DNA of 64,000 nt from Microglena sp. YARC (lineage: Eukaryota > Chlorophyta > Chlorophyceae > Chlamydomonadales > Chlamydomonadaceae), in assembly GCA_022414725.1 (NCBI GenBank), contig CM039462.1, positions 56,538,926 to 56,602,925 of the forward strand. The letters are read 5' to 3'. The translations under genes were made by a program, and so were the position numbers. Positions within the stretch are counted from its first letter, which is position 1. Each line of letters starts with the position of its first letter. The notes below the pieces were generated by a model. The model worked only from the letters and a program-made list of their open reading frames with translations. It had not been told where the DNA came from and did not search any database. This document shows positions 1-64,000 of the stretch, piece by piece.

Positions 1-1070
1 TGTTGGTGGTAGTGGTGGTGGTGGTGTGTGGGGGGGAGGCGTGACAAACTGGATGAGTACTGCTTCGCCTAATGCATGGCCTAGCAGTTCCTCGGACCAG
101 TCGGCTAGCTTGCAGGCCTGGGGTAGGTGGGTAGGGAGGGTGGGAGGTGGATGGGGTGGAAAGGTGAGAGTGGTGTGCGGGTGGGTGGGTGGGTGGGGTG
201 GGGTGGGGGTGGGGTGTGGGGTGGGGTGGTGGGTAGGGTGGGTGGAAGGTGACTAGTGGTGGTGGTGGTGGTGTGTGTGTGCGGTGTATGTGTGCGTGTG
301 TGCGTGTGTGTGTGTGTGTGCGGTGGTGGTGTGTGTGTGTGGGGGGGGGGGGGGGGGGGGGGGTATTTGGTTTGAGTTGGTGGAGGATCTCTTCTCTTAT
401 ACGAAATACTCTGGCAGTTACTCGGACCAGTCAGCTAGCTTGCAGGCCCTGGGGTAGGTGGGTAGGTATTTGAGTGAGTGAGTGTGTGTGTGTGTGTGTG
501 AGTGTGTGAGTTTGGGGGGGGGGGGGGGCGGGGGGGGTATTTGTTTGAGATGGTTGAGGATCTCTTCTCTTTTAAGGGGTGTGTGGGTGCGTGTGTGTGA
601 GAGGGGGTTGGAAGGTGGATAGGTGGGTGGTGAAGAGGGGTGTGTGTGTGGGGGGGGGGGATAGGGGGGGGAAGGTGGGTAGGGGGGGGGGGTGAAGAGG
701 GGTGTGTGGGTGCGTGTGTGTGGGAGAGGGGGGTGGAAGGTGGGTAGGTGGGTGGTGAAGAGGGGTGTGTGGGTGCGTGTGTTGGAGAGGGGGGTGGAAG
801 GTGGGTAGGTGGGTGGTGAAGGGGTGTGTGTGTATGCGAGGGATGGGTAGGTGGCTGGGTGATTTGGTTTTAGTTGGTTTGGTTTGTCAACTTCGTCTAA
901 TGCATGGCCCAGCATTTCCTCGGACCAGTCATCTTTCTTGCAGCCATGGGTCGTGTGTGTGTGTGGTGTGTGTGGGGGGGGAGATGTGATGTGTGTGAGT
1001 GTGACAGTGTGTGTGTGTGAGTGTGGTGTGGTGGTGGTTGTGGTGGTGGTTGGGTGGGGGGTGGCAAGAC
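1..1070. repeat. GT/G-rich microsatellite intron with embedded exon copies
   Basis: Plus strand is (GT)n, (GGGT)n and long G runs (for example 341-363 and 513-536), with a repeated unit of GTGGGTGCGTGTGTG and GAAGGTGGGTAGG between 570 and 840. On the minus strand, the sense of the cyclase gene, this is CA-rich sequence running towards an acceptor. Short protein-like islands at 419-460, 373-395 (EEILHQLK), 541-575 (REEILNHLK) and 918-960 are degraded copies of the neighbouring exon, not independent genes. Confidence 0.8.
72..117 (-). CDS. Cyclase domain-2 exon ([11 protein letters not shown])
   Basis: After an acceptor ending CCCCAG, the minus strand reads [19 protein letters not shown] in phase 0, continuing from HTIQ at 1075. 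In class III cyclases this place, after the AVF..PxxAIRW helix, typically holds a D-W-x-E-x-L-x-x-H segment. The downstream donor is unclear, so the exon may extend a little below 72. Two decayed copies lie in the intron at about 419-460 and 918-960. The latter reads [16 protein letters not shown] but lacks an AG directly before it, so this copy is the best candidate for the used exon. Confidence 0.42.
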
Positions 1071-2475
1071 TCACCTGTATTGTGTGCAGTGACCAGCGGA
1101 TGGCTGACAAGGGCTCTGGGAAGACAGCTAGCAACAAGCCATCTAGAGTGGCTTCTGCGAGGTAGCCGCCGTACTTCATTAGCTCATGCTGTACAGTTTG
1201 GAAATGGTGTACACCGTTAGCTTAAGCTGTACAGCTTGGTAATGGTGTACTTCATGAGCTGAAGCTGTACAGCTTGGCAATTGTGTACTTCATGAGCTGA
1301 AGCTGTACAGCTTGGTAATGGTGTACTTCATGAGCTGAAGCTGTACAGCTTGGTAATGGTGTACTTCATGAGCTGAAGCTGTACAGCTTGGCAATTGTGT
1401 ACTTCATGAGCTGAAGCTGTACAGCTTGGTAATGGTGTACTTCATGGGCTGAAGCTGTACAGCTTGGTAATGGTGTACTTCATGAGCTGAAGCTGTACAG
1501 CTTGGTAATGGTGTACTTCATGAGCTGAAGCTGTACAGCTTGGTAATGGTGTACTTCATGAGCTGAAGCTGTACAGCTTGGCAATTGTGTACTTCATGAG
1601 CTGAAGCTGTACAGCTTGGTAATGGTGTACTTCATGAGCTGAAGCTGTAAAGCTTGGTAATGGTGTACTTCATGAGCTGAAGCTGTACAGCTTGGTAATG
1701 GTGTACTTCACGAGCTGAAGCTGTACAGCTTGGTAATGGTGTACTTCATGAGCTGAAGCTGTACAGCTTGGTAATGGTGTACTTCATGAGCTGAAGCTGT
1801 ACAGCTTGGTAATGGTGTACTTCATGAGCTGAAGCTGTACAGCTTGGTAATGGTGTACTTCATGAGCTGAAGCTGTACAGCTTGGTAATGGTGTACTTCA
1901 TGAGCTGAAGCTGTACAGCTTGGTAATGGTGTACTTCATGAGCTGAAGCTGCACAGCTTGGTAATGGTACACTTCTTGAGCTGAAGCTGTACAGCTTGGT
2001 AATGGTGTACTTCACGAGCTGAAGCTGTACAGCTTGGCAATTGTGTAGTCATGAGCTGAAGCTTCGAAGTTTAACAATTGATCATTGTACTTACTTATCT
2101 CATGCTGCACACTTTTAAAATTGTGTACATCGTGAGCTGAAGCTGTACAGCTTGGCAATTGTGTACTTCATGAGCGCAAGCTGTACAGCTATAAAACATA
2201 TCATTGTACTTCATAAAATCATGCATCCACCCACCCACCCACAGATGTACTGCACCTACGCAGTTTGATGGTACACCCAAAGTGCGTCCTCAATAATGTG
2301 GTGTGGTAAGCTGTCTGCCCCCACCGCCCCCCCCCCCACCCCACCCCACCCCACCCCCCCACACACACACACACCATTACCACACACACGCACACACACA
2401 CAGATGTACTGCACCTGCGCAGTTTGATGGTACACCCAAAGTGCGTCCTCGAATAATGTTGGTGTGGTAAGCTGT

Positions 2476-2515
<40 letters not shown>

Positions 2516-4807
2516 ACACACACACCATTACCACACACACACACACGCACACACACACACAGATGTACTGCACCTGCGCAGTTTTGATGGTACACCCAAA
2601 GTGCCGTCCTCGATGATGTGGTGTGGTAAGCTGTCTGCCCCCCCCGCCCACCCCCCACCCCCACCCCCTCCCCCCCCCCCCCCCCCCACCCCCCACACAC
2701 ACAACCATTACCACACACACACGCACACACACACACAGATGTACTGCACCTGCGCAGTTTGATGGTACACCCAAAGTGCGTCCTCGATGATGTCCGGAGG
2801 TAAGCTGTCTGCCCCCACCGCCTTCATGAACACTATGGCGGCCTGACCATAGGGGGCCTCAAGGAAGCTAGGGCTTGCAGCGTCAAGGGTCTTGGGGGGT
2901 CCCAAAAAGGCGCAGCGGTGGACAAGATGGGGGGACATGGCCTAAAGTGGGTGTGGTGGTTGAGGGTGGTTGGGGGGGTTAGGGGGGGTTGGGGGGTCCT
3001 AGGAAGGCGCAGCGGTGGACAAGATGGGCGGACATGGCCTAAAAGTGGTGTGTGTGGTTGAGGGTGGTTGGGGGGGTTAGGGGTGGTTGGGTGTCTTAGG
3101 CAGACGCAGTGGTCGACGATATGGGGGCCATGGCCTAAAGTGGGGGTGGGCGTGGGGGTTGGGGGAGGTTGGGTGGTTTTGGGGGTTAAGGAAGACGCAA
3201 TGGTGGACGAGATGGGGGGGCCATGGCCAAACGTGGGGATGGGGGTGGTGGTTGGGGGGGGTTAGGGTGGTTGGGGGGTCTTCGGAAGACACAGTGGTGG
3301 ACAAGATGAGGGGCCGATGGCCTGAAGTGGGGTGGGGGTTGGGTTGGTTTTAGGGGTGGTTGGGCTCGGTTGGGGGTCCAATGAAGGCGCAGCGGTGGAC
3401 AAGATGGGGGGCCATGGCCTAAAGTGGGGGCTGGGGTGGGAGTGGGGTGGGGTGGGGGTGTTGGTGGTGATGGTGGTTCTGCACACATTTCAAGAATAAC
3501 CAGCTTACACACACACACATACCTGGTACAGGTTCACATACTATGTGGCTTCCTTTTTCAGCTTGTGGGCGCCCATACATTGAATAATAGACTTGAAATC
3601 ACTCCTCCCTACCCACCCACTCACACCCACACAACTACCAAGCACTACCAGCACACACACCTTGTACAGGTTCACATACTATGTGGCATTCGGTTTTGGC
3701 GGAGCCCCCCCTTCTGGGGGGCGGGAGCCCCCAGTGTTACCCATTTGTCCGTTCGTCCATCCATCCATCCATCCATCCATCCATCCATCCGTCTGACCGT
3801 GATGAAGCCCCGACACGTCAGCCAACGGTCTCGTAACTAACTCGCTTCCGTCGCCACCTGTCGCTCCCTCGCGATCACTCTCCGCCATTTTTTAGCGTCG
3901 CAGGCGACGCTGCATATAACTTATCAGCTTGTGGGCGCCCATACAACCTGTAACAGCCTCAAAATCACTCCCCCCACACCCCCACCACCCCCACCCACAC
4001 GACTTCAGGTGTAACCAGCACACACACACAAGCACACAACTATCAAGCACGAACAGCTTACACACACACACACACACCTGGTACATGTTCACATACTCAG
4101 CTGCATCCGTGCTTAGCTTGTGGGCGCCCATACAACCAGTAACAGCCTAAAACCTGCAACAGTCTCGAAATCACTCCCCCCCACCCCCACCCACCCACCC
4201 ACCCACACAACTGCAGGCATAACCAGCACACACCCCCACCCACGCAACTATCAAGCACGGACAGCTTACACACACACACATACCTGGTACAGGTTCACAT
4301 ACTCAGTTGCATCCGTGCTCAGCTTGTGGGCGCCCATACAACCAATAACAGCCTCGAAATCGGAGCCAGCGATGGGCAGAATGTCTTTGGTTGATTCATC
4401 CAACAGAACCATGGCACCCTGGGTGGCTTCCTCCACCAGCTTGGCCGCAGCAAGGGTTCCGCCTGTGTGTGTGTATTTGGGGGTTGGGTTGGGTCAGGGT
4501 GTGTGTTGGGTGGATCTCGATGTGCTTGTATATATATGTGTGTGTATGCACCCTGTGTGGCCTCCTCCACCAGCTTGGCCGCAGCAAGGGTTCCGCCTGT
4601 GGTGTGTTGTGTGTGTGTGGTGTGTGTGTGTGTGTGTGTGTGTGGGGGGGGGGGGTATCTAGATGTGTGTGCGTGAGTATGTATATGTGTGTATGTATGT
4701 GTGTATGTATGTATGTATTTATGTGTGTGTGTGTGTGTGTGAGTGTTTGGGGGGAGGGGGGTCTCTATGTGTGTGCGTATGTGTGTATGTGTGTGTATGT
4801 TTATGTA

Positions 4808-4865
<58 letters not shown>

Positions 4866-7800
4866 GATCTAGATGTGTGTGTGCGTATGTGTGTGTATGT
4901 GTGTGTGGGTATATGGGTGTATGTGTGTGGGTGGGTAGGTGCATATGTGTGTATGTATGTGTGTGCGTGTGCGTATGTGTATGTGTATATGTGTATGTGT
5001 GTGCATATGTGTATGTGTGTATGTGCATATGTGTGTATGTAGGTGTTTATGTGTGTGCATATGTGTGTGTGTATGTGCACATGTGTGTGTATGTGTGTGT
5101 ATGTCCCCTGGGTGGCCTCCTCCACGAGCTTGGTTGCAGCAAGCGTTCCGCCTGTGTGTATGTGTGCGTGTGTGTGTATATGTGTGTATGTATGTGTGTC
5201 TATGTGTGCATATGTGTGTGTGTATGCGTGTGTATGTGTGTGTGTGTGTGCATGTGTGTCTGTGTGTGTGTATGTAGGTATGTGTGTGTGTGTGTTAGTG
5301 TCTTGTGTGTATGTGTGTGTATGTATGTGTATGTATGTGTGCATGTGTGTGGATGTGTGTATACGTGTGTATGTATGTGTGTGTATGTGTATGTATGTGT
5401 GCATGTGTGTGTGTGTATATGTGTGCCTGTGTGTGTGTATGTGTGTATGTGTGTGTGTGTTAGTGTCTTGTGTGTATGAGTGTGTATGTATGTGCATGTA
5501 TGGGTGCATGTGTGTGTATGTGTGTATACGTGTGTATGTATGTGTGTGTATGTGTGTGTATGTGTGTATATGCGTGTATGTATGTATGTGTATGTATGTG
5601 TACATGTGTGTGTATGTGTGTGTATGTGTGTATATGTGTGTCTGTGTGTGTGTATGTAGGTATGTGTGTGTATGTATGTGTATGTATGTGTGCATGTGTG
5701 TGTATGTGTGTATACGTGTGTATGTATGTGTGTGTATGTGTATGTATGTGTGTATATGTGTGTGTGTATGTATGTGTATGTATGTGTGCATGTGTGTGTA
5801 TGTGTGTATATGTGTGTATGTATGTGTGTGTATGTGTGTATGTGTGTGTATGTATGTGTGGGTATGTGTGCATGTGTGTGTATGTGTGTATATGTGTGTA
5901 TGTGTGTGTATGTATGTATGTGTGTGTGCGTGTGTCTGGGGGGTGTCATTATTTGTGTGTGTTCTAATTATATTACATACCTGATATGATTACTATACCT
6001 CATCATTATAATAATATATACTACTACTTTGTATGCAAGTGCTACAAACACAATTGGACTGTGTATATGTGCATCTCATACTATGTTATAATAAATAGTA
6101 ATATTAAACGTGATCAAATATTAATTACACGATAATACTATTTACAATTGAAGGGTTCTGAATATAAAAAAAAATGATATATCTCCATAGGTGCCTAAGT
6201 CCAAAAACGCCCTAAGTTGGTACAAGATTGTGGTTCAGAGCCGTACAGGCCCCAAAATGCTCGGAATCGAATTCTGTCTGGCCCACCTTTCGCACAATTG
6301 TGTCAGCTACGCGCACATGTATTTCCGGTCCGCATCCGCATGCGGTGGCGAGCAGCCTTGTACGGAAGGCCGTTGGCAGTACATCAGATGCGCAATAAAT
6401 TGTGGTACAAATCCAGAGTGCGCCAGACACGAGGCCGCGCGAGCTATTCCGAATCATGTTACCGCGGGAAGAAAGGCTTATCAAACCCCTACCACAAGGT
6501 CAGAGGATGCGCTTCAACCTTGGCCTCAGAATTTACTGATAGCAGTACAACTCGAAAATTCACCTGATCACCTCCCAATCCCACCTCCCAACTTGAGATT
6601 TCACCCCCCTTTCCCAAATCAAAAACTAACTTCAGATGTGGATGTTTGAAACTAAGTTATAAAAAAAGTTGTTTTTTTAATATGTTTTAACAATTTCAAA
6701 TTAAAAAAAAAAAGTTATTCTTCGTGCTACGAAGCAAAGCTAAGACTTCAAATGAAACAATTCAGCTTGTGCAGCGTTGTACCACACTTAGGGCACCCAC
6801 AATATGTGAAGAATCAGTATTTTTAGGGTCCATATTCACCCGTACTGCCCATTTACTGCCATCCAAAACCTGATGTAACAAGGACTTATGCGGAAAGATG
6901 TGCACAATAGGGCTACCTACTTTTATTTTACGAAAACTTGTTTTTGATAGCGATAGGCTCCGTTCCACTTCTACATAAAATCCGCACCGACTTGGGGAGC
7001 CCCATAGTGGAAACAATCACATATTTTGCTTTGCCTGCTTCCCACAACCTGAGAGAACCCAACTCTGAGTATTTATATGTTGAACTGATGTGGTTACTTA
7101 TTAGCAGAAAACGTTTCTTTGGACTTGAGGTAGAAGGTGAAAACCATCCGTACCACTCAAGGTCGGACTTAGGCACTAATGGAGATAATGTAATACAATT
7201 TGATGTATGTGAATACAATGTAATACAATACAACGTAATACAATTTAATGCATGTGAATATAATATAATGTAATACAATTTAATGTATGTGAATATAATA
7301 TAATGTAATACAATTTGATTTTTGTGAATACAATATAATGTAATACAATTTAATGTATGTGAATATAATATAATGTAATACAATTTGATTTTTGTGAATA
7401 CAATACAATGTAATTTAATTTGATGTATGTGAATATAATGTAATACAATTTGACATGCTTGTGTTTCGGGTCCTACACATCTTGCGCACAACTCATCATT
7501 AAAAACACCCAATCAGGGTACTTCCAAGCGCGCGCTTTTGCGCGCTGGCGCGCTGCCTTTTTGAGCCTCACTGCGCGCTTTGCGCAGTTTTTTGCACCCC
7601 CCTGTGGGCGCAGCAAGCATTTTTTGCGCTTTTTGCACTGAAATGCGCACCTTTATTTTTCAGGTGCGCTAAAGCGCTGGCCAATTTGGTCAATGGAAGT
7701 ATGATACCCTGCACCCAATATCTTTTAACATAATAATTTTACTCATAATTTGCTACTATTTAAAATTCAAGGGTGCTGAATACAATGTACTGCAATCTAA

Positions 7801-8205
7801 TACAATTTCACATAATGCAAAATATAATGCAAAATATAATTCAATGTTATACAATTTGATACACGTGAATATAATTTAATTTAATACAATATAATGCAAT
7901 ATAATGCAAATTAACTTGCCTGTCTATCTGCACAACATCTGATGCATCCACCACCCCGGCATAGCAATTAAAAACAATATCTTATAACTATTATTATACT
8001 ATTTACAATTTTAGGTTCTATTTACAATTTAAGGAAGGTGCTGAATGTAATTGAACACAATGGATCATAATGTCATATACTTGTACTTGCCTTTGTATCT
8101 GGTCCTTCCCTTCTTACGCACAATATCTGACGAGTTCACCACACCGGCATGAATTCCCATTCACACGAAAGCCCTTGAATAGTAGAACAACACCGGGGCC
8201 AGGCC
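72..8205 (-). CDS. Class III nucleotide cyclase-like gene (multi-exon, partial)
   Basis: Gene model joined by eye from minus-strand exons. In protein order: 8091-8205 (core, GIHAGVV..GRTRYKG), a decayed block near 6380-6475 (possible NRAA-like part), 4284-4462 (domain C-terminus ending [18 protein letters not shown]), 2750-2941 (start of a second domain, [14 protein letters not shown]), 1075-1188 ([17 protein letters not shown]) and about 72-117 ([11 protein letters not shown]). The order and motifs fit class III adenylyl/guanylyl cyclase homology domains, which make cAMP or cGMP from ATP or GTP, and the two-domain layout is common in green-algal cyclases. The joins 4284/2941, 2750/1188 and 1075/117 are all phase 0 with AG and GT signals. 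The first metal-binding Asp of domain two (FxDxxG) is Lys here (FMKAVG), while the second Asp (LDG) is kept, so this domain may be inactive or need a partner. Both gene ends are missing. The family call rests on motif recall, not a search. Confidence 0.5.
1075..1188 (-). CDS. Cyclase domain-2 exon ([17 protein letters not shown])
   Basis: Exon of exactly 38 codons, phase 0 at both ends: acceptor TGTACAG before [13 protein letters not shown], donor CAG|GTGAGT after RWSLHTIQ. It follows YHQTAQ of the exon ending at 2750, giving [19 protein letters not shown], the usual approach of a class III cyclase domain to its second metal Asp (here LDG) and the strand LLLAVF, then the PEPLSAIRW helix. The ATG at 1179 is an internal Met and need not be a start. 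Confidence is high that this is an exon and moderate that the family is right. Confidence 0.65.
1189..2200. repeat. 38-bp tandem array of a splice-acceptor edge (~26 copies)
   Basis: Uniform 38-bp unit (plus strand CTTCATGAGCTGAAGCTG, then TACAGCTTGGTAATGGTGTA), about 26 copies with few substitutions, such as GGTAATG/GCAATTG alternation, decaying after 2040. Read on the minus strand the unit holds TGTACAG followed by AGCTCATGAAGTAC. This matches the acceptor and first codons of the adjacent exon (TGTACAG|CATGAGCTAATGAAGTAC at 1172-1195). The array therefore looks like repeated copying of that exon's 5' edge into the intron. Confidence 0.93.
2201..2749 (-). repeat. Three tandem copies of cyclase exon 3' edge with CA/C runs
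   Basis: Copies at about 2240-2330, 2400-2480 and 2560-2640 repeat the end of the exon finishing at 2750. On the minus strand they read [18 protein letters not shown] or close variants, followed each time by the donor context CAG|GTGCAGTACATC, then (GT)n and G runs (plus strand CA and C, including a C run of about 35 at 2479-2515). They are donor-edge duplications inside the intron, and the open frames through them are fused microsatellite. Confidence 0.82.
2750..2941 (-). CDS. Cyclase domain-2 N-terminal exon ([11 protein letters not shown])
   Basis: Exon of exactly 64 codons, phase 0 to phase 0: acceptor CACTTTAG|GCCATG, donor GCGCAG|GTGCAG. It reads [16 protein letters not shown], then [21 protein letters not shown] and [14 protein letters not shown]. 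This is the linker and first strand-helix of a class III cyclase homology domain: a hydrophobic strand, then FxDxxGFTxL in canonical members. Here the metal-ligand Asp is Lys (FMKAVG). It follows the exon ending NLYQ at 4284, which fits a domain-linker-domain order. Confidence 0.68.
2942..3440 (-). repeat. About five extra tandem copies of a cyclase exon 5' edge
   Basis: Period near 90-100 bp. Each copy carries, on the minus strand, TTTAGGCCATG followed by codons like PPHLVHRC (near 3010, 3105, 3200, 3295 and 3395 in addition to the true exon edge at 2941), then a G/GT-rich spacer (plus strand GGTTGGGGGGGTTAGG). The spacer is the polypyrimidine/CA side of an acceptor in the sense of transcription. 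The copies end after about 15 codons, so only the acceptor edge is amplified and not the whole exon. Confidence 0.8.
3500..4283 (-). repeat. Decayed copies of cyclase C-terminal exon 3' edge
   Basis: At least three copies of the end of the exon 4284-4462 lie downstream of its donor: about 4076-4165 ([22 protein letters not shown]), 3925-3985 ([15 protein letters not shown]) and 3520-3610, plus a remnant at 3660-3690. Each is separated by CA-rich plus-strand DNA, that is (GT)n in gene sense after the donor. A family-D short repeat (3693-3920) interrupts the last two. Confidence 0.78.
3693..3920 (+). repeat. Short dispersed repeat D, copy 1
   Basis: Begins TTTTGGCGGAGCCCC, has an internal hairpin of GGCGGAGCCCCCC with GGGGGGCGGGAGCC, a (CCAT)n insertion at 3758-3791, the block CACGTCAGCCAACGGTCTCG and ends with the small palindrome GCGTCGCAGGCGACGC. 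The same order recurs at 44960-45168 and, inverted, at 49412-49619, 55891-56144 and 56722-56933. No clear terminal inverted repeat or target duplication was seen; it could be a MITE or an unusual SINE. Confidence 0.75.
4284..4462 (-). CDS. Cyclase domain-1 C-terminal exon ([20 protein letters not shown])
   Basis: 179-nt exon between acceptor CACACACAG and donor CAG|GTATGTGTG. It starts in the middle of a codon and ends on a codon boundary. It encodes [16 protein letters not shown], then [16 protein letters not shown] and [18 protein letters not shown]. This fits the end of a class III cyclase homology domain, where GGQxLxSExT is followed by a hydrophobic strand and LGxHxLKGxxExxxLYQ. It is the largest intact cyclase exon in the window and is flanked on both sides by copies of its own edges. 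Confidence 0.68.
4465..5940. repeat. (GT)n/(GTAT)n microsatellite intron with two exon-edge copies
   Basis: Nearly pure plus-strand GT, GTAT and GTGC repeats with G runs at 4647-4657, 4751-4760 and 4850-4866. On the minus strand this is (CA)n leading to the acceptor at 4463. Two islands, 4550-4594 and 5105-5154, are copies of the first 16 codons of the adjacent exon ([16 protein letters not shown] and [16 protein letters not shown]), each again preceded by CACACAG on the minus strand. The long T/H- and C/V-rich open frames here are repeat translations. Confidence 0.9.
5941..6379. other. AT-rich spacer, then unassigned sequence
   Basis: 5941-6190 is AT-rich with no recognisable gene or repeat. 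6191-6379 is more complex and open in several frames on both strands, but I recognise no family in it. It lies between two cyclase exons and is probably intron, possibly with decayed coding sequence. Confidence 0.4.
6380..6475 (-). pseudogene. Possible decayed cyclase NRAA segment
   Basis: On the minus strand YRGNMI is followed, after a one-base frame change, by [13 protein letters not shown]. Class III cyclases have YxGxxVNxAARxAxxAxxGQ at exactly this point, between the GIHAG core (8091-8205) and the GGTLAAAK exon (4462). Position and partial motif agree, but the frame is broken and no clean AG/GT pair flanks it. Either a mutated exon, a copy of an exon not seen, or chance. Confidence 0.33.
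6480..6760. other. AT-rich spacer
   Basis: A- and T-runs around 6660-6712, and the short inverted repeat TTCGTGCTACGAA at 6721-6733. No gene seen. Confidence 0.4.
6762..7195 (-). pseudogene. Frameshifted coding-like block, unidentified
   Basis: Two minus-strand frames abut. One (about 7195-6928) reads [16 protein letters not shown] and [17 protein letters not shown]; the other (up to 6762) reads [17 protein letters not shown] and [17 protein letters not shown] before a stop. Codon balance looks protein-like and unlike the neighbouring AT repeats. The frames would join with one or two indels near 6940-7010. I recognise no family. Could be a decayed exon of the surrounding minus-strand gene or of a captured sequence. 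Confidence 0.28.
7180..7460. repeat. AT-rich minisatellite (TAATACAATTTAATGTATGTGAATA)
   Basis: Six to seven imperfect copies alternating AATACAATTTGATGTATGTG and AATATAATATAATG, about 50-60 bp per higher-order unit. Short AT-rich relatives continue at 7780-7910. Confidence 0.85.
7455..8090 (-). repeat. Decayed donor-edge copies of cyclase core exon in AT-rich DNA
   Basis: Downstream of the exon 8091-8205 the minus strand carries two degenerate copies of its end: about 7907-7962 ([12 protein letters not shown], followed by GCAAGT like the true exon) and about 7452-7500 (a poorer match). They are embedded in AT-rich tracts with AATACAATG repeats. This repeats the donor-edge duplication seen at other introns. 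Confidence 0.5.
7505..7690. other. GCGC-rich palindromic block
   Basis: Dense short inverted repeats of GCGC, for example GCGCGCTTTTGCGCGC at 7530-7545 and CTGCGCGCTTTGCGCAG at 7572-7588, inside AT-rich DNA. This could form hairpins. No ORF or known element is recognised. Confidence 0.45.
8091..8205 (-). CDS. Cyclase domain-1 core exon (GIHAGVV, possible frameshift)
   Basis: Acceptor CCACCATTCAG|GGCC. First frame [14 protein letters not shown], then a one-base shift into [16 protein letters not shown] and GRTRYKG. Class III cyclases have LFRGLRxxxGIHxGxV, then RxxYxG, so the two halves belong together and the extra base near 8153-8158 is a mutation or assembly error. The exon seems to end AAAG|GCAAGT, a GC donor. 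A relative at 7907-7962 has the same GCAAGT. Confidence 0.55.
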
Positions 8206-8318
8206 CTGAATGGTGGTGGATATGGTGGGTGGTGTGTGGGGTGGTGTGTGGTGTGTGGGGGATGCACCAGATACAATTCCAGTAGCATAAGGCTACACGC
8301 AAGTATGTGAAGCTTATC

Positions 8319-8349
<31 letters not shown>

Positions 8350-8910
8350 GCCCCCCCCCCCCCCCCCCCAACACACACACACACACCCTTCCCCCACCAA
8401 CAACCCACAAACACCAACTGAACCTGATAAGGGCTTGCACTGGGATGTGCTGAACTTGTGCACAGTCATGTGGTGTGTGTATGTGTGTGCATGTGTGTGC
8501 ATGTGTATGTATGTGTGTGCATGTGCATATGTGTGTATGTTTGTGTATGTGCATATTTGTGTACATGTGTGTGCTTATATCTTCGTGTGTGTGCATGTGT
8601 GTTTGTGTGTGTATGTGTGTATGTGTATGAGTATGTGTGTGTATGTGTATGTGTGTATATGTACGTGTGTGTGTATGTGTGTGCATGTGTGCATGCATAT
8701 ATGTGTATGTGTGTGTGCATGTGTGTATGTGTGTGTTATGTGTGTATGTATGTGTGTGTATGTATGTATATGTGTGTGTGTTTGTGTATGTGTGATGATT
8801 ACCCAACTACAGCTTGCACTGAGATATAATACACTTGGGCACAGTCATGTGGTCCACAATTTTGGGTGGTGTCGTTTAATGAACCCCTATGGCACACTTA
8901 TTCACCCTTA
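8206..8910. repeat. C-run and GT microsatellite with duplicated 40-bp island
   Basis: 8318-8370 is nearly pure C. 8466-8795 is (GT)n/(GTAT)n. A 40-bp island occurs twice in the same orientation, at 8425-8468 and 8807-8850 (CAGTCATGTGGT and GCTTGCACTGxGATxT in common). On the minus strand both read HMTV(H/P)K..SQCK. This again looks like a copied exon edge, though the parent exon is not identified. Confidence 0.6.
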
Positions 8911-11900
8911 AACACCCACAATACACCCTTGCATGCACCCTGATGGCACCTGTATACACTCACAATACACCCTTGCATGCACCCTGATGGCACCTGTATA
9001 CACTCACAATACACCCTTGCATGCACCCTGATGGCACCTGTATACACTCACAATACACCCTTGCATGCACCCTGATGGCGCCTGTATACACTCACAATAC
9101 ACCCTTGCATGCACCCTTATGGCACCTGTATACACTCACAATATACCCTTGCATGCACCCTGATGCACCTGTATACACTCACAATACACCCTTGCATGCA
9201 CCCTTATGGCACCTGTATACACTCACAATACACCCTTGCATGCACCCTTATGGCACCTGTATACACTCACAATACACCCTACACCCTGCATGCACCCTGA
9301 TGGCACCTGTATACACTCACAATACACCCTTGCATGCACCCTGATGGCACCTGTATACACTCACAATACACCCTTGCATGCACCCTGATGGCACCTGTAT
9401 ACACTCACAATACACCCTTGCATGCACCCTGATGGCACCTGTATACACTCACAATACACCCTTGCACCCTTGCATGCACCCAATACAAACCCTTGTTGCA
9501 AGCACTGCACCCTGATGCATACACTCACAATACACCCTTGCATGCACCCTGCACCTAATACACTCACAATACATGCCCTTGCAATGCACCCTGATGATGG
9601 CACCTGGGCACCTATGGCACACTTTACCCTTTCTGCACCTTGTACACTCACAATACACCCTTGCATGCACCCTGATTGGCACCTGTATACACCACAATAC
9701 ACCCTTGCATGCACCCTGATGGCACCTGTACCACTCACAATACACCCTTGCATGCACCCTGATGGCACCTGTATACACACACAATACACCTTATGGCACC
9801 TGTATACACTCACACAATACACCCGTTGCATGCACCCTTATGGCACCTGTATACACTCACAATACACCCTTGCATGCACCCTGATGGCCACCTGTATACA
9901 CTCACAATACACCCTTGCATGCACCCTGATGGCACCTGTATACACTCACAATTATCACCCTTGCATGCCACCCTGATGGCACCTGTATATACTACACTTC
10001 ACAATACACCCTTGCATGCACCTGATGGCTGCACCTTATACGGTATAACACCTCACAAATACACCCTTGGCATGCACCCTTCATGGCACCTGTATTACCA
10101 CTCACAATACACCCTTGCATGCACCCTGGATGGCACCTGTTATACACTCACAATACACCCTTGCATGCACCCTTATGGCACCTGTATACCACTCACAATA
10201 CACCCTTGCATGCAACCCTGATGGCACCTGTATACACTCACCATACACCCTTGCTCATGCACCCCTGATGGCACCTGTATACACTCACAATACACCCTTG
10301 CCCCTTTTGGGCAAAACCCCTGCACCCACTTATGCATAGCACCTGTATACACTCACAATACACCCTTGCATTGAGCACCCTTATGGCACCTGTATACACT
10401 CACAATTACACCCTTGATACACCCTGCATGCACCCTGGCACCTATACACTCACAAATACCCACCCTGTACACCCCTTGCATGCACCCTGAATGGCACCTG
10501 TATACACTCACAAATACACCCCTTGCAATGCACCCTTATGGCACCTGTATACACTCACAATACACCCTTTGCATGCACCCTGATGGCACCTGTACCCTAC
10601 ACTCACAATTTACAACCTTGGCATGCACCCTTGATGGCACCTGTATACACTCACAATACACCCTTGCATGCACCCTGATGGCACCTGTATACACTCACAA
10701 TACCACCCTTGCATGCACCCTGATGGCACCTGTATACACTCACAATACACCCTTGCATGCACCCTTATGCACCTGGTATACACTCACAATTGCATGCACC
10801 CTATGCAACCTGTATACACTCACAATACAACCTTGCATGCACCCTGATGGCACCTGTATACACTCAACAATACACCCTTGCATGCCACCCTGATGGCACC
10901 TGTATACACTCACAATACACCCTTGCATGCACCCTGATGGCACCTGTATACACTCACAATACACCCTTGCATGCACCCTGATGGCACCTGTATACACTCA
11001 CAATACACCCTTGCATGCACCCTGATGGCACCTGTAACACTCACCAATACACCCTGCATGCACCCTGATGGCACCTGTATACACTCACAATACACCCTGG
11101 CACCTGTATAACATCACAATACAACCTTGCACCCTGATGGCACCTGTATACACTCACAATACACCCTTGGCACACCCACAATTCACAATACACCCTTGCA
11201 TGCACCCTTATGGCACCTGTATACACTTCACAATAAACCCTTGCATGCCCTGCACCTGTATGCACCTGACAATTACACCCTTGCATTCACCCTTAGGCAC
11301 CTGTATACACTCACAATAACAATACAGCCCTTGCACTGCACACCTGATGCCACCTGGTATACACTCCACATACACCCTGCATGTGCACCCTGCATGGCAC
11401 AACGTATACCCACTCACCCCCAATACACCCTTGCATACACCCTGCATGGCACAATGTACACCCTCACAATACACCCTTGCATGCCACCCTTTGATGGCCC
11501 TGATGGCACCTTATTTAATACACCCTTGGCACTCACAATACAAAATACCCTTGCATGCACCGCTTATGTATGGCACCTGTATACACTCACAAATACACCC
11601 TTGCATATACACTCACAATACACCCTTGCATGCACCCTGATGGCACCTGTATACACTCACAATACACCCTTGCATGCACCCTGATGCACCTGTATACACT
11701 CATGTTCAATACACCCTTGCATGCACCCTGCATGGCACCTGTATACACTCACAATACACCTTGCATGCATGATGCACCCTGATTGGCACCTGTATTACAC
11801 TCACAATTACACCCTTGGGCATGCACCCTGATGGACCGTATATACACTCACCAATACCACCCATCCACCCTGATTGCACCTGTATACACTCACAATTCAC

Positions 11901-14900
11901 ACACCTTGCATTGCACCCCTATGGTACAGCGTACACTCACTACCCCTTGCACCACCTGTATGTAATACGCACAATACACCTGCCCTTGGCATGCACCCTG
12001 ATGCACCTGTATACACTCACAATACACCCTTGCATGCACCCTGTAGGCCACCTGTATAAACACTCACATACACCCTTGCATGCCACCCTTATGGCACCTG
12101 TATACACTCCACAATACACCCTTGCATGCACCCTGATGGCACTGGCACCCTTATGGCACTGTATACACTCACAATACACCCTTGCATGCCGCCACCCTGA
12201 TGAGCACCTGTATATTTACACTCACAAATTTACAACCCTTTGCCACTGCACCTAATGGCAACCTGTTTATACACGTCACAATCACACCTTGCATGCAACC
12301 TCGAATGGGCACCTGTATACAACTTCACCAATACAACCCCTTGCATGCCAACCCTGGGATGGGCGCAACCTGTATACACTCCCACCCCAATTTACCAAAA
12401 CCCTTTTGGCCCCCACCTAGGGCACCTTATACACCCTCCCCCATTTTTAAATTTGGCCCACACAAAAACCCTTGCATGCCAACCTGATGGCACTGTGTCA
12501 TACACTCTGATGTGCATGTACCTTATGTGCTTGGTAATACCCCGACCTGTTACCCTTGCAATGCACTCTGATGGCAACACACTCACAATAATACTTGCAT
12601 ATGCACCCTGATTCGGCCATGTATCACACCCAAATTCATCCTTGCACACTCGCACCGTGTACACTCACAATAACACCCTTTGCAAGCACCTGCACTAGCA
12701 CAATGGATGATGGCACCTAGACACTCACAAACAGCCTGCATGCCCTGACGGCACCCGATGCACCTATACACGTCACAATACACCTCTTAGCATGCACCGC
12801 GTAAGGCACCTGTAACACTACACCCTTGCATGCAACCCTGATGCACCGACAATAACCCTGCAGTGCACCCCTATCGCACCTGATACACCTCGACAATACA
12901 CCCTTGCATGCACCCTTGGCATGCACCCTGATGGCACTTATAACACCACATACACCTGCATGCACCTGATGGCACTTGTACTACACTCACAATCCACCTG
13001 TGCAGCCCTTCTGGCACCTGTATACACTCACAATACACCCTGATCACCCGATGGCACCTGTATACAACACAAACAATCCCTTGCATGCAACCCTATGGCA
13101 CCTTATACCCTCACAATACACCTTGCTCATGCACCCTGGAGGATGGCACAGTGTATACTCACAACACCGCTTGCAAGCACCCTATGGCACCTGTATACAC
13201 TCACATAACCCTTAGCATGCACCTGATGCACCTTAACCTCACAATCACCCTTGCATGCACCCTTATGGCACCTGTATACACCACAATACACCCTTGGCAT
13301 GCACCTGAATGGCACCTTGAACACTCACAATACACCCGTAGCATGCACCCTGATGCACCTTTAACCCACAATACACCCGTGGCATGCACCCGAGCACGCT
13401 GAATCCACTCACAAATACACCTTGCATGCACCCCTGACTCACCTTATGACACCACAATACACCTTCATGCCCGCGATGGCCACCTTAACACCACAATACA
13501 ACCCTTGCAGCACCCTGGAGCACCATTATACACTCCACAATACACTCCTGGCAAGCACCCTCGGACCTTGTATACACCACAATAACACCCTTGCAGCACC
13601 TCTCGGCACTGTAACACCACAAACACCCTGCATGCACCCGATGCACCTGTAACACTCACAATACAACCCTCATGCACGCGATGCACCGGTGTAACACCCA
13701 CATACACCTGCATGCACCCTAGCACCTGACACACTCACATACACAGCCCTTGCATGCACCTGATGGCAGCCTAGATACACTCACAAACACCCTGCATCAC
13801 CCTTTATGGCACCTGTATACACTCACAAATACACCCTTGCATGCACCCTATGGGAACTGTAAACACTCACAAACACCCTTGCATCACCGAGGCACCTGTC
13901 AACACTCACAATAGCACCCTTTAGCTGCATGCACCCGAGGCACCTGTATAACCACAATACACCCTGCAGCACCCTGATGGCACCTGTATACACCACAATA
14001 CACCCTTGCAAACACCTTACGCACGCTGTATACCTCACAATACACCTCTTAGCATGCACCTGAGGCACCTGTATACACTCACAATACAGGCCTGCATGCA
14101 CCCTTATGCACCGATACACCACAATACACCTGGCACCCTGAGGCAACCTATAAACTCACAATACACCTTGCATGCCCCCTGATGGCACCCTGTATACATC
14201 ACACTACACCTTGCAGCACCCTGAGGCACCCTGAACAACTCAAATACAACCCTCAGCACCCGAATGGCACCTAACCACATCACAGACACCGCATCACCTT
14301 TGGCACCTGTATGACACCACAATCACCTTGCATTCACCCATGGCACTGTGACACTCACAATAACCCTTGGCAAGCACCTATCTCACCTGTATAACTCACA
14401 CAATACCCCTTGCATGCACCCGAGGCACCTTACACCTCACATACCCCTGCATGCACCCGATGGCACTGTATACCTCACAATACCCTGCCATGCCAAACTA
14501 GGCACCTGAACACCACAATACACCCTGCATGCACCCAGCACCTTAAATACACCACATACACCCTGGCATCACGCTGAGGCACTGTATACACCACAAACAC
14601 CCTCGCATGCACCCTTAGCAACCGTCAACACTCCACATACTCCCTGCAAGCACCATAATCACTGATCACATGTAACACTCACAACACACCCTTGCAATGC
14701 ACCCTTATGGGCAACTGTATACACTCACAATACACCCTGGCTCAACCCTATGACCTGTAATACACCAACAAACAACCTTGCATGCACCGTAGCACCTGAA
14801 CACTCACAATACAACCTTGGCATCACCTGATGGCACCTTAGACCTCACAACACACCTGGCAGCCACCCTGAAGGCACCGGTAACATCACAATACAACCCT

Positions 14901-17900
14901 TGCATGCACCCTGATGGCACCTGTATACACCACAAACCACCTTGCAGCACCCTATGCACCGATATACACGCACAATAAACACCCTGCAATCACCCTGAAG
15001 CAACGTGTATACACCAAAACACCCTGCATGCACCCGTGCACCCTGTATACACTCACAATACACCTTGCAGCCCCCTTATGGCACTGAACACACACAATAC
15101 ACCTCATCCACCCATGCACCTGTAACACTCACAATACACACTTGCCAGCACAACTGAATGGCACCCGATACACCACAAACACCTGCATGCACCCTGAGGC
15201 ACCTGTAACATCACAATACACCCTGCATGCACCCTTATGGCACTGTATACCACAATACCCCGCATGCACCCTGATGGACCTGATACACGCACACACCCGC
15301 ATTCACCATGGCACCTGACCCACTAATACACATACCTTGGCTCAACTGATGGCACCTTGATACCTCACAAACACCTTTGCTCACCTGATGCACCTGTAAC
15401 ACTCACATACCCCTCACACCCTATGCACCTGTAACACCACAATACACCTATCCCGAAGCACCTTAATCACTCAACAATACACCCTGCATCACCTTATGTA
15501 CCTATACACACACAATAGCACCTTGCATCACCTCTGATGGCACTGTAATAACACTCACATACACCTGCATCACCCTGAGCCCTGATACACCACAAATACA
15601 ACCCTTGCATGCCACCCTCGATGGCACCTGAACCTCACATACACCCTTGCATGCGACCCTGCACTTACACCCAAACACCTTGTACACCCTGAGCACGTAA
15701 CACACAATAACACCCTCGCATGCACCTGATGGCACCTTAACACTCACAAACACCAGCATCCCTAGGCACGATATCACCACAAGTACACCCTTGCACACCG
15801 GCACCTGTATACAACTCACAATACACCCTGGCATGCACCTGATCACCGTAACACCACAATCACCCTGCATCAACCGTGCTGCACCTTAACACCACTAATA
15901 CACCCTTGCATGCCCAGCACGTAACACTCACAATACCCCTGCATGACCCAGGACCGAACACCACACATAACCCTTGCTGCCCTGATGCACAGTATAACTC
16001 ACTCACAAACACCCTTGCACACCTATGGCACCCTTAACACCACCAAGACACACTTGCATGCACCCCTAATGCACCGTACACTCACAATACAAACCCTTAG
16101 CATGCACACCTATGGGCACCTGATACCACAATCCCCTGCATGCACCCTGAGGCACGTACACACCACAAATACACCCGCATCACCCTGATGGCACTGTATA
16201 CACCACAAACACACTGCAGCACCCAGGACTGTAACACCACAATACACCCTTGCATGCACCATGCACCTGGATACACCACAACCACCCTTGGGCATCACCC
16301 ACCCGTAACACTCACCAATACAACCGCACACCAAGCCCTATGCACCTGTAACACCACAACACCTTCAGCCCTAGCACCTGTACACACCACATACCCCTCG
16401 TGCACACCCTTAGCACCTGTTCACCACAAAACACCTCCGCATCACCCTGAGCACCTATACACTCACAATATCACCTTGCATGCACCACTATGCACTTAAA
16501 CACCACTAAACACCTTGCACACCCTGAGGCACCTGTAAACTCACAAACACCCGCATCACCCTTATGGTACTGAACACGCACAATACAACCCTGGAGCACC
16601 CAGGCACTGAACACCCAAACACCCGCACACCCTAGCACCTTAACTACTCACAATACACCTGGGCAGCACCCGATCACCTAATCACTCACAATAACCCTTG
16701 GCAGCACCTAGCACCTTAACACCACATACACCCTGCATAAAGATCCATCTATGGCACTGTCTACCACAATACAACACCTGCATCCACCCTGAGCACCTCA
16801 TACACCACAATACAACCGGTGCACACCCATGCACCGTATACCTCACAAAGCACCTGCATGCACCCTGAGCACCTTAACTCACATACACCTGATTGCACCC
16901 TGAAGCACTGTATACACCACAATACACCTTGCATCACCCTTGCACCTGAACACTCACAAACACCCTTGCACACCCTGACGCACCTGAATACACTCAAAAC
17001 ACCTTGCAGCACCTATGCACTGAACACTCAACATGATACACCCTTGACCCTGAATGCACATGTAACCACTCACACATACACCTTGCATGCCACCTAGGCA
17101 CCTGATACACTCACAAACAACCCCACACCCGAGGACCTGATACATCACAATACACCCTTGCATCCCTATGCACCTTTTAACACCACAACACCTGCACGCC
17201 CGAGCACGAACACCACAATACACTGCATCACCAAGCCTGTGCACCTGTAACACCACAATACAAACCCGCCATGCACCCTATGCACCTGTAATACACTCAC
17301 AATCAACCCTGCGCACCCGGATGCAACTTAACACCCACAACACCCTTGCATGCACCCATGCAACCAACGAATACTACACTCACAATACACCCTCTGCATC
17401 ACCCCATGCACCTGTAACACCCACAATACACCTAAACCTTGCATGCACCAGGCCCGAACCCACAAACACCCATCACACCCTAGCACCGGTATACGCACAC
17501 AATCACCTTGCATGCACCCGATGCAACTGATACACCACAATACACCCTTGCAGCCCCGAGGCACGTAACACTCACAATACACCCTCACACCTAATGGATG
17601 AACCTCAAATACACCGCATCACCCTGAGGCACCTTAACACCACAAACACCCTTGCATGCACCCTATGGACCTGAACACCAAAAACACTTGCATCACCCGC
17701 AGGACCATTATACACTACAAATACACCTCCATCCCCGTTTATGGCACGTATACACACAAACACCCTTGCATCACCTATGCACTGTATACCTCACAAACAC
17801 CTGCATCACCCTTAAGCAACCTTATACACCACCATACACCCTGCAGCCCCTTAGCACCTGAACACCACAATAAACCCTGGCATGCCCTGATGGCACCTAA

Positions 17901-20500
17901 CACTCACAATCACACCTTGCAATGCACCTTAGCCTTAACACCCACAATACAACCCTTGAGAGGCACCCTATGCACTATACCTCACGAAACAACCTTGAAT
18001 CACCTGCACATATACACCACAATACCCTTGCAGCACCCTGAGCACCTAACACCACAATACACCCTTGACACCCTGATGGCACCTGTATACACCACAAACC
18101 CTGCATCACCCTGACGCAACCTTACTACCACCACATACACCTCAGCACCCGAAGGCACCTGTATACACCACCATACAACCATTGCATCACCCTGATGGCA
18201 CCTGTACACCACATACACCCCTTGCATCACCTTAGGCACCGTTATACACTCACAATACCCCCTGCAGCACCGAGCACATGTAACACTCAATAGACACCCG
18301 CACACGCTTAGCGACCTGTACGCTACAAACACCCTGCATCACCCTGATGGCACCTGTATACACCACAATACACCCTTGCATGCACCCTGAGGACCTGATA
18401 CACTCACAATACACCCTTGCATCACCCTATGCACCCGTAAACACTCACAATACCCTTGCATCACCATGCACCATGATACCTCACAAACACCTGCACACCC
18501 TTATGGCACGGTAACACCACAAATACACCATTGTCACACCCTATGCACCTGAACACCACAAACACCCGCAAGCCCACCCTGAGCACTGTATCACCACACA
18601 CCTTGCATGCACCCTAATGCAACTAACACTCACCACACCCTCATGCACCCATGCACCGTAACACTCACAATACACCTGCATGCACCCCTAGGCACTAACA
18701 CCAAATACAACCCTGCAGCACCCTGATGCCCTTAACACCACAAACACCCTTGGCATGGCACCCGAGGACCTGTATACACTCACAATACAACCTGATGCAC
18801 CTGAGCACTGTATACACTCACAATACACCCTGCATGCACTTATGCACCTTATACACCACAATACACCCTGCTCACCCGATGGCACGAAAACCACAAAACC
18901 TGCCAATCACACCGGAGCACTTAACACCACAATACCCTCGCAGCACACCCGAGCACTGAACACCCAAACACCCTGCAGCACCCGAGGCACCAACACTCCA
19001 CAACACCTTGCATCACCCTGATGGCACCTATACACAGCACAATACACCCTTTGCATGCACCCTTCGCCCTGTATACACCACAATACTACCCTGCAGCACC
19101 TGAGTGGCAACCTGTAATACACCACAAACACCCTTCATCCCTATGCACTGAACACTCACAATACACCCTGCAGCAACCGAGGCCAGTATAGACTCAACAA
19201 AAACACTTGGCAGCACCTTAGGCAACATAACGCACGAACCCTGCAGCCCCTGAGCAACTGTAATACTCACAACACCCTGCATGCACCCTTATGGCACCTG
19301 TATACGACTCACTAATACACCCTCATGCACCTGAAGGCACCTAACCCACAATACACCCTTGCATGCACCCGATGGCACCTATAACACCACAACACCCTTC
19401 ATACCCTTATGCACTGTAGACAACCACAATACACCCGATCACCCTTATGGCACTAACATCAAATACACCCTTGCATCACACCTGAGCAACCGAACACACC
19501 ACAATACACCTGCATGCACCCTAGCACCTGTAACACCACAATAACCCTGCATGCACCCTGCACCTGATACATCACAATCCCTTGCATGCACCCTGAGCAC
19601 CTGAAACACTCACAATACACCTGATGCACCCGATGGCACCCGATACACACAACACCCGGCATGCACCATGACCGATACCCACAATACCCTGCATGCACCC
19701 TTAGGCACCTGTAACCACCACAAACACCCTTAGCATCACCCGATCACCCTGAACACCGAACATACACCGTGCAGCACCCTTATGCACCTGATCCACCACA
19801 ATCACCCTTCATCACCCTAGGGCACTTAACACTCACAAACACCTAGCATGCAACCTTTGCACCTTAAACCACAATACACCTGCACACCTTATGGCACTGT
19901 AACACACACAATACAAACCCTGCAGCACCTAGGCACTGTAAACCACAACACCTTGCAGCCCCTGATGGCACCTGTATACACTCACAATAACACCTTGCAG
20001 CAACCGATGCACCTGTACACTCACAATACACCCTGGCATCCCCTTAATGCACTGTATACACTCACATACCTTGCATGACCCGGATGCACCATACACCACA
20101 AACACCCGCATGCACCCTTATCACCATGTAACACACAAACGCCTGCTAAGCACTCCTTATGGCACCTGTCGTCACCTCACAAACCCCTTGCATCACCTGC
20201 GGCAACCTTATAACTCACAATAAACCTGCAGCACCCGAGCACCGTATAAACTCACAATACACCTTGCATGCACCTAGCACTGTAAATACACCACATACAC
20301 CTTGCTGCACCCTTTGCACCTATACACCACAAACACCTGAGCACCGATGGCACCGAAAGCACACAATACACCTGCATGCCCCTGAGGCACTCATACACTC
20401 ACAAACACCCCTTCAATCACCCTTATGCACATTTATACACCACAATACACCCCTTGCATGCCGGCACCTTTGAAAACACCACATACACCTTGCAGCACCC
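8911..20500. repeat. 44-bp satellite array (>11.5 kb)
   Basis: Unit ACACCCTTGCATGCACCCTG plus ATGGCACCTGTATACACTCACAAT, 44 bp, roughly 260 copies up to the N gap. From 8911 to about 9450 the copies are nearly identical; thereafter small indels accumulate steadily and beyond 13 kb most units are damaged. 44 is not a multiple of 3, so the open frames (APVYTHNTPLHAPL type) cycle through three unit phases and are not genes. The array lies in or beside the 5' part of the cyclase gene. The unit contains the palindromes TGCATGCA and GTATAC. Confidence 0.96.
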
Positions 20501-21500
20501 NNNNNNNNNNNNNNNNNNNNNNNNNNNNNNNNNNNNNNNNNNNNNNNNNNNNNNNNNNNNNNNNNNNNNNNNNNNNNNNNNNNNNNNNNNNNNNNNNNNN
20601 NNNNNNNNNNNNNNNNNNNNNNNNNNNNNNNNNNNNNNNNNNNNNNNNNNNNNNNNNNNNNNNNNNNNNNNNNNNNNNNNNNNNNNNNNNNNNNNNNNNN
20701 NNNNNNNNNNNNNNNNNNNNNNNNNNNNNNNNNNNNNNNNNNNNNNNNNNNNNNNNNNNNNNNNNNNNNNNNNNNNNNNNNNNNNNNNNNNNNNNNNNNN
20801 NNNNNNNNNNNNNNNNNNNNNNNNNNNNNNNNNNNNNNNNNNNNNNNNNNNNNNNNNNNNNNNNNNNNNNNNNNNNNNNNNNNNNNNNNNNNNNNNNNNN
20901 NNNNNNNNNNNNNNNNNNNNNNNNNNNNNNNNNNNNNNNNNNNNNNNNNNNNNNNNNNNNNNNNNNNNNNNNNNNNNNNNNNNNNNNNNNNNNNNNNNNN
21001 NNNNNNNNNNNNNNNNNNNNNNNNNNNNNNNNNNNNNNNNNNNNNNNNNNNNNNNNNNNNNNNNNNNNNNNNNNNNNNNNNNNNNNNNNNNNNNNNNNNN
21101 NNNNNNNNNNNNNNNNNNNNNNNNNNNNNNNNNNNNNNNNNNNNNNNNNNNNNNNNNNNNNNNNNNNNNNNNNNNNNNNNNNNNNNNNNNNNNNNNNNNN
21201 NNNNNNNNNNNNNNNNNNNNNNNNNNNNNNNNNNNNNNNNNNNNNNNNNNNNNNNNNNNNNNNNNNNNNNNNNNNNNNNNNNNNNNNNNNNNNNNNNNNN
21301 NNNNNNNNNNNNNNNNNNNNNNNNNNNNNNNNNNNNNNNNNNNNNNNNNNNNNNNNNNNNNNNNNNNNNNNNNNNNNNNNNNNNNNNNNNNNNNNNNNNN
21401 NNNNNNNNNNNNNNNNNNNNNNNNNNNNNNNNNNNNNNNNNNNNNNNNNNNNNNNNNNNNNNNNNNNNNNNNNNNNNNNNNNNNNNNNNNNNNNNNNNNN
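20501..21500. other. Assembly gap of exactly 1000 N
   Basis: Run of N of round length, so a scaffolding gap of unknown true size. It terminates the 44-bp satellite on the left, and unrelated sequence follows on the right. The join across it should not be assumed contiguous. Confidence 0.99.
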
Positions 21501-22587
21501 TGCGAAGTCCATCAGGCGAGTAAGGTGGAAGAAAATAGTCGGCTTCGAGCCGCAAGGGGTGGGGTAGGAGGGTAGGCCTAATAAACTACCGGTAGGGGTT
21601 TCCCTTGTATGCAACTAATTCGGCCGAACTTCCCGCGGATACTTCAAGTTTAATCGGACGAACTTCAATGCAAACTCATATCAACAGCTTCCTGTCGCGT
21701 AACCCGGGTGTACAACTTCGTGTTTTCCGGATTGTCCCTGGAAATCGGGTTTATGGGGAAATCGTGGTTATGTGATCCAGTTGTTAAATAAATCAGTTGT
21801 TCGAGCCGCGCGTGGAAGGCGTATTGAAAATATTTATCGAGCAGAATGTCCCAGAAGCTTTCTTCATCCCGAATATAGAAGAGACGCCATGATGTGAGGC
21901 TGGATAATGTAGATGAGATCGTACCAGTTGCGTTGGCTCGTTGGGGAGGGTGGCTCGTTTGATGCCCCCAGCTGCCTCTGCTTTGAAAAACAACTTGACC
22001 TGACGAACTCCATGGCGGGAGGCGTCAGAGATTCCCTGAGAATTGAAGGGATCGCGCATGACTGCGATCTTACAAGATTGCAGCGCTTCGCGCTCATCTC
22101 TACATTATGGCCGCAAGTGACCGCTGCAGCCATAACATGCTTATGGTGGCTTCCACAACATGCTTATGGTGGCTTCCTGATTACCTACGCGCATTAAGCC
22201 TGTTTTTGATAAGTTTGCCATCGAAATTCGCGAGATTCGCTCACGCATTGGGATTTTCAGCAGTGCTTATTTCCCTGATGATGAATTTATTAAGTCAGAA
22301 GTTCCCAGTTTCCGTGCTGCCCTCTTGCAATTAAACCCTGTGTTCTTTTGTTCCCTGCGTAGCCCTCGAATGGAAGTTGCTATAGCCGACACTACCTCGC
22401 TCTGTGTTCATAGTTTACCCACACGCTAGCCAAGGTCGATAGAGTACGGACTGCAATGAGAGAGCGCTACAACGTGCGTACTGCTTTACTAATCTTAATT
22501 TACCGGTCATATATGGAGTACCCTATGCTCTAAATCGTCATAAATCGCCACGGGTCTGGAGTCTTATCTCCCCCCAACTTAACTACA
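21501..22587. other. Unassigned higher-complexity sequence
   Basis: Non-repetitive DNA of balanced composition after the gap. It has short open frames on both strands (for example minus 21793-22133) and one direct duplication, AACATGCTTATGGTGGCTTCC at 22133-22176. No family is recognised. One ATG-less frame (22181-22428) looks the most protein-like and is listed separately. Confidence 0.4.
22181..22428 (+). CDS. ATG-less open frame, hypothetical exon
   Basis: 82 codons from a stop at 22178 to TAG at 22426. It has a globular-looking composition: PVFDKFAIEIREIRSRIG, then SSAYFPDDEFIKSEVPSFRA and LLQLNPVFFCSL. No start codon near the 5' end. ATTAAG at 22193-22198 could be an acceptor AG, giving an exon from 22199. 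No family recognised. Possibly an exon or a transposon fragment. Confidence 0.28.

Positions 22588-22637
<50 letters not shown>
22588..22637 (+). repeat. Poly-G run (50 G)
   Basis: Uninterrupted G50. Similar runs occur at 55689-55742 (54 G) and as poly-C at 2479-2515, 8318-8370 and 43189-43222. Confidence 0.97.
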
Positions 22638-22640
<3 letters not shown>

Positions 22641-22954
22641 GGTTCAAGGTAACACCGATTCCGCCCGGGCACGTCATCTAAATTTTGCCGGGAAACTGGA
22701 GTACAAGTCGGTCGAGCGAAGTACAGGTTTAAGGGTGTTTCCGATTGTAATCGGGGATATCCCCGCATAACCCGGCCTAACCCTCAATTGGAAACAGGCT
22801 GTAAGGGGGCGACCAATAAGGCTGAAACAGGCAAAGTTAGCCTAAGAGGAGGGAGAAGGTTTGGGCTAAATCTGGTTATTCTTCTTTTAAAACATATAGG
22901 AACGGTAGACAACAAGCAGGGGCCCAGAGAATACTAGGATAGAGAAGACTAAGA
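22638..22954. other. Unassigned flank of retroelement A(-)
   Basis: Single-copy-looking sequence with small inverted repeats (GGGGATATCCCC at 22752-22763). It lies outside the LTR of the minus-strand element A. No gene seen. Confidence 0.4.
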
Positions 22955-24030
22955 GCTCTGGTTCAACTTTTTAATGCAAGTTCTTTACAACGGTGTAAGC
23001 ACGATAGCGGAGAAGATGCTATTAAGAGCGACAGGCGCAATCATATAGAATAGTGATGTGTACTGCAAGGTACTGCAGTCACGTGCAGGCCACAGCTAGC
23101 CTGTGGCCTGGCGGCAGGCAACACGGAACGGGACCAGGAGGGAGCAGGTAGCGGTGTGCCTATGCCAACTCAGAGGACTGATATATAAATCCAGTTAATA
23201 AACATCCCCCAATTCAAGGTATTCTTGTAGCTCAAGAATCCCTGGAATTAACTGAGGGGCATAAGGAAATAAATAATAATAATATAAGGGCTGGTAAGAC
23301 TTTGAGAGGGTTGCTAATACGGTAGCTGATATGAAGACTGATTAAAATAAATTATTTGGAACATGATTCAAGGGGAGAATGGCACATTAGCAGAGGTCTT
23401 CAAATAAATGTCAGTCTACTGGAGTAGCTGGCCTTGATAGGAAACTGCAAAGGGACAGCAGGCTGGATTGCAGGGAGGCTGCTAGTAATCTAAGAGGAAA
23501 CTGCAGAGAGGCTGCAGGCTAGGTTGCAGAGAGGCTGCTAGGAAGCTGGAAGGAAACTGCAGATAGGCTGCAGGCTAAGTTGCAGAGAGGCTGCTAGGGA
23601 GCTGGAAGGAAACTGCAGATAGGCTGCATGCTAGGTTGCAGAGAGGCTGCCTAGGGAGCTGAAGGAAACTGCAGATAGGGCTACAGGCTAAGTTGCAGAG
23701 AAGCTGCTAGGAAGCTGGGAGGAGAACTTCCAGACTTGGTAAAAGCTCGTGGAGATAACTTTGGTTGCGAGAAGTGCATGATTTGAGACTAGAGGATCAG
23801 TTTTAAACATGATGTCTGAACTAGTCCCCTCATAATTTGGGTGGATAGCTGAAGGGCTGTAACCTAAATTAAGGTATGTCAGACATCTGGTTTAAGACAG
23901 GTTAATTCTAAATTCAAAGATTTGGCTCCTGTGAGAGTACATGGGGCAGTACATGAGGCATACATTATACTAAATTCTTGAGTGTTCAGGTCTAAAGCGA
24001 CAGAAGCAGAGCAATAGTTTAACTAGTTTA

Positions 24031-25783
24031 CTATGTGCCTGGCAGGGTGGGGAATCCATCCAGGGCAAGCTGGTTGCGGACTTGGACAAGGAACTCATCA
24101 AATGATTTGGTAGCCAGGCTTGGGGAAGAAAGAATGTTGATGAAGGTGAAGTCCATGGGGCTCCAGTCCATACTGAGGTGGTTGACACACAGCACATTTC
24201 CATCAGGGTAGGCACAGCTCCTGGGGCCCATGATCATTTTAGGTCGGAATGAGAGAGCATATGCATGGGCACTGGTCATGGCAGCCTGGAGACAGATGGC
24301 CCACTGTAAGGTGGGTCTGGCTGTGGTAGAGACAGTAGGATAAGCTTGCACCATCTATCTGTTGGAGTCTGCCAGTGTGCTTGAGGACAGAGGCATAGGC
24401 GTCAGATGGCTTTCTGTGCATTGATCTTTGTGGGAACTGTTCTTTCTCAGTCATTAGCAGGGTTGGGAACCTGTTGGTGAATGCAGTGATGAGTTAGGAG
24501 AGTGGGGGCCTGGGCTTGATAGTGAAGGACGGTGAGGCAGGTCTGTTGTTCAGTTGGTGTAGAGTACATCCAAACCTGGTCAGGCTGAGTGTTGAGTTGT
24601 TGGAGAAGTGGATGTGGTTGACATTCTGGTTGACTTCTCCAAGCGGGATCCCAATATCAGGTGAGCTGTTCTGGAGGATCCACTGGTCCCAGGTGGTTGC
24701 TGAGGCTAGATCAGATGGCTTGAGTGGTCCCTCACCATCTATGGGGCCATCATACTCTTCATAGTTGGTCCTGATCTGGTCACTGAGAAGTTCCATCTCT
24801 GCTCTGGCTTGTACAAGGGTCATGTTATCCAGATGGTCATGGAGATCAGGAGTAGGTGAGATGATTTGCTGAGGTGATTGGCACACAGCACTTTTCCTCC
24901 AGGGTAGGCACAGCTCCTGGGGTCCATGATCAGTTTTGGTCGAAATGAGAGTGCATATGCATGTGCACTGGTCATGGCAGCCTGGAGACAGATGGCCCAC
25001 TGTAAGGTGGGTCTGGCTGTGGTAGAGACAGTAGGGTAAGCTTGCACCATCTGTTGGAGTCTGCCAGTGTGCTTGAGGATAGGGGCATAGGCGTCAGATG
25101 GTTGCCTGTGCATTGATCTGTGTGGGAATTGTTCTTTCTCAGAAGTCAGCAGGGTTGGGAACCTGCTGGTGAAGGCAGTGATGAGTTGTGAAAGTGGAGG
25201 CCTGGGCTTGATAGAGAAGGACGGTGAGGCAGGTCTGTTGTTTAGTTGGTGTAGGGTGCATCCAAATCTTGTCAGGCTGAGTCTGGAGTTGTTGGAGAAG
25301 TGGATGTGGTTGACATTCTGGTTGACTTCTCCTAGTGGAATTCCAATGTCTGGTGAGCTGTTGTGCAAGATCCACTGGTCCCAGGTGGTTGCTGTGTCCA
25401 GATCAGATGGCTTGAGTGGTCCATCCCCGCCCATCTATGGGGCCATCATACTCTTCATAGTTGGTCCTGATCTGGTCGCTTAGTATTTCCATCTCTGTCC
25501 TGGCTTGTTGCAGGGTCAGGTTGTCCAGTTGCCGGGGAAGAGCAGAAGTGGTTGGGATGGTATCTGGTGGGTCACCCACTTGCTGGTCTTCTGACAGGGG
25601 ATGGAATCCTTTTGCACGGTCTGCCAGACGTTGTTGGTAGACCTCCTCTGTGATGAGCTCTGGCAATTCATCACTGTCAGTGTCACTGTCAGTCTCTCCA
25701 ATGAAGTTCTCTGAAGTGGAGGGAATGTTGTGATGGCACAAGGGAAGGGGTTTAGTTCTGGCAGGGCCATCATGGGCACGCAC
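24031..25783 (-). pseudogene. Element A ORF X, duplicated and frameshifted
   Basis: Same protein as the plus copy at 35790-36767 (LPELITEEVYQQRLADRAKG, NVNHIHFSNNS, TLQWAICLQAAMTSAHAYAL, MDFTFINIL). Here it is broken into five frames. A segment of about 660 bp is present twice in tandem with an offset of 696 bp (roughly 24180-24840 and 24876-25535). The two units differ at many sites, so the duplication is not a recent assembly artefact of identical reads. It probably arose by unequal recombination between family members. Confidence 0.75.
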
Positions 25784-26209
25784 TGGAGGCAGTCAAATGA
25801 GTGGGTGGGTACTGCCCTGTCTCAGAGTCAGTGTTGGATGTAGATGGTTTAGTAGTATGGGAGGAGTCATGAAGGTCTTGATCTGCCTCCACATGAGTGG
25901 GTGGGTACTGCCCTGTCTCAGAGCCAGTGTGGGGTGCAGATGGCTCAGCAGTAGTAAGGAAGGCCTGGCAGTCTTGGTCAGCTCTACTTGTGAATTTCCG
26001 GAGTATGTGCAGAGCACAGAGACGAGGGGAAGACGGTAAGGATAAGATCTTTACAGTTAGATAAGCATTCGATCAATGCGCTAGGAGGAAGTACTGAGAT
26101 GGCGCGGCACCTCAGGGTACCGGCGTCAGAGTCCGTGCCATAGCTGGCAGCGGCATCACAGTACAGTGCAGCAGGGAGGTAGTCCTGTGCACTCTAAGTC
26201 ACTCTAGGT

Positions 26210-26678
26210 TATTTATAGGCATGTCCATGAGGATACCGACTTAACCGTATGGAATGTGGAATTCTGCGATTCCACATTCAGAACCTTTATGAATGGAAAT
26301 GGCACTAAGTCTTTTTGGAGCAACCTAGCCGACTATCTTTCTACTTGTAGAAGAGCAAGACAGGAAGCCCTGGACTGCTTAGTGGCACCGTAATTTATTA
26401 TCCCTTTTTTTTCTTCTTGAGACTTCTCATTTGTTAGCTTCTTACCTCCGCCACTGTAAGTGGTTGAGATCTGGGTCCTGCTCTAAGGGGTTTAATACCT
26501 ACGCCACCAAAACGGTGGTTGGGAGTTTGGTTTGTTTGTCCTCGACACACCCCTGATGTAATGGGGTTTTTTGCTTTGTGGGTGCTTTTTCTTTTTGTTT
26601 AAAGCACAGAGTCTCATACACCCTCGCGGTGTCAAGTAGACTTTAACATGTAATGTAATGTAATGTAATGTAATGTAA
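26210..26678 (+). mobile_element. LINE 3'-end fragment inserted in B's 3' LTR
   Basis: 5'-truncated non-LTR element: the end of its ORF (HVHEDTDLTVWNVEFCDST to ALDCLVAP, stop at 26390) followed by a 3' UTR of about 260 bp and a (TAATG)n tail at 26650-26678. LTR sequence CTCTAGGT on the left and AGGTGAGCC on the right gives a short target duplication, AGGT. An inverted, longer copy lies at 32946-33710. Confidence 0.85.
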
Positions 26679-28402
26679 GGTGAGCCGGTGAAACCCGGTG
26701 AATAACATCCCCCCCAATTCCTGGTATTCTTCATTCGGAAGAATTCCAGGAATTAGAGGAGTTAAAAAACTAGAGTCACAATTTAAAAACTATTATGGAG
26801 GTACAATACATTTGTAACGCATCAGGCTTGTCAAGGAGTTAATGATAAAATAATACCGGCTGTGGCAAGGCAGGCTGGCTCAGCAAAGGTTTTATCATGT
26901 CTAAAGAACTCTCAATCACTGATCTAGGTTGGCAGCTTAAAGGGCTGCCATGGAGGTACAGACTTAAGTTGGATAGAAGAGAGCAGCCAGTCATGGTGCA
27001 ATCAATCAATATCAAGGAAAGGGCTGCGGTATCAGGCTCGGGCCTGTCAGGAGGGTGCTGGGGTGAACTCCTAGGAGCTGCAAGGAGGCTGCAGGGCATA
27101 CTACTAGGGGCTGCAGGGAAGCTACAGGGAATGATTCAAGATTAGCCTGTGGGGCAAGGTTCAGAGCTAAACTAAAATAGAAGAAAGCAGTCATTCATGA
27201 TGCAATCAATCAATATCTAGGGAACAGTCTGAATCTTGGATCTGTCAGGGAAGGTCTGGAATGGACTGCATAGGAGCTGCAGTAAGCTACATGATTAATC
27301 AAGCTGCAGGAAGCTGCATGATTAATCAAGCTGTAGGGAACACTACTTAGGAGTGCTGCAGGGTAGCTACAAGGTGTCAGCAGCTACTTGGGGCTGCGAG
27401 GTAGCTAGGGTCGCTGCAGGAGCAGTTGGAGCAGACAAGGAGACGTAGTGACGGTAGTGACTGCTGAGGCTGGTGGGATCTGCTGGGTCATTGCAGATCA
27501 ACGTGAGCATAGCTATGAATGCTGCAGGGAATGCAAGGGCTGCCGGGAATACAACTGATGATGTCTGTGCTAGGCTCCCCCATAATTTGGGAGTGAACGC
27601 TGAGTACTGAAATGCCAAAGTAGAATCGGGCAGGGATCATGTTGTCAGCATGAAAATATCTAAGGGGTAGAAGCTTGAACAGCACGTGGCTAAGTACATG
27701 TGGCAGTACGGGGCAGATCAAGAATTAATCCTAGAGTGTTCATTACTAATTATTTAACAGATGGTGGGGATTATCAAATCGCACTATGTAACTATGCCAT
27801 GAGGTTGACTATGCACTGGAAGGTACATGGAATCTGCAGGTCGCTAGTGCTGTACAGTACTGCAGTTTAGTGCAGCAGTACTTCTGTACATCAGCACATG
27901 GGTGCACATGTAGATCATCACACGAGGGTATCGCTCATGCAACAGATATGTTGTACAGCAGTGCAATTCAGTGCACAGCAATTCAGTACAGCAGTGCATT
28001 ACACATGGGTTGTACGTTAGTACCGTACAGCACTTCAATCTGTGCAGTACAGTACATCAGTAGGTGGCTGTGCATTAGTGCATCAGGATTATGTTACACG
28101 CAGATGAAAAAAAGCTCACGAGGGTATCGCTCATGCTTATATCTGCATGCAAGAATAGGTCACATCACATGATGCATTGCAGTTTAGTGCAGCAGTACTT
28201 CTGTACATCAGCACGTTAGGACAGTACGTTAGGTACGTTAGGTACGTTAGGTACGTTAGGTACGTTAGGTACGTTAGGTACGTTAGGACAGTACGTTAGT
28301 GCATTACAGTGCTGCAGTTTATAGCATGTAAGTCAGAACACGGGGAGTAAATGATCCTCTTAAAGCTAATGTTCCCCCTTTTCCCTCTCATCTACTAATC
28401 AG

Positions 28403-29788
28403 TTATCCGATGCCTAGAGAAAGGCGCAATGCCTTGATGTGCCTACGGCTGGTGGGCAGGGAGAACAGGGGGTTCCTTGATGTGTATGTATGAGTGTGGA
28501 TGAGTGTGATTATGCAAAGGTCAGCGGTGGTGGCATGAGCCTGGTGCTTGTTGCATTCAGGGGGAAGAGGTGGGACACGTGTTTGGGTAAGTACGGTGGT
28601 GAAAGTGTGATCCCAATCAGTTGAGATTGATGGGGTTATCTTGTCACTCTTGTGGATGACGGGAATGCAGGCCGTGGTTGGCATGATGTCTTGCTGGGTG
28701 GAGCAGGATGAGATACCAGTGGTGGATGGTTCTGTCGTAGAGGTGGATGTGGGGTTTATGTTCAGATCCCCCTCATGCAAGTCATCAGGGTTGGCTTGAG
28801 GGCTAGGTGAAGAGGAGGCATGAGTGACAGTCCGTGAGATGTTATCATGGGCTACATCAGGTACACTTGTATGAGGGATGACAGGGTTGTCAGACAGTTC
28901 CCCCCCATGCAAGTGTTCAATATCAACGACAGTCGATCTGAGGCTGTATTTGGATCTGAGTGCTTCTAGTATGTCTTCTGGATATTTGTGGAACTTGACA
29001 AACTTTCTGATAGGTTCTGAAAGGTGCGCAAGGATGTATTCAATCTGAAACTTAGGCAGGCGGTTAGATCCAGGAGAAAAGTAGAAGTGGGATACCTTGA
29101 GTTCAGCTTCCATCGATTCAATCCACTCATGAAAGAAGTGTTGATGGAAGATGAAGGTCCGACGGGGCGTGCAAGCAAGGGGAACAGGTACACTTGTATG
29201 AGGGATGACAGGATTGTCAGACAGTTCCCCCCCATGCAAGTGTTCAATGTCAACAACAGTGGATCTAGAGTTGGAGCTAGATCTGGAGCGGTTGTCCTCA
29301 ATTGTTGCATTTGCAGGCATCAGAGAAACGACTACGACAGCGGGCACAGGCGTGCAAGCAAGGGCAACAGTCGGGACAGATCGATGATGTTCGGCCATGA
29401 CAGGGTTGATCTTTCCAAAGTGCAATCTGAGGTCTCGCAGTAATTTTGCCGCAACGTCTGTGTGCGTGGCAAACATGCGAACAAGGGGAGGGGACAATGA
29501 GTTGACTACATACCGAAATGCTATGCCGTTTGCATAGCTACAGATTCTAGCGTCGGGATAATCCTCTCTGTCGGGGTATTGCTCATCATAAGCATCATCA
29601 TAATCATAATCATAATCACCGAAAGGTGATGGCTCACCGTCCGGCTGGTAATCAAGCATAGCATCTGCCTTCTCGATGTCATGGCAGATAGCTGAGTACC
29701 ACTCACCAAAATCCTTGTCTGGTTCATAGACGTTCCAATGGACAGGCTCAATCTCTCTCAAGCGCAAACGTTCAGGATAAGGATGCAT
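28403..29788 (-). CDS. Element B Gag-like ORF (461 aa)
   Basis: Starts at ATG 29788 after a leader of 660 bp. N-terminal part: ERLRLREIEPVHWNVYEP, WYSAICHDIEKADAML, an Asp/Tyr-rich stretch (DYDYDYDDAYDEQYPD) and a helical region VNSLSPPLVRMFATHTD. The middle region FFHEWIESMEAELKVSHFYF resembles the capsid helix of retrotransposon Gag proteins. A 30-residue block (STVVDIEHLHGGELSDNPVI) occurs twice, around residues 190 and 290. The C-terminus is Ser/Thr-rich and lacks a visible CCHC knuckle, protease, integrase or RT. The Gag call is by position and weak similarity only. Confidence 0.5.
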   Translation of the reverse strand: MHPYPERLRLREIEPVHWNVYEPDKDFGEWYSAICHDIEKADAMLDYQPDGEPSPFGDYDYDYDDAYDEQYPDREDYPDARICSYANGIAFRYVVNSLSPPLVRMFATHTDVAAKLLRDLRLHFGKINPVMAEHHRSVPTVALACTPVPAVVVVSLMPANATIEDNRSRSSSNSRSTVVDIEHLHGGELSDNPVIPHTSVPVPLACTPRRTFIFHQHFFHEWIESMEAELKVSHFYFSPGSNRLPKFQIEYILAHLSEPIRKFVKFHKYPEDILEALRSKYSLRSTVVDIEHLHGGELSDNPVIPHTSVPDVAHDNISRTVTHASSSPSPQANPDDLHEGDLNINPTSTSTTEPSTTGISSCSTQQDIMPTTACIPVIHKSDKITPSISTDWDHTFTTVLTQTRVPPLPPECNKHQAHATTADLCIITLIHTHTYTSRNPLFSLPTSRRHIKALRLSLGIG

Positions 29789-30705
29789 TGGGGAGGTGAT
29801 GAACTGAAGTTCAGCGAGATGGCCACCTTAGCGATCAGGATGTGCCCCCCATCAGGAGATTGCCGGATAGGATCCGTCAAGTGTGGCCACGGAGCAGAAT
29901 GGCGTCGGGATCGATGACAGAGGATGTTATTGGAGCGGCGGAGAGGGTGGGGGGGGGTGGGGGGGGGTGAGATTGGAGGCGAAGGGAGGGGAGGAGATTG
30001 GAAAAGGTGGTGAAAAATTGCGAAGCAACTGGGACGGGAAAAAATGGAATCTGGTGGTGGGAGGGGCGAGTTGGAGGTGGAGGCCAACTTGGGAGAGATC
30101 TGGAGGGTTTGATAGGTCAGGAGGTGGTTGAGAGGTGGCTGAGATTGCTTACGCAACGGGACGTGGGAGATGGGAAGGGGGTGGTGGGGGCGCAGTGGAG
30201 GTAGAGATGGTTGTCAGGGGGGGGGTGAGGGGGTGTGTGCTGGACGACAGCTTGATGCTCAATGGAGCAGGATCAATCCGGATACGCGGATGATATACCG
30301 CACAAGAGTGGTGTCCCAGCGGGGAGGTTCTTGTCGGGTGGAGAGCCTTACTCGATCCTTTCAATTGATTCACTCCGCGCGACAACAATCAAAATGCCCT
30401 TCAGCTCGGAATACCGTCGAGCAAGGACAATCTAAAGCGAAGGGACCGTAACCTGTGAATTTCCGGAGTATGTGCAGAGCACAGAGACGAGGGGAAGACG
30501 GCAAGGATAAGATCTTTACAGTTAGATAAGTATTCGATCAATGCGCTAGGAGGAAGTACTGAGATGGCGCGGCACCTCAGGGTACCGGCGTCAGAGTCCG
30601 TGCCATAGCTGGCAGCGGCATCACAGTACAGTGCAGCAGGGAGGTAGTCCTGTGCACTCTAAGTCACTCTAGGTGAGCCGGTGAAACCCGGTGAATGACA
30701 CTACT

Positions 30706-32036
30706 GGGGGTAGTCACATGAGTGGGTGGGTACTGCCCTGTCTCAGAGCCAGTGTGTAGTGATGGAGCCTTGGTAACCATCATGATGTAGGCAGTGGGTG
30801 GTCCCCAAGAGAGATTACTGGTGGAGGCTGGGGAGGTTTGAGTGAGGTAGAGTCCATGCCTTTTGGGGCATGATAGGAGTAGTCTGGTGCCAGATTTTTC
30901 TGGTATGGAGAGTGTAGCCTTGGTCTTGGACAGGTGGACTTGGAGATCTGGGCACAGATTGGTGGCTGCATTGATGCTAATGATGTTGGGCATTTTGCAG
31001 TCAGCAAGGAGTACACCATTCAGGATGATCAGAGCTCTGCCATGGCCTTTGATCTTGGCCTTCCCTATCTGCTTGCAGAAGATTGGTGGAGAGTCTTGAT
31101 CTGCCAGCTGCAGCCTAATAGGCTGTGGGAGGTCCTGAATGTCATGCAGATAGGAGGTGTTACTTGTGGCATGGAAGTGAGCTGCAGTAGTGTCTATGAT
31201 CCATTCTGTCTGCAGTGCTGCCTGGAAAACTTCTTCATCATCTTCTATAGTGCATTCATCATCAGCACTTATTTGTCCAAAGGGGTCATGTGGCAAGGAA
31301 AATGATACAGACTTGCCTCTGGTTAGTGCAGCAAATATCATGGGCTGTGGGGTGTCTTCATTCAGTGCCAGAGACAGGAAGTTGTGCTCCTCACCCTCAC
31401 TGTCAGAGTTGGAGGTTGAGGTAGACTGGTCACCATCAGCAACATGGGCATGGCGTCCTCTGCTCTGATATCTTCTGGGTCGTTGTTTCCTGTCACCTCT
31501 CTTGTAGAGCTTCTTCTTGTCATCAGAGTCCTTGTCATCCCCTGATCTCTGCTTGGGAGGTGACTTGGATCCATTGATTGTCAGCTTCATCAGAGTCAGC
31601 TGGTTTGAAGGCCAGGTCAGTGTCCTCACTGGTGCATTCTCTGGAGCTATGACCTATTCCTCCACAGTTCCAGCAGGTCATTCATCTTCTTGTTGGCTTC
31701 TCTCCTGTCCCTGGTGGGGAGGTTCCTGGTGTTGAAAGGTCTTCTGTATCTGTAGGCTGCAGCCAGCTCAGCTTCCTCTGGGGATGGGGCGGGGTCAACG
31801 TTCTTCACTAGACACCAGTTAAACATTGCACTTTGGAGTAAGGCAAAAGTGGTGATTTCTCTAGGGTTGAACTGGTTGATGTATCCATCATATTCAGGAC
31901 GTGAGTTGAGTCCTTTGACAACGAGATTGAGGAAGTTGTTGACAGAACAGGTGGAAGTACCTTGGATCTTGGGGACTTGGGCATGCATGTCAGCTGCCCT
32001 GGAGAGGTAGGTCTGCAGGGTTTCAGTGCTAGTGAT
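30706..32036 (-). pseudogene. Element A(-) gag and protease-like remnants
   Basis: 32036-31647 encodes SRAADMHAQVPKIQGTSTCS, then GLNSRPEYDGYINQFNPREI, then ends out of frame before the zinc knuckle. 31629-30706 is the protease-like region, WIIDTTAAHFHATSNTS with one extra residue relative to the plus copy, followed by LSIPEKSGTRLLLSCPKRHG. The two parts are in different frames because of an indel near 31650. Confidence 0.75.
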
Positions 32037-32040
32037 CGGG

Positions 32041-32411
32041 GAAAGGCCCGTCTTGCTTTCAGTGCTAGCTTCCCTTCGGATCGCTGATCCCCACAAGCAC
32101 TCCATCCCCACTTCCCCTGCCCCGCCCCCGTAATATCTCACCATCCATCACTCCGAACTATAACTCCAAGACCCCTGCTGAGAAGACCCCAAACCATCAG
32201 ACATCATGCATAACGCCAAGATCTTCACTGGTAGCAACTTATACACCTGGCGTAACGCCAGGGTGCATATGCTCCTTGACCTCAAGTCTGACAGAGACTG
32301 CATCGCCATCGCATACGACTGTCAATTGTTGCAACAGCCGGTCGTCGATGGGGAGCCTAATAACTCTGACGGTTACCCTGCTGATGACATTTCTTAACCT
32401 GTTGTTGCGGG
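32041..32411 (+). mobile_element. Head-to-head fragment of element A leader and Gag N-terminus
   Basis: Plus-strand leader similar to 33740-33890 and a short frame, 32206-32397, MHNAKIFTGSNLYTWRNARV, ending in TAA. F-x-G-x-N-x-x-x-W is the typical N-terminal motif of copia-type Gag (UBN2 family). It directly abuts the minus-strand gag at about 32040 and is cut off by the 5' LTR of the next element at 32412, so it is debris into which A(+) was inserted. Confidence 0.7.
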
Positions 32412-32945
32412 TGTAATTTACTGATTTATATATCAGTCTCTGAGTTGGCATAGTGCACACAGGTACCTACTTCCTCCAGGACCCGTGGTGCCTGCCGCCA
32501 GGCCACAGGCTAGCTGTGGCCTGCACGTGACTGCAGTACCTTTGTAGTACACATCCCTATTCTATATGATTGCGCCTGTTGCGCTTAATAGTATCTTCTC
32601 CGCTATCAAGCCTATGCCGTTGTAAAGAACTTACATTAAAAGGTTATGTGCGCCATCAATAGATGCTAACGAAGAACAGCCGCTGCTTTCCGACACTCAG
32701 GAATCAGTTCCCCTCTGACTAGTTTGAAGGCCCAAGTTTTAAGCATCTGGACCCCCCGTGCGGATCCAACTTCCCGCTGCTCCGCCTGCCGCTTCCTACC
32801 AAGACCTACTTGGATCTGCCCCTGCGTCCTACGACTGGAGCAAGCAAGAGGACCTGCTAGTCACCGAAATCTATGAAGTGAGTCTAGGAAGACGCCCTCA
32901 CTGAGATCCCAAACAGAGCTGTATTGATCCCAGACGATCAAAGTG

Positions 32946-33710
32946 CTTACATTACATTACATTACATTACATTACATTACATTACATTACATTACATTAC
33001 ATTACATTACATTACATTACATGTTAAAGTCTACTTGACACCGCGAGGGTGTATGAGACTCTGTGCTTTAAACAAAAAGAAAAAGCACCCACAAAGCAAA
33101 AAACCCCATTACATCAGGGGTGTGTCGAGGACAAACAAACCAAACTCCCAACCACCGTTTTGGTGGCGTAGGTATTAAACCCCTTAGAGCAGGACCCAGA
33201 TCTCAACCACTTACAGTGGCGGAGGTAAGAAGCTAACAAATGAGAAGTCTCAAGAAGAAAAAAAAAGGGATAATAAATTACGGTGCCACTAAGCAGTCCA
33301 GGGCTTCCTGTCTTGCTCTTCTACAAGTAGAAAGATAGTCGGCTAGGTTGCTCCAAAAAGACTTAGTGCCATTTCCATTCATAAAGGTTCTGAATGTGGA
33401 ATCGCAGAATTCCACATTCCATACGGTTAAGTCGGTATCCTCATGGACATGCCTATAAATATCTGTAAACAGATTCTGGTAGCGGAGGCGAATATCATTA
33501 TAAAAAGGGCACTCAAACATATGCATTTCATCCTCAGTTTTTTGGAACCCACACATTTGACAGTGTCTCATTGAGCGAGGGATGTGTGCTCTATCCACCA
33601 CCCTCATTCTTTCTGTGTTCAGCCAATGGGAACCTTGTTCAACCAATGGGAAGCTTGCGACCACAGCTTTCAACAAGAAGCTACTGTTGCAGAACATTGC
33701 CGCCCGGCAA
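32946..33710 (-). mobile_element. LINE 3'-end fragment with C-terminal zinc motif
   Basis: Minus strand, 5'-truncated near 33710. The coding part ends at 33278 and includes CQMCGFQKTEDEMHMFECPF, the CxxC..ET..H..CP motif found after the reverse transcriptase in many non-LTR retrotransposons, and ends in ALDCLVAP. A 3' UTR follows, then a (TTACA)n tract on the plus strand (32948-33022), that is a (TGTAA)n tail. Near-identical to the fragment at 26210-26678. Upstream residues in the same open frame (beyond 33710) are antisense element A and not LINE. Confidence 0.82.
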
Positions 33711-33992
33711 CGTTCACCATTCCCACTCCGCTGGATCCTTTTGGATCGCCGATCCCCACAAGCACTCCATCCCCCCTTCCCCTGCCCCGCCCCTGTAATC
33801 CCCCACAACCCAACACTCCGAACCACAAGAACAAGACCCCCGCCAAGAAGACCCCGATCAACAAATCATCATGCTACACCCCAGGATCTTCACCCGGTAA
33901 CAACTTATACACCTGGCGTAACGCAGCTGCTCCAGTTCGTGTTGTCCCCATCCAACAGGATCTCCACCTGAAAAAACAACAAAGCGTTCAAG

Positions 33993-34487
33993 ATGATTCT
34001 ATATCGGGTGTCAGACTCGATCCAGACAGCCATCCATGCTCACACGGATATGGCCACAAAAGCTTTCAGGTTCCTGGATTCTCTCTACTCTGACGAAGCC
34101 AGCAGCCTAGAGTTCACAACCATGACTAACCTCTATGCCATTCGAATGACTCGCACTGAATCCCTGCAGACCTACCTCTCCAGGGCAGCTGACATGTATG
34201 CCCAAGTCCCCAAGATCCAAGGTACTTCCACCTGCTCCACCGCCAACTTCCTCAATCTCGTTGTCAAAGGACTCAACTCACGTCCTGAATATGATGGATA
34301 CATCAACCAGTTCAACCCTAGAGAAATCACCACTTTTGCCTTACTCCAAAGTGCAATGTTTAACTGGTGCCTAGTGAAGAACGTTGACCCCGCCCCATCC
34401 CCAGAGGAAGCTGAGCTGGCTGCTGCAGCCTACAGATACAGAAGACCCTACAGCGCCAACAGGAACTTCCCCAACAGAGACAAATGA
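33993..34487 (+). CDS. Element A Gag (UBN2-like), partial N-terminus
   Basis: Copia-type Gag region: DMATKAFRFLDSLYSDEASS, then ESLQTYLSRAADMYAQVPKI, NLVVKGLNSRPEYDG and FALLQSAMFNWCLVKNV. It resembles the helix pattern of UBN2 Gag (xSLxxYLxRxxxLxxxL..LLxGLxxxY). The N-terminal WRN part at 33893-33930 is in another frame after a deletion. The stop overlaps the next frame's ATG (ATGA at 34484-34487). Confidence 0.7.
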   Translation: MILYRVSDSIQTAIHAHTDMATKAFRFLDSLYSDEASSLEFTTMTNLYAIRMTRTESLQTYLSRAADMYAQVPKIQGTSTCSTANFLNLVVKGLNSRPEYDGYINQFNPREITTFALLQSAMFNWCLVKNVDPAPSPEEAELAAAAYRYRRPYSANRNFPNRDK

Positions 34488-34831
34488 GACATCACGAGAA
34501 GATGACCTGCTGGAACTGTGGAGGGATAGGTCATAGCTCCAGAGAATGCATCAGTGAGGACACTGACCTGGCCTTCAAGCCAGCTGAATCTGATGAAGCT
34601 GACAATGGATCCAAGTCACCTACTCACCTCCCAAGCAGATATCAGGAGATGACAAGGACCCTGATGACAAGAAAAAGCCGTACACTCACAAGAGAGGTGA
34701 CAGGAGACCAACACCAAGAAGATACAAGAGCAGAGGACGCCATGCCCATGTTGCTGATGGCGACCAGTCTACCTCAACCTCCAACTCTGACAGTGAGGAT
34801 GAGGAGCACAACTTCCTTTCTCTTGCACTGA
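34484..34831 (+). CDS. Element A CCHC zinc-knuckle frame
   Basis: Begins at the ATGA overlap with gag. CWNCGGIGHSSREC (34508-34549) is a C-x2-C-x4-H-x4-C retroviral zinc knuckle, which binds the element's RNA. A Ser/Thr/Glu-rich stretch follows and the frame ends at 34829. In the ancestor it was presumably fused to gag and to the protease-like part; the current split is likely mutation, though a translational -1 shift is possible. Confidence 0.65.
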   Translation: MRHHEKMTCWNCGGIGHSSRECISEDTDLAFKPAESDEADNGSKSPTHLPSRYQEMTRTLMTRKSRTLTREVTGDQHQEDTRAEDAMPMLLMATSLPQPPTLTVRMRSTTSFLLH

Positions 34832-35407
34832 ATGAAGACACCCCGCCCACAGCCCATGAGCTTTGCTGCACCAACCAGAGGCAAGTCTGTATCATTTTCC
34901 TTGCCACATGACCCCCTGGCTGACACAGCATTCTTTGGACATATGAGTGCTGATGATGAATGCACTATAGATGATGATGAAGGAGTTTTCCAAGCAGCAC
35001 TGCAGACAGAATGGATCATAGATACGGCAGCCCACTTCCATGCCACAAGTAACACCTCCTATCTGCATGACATTCAGGACCTCCCACAGCCTATTAGGCT
35101 GCAGCTGGCAGACCAAGACTTTCCACCTATCTTCTGCAAGCAGATAGGGAAGGCCAAGATCAAGGGCCATGGCAGAGCTCTGATTATCCTGAATGGTGTA
35201 CTCCTTGCTGACTGCAAAATGCCCAACATCATTAGCATCAATGCAGCCACCAATCTGTGCCCAGATCTCCAAGTCCACCTGTCCAAGACCAAGGCTACAC
35301 TCTCCATACCAGAAAAATCTGGCACCAGACTACTCCTATCATGCCCCAAAAGGCATGGACTCTACCTCACTCAAACCTCCCCAGCCTCCACCAGTAATCT
35401 CTCTTGA
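34832..35407 (+). CDS. Element A protease-like region with DTAA in place of DSGA
   Basis: WIIDTAAHFHATSN stands where copia proteases have W-x-x-DSGAxxHMT. It is followed by a strand ending KIKGHGRALIILNGV and by LADCKMPNIISINAATN, equivalent to LxNVLYVPxLxxNLLSV, then a GLYLT end. The fold can be followed but the catalytic D-S/T-G triad reads D-T-A, in both A copies. Activity is doubtful. The frame stops at 35405 (TGA) before the linker. Confidence 0.65.
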   Translation: MKTPRPQPMSFAAPTRGKSVSFSLPHDPLADTAFFGHMSADDECTIDDDEGVFQAALQTEWIIDTAAHFHATSNTSYLHDIQDLPQPIRLQLADQDFPPIFCKQIGKAKIKGHGRALIILNGVLLADCKMPNIISINAATNLCPDLQVHLSKTKATLSIPEKSGTRLLLSCPKRHGLYLTQTSPASTSNLS

Positions 35408-35428
35408 GGACCACCCACTGCCTACATC

Positions 35429-36767
35429 ATGATGGTTACCAAGGCTCCATCACTACACACTGGCTCTGAGACGGGGCAGTACCCACCCACTCATGAGACT
35501 GCCCCCAGTAGAGCTGATCAAGACTGCCAGGAGCCCCTTCCTACCAATGAGCCATCTGCACCCCACACTGACTCTGAGACAGGGCAGTACCCACCCACTC
35601 ATGTGGAGGCAGACCAAGACCTCCAAGACTCTCCCCCTGCTGCTGAACCATCTACATCAAACACTGACTCTGAGACAGGGCAGTACCCACCCACTCATGT
35701 GACTGCCCCCAGTGCCCATGGAGACCCTGTCAGAACTAACTCCCTTTCCTTTTGCCATCACAACACCCCCTCCACTTCAGAGCACTTAATTGGAGAGACT
35801 GACAGTGACACTGACAGTGATGAATGAATTGCCAGAGCTCATCACAGAGGAAGTATACCAACAACGCCTAGCAGACCGTGCAAAAGGATTCCTGCCCCTG
35901 TCAGAAGACCAGCAAGTTGGGGATCCACCAGATATCATCCCACCCACTCCTGCTCTTCCCCAGCAACTGGACAACCTGACCCTGCAACAAGCCAGGACAG
36001 AGATGGAAATACTAAGCGACCAGATCAGGACCAACTATGAAGAGTATGATGGTCCCATAGATGGGGATGGACCCCTTAAGCCATCTGATCTAGCCACAGC
36101 AACCACCTGGGAGCAGTGGATCCTGCATAACAGCTCACCAGACATTGGGATCCCAATGGGACAAGTCAACCAGAATGTCAACCACATCCACTTCTCCAAC
36201 AACTCTAGACTCAGCCTGACCAGATTTGGATGCACCCTACACCAGCTGAACAACAGACCTGCCTCACCGTCCTTCACTGTCAAGCCCAGGCCTCCACTTT
36301 CACAACTCATCACTACCTTCACCAGCAGGTTCCCAACCCTGCTGACTTCTGAGAAAGGACAGTTCCCACACAGATCAATGCACAGGGAGCCATCAGATGC
36401 CTATGCCCCCATCATCAAGCACACTGGCAGACTCCAACATATGGTGAAAGCTTACCCTACTGTCTCTACCACAGCCAGACCCACCTTACAGTGGGCCATC
36501 TGTCTCCAGGCTGCCATGACCAGTGCACATGCATATGCTCTCTGGTTTCGACCCAAAATGATCATGGACCCCAGGAGCTGTGCCTACCCTGGAGGAAAAG
36601 TGTTGTGTGTCAACAACCTCAGTATGGACTTGAGTCCCATGGATTTCACCTTCATAAACATACTTGCTTCACCCAGTTTGGCCACAAAAGCATTCGATGA
36701 ATTCCTTTCCCAAGTCAGCCACCAGCAGCTTGCTATGGATGGCTTCCCCATCCTGCCAGACACCTAG
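35429..36767 (+). CDS. Element A ORF X: acidic linker plus unknown domain
   Basis: Two frames (35429-35827 and 35790-36767) overlap and would join with one frame change near 35825, inside ETDSDTDSDE. The N-terminal third has three copies of TDSETGQYPPTHV separated by acidic/Pro-rich spacers. The rest is globular: LPELITEEVYQQRLADRAKG, LSDQIRTNYEEYDGPIDG, NVNHIHFSNNSRLSLTRFG, LQWAICLQAAMTSAHAYALW, MDFTFINILASPSLATK. It occupies the place of integrase-RT-RNase H but shows none of their motifs (no HHCC, DDE or YxDD). It is conserved in the minus copy at 24031-25983. Unknown function. Confidence 0.6.
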
Positions 36768-37661
36768 TACCCTATTTGGAACATTGCTCCCCTTCTGTTG
36801 TATTAGACTTGAACACTCTAGAATTTATATTGTATGCCACCTGTACTGCCCCATGTACTTACTTACACAGGCAGTCAAGCTTTGAATTTAGGATTATCCT
36901 AGTCTCTACCAGATGTCTGAGTTTTAATTTAGGGTACAACATCCCAGGTACCACACCCAAATTATGGGGGTAATAGTCCAGACATCTTGTCTAAGACAAA
37001 TCCTCTAATCTCAAATCATGCAACTCTCGTAACCCAGGATATCTCCAAAAGCTTTAACCAAGCCTGGAATTTCCTTTTCAGCCCCTAAGCAGCCTCTCTG
37101 CTATCTAGCCTGCAGCACTTTTGCAGTATTCAGTTCAGCCTCATAGCAGCCTATCTGCTCTAGCCTGCAGCCTATCTGCAGTTTCCTTTCAGCTTCCCAG
37201 CAGCCCCCCTGCTACCTAGCCTGCAGCCTATCTGCAGTTTCCTACCCAAGCCAGCTACCCCAGTAGACTGAAATTTATTTGAAGACCCCTGCTACAGTGA
37301 TTTCTTCATATCAGCTATTAGAAATTTCCCAAAGTCTTCCTAGCCTTTATATTATTATTTCCTTATGCCCCTCAGTTAATTCCAGGGATTCTTGAGCTCA
37401 AGAATACCTTGAATTGGGGGGGGTGTTATTGACTGATTTATATATCAGTCTCTGAGTCGGCATAATGCACACCGGTACCTGTTCCCTCCTGGTCCCGTGT
37501 TGCCTGCCGCCAGGCCACAGGCTAGCTGTGGCCTGCACGTGACTGCAGTACCTTGCAGTACCTTGCAGTACACTTCTCTATTTCTATATGATTGCGCCTG
37601 TCGCGCTTAATAGCATCTTCTCCGCTATCGAGTATATGCCTTTGTAAAGAACTTACATTAA

Positions 37662-37939
37662 AACCCACCCCCACCCCCAACCCCACCCCACCCCTACATG
37701 TCATGCTGTCCCCATGCGCTCCATGCGCCTCATGCGTCCCAGCCTACACACACACTAATGCCTACCCCCTACTGACTACCCCTACATGTCTACTTATGTC
37801 CCATGCACCCCATGCGCCCCGGACATACTCACACACACTACTACTACTACTTACCCCTACGAGATCCTGGTCGATGCTTGTGTCTATATGCAGATCCTAC
37901 AAGTCATTCAGCACTTCAATGACCCCAGTGTAACCCCAA
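37662..37939 (+). other. C/CA-rich stretch, then possible short exon
   Basis: 37662-37860 is C- and CA-rich (CCATGCGCC repeats, (CTA)n). The frame from 37858 reads YEILVDACVYMQILQVIQHF and NDPSVTPMVAWACSGC to TAA at 37966, which looks protein-like but has no clear acceptor. It runs into a hairpin element, so it may be coincidence. Confidence 0.25.
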
Positions 37940-38095
37940 TGGTAGCCTGGGCCTGTTCAGGTTGTTAAACAGGTGTTCATGGTGTTCAACACATATTCAG
38001 CAACTACATGTTTAACCAATCCAATGACGTGCATAAACAGGTGTTGAACACACCGAACACCTGTTAACAACCCTAACAGGGTGCAGGCTGCCGTA
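37940..38095. repeat. Foldback element with ~50-bp arms
   Basis: The left arm (37940-37992, containing GGTTGTTAAACAGGTGTTC) and the right arm (38043-38095, containing GAACACCTGTTAACAACC) are inverted repeats with a few mismatches, around a loop of 50 bp. No flanking direct repeat was identified. Probably a MITE or foldback remnant. Confidence 0.75.
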
Positions 38096-39190
38096 ACGAC
38101 CACGTCTTCGGATAACACCTATCGCTGGCTTCTGTAAGTCGATCTTACATAACTATACTTGGGCAGTCCTGTAAACCTCGGCCATAGAGGGAAGATAATC
38201 ATGAAGAGAGGAATGCTGCTCGTGATTTAAAAGCAGAACGAGATAGAGGCAAGATCGAGAAGCTTTCGGCGTTGCTATGTCTGCTTTCGAATCCTTTTTA
38301 TAAACATTTCCGCGAACAGTTCGAATGCTCGCCAAACAAAAAGCCCACCAGCCCCGGGTACGACGGCGACGGGCTCAATGCTAGTGAATCTATAACTCCC
38401 CGCCTGGCCCTTCGACAGGCTGGCGCCTTTGCTCCGTCCAGCTGGCAGTTCGCCACGCCGATGTACAGATGTACGCGTCAGACCTGCTACTGCATAGAAT
38501 ATAGAGTGCTATCCCTGCTCCCTGCTTGTCGGGCAGTTTCAATCAGGCGCCCTGGTTTCGATCGCCGATGTACTGCGAAGGACCGTCTCTTCAGTTTCTA
38601 TCATCACTTCAACTATTCTTCCACTGCTAGGATAGATACACAGATGGTGTGATATAATCGATCCGTGCGAATCGTTCTTCCGTTCCTATTATCCTATAGC
38701 CACGCCTCTCGGCGTGAATGTCTTTCTTTCTATATGTCACGATTAGGCTGTTCATCCCCTGAGCAATGCGACCATTGCTGCAATAGTTTCCTTAGCACGT
38801 CTACCTAACTCTGAACTGAACTGAATATTCACCGGAACTCGGCAAGCTCTGTTAAGAATGGGTAAGAATGGCCTCCACTCCCATTAGGCTGCTTAGATTC
38901 ACGTTCGACATCTCCCTCGCCAGCGAATACAGAATACATCTTTGTGGAGATGCCTTGTTCAGAAACCGCAAACCGCAACAATATGGCTATCTGATCAATT
39001 GTCCTGGAAATCCTGCTGCGCGCTGAACAGCGCGACATCCGGTGTTGTCTGAACCGGCCCACGGCTGCTATTCCCTCTGCCCCAAGTCGAATTTCTATCT
39101 CCTATTTTCGCCGAGTTTCACTCGAAGGCTCTAGCGCCAACTTTATATCCTGCTAGCTCCTTTTCTTGCGTCGGACCTGGTGGCTTTCAA
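38096..39190. other. Unassigned sequence with hypothetical ORFs
   Basis: Non-repetitive, moderately GC-rich. Open frames 38272-38652 plus (126 codons, CTATTARIDTQMV end) and 38829-39062 minus (77 codons, HRMSRCSARSRISRTIDQI). I recognise neither, and no splice pattern supports them. The texture resembles 21.5-22.9 kb. Confidence 0.3.
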
Positions 39191-40800
39191 CCATAAAATA
39201 GAATAATGGAATAAAATAAAATGGAATAATAAAATAAAAAATGGAATAATAAAATAAAATGGAATAAAATAAAATGGAATAATAATAGCTACAAGGTTCT
39301 ATTCACCTGCAATTTGGCGTCTTACCAAAGGAGAATACTACAACTTCTCCCAGTGCGATAGCCACGGAAACAAGGGAGTGTGGCAGGGTTTGAACTCTTA
39401 CCAATCCTAGACTTGTCAAGGTCTCTACACTGACAGTTTAACAACTTGTCAAGGTCTCTACACTGGCAATTTTGCCCTCCCACCCTTTTGCCCTCCCACC
39501 CACCCTTTTTGCCTTCCCACCCACCCTTGCCCTTGCCCTCCACCCTTTTGCCCTCCCACCCACCCTTTTGCCTTACCTGCCACCCTTGCCCTTGCCCTCC
39601 CACCCACCCTATTACCCTCCCTCCCACCCTTTTGCCCTCCCACCATTGCACGGCAATTTTGCCACGCCCAGCCTTGCACGGCAATTTTGCTCTGGGTCAG
39701 AAAAGCTTGCAGCACAGGTTGCGAAAACAGCCTGGCCGCCCTTGTATGTATGTATGTATGTTACAGTCCAGGGGTAGGCCAAATAGTCTAAAGGGACTTG
39801 CCCAACGGTGGTAGGAAGGGCTTAAAAAGAAAAATGATTGATGAACTGAACCCCAAGCAATTGTTTTACCGACGGGGGTCCTGAGTTCGTGCCCTTATCA
39901 ACCTGAGGTGACCGGCCCATGTCGCGGGTTCATGCGCAAGTTGCATGAGGCTAAGGCCTCAGTTGTCGCCGAACCCTTAGGTATCGTGGCTCCTCCCCCA
40001 GTGTAACCAGTGAAACAGTAGGGTCTCTGCTACATTGAGGGTGGTTCTACCTAACCCCCGAGTTGGTCAAGACCACGGTCACTCTAAACCTACACTTTAG
40101 ACCCGTGCAAAATTGTCATGCCCTCGCGAGACCTGCACCCTACATCATGCACCCTGCATCCTGCTCCCTGCACCCTGCATCCAGCACCGTGCACCATGTA
40201 CCCTTTAAACTGATTCTCTGCTCTCTTGCCCCAGGCTGCCCATAGGGGGTGACACCTAAACCTCAAACCCTAAACCTCAAACCCTAAACTGCTTCCCTGC
40301 CTTCTTGCCTCAGGCTACCCATCCCAGGGGTTGCTGAGCTATTTGGGATGCTTCTCGTCACAGGTACGAAGGCATTACAGTGGTTTCAGGGTATTTCAGG
40401 GTATTTTGGGTCATTTCAGGGTATTTCAGGCTGTTTCGGGTTATTTCGGGCTATTTCACGTTATTTCAGGCTATGTCAGGTTATGTCAGACTTCGTCAGA
40501 TTATGTCAGGCTATGTCAGGTTATTCTGGCATTTTCAGGCTACATGGGCAAGGTAAGGTATGCAGGGCTTGTGTGAATCTTGTATGCTCCGGGGTGGGGG
40601 GCCACCCCAGAGGATGCTCAGCTACTTAGACTGCTTCGTACTTTTTTGATGCACATAAACATGCTCAGCTGCTTGGACTGCTTCGTACTTCTTTTGAGGT
40701 ACGAAGACATGCTCAGCTACTTGGACTGCTTCGTACTTCTTTTGAGGTTCGAAGACACTAGTATTTCCTCTTTGTAAGCGGAGCCTCCCAGGGTCACCGC
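39191..40800. repeat. Cluster of simple and short tandem repeats
   Basis: 39200-39285 (GGAATAATAAAATAAAAT)n; 39406-39470 a duplicated 40-mer CTTGTCAAGGTCTCTACACTG; 39475-39650 (CCCTCCCACCCTTTTG)n; 39761-39893 dispersed repeat G; 40135-40200 (CACCCTGCATC)n; 40255-40300 CCTAAACCTCAAA repeats; 40385-40540 (GTATTTCAGG)n; 40620-40765 three copies of a 60-bp unit with ACTGCTTCGTACTTC. No gene. Confidence 0.75.
39761..39893 (+). repeat. Dispersed repeat G, copy 1
   Basis: TTACAGTCCAGGGGTAGGC .. CTAAAGGGACTTGCC .. GATGAACTGAACCCC .. CAATTGTTTTACCGACGGGG .. CCTGAGTTCGTGC. The same block recurs at 45595-45727 (full), 51010-51080 (5' part) and 52646-52698 (middle). Possibly a SINE; the end GAGTTCGTGC is only weakly like a pol III B box. 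Confidence 0.7.
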
Positions 40801-40814
40801 TTTGTCCAAGTGCC

Positions 40815-41252
<438 letters not shown>

Positions 41253-41254
<2 letters not shown>

Positions 41255-41589
41255 TCTACCCATTCACCACCCTTTTAAACCCTGGGCTGCTCAAACCTCG
41301 CCACCATTTCAAACCCTCTCTCCGCCCATTTTCTGCCTCCCTTGCAACGCGCCTAAGACTTGTCAGGTACAAAGAAAATCCCATTTCTTCTTTGGGCTAC
41401 ACGTAGCAGCTTCTAAGCGGCTCTCTTTACCTGTCATTGAGCCAAACCTGTGGCTAGCTAGTGCTTCTGAAAGCTGATATGACAAGCACTCCAATGTAGC
41501 TAAAAGCATCGGGTTTGATTTAGTGGCTGGCTATTACAGCTGATGGGAAGCTGCCATGAGTTCCCAAAAAATGAAAAAGTGTTGTTTGC
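41253..41589. repeat. Spacer with dispersed repeat F
   Basis: 41398-41515 shares GAGCCAAACCTGTGGCTAGC, TAGTGCTTCTGAAAGCTGA and CACTCCAATG with 52155-52215. The rest is unassigned. Confidence 0.4.
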
Positions 41590-42120
41590 AATGAGATTGT
41601 GGTGCTAGGTATCTTTCGGCCCAGTTGCCCTGAATACGTGTGTCTCCTGTTCATGGTGGTGCTAGGCGTCTTTCGGCCCAGTTGCCCTGAATACGTGTGT
41701 CTCCTGTTCATGGTGGTGCTAGGTGTCTTTCGGCCCAGTTGCCCTGAATATGTGTGCCTCCTGTTCATGGTGGTGCTAGGTGTCTTTCGGCCCAGTTGCC
41801 CTGAATACGTGTGCCTCCTGTTCATGGTGGTGCTAGGTGTCTTTCGGCCCAGTTGCCCTGAATACGTGTGTCTCCTGTTCATGGTGGTGCTAGGTGTCTT
41901 TCGGCCCAGTTGCCCTGAATACGTGTGTCTCTGTTCATGGTGGTGCTAGGTGTCTTTCGGCCCAGTTGCCCTGAATACGTGTGTCTCTGTTCATGGTGGT
42001 GCTAGGTGTCTTTCGGCCCAGTTGCCCTGAATACGTGTGTCTCCTGTTCATGGTGGTGCTAGGTGTCTTTCGGCCCAGTTGCCCTGAATACGTGTGTCTC
42101 CTGTTCATGGTGCTCCTAGT
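41590..42120. repeat. 57-bp minisatellite (~9 copies), codon-length
   Basis: Unit containing GGTGCTAGGTGTCTTTCGGC and CCAGTTGCCCTGAATACGTG. 57 bp is 19 codons, so both strands stay open: plus MVVLGVFRPSCPEYVCLLF, minus MNRRHTYSGQLGRKTPSTT. Two units lost 2 bp (near 41930 and 41990), which breaks the frame, so a functional protein is unlikely. The plus frame then enters unique sequence (VACRVLLAAFVPPQS, 42113-42240), possibly the exon edge from which the unit derives. Confidence 0.9.
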
Positions 42121-42371
42121 AGCCTGTCGGGTGCTACTGGCAGCTTTTGTGCCCCCCCAAAGTATCCCCAGAAGAGTCCGATTCGTCCGTGGTATATTGG
42201 TGGATGTCCCCAGTGCAAGCAAACGGGCTGGCCCCCTCAACCTCATTCCTCGCAATAAGGCGTACTATTTATTAATTTATTGTGTCCGTGGCGGCAGTGG
42301 ATATATAACCAATCAATCACGCATCTCTTCAGCCAACCAACCAGCCAACCGACCGACCAACCAAAGGAGAT

Positions 42372-42500
42372 GAAGCCATGCCTGTACTGCTGTCCAATGC
42401 GGAACAGGTAGGTGTCATCCGTGAGGCCATGCCTGTACTGCTGTCCAAGGCAGAACAGGTAGGTGTCCTTCATTGATGAGGCCATGCCTGTACTTCTCTC
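42372..42500 (+). CDS. Possible exon 3' edge, tandemly repeated (EAMPVLLSKAEQ)
   Basis: Plus strand: 42372-42407 reads EAMPVLLSNAEQ and 42423-42458 reads EAMPVLLSKAEQ, each followed at once by the donor-like GTAGGTGTC. A third, incomplete copy starts at 42478. Period 51-55 bp. The pattern is that of a donor-edge duplication. Which copy, if any, is the used exon end is not clear. It would be an upstream exon of the plus-strand gene at 43457. Confidence 0.35.
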
Positions 42501-42548
42501 GAAGGCGGCGAGACCATCATAGCTGTGGGTTGAGCCATCCCCAGTAAT

Positions 42549-42745
42549 GATAACGCCTGATGGGGCGTGGTGTTGAGGGAACCCGTCATACGCGGGCAGA
42601 GAGCAGTCTACCACCTCGACTAGACAAGCTACCATCGCGGTTGACAACGACCTGCAACGCTAAGGGTGACGGTAAGGGAAATCGAACCCCCGACCCTTCA
42701 TCGTTAAAGCGATTTGGTGTACCACTAGACCAATCGTATCACTGA
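42549..42745 (-). repeat. tRNA-derived SINE, copy 1
   Basis: On the minus strand the head has a pol III A box (TGGTCTAGTGG), an anticodon-arm-like ATCG..CGAT and a B box (GGGTTCGATTTCCC), then a body with GTTGCAGGTCGTTGTCAACC and a tail AACACCACGCCCC..AGGCGTTAT. The same structure is at 56440-56635, and the tail alone at 50694-50745. No CCA and poor acceptor stem, so not a tRNA gene. Confidence 0.78.
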
Positions 42746-42864
42746 AACGGGCTTGAGCCACCCCCAGTAGACTTACGGGGGGGTGCACAATTAAGCACTT
42801 GTGCTACTTCTAGCATGTTCAAGAAACCCCTGGCACTGACACTGAGTATAAGAGTAGTTGTTGA

Positions 42865-42937
42865 CAGATTTCTGTAGGTCAGGTTGAGTAGCTACTTGGG
42901 ATACCCAAGCCTGATTTCAGGATTGTTGCGTAGCCCC

Positions 42938-42998
<61 letters not shown>

Positions 42999-43184
42999 GG
43001 GGGGGGTTACTGTGTCACACTGGGGAGTCGAGTTGAGTCGCACAATTGGAGTTTTAGCCATAGGCGTTAGGTTGGTTGGTTAGTACAGAAGTATATTTTT
43101 TGAATATTGAGCCATGTTTCGATTTCTTCTGACAAGGTAGCAATCGAGACCCCCCTCCCCCGCTTCAACTTTTGGGGCATGGCC

Positions 43185-43188
<4 letters not shown>
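42865..43188. repeat. Truncated hAT-like MITE and (GT)n tract
   Basis: 42865-42937 matches the CAGATTTCTGTAG..GTTGAGTAGCTACTTGG part of the MITE family (see 49941-50163) and is cut by (GT)n at 42940-42994 with a G run. The remainder is unassigned. Confidence 0.65.
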
Positions 43189-43223
<35 letters not shown>

Positions 43224-43456
43224 CCAAACACACACACACACACGCACACACACACACGCACACACACACACACACATGCAACACCCATACCCCACCCCCA
43301 CCCCCACCCCCACCCCCACACATATACCATCCATCCCCCCACATACACACACACACACGCACGCACACACCCCATATACACACACACACGCACGCACACA
43401 CACACGCAGGCACACACACACACACACACACGCACACATATACCCTCCTTCCCCAG
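43189..43456. repeat. Poly-C and (CA)n before a splice acceptor
   Basis: C run 43189-43222, then CACACACGCACA repeats to 43440, then CCCTCCTTCCCCAG. The tract leads into the acceptor of the plus-strand exon at 43457. With the (GT)n at 42940 it gives an intron of GT-to-CA polarity. Confidence 0.9.
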
Positions 43457-44520
43457 GCGCAGGGTGACTCAAGTGACACAGATGATGCAGGATTGGAAAA
43501 GTGCATTGTGGTAGGCGCGGGTGGGCTGGCCAGATTTCCCAACTCTGCTCCAACCTCACCCTCAGGGAATTTGCCGAGCAAGCCAAGCAAGAAGATCTGC
43601 TATGGTCGGGGCAGTATCATGCCATCTTCAACGTCACCCATATCAATCTTTGGCGACGACAATGCCTCGGACAGCGTATCCTGTCCTGTAGTGGCCGCAT
43701 GTAAGAGTCCTTTATCTGCCAGGGTGTCTGACAGAGTGTCTGCCTCTGGTGTACTGATTGGAGCAGTACCGTCAGGCAATGCCTCCAACCGCTTCAGACC
43801 CGTTTCCGTTTCGGTCAATGGCAAGTGCCTGAGAGGCAATATTGATCAAGTTGCAGCTCCGGGAAGCCCCCGCTCAGCGCAGCTCTCCGCCTGGCGCAGA
43901 TCCAAGGCCAAGAGCATCAGTGGGTGTGAAGACCATGCCTACCTGGCGTGGGGGGCCTTCACCAACTCCTCCCCAGGCCCAAGAAGCAGCCGACCTCACG
44001 GAGCTTCTGAGCCTGTTTTGCATGCAAGCAGCCGACCTGACGGAGCCTCTGTACCTGTTTTGCAAGCTACAAGCAGCCGACCTCACGAATCCTCTGAGCC
44101 TGTTTTGCATGCAAGCAGCAGACCTGACGAAGCCTCTGCTCCTGTCTGTCAAGCAACAAGCAGCCAACCTCACGGAGCCTCTGTGCCTGTTTTTCAAGCA
44201 AGTAGCCGACCTCACGGAGCCTCTGTGCCTGTTTTGCAAGCAAGCAGCCGACCTCACGGAGCCTCTGCTCCTGTTTTGAAAATTATAACCTTCCTTCAAC
44301 TTTGCCCCCGGGCTCGCCATTCTCCACTGACCCTTTCCTGTTCTACACGGACCCGTACCAGAGCGATAGCGACTCCAGCAAGAGCCCCCGTGCGGCAAAA
44401 AGCATGGGAACGAATAGTATCCCACATTCGCCTATAACATATGCACTCCAGGATAGGCCTGGTGACGGGGGTTACAGGATTAGGGCCAACTTCATGTCCT
44501 CTGGGGTGGTCGTTCATGAG
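43457..44520 (+). CDS. Unidentified plus-strand gene, exon with 14-15-aa repeats
   Basis: Acceptor CTTCCCCAG|GCGCAG. The frame reads [15 protein letters not shown] and is Ser/Pro-rich to 44437 without stops. Seven tandem units (43995-44279) of 42 or 45 bp, all multiples of 3, encode [14 protein letters not shown] in that frame or [14 protein letters not shown] in the next. The donor at GAG|GTAAGC (44521) is in a third frame ([30 protein letters not shown]), so one indel or an unseen short intron is needed between about 44280 and 44430. Phase 0 at the donor matches the next exon. No family recognised; low-complexity linker of a large protein. Confidence 0.45.
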
Positions 44521-44767
44521 GTAAGCTCATTTTCGATGTTCTGAGCTTAACACATGACCTAAAGTATTGATGTTTAATAGGGAATGGCATATCATATGAT
44601 GTTGACCAAAGGTGAGTAGGGGTGCACCGCCCTGCTCCGCCAAGTTCAGGTCCTCAAGGGAGATAGTTCAAGTGGTAAAGCTCATTTTTCATCGTTCTAA
44701 GCTTAGCACATGATCTATAGTATTGCTGTTTAATAGTGAGCGGCATACCATATGATGTTGAACAAAC

Positions 44768-44883
44768 GCGAGTATGATCTCATATGCTATCATACATTCA
44801 TACAAACTGCATCATATGATGTTGTACATACATGGTTACTTAAGCCTAGTCAGACTGCCGGTATCATATGTTATGTAATTGCC
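44768..44883 (-). repeat. Repeat E (ATATCATATGAT palindromes), copy 1
   Basis: Shares GGCAGTCTGACTAGGCTTAAG (inverted here) and CATCATATGATG with copies at 50304-50454 and 60414-60526. Ends are inverted repeats of GGCAA..ATGATATCAT type. Probably a short TIR element. Confidence 0.7.
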
Positions 44884-44959
44884 TTTCCGTACTGTTTAAT
44901 GGAGGGGTGCCCCATTAAATGGCCCCCTTTCCCCCTTTGGCGATTTTTAGTTTTGACGA

Positions 44960-45168
44960 TTTTTTGGCGGAGCCCCCTCTTCAAGAGGGCGGGAGCCCCT
45001 AGGGTTACCCCGTTGTCTGTTTGACCGTCCGTCCGACCGCACCCCCGAAACAAAGCCTGAAACGTCAGCCAGCGGTCTCGTTACTAAGTCGCTTTCGTTG
45101 CCACCTGCCGCTCCGTTGCGAACAATCTCCACCATTTTGTAGCGTCGCTTGCATAGAACTTGTTCTTT
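44960..45168 (+). repeat. Short dispersed repeat D, copy 2
   Basis: TTTTTTGGCGGAGCCCC, hairpin with GGGCGGGAGCCCC, then GAAACGTCAGCCAGCGGTC and TAGCGTCGCTTGCATAGAAC. Best-preserved plus-orientation copy. Confidence 0.8.
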
Positions 45169-45989
45169 CGTGTGACCTGTTGTAAGCAAACTAGTATATG
45201 CAGAGAAATGTCAAGACACAGGGCGAGAAGACCTGTGTTATTTCTGTTTAATCACGATGTGTTATTTCTGTTTAATCACGATGTGTTTATTTAATCACCA
45301 TGTGTTATTTGTATTTAATCACAATGTGTTATTTCTATTTAATCGCGGTTTGTTATTTATATTTAATCCCTACGTGTTATTTCTGTTTAATCACGATGTG
45401 CCTATTTAATCACCATGTGTTATTTATATTTAATGACAATGTGTTATTTCTGTTTAATCACGATTTGCTTATTTAATCACCATGTGTTATTTATATTTAA
45501 TCACGATGTGTTATTTCTGTTTAATCGCGGTGTGTTATTTCTGTTTAATCACAATCACAGAGAAAATAGAATATTAGTAGATTGATAGATAGTTGTTACA
45601 GTCCAAGGGTAGTTCGAATAGGCTAAAGGGAATTGCTTATCCATGCCAGGAGGGGCTTTAACGAAAAGGCACTGATGAACTGAACCCCGAACAATTGTTT
45701 TACCGACAGGGGCCCTGAGTTCGTGCTACAGTCAAAATATAATTAGATGATTAGTATACTGGTATCTACATGCAGACAAGTAGAGCAGATAATGGGGAGT
45801 AAAACCTGCCATTGTATGAAGGGAAATCTTAAGCCTGGGGCAGGCTTGTTTTTAAGGGGCTTTATATATATATAAATAAGAACGATGTTGTGTAGATATC
45901 ATACAAACAAATCATTTAATGTATTATTTTATATTTATTTATTTGATACACATTATTGAGTAAACATGTTTTCGTTTTTTGAACGTCAG

Positions 45990-47042
45990 GGCAAGGCTAT
46001 GGAAGGCAGAGATGTATGCAGGGCTTGCGGCTTGGCCGCTGGAGGATCTGTCACTGTGCACACCTCCACTGGACTCAGCTGTACTGTCATGCACCCTGTC
46101 TCCAGCGGGAACGAGTCATCCATATTTGGAGCCCTCCCACCCTGCAGATCTCGACTGAGAGAGATTCAAACAGCGTCTCCCCCAGACAGAACATGCAGTG
46201 CAACCAGTATAAGCAGTACAAACAGTACAACCAGTACAAGCAGGACAACAGCGTCCCCCAACAGTTTCCCCCGACCACAGCCTCCCCTGACAACAGCTTC
46301 CCATGACAGGACAAGCAGTACAGGCAGTACAAGCAGGGCAACAGCTTCCCCCGACAGCTTCCCCCGACAACAGCCTCCCCCAACCACAGCTCCCCCAGAC
46401 AAGTTGAGAATGAGAAGAGCATGTGCGCTCACATCACCCATTCTGCCCTTTGATGACGCCGACCACGACCGTGACCCGGACCACAAAGTGACCCGAGGCC
46501 GAAACAGTAGGTCACTGGGCGGGCTTCCAGGGGACCTTCCCCAGGTGACCTTCGACCCTGAAGTCTTGTACTGTCCTGCATCCGGGACGAGAAGTGCTTA
46601 CTCCAGGATGTATGTCCCAACCCCCCCCTCCACGGCACGTTCAACTCCTCCAACTTTCTGTAAATTGGTCGTGGGAGGCCGGGTCCAAGCCGGGTCAAAG
46701 GGCAGGACGGATGAGTCCCCAGAGAGGAGAAGGGCAAGGAGTGCAGAGAAAAGCCGCGCTACCTCGCTCGGCACTGACGAGTTCCAATTGATAGGTCCTG
46801 TGCCTCACACACCTTCCTACTTCAAGGAGCATCTGGACCTCCTATCTGAAGCCCTCGAGGTCCTACCAAATGACTCTGCCAGGACTGTTGAAGCCATTGC
46901 CTGGCTTGAGTCCTCCTACAACAAGGATAACTTCTCCCTGCTGGAAGAAGAGGAGGATTCTTGTGAAGTCCCTCACTTATTCATGACACTCATCCAAAGC
47001 ATTCCGTCCCAGTTGAGTGCCCAAACTACCAGAGAACATTCG
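45990..47042 (+). CDS. Unidentified plus-strand gene, 351-codon exon
   Basis: Acceptor TTTTTTGAACGTCAG|GGC, donor CATTCG|GTGAGT, exactly 351 codons, phase 0 to 0, joining in phase with the exon ending at 44520 and the exon at 48879. An upstream ATG at 45966 lies in the same frame but inside the presumed intron. Ser/Thr/Pro-rich N-terminal part with SSTNSTTSTSRTTASP repeats; basic region SPERRRARSAEKSRATS; the C-terminal part is more ordered: SYFKEHLDLLSEALEVL, SARTVEAIAWLESSYNKDNF and PHLFMTLIQSIPSQLSAQ, probably helical. No catalytic motif seen and no family recognised. Confidence 0.6.
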
Positions 47043-47158
47043 GTGAGTCCCAATACAAGTACTTCATTTTAAAGCCATTGCCTGGCTTGAGTCAGCCTAC
47101 AACGAGGATAACTAACTTCAACTCTGCCCAACTGGAAGAATAGAAGCAATCAGGTGAA

Positions 47159-47401
47159 CAGTGATCCTTTTTTCGACGACGCGTCGCCAATCCGTCGCCA
47201 ATCCGTCGCCAATCCGTCGCCATTCCGTAGAATGCTACAACCCCCGGACCCCCCGATACCGGGACGCACTGCCCCCGAACCCCCCAGGCTCCGCGCTTTG
47301 TGCTCCGCCATGCGATGGCTACGCAACTATCCTGAAATCAGGGTTTAATAGGCCAAGTAGCTACTCAACCTGGACTACAGAAATCTGAAATAAAAACACT
47401 G
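47159..47401 (-). mobile_element. hAT-like MITE, copy 1 (TSD CAGGTGAA)
   Basis: 243 bp from CAGTGATCC to AAAACACTG, flanked by perfect 8-bp duplications CAGGTGAA at 47151-47158 and 47402-47409. Internal CGACGCGTCGCCAATCCGTC repeat and GGCTACGCAACTATCCTGAA. 8-bp target duplications and CAGTG/CACTG ends fit the hAT superfamily; no coding capacity. Confidence 0.88.
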
Positions 47402-47858
47402 CAGGTGAAGGCCAGGTCCCTATGTTATGTTGTTCGCCGGGTCCCTCAGGTGAAGGCCGGGTCCCTCATTTATTCTTGTCGCCCATCCGGAGTATTCCTT
47501 CTCCGTAGAGTGCCCATCCAACAGGAGAATATTCGATAAGTCACAATCAGGTCAGTTCAAACCGTATGTGATTGCGTGAAAGAGGCACACATCACACTCA
47601 ATTTTGAGGATCACTGCGTGTTTTCACGCACATTTTTGTTGGGTAGGGGGGGGGGAGGGCGTGTTCAGCCTTGTGTTTGCGTGACAACAACCCAAATTTC
47701 ACACATCTTGCATGGGAAAAAAAGCGTGATGTCACGGGCAAATTCAGAACAGGTTGCACTACCCTGGTCCCAATCAAAAGAATTCATATCCAGTGACTCC
47801 ACGTCCACACCAGGGTACTACATTGGGTCATTTGCGGATGCTTCAAAAGCGCAACTGC

Positions 47859-48067
47859 CAGTGTTTCTTTTTTCGACGACGCGTCGCCAATCCGTCGCCA
47901 ATCCGTCACCATTCCGTAGAATGCTACACCCCCCGGATCCCCCAATACCGGGACACACTCCTTTGTGCTCCGCCATGCGATGGCTACGCAACTACCCTGA
48001 AATCAGGGTTTAATAGGCCAAGTAGCTACTCAACCTGGACTACAGAAATCTGAAATAAAAAACACTG
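47859..48067 (-). mobile_element. hAT-like MITE, copy 2 (TSD GCAACTGC)
   Basis: 209 bp, CAGTGTTTC to AAAACACTG, perfect 8-bp duplications GCAACTGC at 47851-47858 and 48068-48075. Same internal sequence as copy 1, shorter by one CGCCAATCCGT unit and a 24-bp deletion. Confidence 0.9.
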
Positions 48068-48878
48068 GCAACTGCCTCCTGTTGGATTGCGCTTTTGACT
48101 CCGAGCTGAAATCGGAAATCTGCTGCGTGCTGCGCTCAGAGGGGGTTAATTTGTTTGCTTAAATTTTACAGACGGACTCTAAAACCTTGCGCGCTAGTGT
48201 GCAACAGGGGGTGTCATGCCCCCCCCCCCCCCACACACACACACCCACACCCACACACACACACACCCACACTTGCTCATCACCTACTTTGCAGACTCTT
48301 CTGTAGTACCCTGTTCCACACCAGCAAGATTTCATATCCAGTGACTCCACTTCCACACAGGCCATACTTGTGTTTGTGGGGTGTGGGTTTATGTCTGTGG
48401 GAATGGGTGTGGGTGGGTGGGTGGGAATGGGTGGGTGAGGGGCGCCGCACAAAAAACAAAGAAGTGATTTAGGGAGTCCCAATCCTGCCTATCCATATCC
48501 CATAATTCCCAATCCAAACAATCAATATTCCATTTGCCCCAATTCAAGTGTTGCTTATTCAGTGACTGCCGAACATGTACACCCGCCAACCAACATACAA
48601 CTAGAGGTATCAAGTAAGATGTTGTTTACATGTATCGTTTAGATACTGCAAAATAAAAAGCAAGTTCAAATTGAAAATCCTCCTGCCTCATTCTCCATTT
48701 GCAGGCACTGCTGTCAGGGAAATCAAGCGCAAATTCAAAATTCAAATCAAGTACAAATTCAAAATCCTCCAGCCTTGTTCTCCATTTGCAGACACTGCTG
48801 TCACGGACATCAAGTGCAAATTCAAAATTCAAATCAAGTACAAATTAAAAATCCTCCTGCCTCATTCTCCATTTGCAG

Positions 48879-49201
48879 ACACTGCTGTCAGGGAAATCAA
48901 GTGCAAATTCAAAATTCAGCTATCCGAGCACCAAAGACTCGACCCACTGCTTTGAAACTGCCATGAGCTTGAGGAGCAGTAATCAAAGCCACCGACACAG
49001 TAAGACAAGCAGGAACAGTAGGAACAGTCGGAGCACACGCAGCACACGCACCGACGAATCCTGCAACAGGTCTGGTTACGCGAGTGAGAGAACCAGCAGA
49101 AAGTCGTATGGGGGTGATCGAAAGAGTTTCAACATTTCCAACCTGGTAGCTGCTATAACCTCCTCGCAAATGACAATGGACAGGGACAGGGACAGCCATC
49201 A
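48879..49201 (+). CDS. Unidentified plus-strand gene, Ser/Arg-rich exon
   Basis: Acceptor CTCCATTTGCAG|ACA (phase 0, matching the exon ending at 47042), donor CATCA|GTGAGG. Reads TLLSGKSSANSKFSYPSTKD, then SNQSHRHSKTSRNSRNSRST, RKSYGGDRKSFNISNLVAAI and TMDRDRDSHQ. The Arg/Ser-rich section is like a disordered linker or RS-type region. The first 13 codons are themselves the third unit of the 84-bp repeat in the intron. Confidence 0.5.
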
Positions 49202-49940
49202 GTGAGGGTCATGTCTCTGTGCCAGTGTTTTTCTTTTCAGCTGTGAGCAGCAGCTTCTATGCAGCTCCTCTGACTGGCTACTCAGCCTAACCTGGCACAA
49301 CCTACAGCACCTTGTAGCAAAGACAATCAGCTGTCCTGAACTGCTGAAAAAGTACGGCAGAGCCCTGCGCCTAACTCAAGGAGCTGCCTAGAACCTGCTA
49401 AAAAATCTAAAAGAACAAGTCTTATGCAGCGTCGCAAGCGACGTCGAGAATTGGCGGAGTGTGCTGGCAACGGAACGAAAGGTGGCAACGGAAATGGAGC
49501 TTCCTGAAGCCAGTCAGTTATGAGACGGTTGGCTGACGTGTCAGGCTTCAATTTTTCGGTCAGTCGGTCGGTCGGTCGGACGGACAAATGGGTAACCCTG
49601 GGGGCTCCCAGACCAAAACCCTGCTTTATGCCACTGCTACACTCCAAGGTCTTCAGTGCTCAAAGCTTTCGGCACCTTACGAATTTGAATTACTTTATTT
49701 ATTTATTTTAATTGTTACGCGTTTCTTCAGCCAACTTTGGACTGCTATCCGTCTTCCAATTCCAAGTCAAGTTTTGACCACGATTGGGTAGCACTCTTCC
49801 ATGTTTTTTCAGCCAACTCTGGACTCCTCACCAATGTCAAGTCCCCCCATGCGATACCCAGAGACCATTATTGGACCATTATTGGACCATTATTTATAAA
49901 GTATCCCAAAAACTTGCGGCCTGTACGCGGACCCTGAGGG
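49202..49940. repeat. Intron or intergenic repeats, acceptor-like copies
   Basis: 49345-49410 holds an island GCTGCCTAGAACCTGCTAAA related to 51150 and 54885. Repeat D inverted at 49412-49619. 49733-49760 and 49808-49830 are two copies of TCTTCAGCCAACTTTGGACT / TTTTCAGCCAACTCTGGACT, each a good acceptor followed by the same codons, so probably an acceptor-edge duplication. No clear exon follows. Confidence 0.55.
49412..49619 (-). repeat. Short dispersed repeat D, copy 3
   Basis: Inverted relative to copies 1 and 2; has GCAGCGTCGCAAGCGACGTC, TTGGCTGACGTGTCAGGCTTC and (CGGT)n in place of the (CCAT)n. The hairpin end is shortened. Confidence 0.75.
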
Positions 49941-50163
49941 CAGTGTTTTTAATTTCAGATTTCTGTAGTCCAGGTTGAGTAGCTACTTGGGCTACTCAAC
50001 CCTGATTTCAGGATATTTGCGTAGCCATCGCATGGCGGAGCGCGAAGCGCGGAGCCTGCGGGGGTCGGGGGGCAGCGCGTCCCGATATCGGGGGGTCCGG
50101 GGGGTGTAGCATTCTGCGGAATGGCGACGGAATGGCGGCGCGTCGTCGAAAAATGAAACACTG
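49941..50163 (+). mobile_element. hAT-like MITE, copy 3 (imperfect 8-bp TSD)
   Basis: 223 bp, CAGTGTTTTT to GAAACACTG, opposite orientation to copies 1 and 2. Flanks CCTGAGGG (49933-49940) and TCTGAGGG (50164-50171), 7 of 8 matching. GC-rich centre GGCGGAGCGCGAAGCGCGGA. Confidence 0.85.
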
Positions 50164-50303
50164 TCTGAGGGCTTGTATTGATCAACCAGGGAGCCAAGTA
50201 AGCGGATTAGTCAGTGTAAAGACTTGTCCAGGTCCAGAGGTGGGGAGAGAGAAGTTAGGCATGGAGGGTGACAGGGGTCATGTAGAAGGTATGCATAGGG
50301 ATA

Positions 50304-50454
50304 GGCAATATGATATCATATGATATGATATCATGTCATCATACGATATCATATGATATCAAAGGATGCCGGCAGTCTGACTAGGCTGAAATTACCATTT
50401 ATATACGATATCATATGATGCAATTTGTATAATATCATATGATATCATACTCGC
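50304..50454 (+). repeat. Repeat E, copy 2
   Basis: Begins GGCAATATGATATCATATG and ends ATGATATCATACTCGC; centre GGCAGTCTGACTAGGCTGAA. Many nested ATATCATATGATAT palindromes. Confidence 0.8.
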
Positions 50455-51970
50455 AATCAGAATCAGGAGTGGTTGACAGCCAATAAATACGCAGGTTACA
50501 TTTTCAAATTAAAGCCTATAATCACCACACACAAGGTATTTCGTCTCCAATTACGGGTGTGTGCTGAAACTTCGTTTCCCATCCACTCAGCCACTCAGTC
50601 AGGCCAGGGCGGACGAGATATTAAGTTTTACTTGAGGCTCAGCCATACAGCCACTGAACTACTACCTTGCAGCTCAGTGGCTGAAAACAAAAGATAACGC
50701 CTGGAGGGGCGTGGTGTTAAGGGGACCCTCCCGTATGCCGCAGCTGGAGAAAGTCAGCATTGTATTGTATTGTATTGTATTGTATTGTATTGTATTGTAT
50801 TGTATTGTATTGTATTGTAGGGTTGTATAGTATAGAGGAGTGGAGTGGCTGACACAGAACCGTAAACAACAGCTCCGCGTCAGAGGATTCCAGCATGTCC
50901 GGGATTCTCTTCGAAGACTGGTCGGGTCAACTTCACAAAGTTCAACAGAAAGTTGCTGCTGACCCAACGGTTTTTTTTTTTGACCGCCAGTTATTGGACC
51001 ATGTATGTGTGTTACAGTCAAGGGGTAGGCTAAGTAGGCTAAAGGGACTTGCCTATCCGTGATAGGACAGAAGGGCCGATTTTCAGTCAAACTGGAAGGA
51101 CTGACCGATTTGTCCTATCCTGCTCAGGTTTGGCCCAAGGACAGGGAAAGGGAGCTGCCTAGAAGCTGCTACATGTAGCCTCAAAAAGAAAGAATAGATT
51201 TATGTTTTGGGTGAGGTCGTTTTGTTTCTTGTCAACGGCCACAGCTTAATGGTTGCCCATTTTATTGTTAAAGTTTTGGGTTGGGGGTTCAAATTCCACC
51301 TCCTGCGTTGTCATTGGTAAGCTGTCTCCTTTCTCCCCCCCCCACCCCACCCACCCACCCTTCCAAGGTAGTAATTAAAGCAGTACATGGGGGTGTACAC
51401 GTCAGGCATTGGAATGTGACGGTTGTCGAAAGCTCAATTTGGTGATTGTGTTTGGCTAGGCCTGATGTTGGCATCGTCTATCAGCTTTTAGGCTGCTTAC
51501 AGTCTGCGGTCAGAGTTAACATTGGCAGTATAAACAGTTCTCCAACACACTCCTGGTTAGTAATAGTTGTTACAAGGTTATACATGCCAGGTTTGGAGTC
51601 TAACCGTCTGCTCATTGCAGCCAAGAATTACCCCCCAGTGCGAGAACCACGGAAACCAGGTATTTCAAGTGCACATGCGGGAGTGCAGGTTCGAACCGGG
51701 GACTCCCCTGATCATGGTGACCATTCTAACCCGTACACCACTCCTGGTTAATATGAACATTTATTTAACTTAGCCTTTCCCTAGTACTTTGTGCTTGCTC
51801 ACTTGACATGTTTCATTTCTGCCTCGGCACCCCTCCCCTCTACGCTCCCCTTTACTGTCTTCTTTCCGCATCTAGTTTGTTTCCTCTCCGGACTTGACCT
51901 AGTTTGTTTTTCAGGTTTGTGGGGTGCCTTAAAAACCTCGTGCTTCCAATATGTTTTTTATGATTTGTAG
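50455..51970. repeat. Short repeats and tRNA-like remnants
   Basis: 50694-50745 SINE tail; 50757-50819 (TTGTA)n, perhaps the element's 3' end; 51010-51080 repeat G; 51232-51305 tRNA-like island with TTAATGGTTGCC and B box GGGTTCAAATTCC; 51640-51750 another, on the minus strand, with GGTTAGAATGGTC and GGTTCGAACCTGC, partly shared with 39345-39390 (CCCAGTGCGA..CCACGGAAAC). No protein gene seen; the open frame 51446-51751 crosses the tRNA-like island. Confidence 0.6.
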
Positions 51971-52117
51971 GCTGTGCTGCTGTCCGGTCGCGGCAGTGAT
52001 TTGCTGAGTTTATGTAACGAATCCTCTCTCTCCTTAATTTCTCAGCTTGAGCATTTGACCCCAGACATGATTCATTTCACATGGCAGCTCATGGCAGCTT
52101 CCCCCCAGCTTCAATAG
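51971..52117 (+). CDS. Possible terminal exon, unidentified
   Basis: After TGATTTGTAG a 48-codon frame reads AVLLSGRGSDLLSLCNESSL, SLISQLEHLTPDMIHFTWQL and MAASPQLQ to TAG. It is protein-like, with a helical tail. Internal CTCAG|CTTGAG and CCCCAG|CTTCAA could instead be acceptor-edge copies. If real it would be the last exon of the plus-strand gene, but phase 0 does not fit the phase-2 donor at 49201, so another exon would be needed. Confidence 0.3.
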   Translation, partial: AVLLSGRGSDLLSLCNESSLSLISQLEHLTPDMIHFTWQLMAASPQLQ

Positions 52118-53227
52118 CCAGCCATGGCGACTGGGACAAAGCCAATTCATTGGGCCGAACCTGAAGCTAGATAGTGCGTCTGAAAGCTGACATGAGTTGC
52201 ATTCCAATGAGAAAACTGACAGCTTTATCCGACCAGTCCCTGATGTTTTGGGTACCGGTATGTCCGTTTGAAGAAGGTAGCGTGCGTTTCTTCGATGGCC
52301 TTTATAGTGGCGTCCGTGGAGGGCCTTGCTGGCGGGGGTGACTCATTGTTGGGGTCTAGGAGAGGTATATTGATAATGCCCTCGAGAGTGTATGTGAGCG
52401 AGCAATAAGGGGCCCATCGGCATTGAGCCGCAACCCCTAAAAGATCATAAAGCGGTATACCGAGCTGTTCTTTTAGCAGTTTTTCTGTTCTTCCTGATTT
52501 TTTGTTTGCTTCACTTAGACGTCAGGGCGATAATAAGCTCGCTACATATCGGACGATAACTGAAAAATTCGTGATATCGTACGATGTTAGTTTTCATATC
52601 GCACGATAAATATATCGCCGATAAAGTCCTCGACAGCACTATCAATATGGGACTTGCCCAAACGTGACAGGAGGGGCTTAACATAAAAAGATGAACTGAA
52701 ACGAAGGTACTCCATTTATGTAGCACTAGATCTGGTGCCAGATCTCTGATGATCTGTTAACTAAATGCTGGAGCCATGTAACCAAGTTCAGTGCTGATCT
52801 ATTACATAAGGCGCACTCAGTGCTGATAAAGGACATACTGTGTGCATTACGATATTATCTTGATACACATTCGAAGTATAAAGATAATATCTTGGTACAT
52901 CATCTGTGTATCTAGATTTTGTCTATATACATTTTCGGTGAAAGGAATACAGCACAAACAATGCTAGACAATTGCCTAAAGCACGCACACCCAATGATGT
53001 TCAATCGTAAATGAAGTACCCTTAGTGCTGATCAATTCACCGTCAGCACACTCGGTGATCATCAACTAATTAACATATACTCATTTGTGGCAAATTGCAT
53101 TAAACATACACTCAGTGCTGATCGATTGCATATAGCACACTTGCATAGGCTGATAAGCCATGCCTTATCATTAGGTGTACTATTTATTTATTTACCCTAT
53201 AATAAGTGTATAAATCTTCCAACAGGG
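52118..53227. other. Spacer with scattered short repeats
   Basis: 52155-52215 repeat F; 52646-52698 repeat G; from 52725 to 53120 the phrase CAGTGCTGATC recurs five times at irregular spacing, with GATCTGGTGCCAGATC palindromic. No gene supported. Confidence 0.45.
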
Positions 53228-53515
53228 GGCCTGCATGCCATGTGCACTGCCCATGCCACGTGTACTGCCCGTGCCACGTGTCCTGCCCATGCCATGTGTC
53301 CTGCCCATGCCACATGTACTGCCCATGCCACGTGCTGTGCCCATGCCATGTGTACTGTCCATGCCATGTGCACTGCCCATGCCATGTGTACTGCCCATGC
53401 CACGTGCTGTGTCCATGCCATGTGTACAGCCCATGCCACATGCTGTGTACAAGCCGTGTGTAGTGCCCTTGCCATGTGTTGTGACCATGCCATACACTGT
53501 GTACATGCCATGTGT
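53228..53515. repeat. 18-bp minisatellite (CCATGCCATGTGTACTGC)
   Basis: About 15 copies. 18 bp is 6 codons, so several frames are open on both strands (HATCTA and WHGQYT types). Not a gene. Confidence 0.93.
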
Positions 53516-53533
53516 GATCAGGCGTGTGATGTT

Positions 53534-53636
53534 GTAGTGTTAAAGCAATTCAGGGGATGAACTGGACAAACGTTTCAGTACGAGTTCTCGCGGAAACGTT
53601 TTGTCCAGTTCATCCCCTGAATTGCTATAATACTAC
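53534..53636. repeat. Near-perfect hairpin, 43-44-bp arms
   Basis: Left arm 53534-53576 (AGCAATTCAGGGGATGAACT..) and right arm 53593-53636 (..AGTTCATCCCCTGAATTGCT) around a 16-nt loop, AGTACGAGTTCTCGCG. Only a few mismatches. Small foldback element or the fused ends of a TIR transposon. Confidence 0.9.
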
Positions 53637-54279
53637 CCATGTCTACTCAGCACGCTGTGTGTGAGCACCCTGAAGGCTGATATACCATGCAACCAAGCCA
53701 AATCATGTAACCAAGCCAAACCATGTGCTGTGTCCAAGTCCTGCCAGTCCTGCCAAACTATGTGCTGTGTCCATGTCAGGTCATGTCATACAATGAACCA
53801 TGTGCTGTGTCCTGCCAGTCATACAATGATCAACCTGAAGCCTGGATACAATGAACCATATACTGTGTTCAAGTCATGCCATGTCATATGTCATGCCATC
53901 AGACAAAAGACATGACATATGAAATGGCATAAGGCATGACGGATGAAATGGCATTAGACATTAGACACGACACGTTACATGAAATTATACAGGACATGAG
54001 GCATGACGTATGACATGACATTTGACAAGTAATTATACATTACATGAGGCATGACGTACGACATGACATATGAAATGAAATTATACTTGAAATTAGGACA
54101 TGGCATGACATGAAAATAGGCATGACGAAGGACATGACATATGACATGGCATTAGACACAACATATGACACGACATGACCAGACACTACATGACATAAAA
54201 CGGGACATATGGCATGACATGACAAGCTCCCCTGTCTTGCTATTCTACCAAACCTAACTAAACCTTGTCCACCTGAAAG
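53637..54279. repeat. Degenerate ATGACATATGACATG-type repeats
   Basis: 53680-53880 repeats CCATGTGCTGTGTCC; 53895-54225 repeats (GGCATGACATATGACATGG)n with drift. No gene. Confidence 0.75.
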
Positions 54280-54918
54280 CTGTCAACACCATCACCAGCT
54301 GTATAAGTATCACCACCAGCTGTCCAGGCGTCATCACCATTACCAGCTGCCCAGGCGTCATCACCATCACCAGCTGTACAGGTGTCATCACCATCACCAG
54401 CTGTCCAGCTGTCAACACCATCACCAGCTGTCCAGGCGTCATCACCATCACCATCACCAGCTGTACAGGTGTCATCACCATCACCATCACCAGTTGTCCA
54501 GCTGTCAACACCATCACCAGCTGTCCAGGCGTCATCACCATCACCATCACCAGCTGTACAGGTGTCATCACCATCACCAGTTGTCCAGCTGTCAACACCA
54601 TCACCAGCTGTACAGGTGTCATCACCATCACCAGTTGTCCAGCTGTCAACACCATCACCAGCTGTCCAGGCGTCATCACCATCACCAGCTGTACAGGTGT
54701 CATCACCATCACCAGTTGTACAGCTGTCAACACCATCACCATCTGTACAGGCGTCATCACCATCACCAGCTGTGCAGGTGTCACCACTAGCTGTCCAGTT
54801 TTCATCACCACCGGAAAGCTGTTATCACCAGCTGTCCAGAAGTACTGAAATCTTTCAGCTTAGCCTAGCGGCTCTCTCAGGCAGCTGCCCAGAAGCTGCT
54901 GCAGGTAGCCCAAAATAA
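54280..54918 (+). repeat. 27/33-bp frame-preserving repeat, PSPAVQ-rich frame
   Basis: About 18 units of 27 bp, some 33 bp (extra CATCAC or ACCATC). The frame 54382-54918 reads SSPSPAVQV, LSTPSPAVQ and so on, then a unique tail FQLSLAALSGSCPEAAAGSP. Ser-Pro repeats are typical of green-algal hydroxyproline-rich wall proteins, and all indels are multiples of 3, but other frames are open too and no start, signal peptide or splice site supports a gene. Confidence 0.8.
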
Positions 54919-54939
54919 ACTGCAAATGTGTAGGGTCTT

Positions 54940-55479
54940 CGGCAACCTGATGGTACCCTTGTAACCCACAATGCACCCTTCCAAGCCAAATAAAAGGGAG
55001 CAAATGAGCAGTGATCAGGAGGCCTCGCTCGAATGATCAGGAGCCCCCCCCAAATGGGCAGTGATCAAGATGCCCCCCCAAATGGGCAGTGATCAGGAGG
55101 CCCCGCCGGAATGAGCAGTGATCAGGAGGCCCCGCCGGAATCACCAGGAGGCCCCCCCAAATGAGCAGTGATCAGGATCCCCCCCCAAATGGGCAGTGAT
55201 CAGGAAGCCCCCCCAAATGAGCAGTGATCAGGAGGCCCCGCCCAAATGATCAGGAGCCCCCCAGAATGGGCAGTGATCAGGAGGCCCTGCCTAAATGATC
55301 AGGAGCCCCCCCCCCCCCCCCCCCTCCCCCAAATGAGCAGTGATCAGGAGGCCCCGCCCAAATGATCAGGAGGCCCCCCAAAATGGGCAGTGATCAGGAG
55401 GCCCTGCCCAAATGATAAGGAGCCCCCCCCCCAAATGAGCAGTGATCAGGAGGCCCCGCCCCTAAAATAAAAGTAATAT
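54940..55479. repeat. Tandem array of CAGTGATCAGGAGGCCCC units; one satellite-like monomer
   Basis: 54990-55460: about 14 imperfect units of 25-40 bp built from AATGGGCAGTGATCAGGAGGCCCC, with a C run at 55307-55329. At 54946-54985 ACCTGATGGTACCC..AACCCACAATGCACCCTT resembles one unit of the 44-bp satellite at 8.9-20.5 kb. Lies directly 3' of the BUD20/ZNF593 stop codon. Confidence 0.8.
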
Positions 55480-55688
55480 CTACTCTTCCACCATGTCCAT
55501 GCTACGGAGTTTGGGACCATTGTCTGCTGCCCCCAGCCCACCGGCCTTGTCAGCGTCCTTCTGGTTATGTGGCCTGGCTGTGGTAAGTAGCATCTTCAGC
55601 CTGGGGGGGGAGGTGGGGTAAGGTCAGGTAGCTGTGATGTTGAGGAGTTGGTAGGGGTGTAGGTAGGGTAAGTAGCACCTTCAGTCTA

Positions 55689-55743
<55 letters not shown>

Positions 55744-58700
55744 AGGTAGGAGGAGGTAGCTGTGATGTTGAGGAGTTGGTAGGGGGTAGGTAGGGCCGTG
55801 GTGAGTGGCATCAATTAGCTCAAGGATCTGCCTTGAAGCCGAAATGAAAAATAATAACTTTGTTTTTAGCGCTGCCCGCTGCTCTGTGAAACGAACAAGT
55901 CCTATGCAGCGTCGCAAGCGACGCGGAAAATTGGCGGAGTGTGTTGGCAACAGATCGGAAGGTGGCAACGATGGAGCTGACCGAAGCGGGTTAGTTAGGC
56001 GACTGTTTGGCTGACGTGTCAGGTTGTAGTGGCGGACAGGTGAGTAACGCGTAAGAATCTACCTTTTTCATTTTTGTTGTCGGACGGACAAATGGGTAAA
56101 CATGGGGGCTCCCGCCCCCTTGAAGAGGGGGCCCCGCCAAAAACGAGCAAGGTCCCCTCACAACATCGCGCGGTAGTACTAGCTCAGGCGAAGTTGCTGT
56201 CTAAGAAACCAAAATACCCAAACATAGTAGCCATTACAGTATGTCCGGTACAAGCAAACTGGAGGGTTCTTTCAATCTCACGTCCTGTAGCAGCTCGTAC
56301 TATTTTTCATTTTTCAACCCCCTCACAACAGCCGCCGTACTTTAGTGCTCCATTTATTACTCACTTGTGCTCTGTTGGCCTATGAGAAAGTTGCTGGAAT
56401 CAAGGATCTGCCTTGAAGCAGTTAAGAAAAAAGGTAATGAAACGCCTGGTGGGGCGTGGTGTTAAGGGAGCCCCTCGTACGCGGGTGGGGAGCGGTCTCC
56501 TACCTCAACTGGACAAGCTACCATCGCGGTTGACGACGACCTGCAACGTCAATAGCGACCGAAGGGGGAGACGAACCCCCGACTCTTCGTCCTCCAGCAA
56601 TCTGGTCTACCACTGGACCATTGTATGTCACTGAGAGGGGCTTTGAAGCAATTAAGAAAACCCAGAAAATGGTGTGTGTTTATACAACCCACGGCTGGAA
56701 GCTGCAGTACGAAATAAAATATACCTATGCAGCGCTACAAGCAACAAAGAAATTGGCGGATGGTGTTGGCAACAGAACGACAGATGGCAACAATGACCAA
56801 AGCCAGTTAGTTATGAGACAGTTGGCTGACGTGCCAAGCTTCGTTTTTTAGATCAGTCGGTCTGACGGACAACGGACAACGGAGTGCATCTGGGGGCTCC
56901 TGCCCCCAGGAGGGGGGGGGTCTACCAAAAACAAAGATACCCCCCCTCTCCCCCTCCCCCCCAAAAATGGGTGTACGAAAAACAAACAAGGTACACAACA
57001 AAACATGGGTGTACGAAAAACATGGGTGTACGAAAAACATGGGTGTACAAAAACATGGGTGTACAAAAACATGGGTGTACAAAAACATGGGTGTACGAAA
57101 AACATGGGTGTACGAAAAACATGGGTGTACAAATACATGGGTGTACAAAAACATGGGTGTACGAAAAACAAACAAGGTACCCACACAACAGCACCCACAT
57201 TTTTGGTACTTGCTACATAACTCACTTGCACGTGTGTGAATTTGTTTCGCTGCGTGTAACCGGAAAGAAAAAAAGGCAACGGTCAAAGGCAAAGGGCAAA
57301 AACAATGGTATTTCCTAATTGTTCACTTGTGTGTGGGGGGCTTGGTGCTGCTGCCTATAACGGAAAAAAACAAAGGAATACAAGAGACAACAAACAGAGG
57401 AAACTAAAAGGCATAAAGCAAAACGGACTGTGCTATGCCCTGGTATTCCCCACAACACTCACTTGCGCGTGTGTGGCTTGGTGCTGCTGCGTGTAAAAAA
57501 GGCAACAAACAAGGGCAACTAAAAGGAGCTTTAAAAAAAAGTTGTATTCCCCACATTACTCACTTGCGCTTGTGAGGCTTGGTAGCATCAAGCAACAAAA
57601 CAAAAAAGAAACAAACAAACAAACAGAAAACGTGGGTATTCCATACATTACTCACTTGCGCTTGTGAGGCTTGGTAGCATCATGTAACAAAACAAGAAAG
57701 AAACAAACAAACAGAAAACGTGGGTATTCCATACGTTACTCACTTGCGCTTGTGAGGCTTGGTAGCATCAAGTAACAAAACAAGAAACAAACGAAAAAAG
57801 AGGAATGAAAAAGAGATGACAAACGTGGGTATTTCACACATTGCTAGAGTGTGCTTGTGAGGCTCGGTATCGTCATGTAAACAAACAAAAAAACGAATAA
57901 AAGAGACACAAAGAGACGAAAAACGCGAGTATTCCACACATTACTCACGTGTGCGTGTGAGGCTTGGTATCGTCATGTAAACAAACAAATGATAAAATAG
58001 ACAACAACAAAAACATTGGTATCCCCCACATGACTCACATGAGATTGTGAGGCTTGGTTGCGTCATGAAACAAAATACAAAAAAACGAATTAAAGAGACT
58101 AAAACGTGACAACAAACGTTGGTTTTCCCCACAACACTCACTTGCGCGTGTGAGGCTTGGTAGCGTCATGTAAACAAACAAATGATTAAATAGTCAAAAA
58201 TAAAACAAACATTGGTATCCCCGACATTACTCACTTGCGCTTGTGAGGCTTGGTTGCATCATGATCAGCATGAGCTTGTGCGTTGATAAAGTAGCGAGAG
58301 CACGCCAGACAGTAGAACTTTCCAAAGCCTGGGGTGTCTTCATCCAGCTCGACCCTGTGTAGTGCCGCAGTGTGTGGGTTTTGGGGTTAGGAATTAGGGT
58401 TCAGGGTTTTGCAATTTAGGGTTGAGAAGTTAGAAGTGCACAAGCAGTGGATACAGCTCAACCCTGTGTAGTGCCGCAGTGTGTGGGTTTGGGGGTTAGG
58501 GTTTAGGGTTTTGCAATTTAGTGCTAAGGAGTTAGGATGTAGGGTTATAAGTGCACAAGCAGTGAATACAGCTTGACCCTGTTTAATGCCGCAGTGGGTG
58601 GGTTTGGGGGTTAGGAATTAGGGTTTTATAATATAGTGCTAAGGAGTTAGGATTTAGGGTTTTAAGTGCACAAGCATCGAATGTTGCGCCATGGTCAGGT

Positions 58701-59775
58701 GGTGTGTGTGTGTGAGAGTGTGTGTATATGCATGCGTGTGTATGTGTGTGTGTGCACAAGCAGTTGCGCCATGATCAAGTGGTGTGTGTGTGTGAGTGTG
58801 AGTGTGTGTATATGTGTGCGTGTGTATGTGTGTGTGTGCACAAGCAGTTGCGCCATGATCAGCAAGCGCTTGTGCGTTGATACAGGAGCGAAAGAACAGC
58901 TGGGAGTACAACTTTCTAAAGACTGGGGCGAGGGGGTGGGGCAAGAAAAAAGCTGCCGTTCCGCATCTTCGGTATAAATAGAGCTTACCCTTCAGGGAAC
59001 ACACACAAAGGTTTTTGTTATCCAAAAATAAAGTTGTACGCAAGTTAGTGGGGTCCAAAGTTGTTTTGACCCTAAAACAGCCCAAATCTTAACTTCGTGA
59101 TAACCCTGGACTGGGGTGTCCTTGTCCGGCTCGACCCTGTGAGGTGCAATGAACAGAATTCATTGGGTGTGGTGTATGAGTTCGGTGTGTGTGGTGTGTG
59201 TGTACGAATGTGTGAGGTGTGTGTGAGTATTTATGTGGGGGGGGAGGGTTAATGTGTGGGGGGGATCTGTGAGTGTGAGTAAGAGTGGAAGTGTTTGTGG
59301 TTATTGTTTGTGGGTTTATGAGAGTTGATGTGTGCTCAGTGTGGTGTGTGTTTGTGTGGGGGTTGGGGTGGGGTTGGGTGGGGGGTTGGGGTTGGGGTGG
59401 GGTTGGGGGCTCAGTGTGGTGTGGTGGTCGCATGGTGTGTGTGTTTGTATGTGTGCTGGGTGTGCTGGGGAGGCTCAGTGTTGTGTGGTTGTAGCGTGGT
59501 GTGTGTGGGGGGGGAGGGTGTGGGGGGAGGGTGTGTGGTGTGGTGTGTGTATGTGGTGCTCAGTGTGGTGTGGTGTGCGTGTGGGGGAAAGGGTGTGCGG
59601 TGTGTGGTGTGTGTGTGTGGTGTATGTGGTGTATGTGTGGTGGTGGTGGTGTGTGTGTAGGAGGGGGGGGGGGGGGGGGGGGGCGTGATTGTATGTGTAT
59701 GTTGTGTGTATGAGTGTTTGTGTATGTGTGGTGCTGGTGGTGCTGGTGGTGTGTATGTGTGCGTGTTTTGGGTGT

Positions 59776-59806
<31 letters not shown>

Positions 59807-61146
59807 GGGGGGATATGTGTGTAGGGGAGGTCAGTGTGGTCAGGTAGTAGCATGTACACGTATGCATGGTGCTGGTGGTGATATATATACATGTACACAT
59901 GCACATGTGTACGTGCACATGCATACGTGTACATGTGCATGTACACGTATGCATGGTGCTGGTGGTTGTATATATGCACATACACACACACATTTGTATG
60001 TGTACATGTGCATGTAAATGTACTATCTTCACACAGCCACACACAGTGTAAAGAATATAGTGTGAAGTGTGTGAGGATATGCATCTGACAAGGCGCCAAC
60101 TAGGACAAACACAGTGAGCAGTGAAAGAGAGCCTTACTAAGATGAGTGACCCTTGAGGTGTGTGGATGTACATATATTCTCTGAATACATAGCAATATGG
60201 ATTTACCTTGTTATTTGTCGGAACATCGAAACACATGACGCACACACACACACACACACATACACGCACTCACACACACGCACTCACACGCACACACACT
60301 CCCAGGCAGCATTCTCGACATTTCTCATTTTCTTATAATTTCAGGGCAGAAGTGAGGTACAAAGTACGACCTGAAAAATCAAAATCCAAATCATCCGCTG
60401 ATTAGCAGACAAGGGCAATATGATATCATATCATGTAATTGGTATGATATCATATAGTCTGACTAGGCTAAGGTACCATTTATATACAATATCATATTTT
60501 GCAATTGGTATGATACCATACTTGCCTTAGGTCAACATCATATGCTATGCCAGTCCCTATGTATTAGCAACCCTGATGCCCTCCCCCCCCAGGCACATGC
60601 ACAGCAATCATTCAGACTGCCAGTCAACCAGTCAGATCATCACAACCACTTAGACCAACTGTGGGGTGCGCATGAGTATTACACACCAACCCATACATAA
60701 AACGTTGCATTACTTTGTCATTGACAGGCAATTGCTAGCCCAAGACAACCCCGCTCAACTTCATCTGGGAGACGATGTAAATACGTTTGAGTAATACACA
60801 CTAGGCTGGAGTGTCCACTGAGGCGGAGGCTCAGATTTCAAGCGGTACAAACACAGTACATACCACTCATAATACAGTACACACGACAACCAACTCAGTG
60901 CACACCTGCCCCCCTCACCTCACCCAGCACACCCCCTTCCCCCTTTACTCACTTGGCTGTTGTACCCACGGGGCCAACCTTTCCAGGCTGGTGCACCTCC
61001 GACGAGGGCCTGCGAATGTCCTCCCACACCTGGTCGACGTGCCTGTTCAAGAACTTGGTTCGCAGTAGCTGCTTATTCTTTTTTCCGCCTTGCTTGTGGC
61101 TCGTGCCAGTGCATCGCTTGCCAATTCCATTTCCTTTCTTGGGCAT
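55480..61146 (-). CDS. ZNF593: BUD20/ZNF593-type C2H2 zinc-finger protein, complete, 3 exons
   Basis: Exon 1 61146-60953 (ATG; MPKKGNGIGKRCTGTSHKQG, RTKFLNRHVDQVWEDIR), exon 2 58354-58235 (VELDEDTPGFGKFYCLACSR, HDATKPHKR), exon 3 55600-55480 (LKMLLTTARPHNQKDADKAG, GLGAADNGPKLRSMDMVEE, TAG). Both introns are phase 2 and join AA|G, with donors GTGAGT and acceptors ACACAG and CCCCAG. The product is 144 residues. The family (human ZNF593, yeast Bud20) is a nuclear shuttling factor bound to pre-60S ribosomal particles, so the likely role is large-subunit export. LDEDxPGxGxFYCxxCxRYF and HxxxKPHKR give the single zinc finger (C-x2-C..H..H), and PHxQxDAD..AGG.G..DNGPKL is the plant-type tail. The introns, 2.6 kb each, are packed with repeats and copies of the exon edges. 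Homology is certain at motif level, the exon model strong, transcription untested. Confidence 0.9.
55601..55812 (-). repeat. Two copies of BUD20 exon-3 acceptor edge and poly-G
   Basis: On the minus strand, GACTGAAGGTGCTACTTACC at 55668-55688 and TTGATGCCACTCACCACGG at 55797-55816 copy the first codons of exon 3 (GCTGAAGATGCTACTTACC). The run G54 at 55689-55742 stands where the C-rich pyrimidine tract of the acceptor would be, so the tract was amplified with the edge. Confidence 0.72.
55891..56144 (-). repeat. Short dispersed repeat D, copy 4
   Basis: Contains GCAGCGTCGCAAGCGACGCG, GGCTGACGTGTCAGG, a 45-bp insertion with GGTGAGTAACGCGTAAG and the hairpin GGGGGCTCCCGCCCCC .. GGGGGCCCCGCC. Confidence 0.78.
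56145..56439. other. Intron spacer
   Basis: Nothing recognised except CAAGGATCTGCCTTGAAGC at 56401-56419, also present at 55822-55840. Confidence 0.4.
56440..56635 (-). repeat. tRNA-derived SINE, copy 2
   Basis: Minus-strand head with A box TGGTCCAGTGGTAGACC and B box GGGTTCGTCTCCCCC, body GTTGCAGGTCGTCGTCAACC and tail CACGCCCCACCAGGCG. Aligns along its whole length with 42549-42745. Confidence 0.8.
56722..56933 (-). repeat. Short dispersed repeat D, copy 5
   Basis: Most diverged copy: GCAGCGCTACAAGC, AGACAGTTGGCTGACGTGCC, GGGGGCTCCTGCCCCC. Confidence 0.7.
56960..57175. repeat. ACATGGGTGTACGAAAA minisatellite
   Basis: About 12 units of 16-18 bp (ACATGGGTGTACAAAA and ACATGGGTGTACGAAAA). Open frames on both strands (HGCTKTWVYKN and FVHPCFSYTHV types) are repeat translations. 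Confidence 0.93.
57215..58234 (-). repeat. Ten tandem copies of BUD20 exon-2 donor edge
   Basis: Directly past the exon-2 donor, ten further copies of the last 9 codons plus splice donor occur at about 58133, 58029, 57939, 57838, 57735, 57649, 57554, 57453, 57318 and 57218, spaced 86-135 bp. Several retain DATKPHKR with AA|GTGAGT unchanged on the minus strand (57735, 57649, 57554). Spacers are (AAAC)n-rich on the plus strand. Similarity falls with distance from the exon. Confidence 0.92.
58355..59145 (-). repeat. Copies of BUD20 exon-2 acceptor edge and a decayed exon 2
   Basis: The 5' edge of exon 2 with its acceptor (minus strand CTGCGGCACTACACAGGGTC) recurs at about 58450-58475 and 58567-58590, with GGGTTAGGGTTTAGGG spacers. 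A larger decayed duplicate is split: its 5' part (59108-59132) reads VEPDKDTP after CACAG and its 3' part (58855-58920) reads KLYSQLFFRSCINAQALADH, having lost both Cys ligands. Short pieces of the latter (GCGCCATGATCA) recur at 58770 and 58688 between GT repeats. Confidence 0.82.
59146..60413. repeat. GT/G-rich then CA-rich intron sequence
   Basis: (GT)n and G runs (59661-59683, 59791-59812) to 59820; two copies of CATGTACACGTATGCATGGTGCTGGTGGT at 59850 and 59938 around a palindrome-rich TGTACATGTGCATG section; (CA)n at 60240-60300. In gene sense (minus) this reads GT-rich near the donor and CA-rich near the acceptor. Confidence 0.85.
60414..60526 (+). repeat. Repeat E, copy 3
   Basis: GGCAATATGATATCATATC to GATACCATACTTGCC, with AGTCTGACTAGGCTAAGGTA in the centre. 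Terminal inverted repeat GGCAA(G)TATGATATCAT. Confidence 0.8.
60527..60952. other. Intron 1 donor-proximal spacer
   Basis: Mixed sequence with ACAGTACACAC repeats at 60850-60900 and CACC/CCCC-rich DNA next to the exon-1 donor. No gene seen. Confidence 0.4.
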
Positions 61147-62202
61147 TCCTCAACAGTCGACGAGCGCGTTCGAGGAGGGAAGCAGCGGCTGGGCGGCTGT
61201 GCAAAGTTTCCTAGAGCGCGCGAGGGAAGGGCAACAAGAAGTAACCTAGGCTAGAGTTGGAGCAAGGGTTTACTGTCAGGCAAACTGCGCAGCTTTGCAA
61301 ACGAGGAGGTGAAAGAATAACTTGGTGGCTCAGAAGGGGAGGTAGCAGTCTAGTTCTGCTAGGCAAGTGCAAATTAGAATACGGCCTTCTGAGCCGCCTG
61401 GCTGGTTTACGGCTCGCGAGCGCCAGAGCGGCAGGGGCAGGGGGACCCCAATTCCGGAGGGCTTCGGACAATTCGAGCCAGGTCCCTGGCCCTGGTCCCT
61501 TTGTACTCAGCAGGAGTACATTCGCCGACCACATCAGGGGCCCCCTGGACCACAGATGTGCACATCCCGAGCTGGCGCGAAGTACAGGCCAGGGGGAAGC
61601 GTTTCGGAGGATCTAGGACAATCCGAGCTGGCGGAGAACATCCGGATGCATCCGCCGACCCCCCTGAGCCGTACCGAACTGCCGTTCCCCGAACACGCCA
61701 CCCGCACGATTCCTCCTTCCATGCATTCCACGAACCGCTCAATCCAAAATAACAGTCTCTCGTATTCGCAGCCCTCGCATCTAGCAACAAGAGAATGATT
61801 AGGCAGTTGTAGGGCAAGAAGTAGCCCCTGCCCCCCCACCCACCCACCCACCCACCCACCCACCCTCCCACCCCCACCCCCACCACCCCCTCCCACACGC
61901 ACACACCACTGCCTTCCTCCTACCCCTCTCTTCCCACCCCTGTTCCCCTTCAACTGGCCTGAAGCCAAGCTAAGTATAATTTCCACTCCACCTACCTCGC
62001 TCCCCTCAATCCGTCACACTTCAGCGGTTGCTGCAGTACAAGCTTCGTCACGAAAGTGCATGATTAGTTAACAGGCAAGACTACCCGGATCTGTAGTCTA
62101 CTTTTCTCCCTGAGCCTCCGTCGGTGTTGTCCGAGGACCCCCTTGGGACAGCATCCTTAGTCCACGCTGACTTGGCTTACTGCTTTCCGTCCTTCTGGTC
62201 CA
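61147..62202. promoter_or_regulatory. Putative divergent promoter region (inferred)
   Basis: Lies between the start codon of the minus-strand BUD20 gene (61146) and the possible plus-strand start at 62203. GC-richer than its surroundings up to 61760, with an approximate direct duplication at a spacing of about 150 bp (GGCTTCGGACAATTCGAGCC at 61459 and GGATCTAGGACAATCCGAGC at 61610). 61820-61915 is C/CCCA-rich. No TATA box or named motif was recognised, so the call is positional only. Confidence 0.3.
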
Positions 62203-62316
62203 ATGGGTTCGGCTCAGAGCAGTGGGGAATCTCCCTCCCCCTACCCTCCATCCCAGACCTCCAATGTGGCAAGAGCTCACATGAACGCTAAGAACTCCAA
62301 TATGGGAAATAAACAG
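62203..62316 (+). CDS. Possible first exon, MGSAQSSG start
   Basis: 38 codons from ATG: MGSAQSSGESPSPYPPSQTS, NVARAHMNAKNSNMGNKQ, then donor CAG|GTGTGTGTG, phase 0. Gly2 with Ser at position 6 fits an N-myristoylation signal (MGxxxS). The downstream intron starts with (GT)n, as at other exons here. The rest of the gene would lie beyond the window. Alternatively chance. Confidence 0.35.
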
Positions 62317-62445
62317 GTGTGTGTGTGCATGTGGATTGGGCATGGGCATTGGCATGGGCATGGGCATGGGAATTGACATGGGCATGGGCATGGGCATAGG
62401 CATGGGCATGGGCAGGGGCATGGGCATGGGCACGGGAATATGAAT

Positions 62446-62476
<31 letters not shown>

Positions 62477-62961
62477 AGGTGCATGGGCACGGGAATGTGA
62501 ATTGGGCATGGGCATGGGCATTGGCATTGGAAACGGGCATGAGCATGGACATGGGCATGGGAACGGGAACGGGCATGGGCATGGGCATGAGCATGGGCAT
62601 GCAAATTAGGCATGGGCATAGGCATGGGATAGGCATGGGTATGGGCATGGGCATGGGCACGGAAGCGGGAAAGGTAAATTGCTTGGGCATAGGCATGGGC
62701 ATGAGCATGGGCATAGGCATGGGATGGGCATAGGTATGGGCATGTGCATGGGCACGGAAGTGGGAAAGGTAAATTGGGCATAGGCATGGGCATGGGCATG
62801 GGCACAGGCATGGGCATGGGCATGGGCACAGGAATGTGAATTGGGATGGGCATGGGCATGGGCATGTAAATTGGGCATGGGCACGGGAAATTGAATTGGG
62901 ATAGGCATGGGCATGGGCATGTAAATTGGGCATGGGCATGGGTATGGGCATGGGTATGGGT

Positions 62962-62994
<33 letters not shown>

Positions 62995-63013
62995 GGTATG
63001 GGCATGGGCATGG

Positions 63014-63057
<44 letters not shown>

Positions 63058-63100
63058 CGGGAATGTGAATTGGGATAGGCATGGGCATGGGCATGTAAAT

Positions 63101-63138
<38 letters not shown>

Positions 63139-63700
63139 GCATGGGCATGGGCATGGCATGGGCATGGGTATGGGCATGGGCATGAGCATGAGCATGGGCA
63201 TGGGCATGGTATGGGCATGGCATGGGCATGGGTATGGGCATGGGCATGGGCATGGCATGGGTATGGGCATGGGCATGGGCATGGGCACGGGAATGTGAAT
63301 TGGGATAGGCATGGCATGGGCATGTAAATTGGGCATGGCATGGGCATGGGTATGGGTATGGCATGGGCATGGGCATGGCATGGGCATGGGCACGGAATGG
63401 GCATGGGCATGGGCATGGGTATGGGCATGGGCATGGGCATGGGCACGGGAATGTGAATTGGGATAGGCATGGGCATGGGCATGTAAATTGGGCATGGGCA
63501 TGGGCATGGGCACGGGAATGTGAATTAGGATGGGCATGGGCGTGGGCGTGGGCATGGGCATGGGCACGGGAATGTGAATTGGCATGGGCATGGGCATGGG
63601 CATGGACATGGGAATTGGCATGGGCATGGGCATGGGTATGGGCATGTAAATTGGGCATGGGCATGGGCATTTGTAATGTGCATTGTGTGTTTTATATATG
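62317..63700. repeat. GGGCAT hexamer satellite with higher-order units
   Basis: About 1.35 kb of (GGGCAT)n and variants (GGGTAT, GGGCAC) with a recurring longer phrase GGGAATGTGAATTGGGATAG and CATGTAAATTGGGCATG. The very long minus-strand frame (MPMPMP, HAHAHA, 555 codons) and plus frames (WAWAWA, GMGMGM) are repeat translations. Confidence 0.97.
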
Positions 63701-64000
63701 CAATTGAATTGTGCATGTGAATTGACATGGTATTGTTTGTGTGCATTGTGTATGTGCATGTGCACTGTGCGTTGTATATAAATGTGTGGTTCTTTCTTTA
63801 CTGGATTTTTATTATTTGCTGCTCATTGGTTGTATACTTCTTGTTTGTTTATCTCCCTGAATTTCACCACTTTCTTACCATTGCCTAGTAATGTCTTAAT
63901 CTGAATACGCTCTGAATCTTGAAAATGGGATGTGTGCGCATGTGAATTAGGCATGGACCTGTCCACGTGCATTGTGTGTGCGCTTGTGAATTGCGCATGT
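63701..64000. other. Window end, no gene seen
   Basis: TGTGCATTGTGTGT-like repeats and AT-rich sequence; two copies of GTGCATTGTGTGTG. Nothing recognised. Confidence 0.4.

Follow-up and report, generated by a model that had tools for sequence, protein, structure and literature searches.

The stretch of DNA analysed here (hereafter the window; 64,000 nucleotides) belongs to the nuclear genome of the green alga Microglena sp. YARC (568 Mb, 2390 contigs) and carries on its minus strand a BUD20-like gene and part of a guanylate-cyclase gene. The BUD20-like protein has matches that include Chlamydomonas eustigma, Chlamydomonas sp. UWO 241, Tetrabaena and Edaphochlamys. When its exons are joined at the outermost splice sites (61146-60953, 58354-58235 and 55600-55480) they give the EukProt predicted protein P0001 in 144 of 144 residues, and the same two introns were recovered by spliced alignment with the C. 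eustigma orthologue as guide. The exons of the cyclase were set by the paralogues P0028 and P0029 and by 9.9 kb of sequence lying left of the window, which place the true start of its exon Ed ("ACKLADW") at window coordinate -272, i.e. 273 bases left of the window. The exons are as follows:

60953..61146, minus strand: BUD20-like exon 1, identical to P0001
58235..58354, minus strand: BUD20-like exon 2, with the C2H2 zinc finger PF12171, set by identity to P0001 and spliced alignment
55480..55600, minus strand: BUD20-like exon 3, set by identity to P0001 and spliced alignment
8089..8206, minus strand: cyclase exon E-1, donor read as GC (GCAAGT)
4284..4462, minus strand: cyclase exon Ea, 93.5% to P0028
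2750..2941, minus strand: cyclase exon Eb, set by paralogue alignment
1075..1188, minus strand: cyclase exon Ec, set by paralogue alignment

The frame of exon E-1 departs from that of the paralogues within the exon, because of which the functionality of this cyclase is uncertain. The E-1 donor at position 8088 reads GCAAGT, making a GC-AG intron probable, and the degenerate intronic copy of this donor edge is closer to the protein of the paralogues (DASDVV) than the E-1 exon itself.

The window also contains a satellite of ~38-44 bp units at 8912-20410 (~11.5 kb), which reaches a gap of 1000 Ns at 20501-21500 and looks more indel-rich near it, as if read quality dropped. Retrotransposon-like reading frames in opposite orientations lie at 24494-36767, and those at ~30.7-31.6 kb (minus) and 34.4-35.4 kb (plus) are very much alike by eye, which suggests an inverted pair of elements. 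Inspection by eye shows two short dispersed elements. One has a CGACGACGCG start and occurs at 47164, 47867 and 50147, and the other has a GCAGCGTCGC motif and occurs at ~3925, 45160, 49420 and 55900; a copy of the latter interrupts an exon-edge copy in the Ea donor array (see below). Tandem repeats within long open frames at 43980-44278 (periods 42 and 87, multiples of three) and at 46187-46395 point to the survival of frame-preserving duplications in coding sequence as well.

Copies of exon edges at splice junctions

A preliminary description of the window had reported serial copies of the adjoining exon edge, together with its splice site, just inside introns. We counted such copies by aligning exon-edge queries, with periods also determined by TRF. 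The core of that claim stands: rows of exon-edge copies, mostly with an intact GT or AG, lie inside introns of both the BUD20 and the cyclase gene, with corrections to some of the counts and to the supposed decay of identity with distance. The arrays and copies recovered are the following (slash in motifs, splice junction):

58345..59147, minus strand: BUD20 exon 2 acceptor-edge copies, AG at 58463, 58578 and 59136; TRF period 115 x 2.9
57225..58264, minus strand: BUD20 exon 2 donor array, 10 copies, 9 with GT
55666..55688, minus strand: BUD20 exon 3 acceptor-edge copy (CTAG/ACTGAA), by alignment
7918..7962, minus strand: degenerate copy of the E-1 donor edge, by alignment; absent from the preliminary description
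4557..5151, minus strand: two Ea acceptor-edge copies, at 4596 and 5151, by alignment
3500..4354, minus strand: Ea donor array, unit ~206 nt, splice-site copies at 4077, 3660 and 3522
2892..3468, minus strand: Eb acceptor array, unit 97 nt, 5 copies, by TRF and alignment
2228..2816, minus strand: Eb donor array, unit 159 nt, 3 copies with GTGCAG, by TRF and alignment
1171..2190, minus strand: Ec acceptor array, unit 38 nt, 25 copies, by alignment
49..945, minus strand: three Ed acceptor-edge copies, at 945 (without AG), 447 and 117, by alignment; absent from the preliminary description

The ten extra copies previously claimed at the BUD20 exon 2 donor were all found by alignment, nine of them with GT, plus one weak copy. 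They are 88-136 nt apart and carry 20-30 nt of the exon edge each, and the periods of the array (88, 100, 193 and 293) suggest that multi-unit blocks were duplicated. The acceptor of the same exon, credited with two or three copies, has three and an exon-internal piece (58847-58928). At the exon 3 acceptor just one of two claimed copies passes the threshold, and exon-edge alignment gave no copies at the exon 1 donor.

In the cyclase the earlier counts were closely reproduced. Alignment recovered both copies claimed at the Ea acceptor (CACAG/GCGGAACC), three copies plus fragments at the Ea donor (NLYQ/GTATGT; at least three claimed), one of them broken by an insert, all five at the Eb acceptor (AG/GCCATG), with the AG kept in four, and all three at the Eb donor (YHQTAQ/GTGCAG). 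At the Ec acceptor (TGTACAG), for which about 26 had been given, there are 25 copies by alignment and 26.7 units by TRF. The Eb acceptor array and the Ea donor copies together make up most of the 1342-nt intron between these exons, in which the ~500 nt separating the two TRF arrays contain two further copies and the insert, while the Eb-Ec intron consists almost entirely of two converging arrays. The Ec donor has no copies by exon-edge alignment. The Ed copies in the window are intronic, because the true start of Ed lies at -272.

Spacing in the window ranges from 38 to ~206 nt, each copy carries 18 to ~78 nt of exon, and the copies mostly end exactly at the junction, with a few exon-internal fragments. 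The earlier statement that only the edge of the exon is copied holds in most cases (18-133 nt); among the exceptions is an exon of 109 nt copied in full at 99%. The statement that identity falls with distance did not hold up: none of nine arrays shows a significant trend, with seven of nine coefficients negative and most arrays too short for power. In the BUD20 donor array the identities from near to far are 0.87, 0.87, 0.85, 0.74, 0.92, 0.97, 0.95, 0.79, 0.69, 0.72 and 0.70 (Spearman -0.52, P 0.10).

Two further sites listed earlier do contain arrays, at 42369-42506 (51 bp x 2.6) and 48649-48918 (87 bp x 3.1), at which the junctions could not be fixed. In the public gene model P0030 the first two of the 42.4-kb copies are read as coding and the 48.9-kb exon is absent. 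In the region 42382-47545 the model takes exon-edge copies for coding sequence at either end, and a degenerate copy of the exon edge ending TTREHS lies near 47430-47545. Exon-edge arrays may mislead gene prediction in this genome.

Copies are present at 9 of 11 junctions in the window, one of which (Ed at 117) is itself a decoy, as against 14-17% of random non-coding points outside the satellite and 25-36% of random points within the two gene spans (all at scores 36-40). With exon-only queries, copies were found at 6 of the 11.

Recurrence in other genes and comparison with control points

A sample outside the window was assembled from gcvP, metH and two carB paralogues (carB_C6 and carB_C5), located by three E. 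coli proteins regardless of repeats, with introns set by spliced alignment (9 in gcvP, 8 in metH, 16 in carB_C6 and 25 in carB_C5). With introns shorter than 120 nt and junctions of low complexity left out, the intron next to the junction contains a copy of its edge at 38 of 115 junctions, and at 36 of these the dinucleotide stands in splice register (copied edges by gene: gcvP 2/18, metH 3/16, carB_C6 9/32, carB_C5 24/49); these are four genes of three families, and carB_C5 supplies 24 of the 38 positives. Removal of introns with weak alignment or a non-GT donor (14 of 58: gcvP 3/9, metH 3/8, carB_C6 1/16, carB_C5 7/25) leaves copies at 27 of 88 junctions, 26 in register. Splice register alone is no evidence that junctions are targeted, because any array that crosses a junction carries the site in register. 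Overall, copies were found in all six genes counted, across four contigs, and junction-crossing copies amount to 175 at 47 of 131 junctions.

Several other loci were set apart. Spliced alignments of the cyclase loci L020-L033 were unreliable (scores 76-120 among those listed), and their 236 junction rows were excluded from all counts; L019 was realigned together with the cyclase of the window. The array at L020, described here and left uncounted, is a row of eight 180-bp units with a donor-like edge at its end. The first unit was taken to be the exon, GTAAG is missing from the last, and seven near-identical copies differ jointly from the presumed exon. The secA matches were excluded as fragments on small contigs, and these secA-like pieces (C2249, C2254 and C2287) are possibly unplaced or contaminating sequence. 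At the metH locus (L016-L018) a metH exon region of 1.5-1.9 kb occurs in three tandem copies, and one metH intron holds a wholly intronic 5-kb array with a 41-bp unit repeated 111 times at 98%.

The arrays are head-to-tail copies with a regular period of 38-358 (TRF and alignment). In ten of them the nearest relative of a copy is another copy in 53 of 64 cases (only one of three in the Ea donor array), a measure that is biased towards many copies over a single exon. Copies are on average closer to one another than to the exon in five of the ten, plainly so in those of Ec, the Eb donor and L020, and the reverse is true of the other five (e.g. BUD20, mean identity 0.73 between copies vs 0.83 to the exon).

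Their effect on intron length is best seen in the carB paralogues (L034-L040), which have 13 intron positions in common and extend from first to last match over ~14 kb and 42 kb respectively. Across these shared introns the difference in length tracks the difference in tandem-repeat content (Spearman 0.74, P 0.004, n=13), and array-free introns of 191, 136 and 123 nt correspond to introns of 235, 847 and 4791 nt in the other paralogue. The copy-bearing junctions are not the same in the two. This correspondence and the position of arrays in introns bear out the view that introns were lengthened by tandem duplication. Copied edges are absent from all four introns below 250 nt and present in 20 of 40 above that length, but a short intron has little room for copies.

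As the closest control we took points lying 30-120 nt inward of the same intron ends; these were given most weight because their search range equals that of the junctions. Against them, the filtered junctions of the four outside genes show no excess of copies (27/88 seen, 33.2 expected), with 9/44 vs 15.3 at donors and 18/44 vs 17.9 at acceptors. The same holds for the unfiltered junctions (38/102 vs 45.3; donors 12/52 vs 19.5, acceptors 26/50 vs 25.8) and for the window genes (donors 4/7 vs 4.8, acceptors 5/6 vs 4.4). The proposal of the preliminary description that a process acts at and outward from splice junctions thus finds no excess over adjacent intron in its favour, either outside or in the window, in a count run on the sampled genes rather than genome-wide.

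Points placed anywhere in the same introns, which see only part of the intron, favour this proposal in part: overall, 38/115 junctions were seen vs 32.3 expected in the same direction and 45.2 in either direction. In the same-direction comparison acceptors are in excess (26/50 vs 14.6) and donors are not (12/52 vs 16.0). In the window genes this comparison yields 11/16 vs 6.6-9.0. Arrays outside the window touch junctions about as often as expected from random placement (4/12 vs 3.1, P 0.38; by TRF flags alone 3/12). In the window genes they do so far more often (8/22 vs 2.1, P 0.0003; by TRF flags alone 5/22), in a test that uses present intron lengths, themselves made by arrays, and genes chosen for their arrays. 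For these counts the Eb donor, Ed acceptor and BUD20 donor arrays were extended, and one gcvP array was counted as touching by alignment. The enrichment in the window genes probably reflects ascertainment together with short ancestral introns. In all, 22 of 34 arrays touch no junction.

Decoy splice sites

As the preliminary description proposed, the arrays leave behind decoy splice sites, in that most copies retain a GT or AG in splice register. Among the 175 junction-crossing copies the retention of GT is 95.9% and that of AG 93.0%, vs 85-88% at the centre of control copies, which were not matched for composition. Each of 30 decoys checked would lead to a stop codon or a frameshift if used (21 of the 25 Ec decoys are outside this set). 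The decoys are not purged, and splicing is therefore probably independent of weak decoys. As judged from protein identity and alignments, it apparently uses the outermost donor and acceptor and ignores the decoys. In a human EST study the sites closest to each other across the exon are favoured in long introns (PMC9225289). These correspond to the outermost sites here, and by this analogy exon definition is the likely mechanism of choice; the human rule comes from competing sites in ESTs and not from arrays like those of the alga.

Copies are rarer at donors (11/57) than at acceptors (25/58; P 0.009) in gcvP, metH and both carB genes, and after filtering they occur at 9/44 donors and 18/44 acceptors (P 0.06). 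One reading of this asymmetry is selection against decoy donors downstream of the true one.

Origin of the arrays and its implications

The above observations are, in our estimate with a probability of about three in four, best accounted for by local tandem duplication that is blind to junctions and lengthens introns, with duplications crossing one junction surviving since the outermost sites stay in use. The genome of this alga of chlamydomonadalean type would undergo frequent local tandem duplication of ~40-360 nt stretches without regard to splice junctions, presumably by slippage or unequal exchange. Duplications within exons would mostly be lost to selection. Those inside introns or over a single junction would be tolerated because the outermost donor and acceptor remain in use, leaving the protein the same and the intron longer, and some arrays might then amplify further from within. 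Introns free of arrays can measure ~120-190 nt, comparable to the repeat unit, so that, if introns start out at such a size, a large share of the survivable duplications must cross a junction. In a toy model restricted to survivable duplications, with unit sizes chosen by us, those spanning a junction make up 95, 84, 73, 54, 35 and 19% for introns of 100, 150, 200, 300, 500 and 1000 nt. The excess of acceptor over donor copies is unexplained by junction-blind duplication alone.

The interpretation in the preliminary description shares with this reading the lengthening of introns by tandem duplication, the copying of edges and the decoys left behind, and differs in holding that growth is directed at the junction, slippage or repair at the exon-intron border recopying the exon edge so that introns extend outward. 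The frequency of copies at window junctions relative to random points (9/11 vs 14-36%), the window arrays touching junctions (8/22 vs 2.1 expected), the acceptors compared with points anywhere in the same introns (26/50 vs 14.6) and the five of ten arrays in which copies are on average nearer to the exon than to each other are all in keeping with it. Given the lack of excess over adjacent intron points outside or within the window, the non-significant decay of identity with distance, and the 22 of 34 arrays lying away from junctions, we regard junction-directed growth as unlikely. Still less probable is that selection keeps the copies, for instance because alternative splicing is regulated through them or because they provide redundancy of splice sites. 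The retention of GT and AG slightly above that in control copies would fit with this, against a control unmatched in composition, but each of the 30 decoys checked would shift the frame or introduce a stop, copies at donors fall below and not above the level in adjacent intron, and the carB paralogues carry copies at different junctions.

An artefact of long-read assembly, by which repeats were expanded or mis-joined, appears highly improbable. The 1000-N gap in the window does adjoin an indel-rich satellite, and the copies are identical in one array (cyclase intron 5 donor); however, mean copy-copy identity is 0.73-0.97 in the other nine arrays, copies occur in 6/6 genes counted on four contigs, and one array is broken by an insert. 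Least probable of all is the notion that the arrays are added introns and exons like those of the potato RdRp gene, although the first step, a duplication crossing a junction, would be shared (PMC4974935). Against it, BUD20 is a three-exon protein with no added pieces, and the 13 carB intron positions are common to both paralogues despite their different array content.

Junction-blind duplication may be set beside several known systems. Introners are elements that insert their own copies into many genes, and the algal arrays resemble them as a repeat process shaping introns at genome scale; unlike introners, each array appears to repeat its own exon edge, through which each of the copies was found. 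Minisatellites and satellite arrays, tandem repeats with monomers above 10 bp (PMC8226300), share the head-to-tail, locus-specific units found within introns and between genes; the difference is that many algal arrays overlap the ends of coding exons and contain splice sites that look functional. A single tandem duplication over an intron-exon boundary of the potato RdRp gene copied the splice site and exon edge, as here, and gave rise to an additional intron and exon, both in use according to RNA-Seq (PMC4974935); in the alga, by contrast, about a third of the sampled junctions carry copies, up to ~25 at one junction, which seem to be spliced out as part of the intron already present. The gain of introns through tandem duplication, reviewed in PMC3443670, is similar in that local duplication supplies intronic sequence beside exons; in the alga existing introns are lengthened, and no new intron was seen. 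Among the openly licensed papers searched we found none describing unused copies of exon edges in rows at as many as about one in three of the junctions sampled. The process of duplication is a known one; its scale in this alga is striking.

These arrays provide a concrete and countable route of intron lengthening that needs no transposons. They also constitute an annotation hazard, one public gene model in the window reading exon-edge copies as coding. If the sampled rate applied genome-wide, one genome would contain very many natural competitions between splice sites, and the choice by the spliceosome of the true edge among near-identical copies, as well as the tolerance of donors as against acceptors, become directly testable. 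Tentatively, and at somewhat less than even odds, it is conceivable that about a third of junctions face unpurged GT or AG decoys with the outermost site still being used, that introns are growing arrays without loss of splicing accuracy, and that duplication is tolerated on the acceptor side and selected against on the donor side. If this were true, the alga would represent a natural mass experiment on exon definition.
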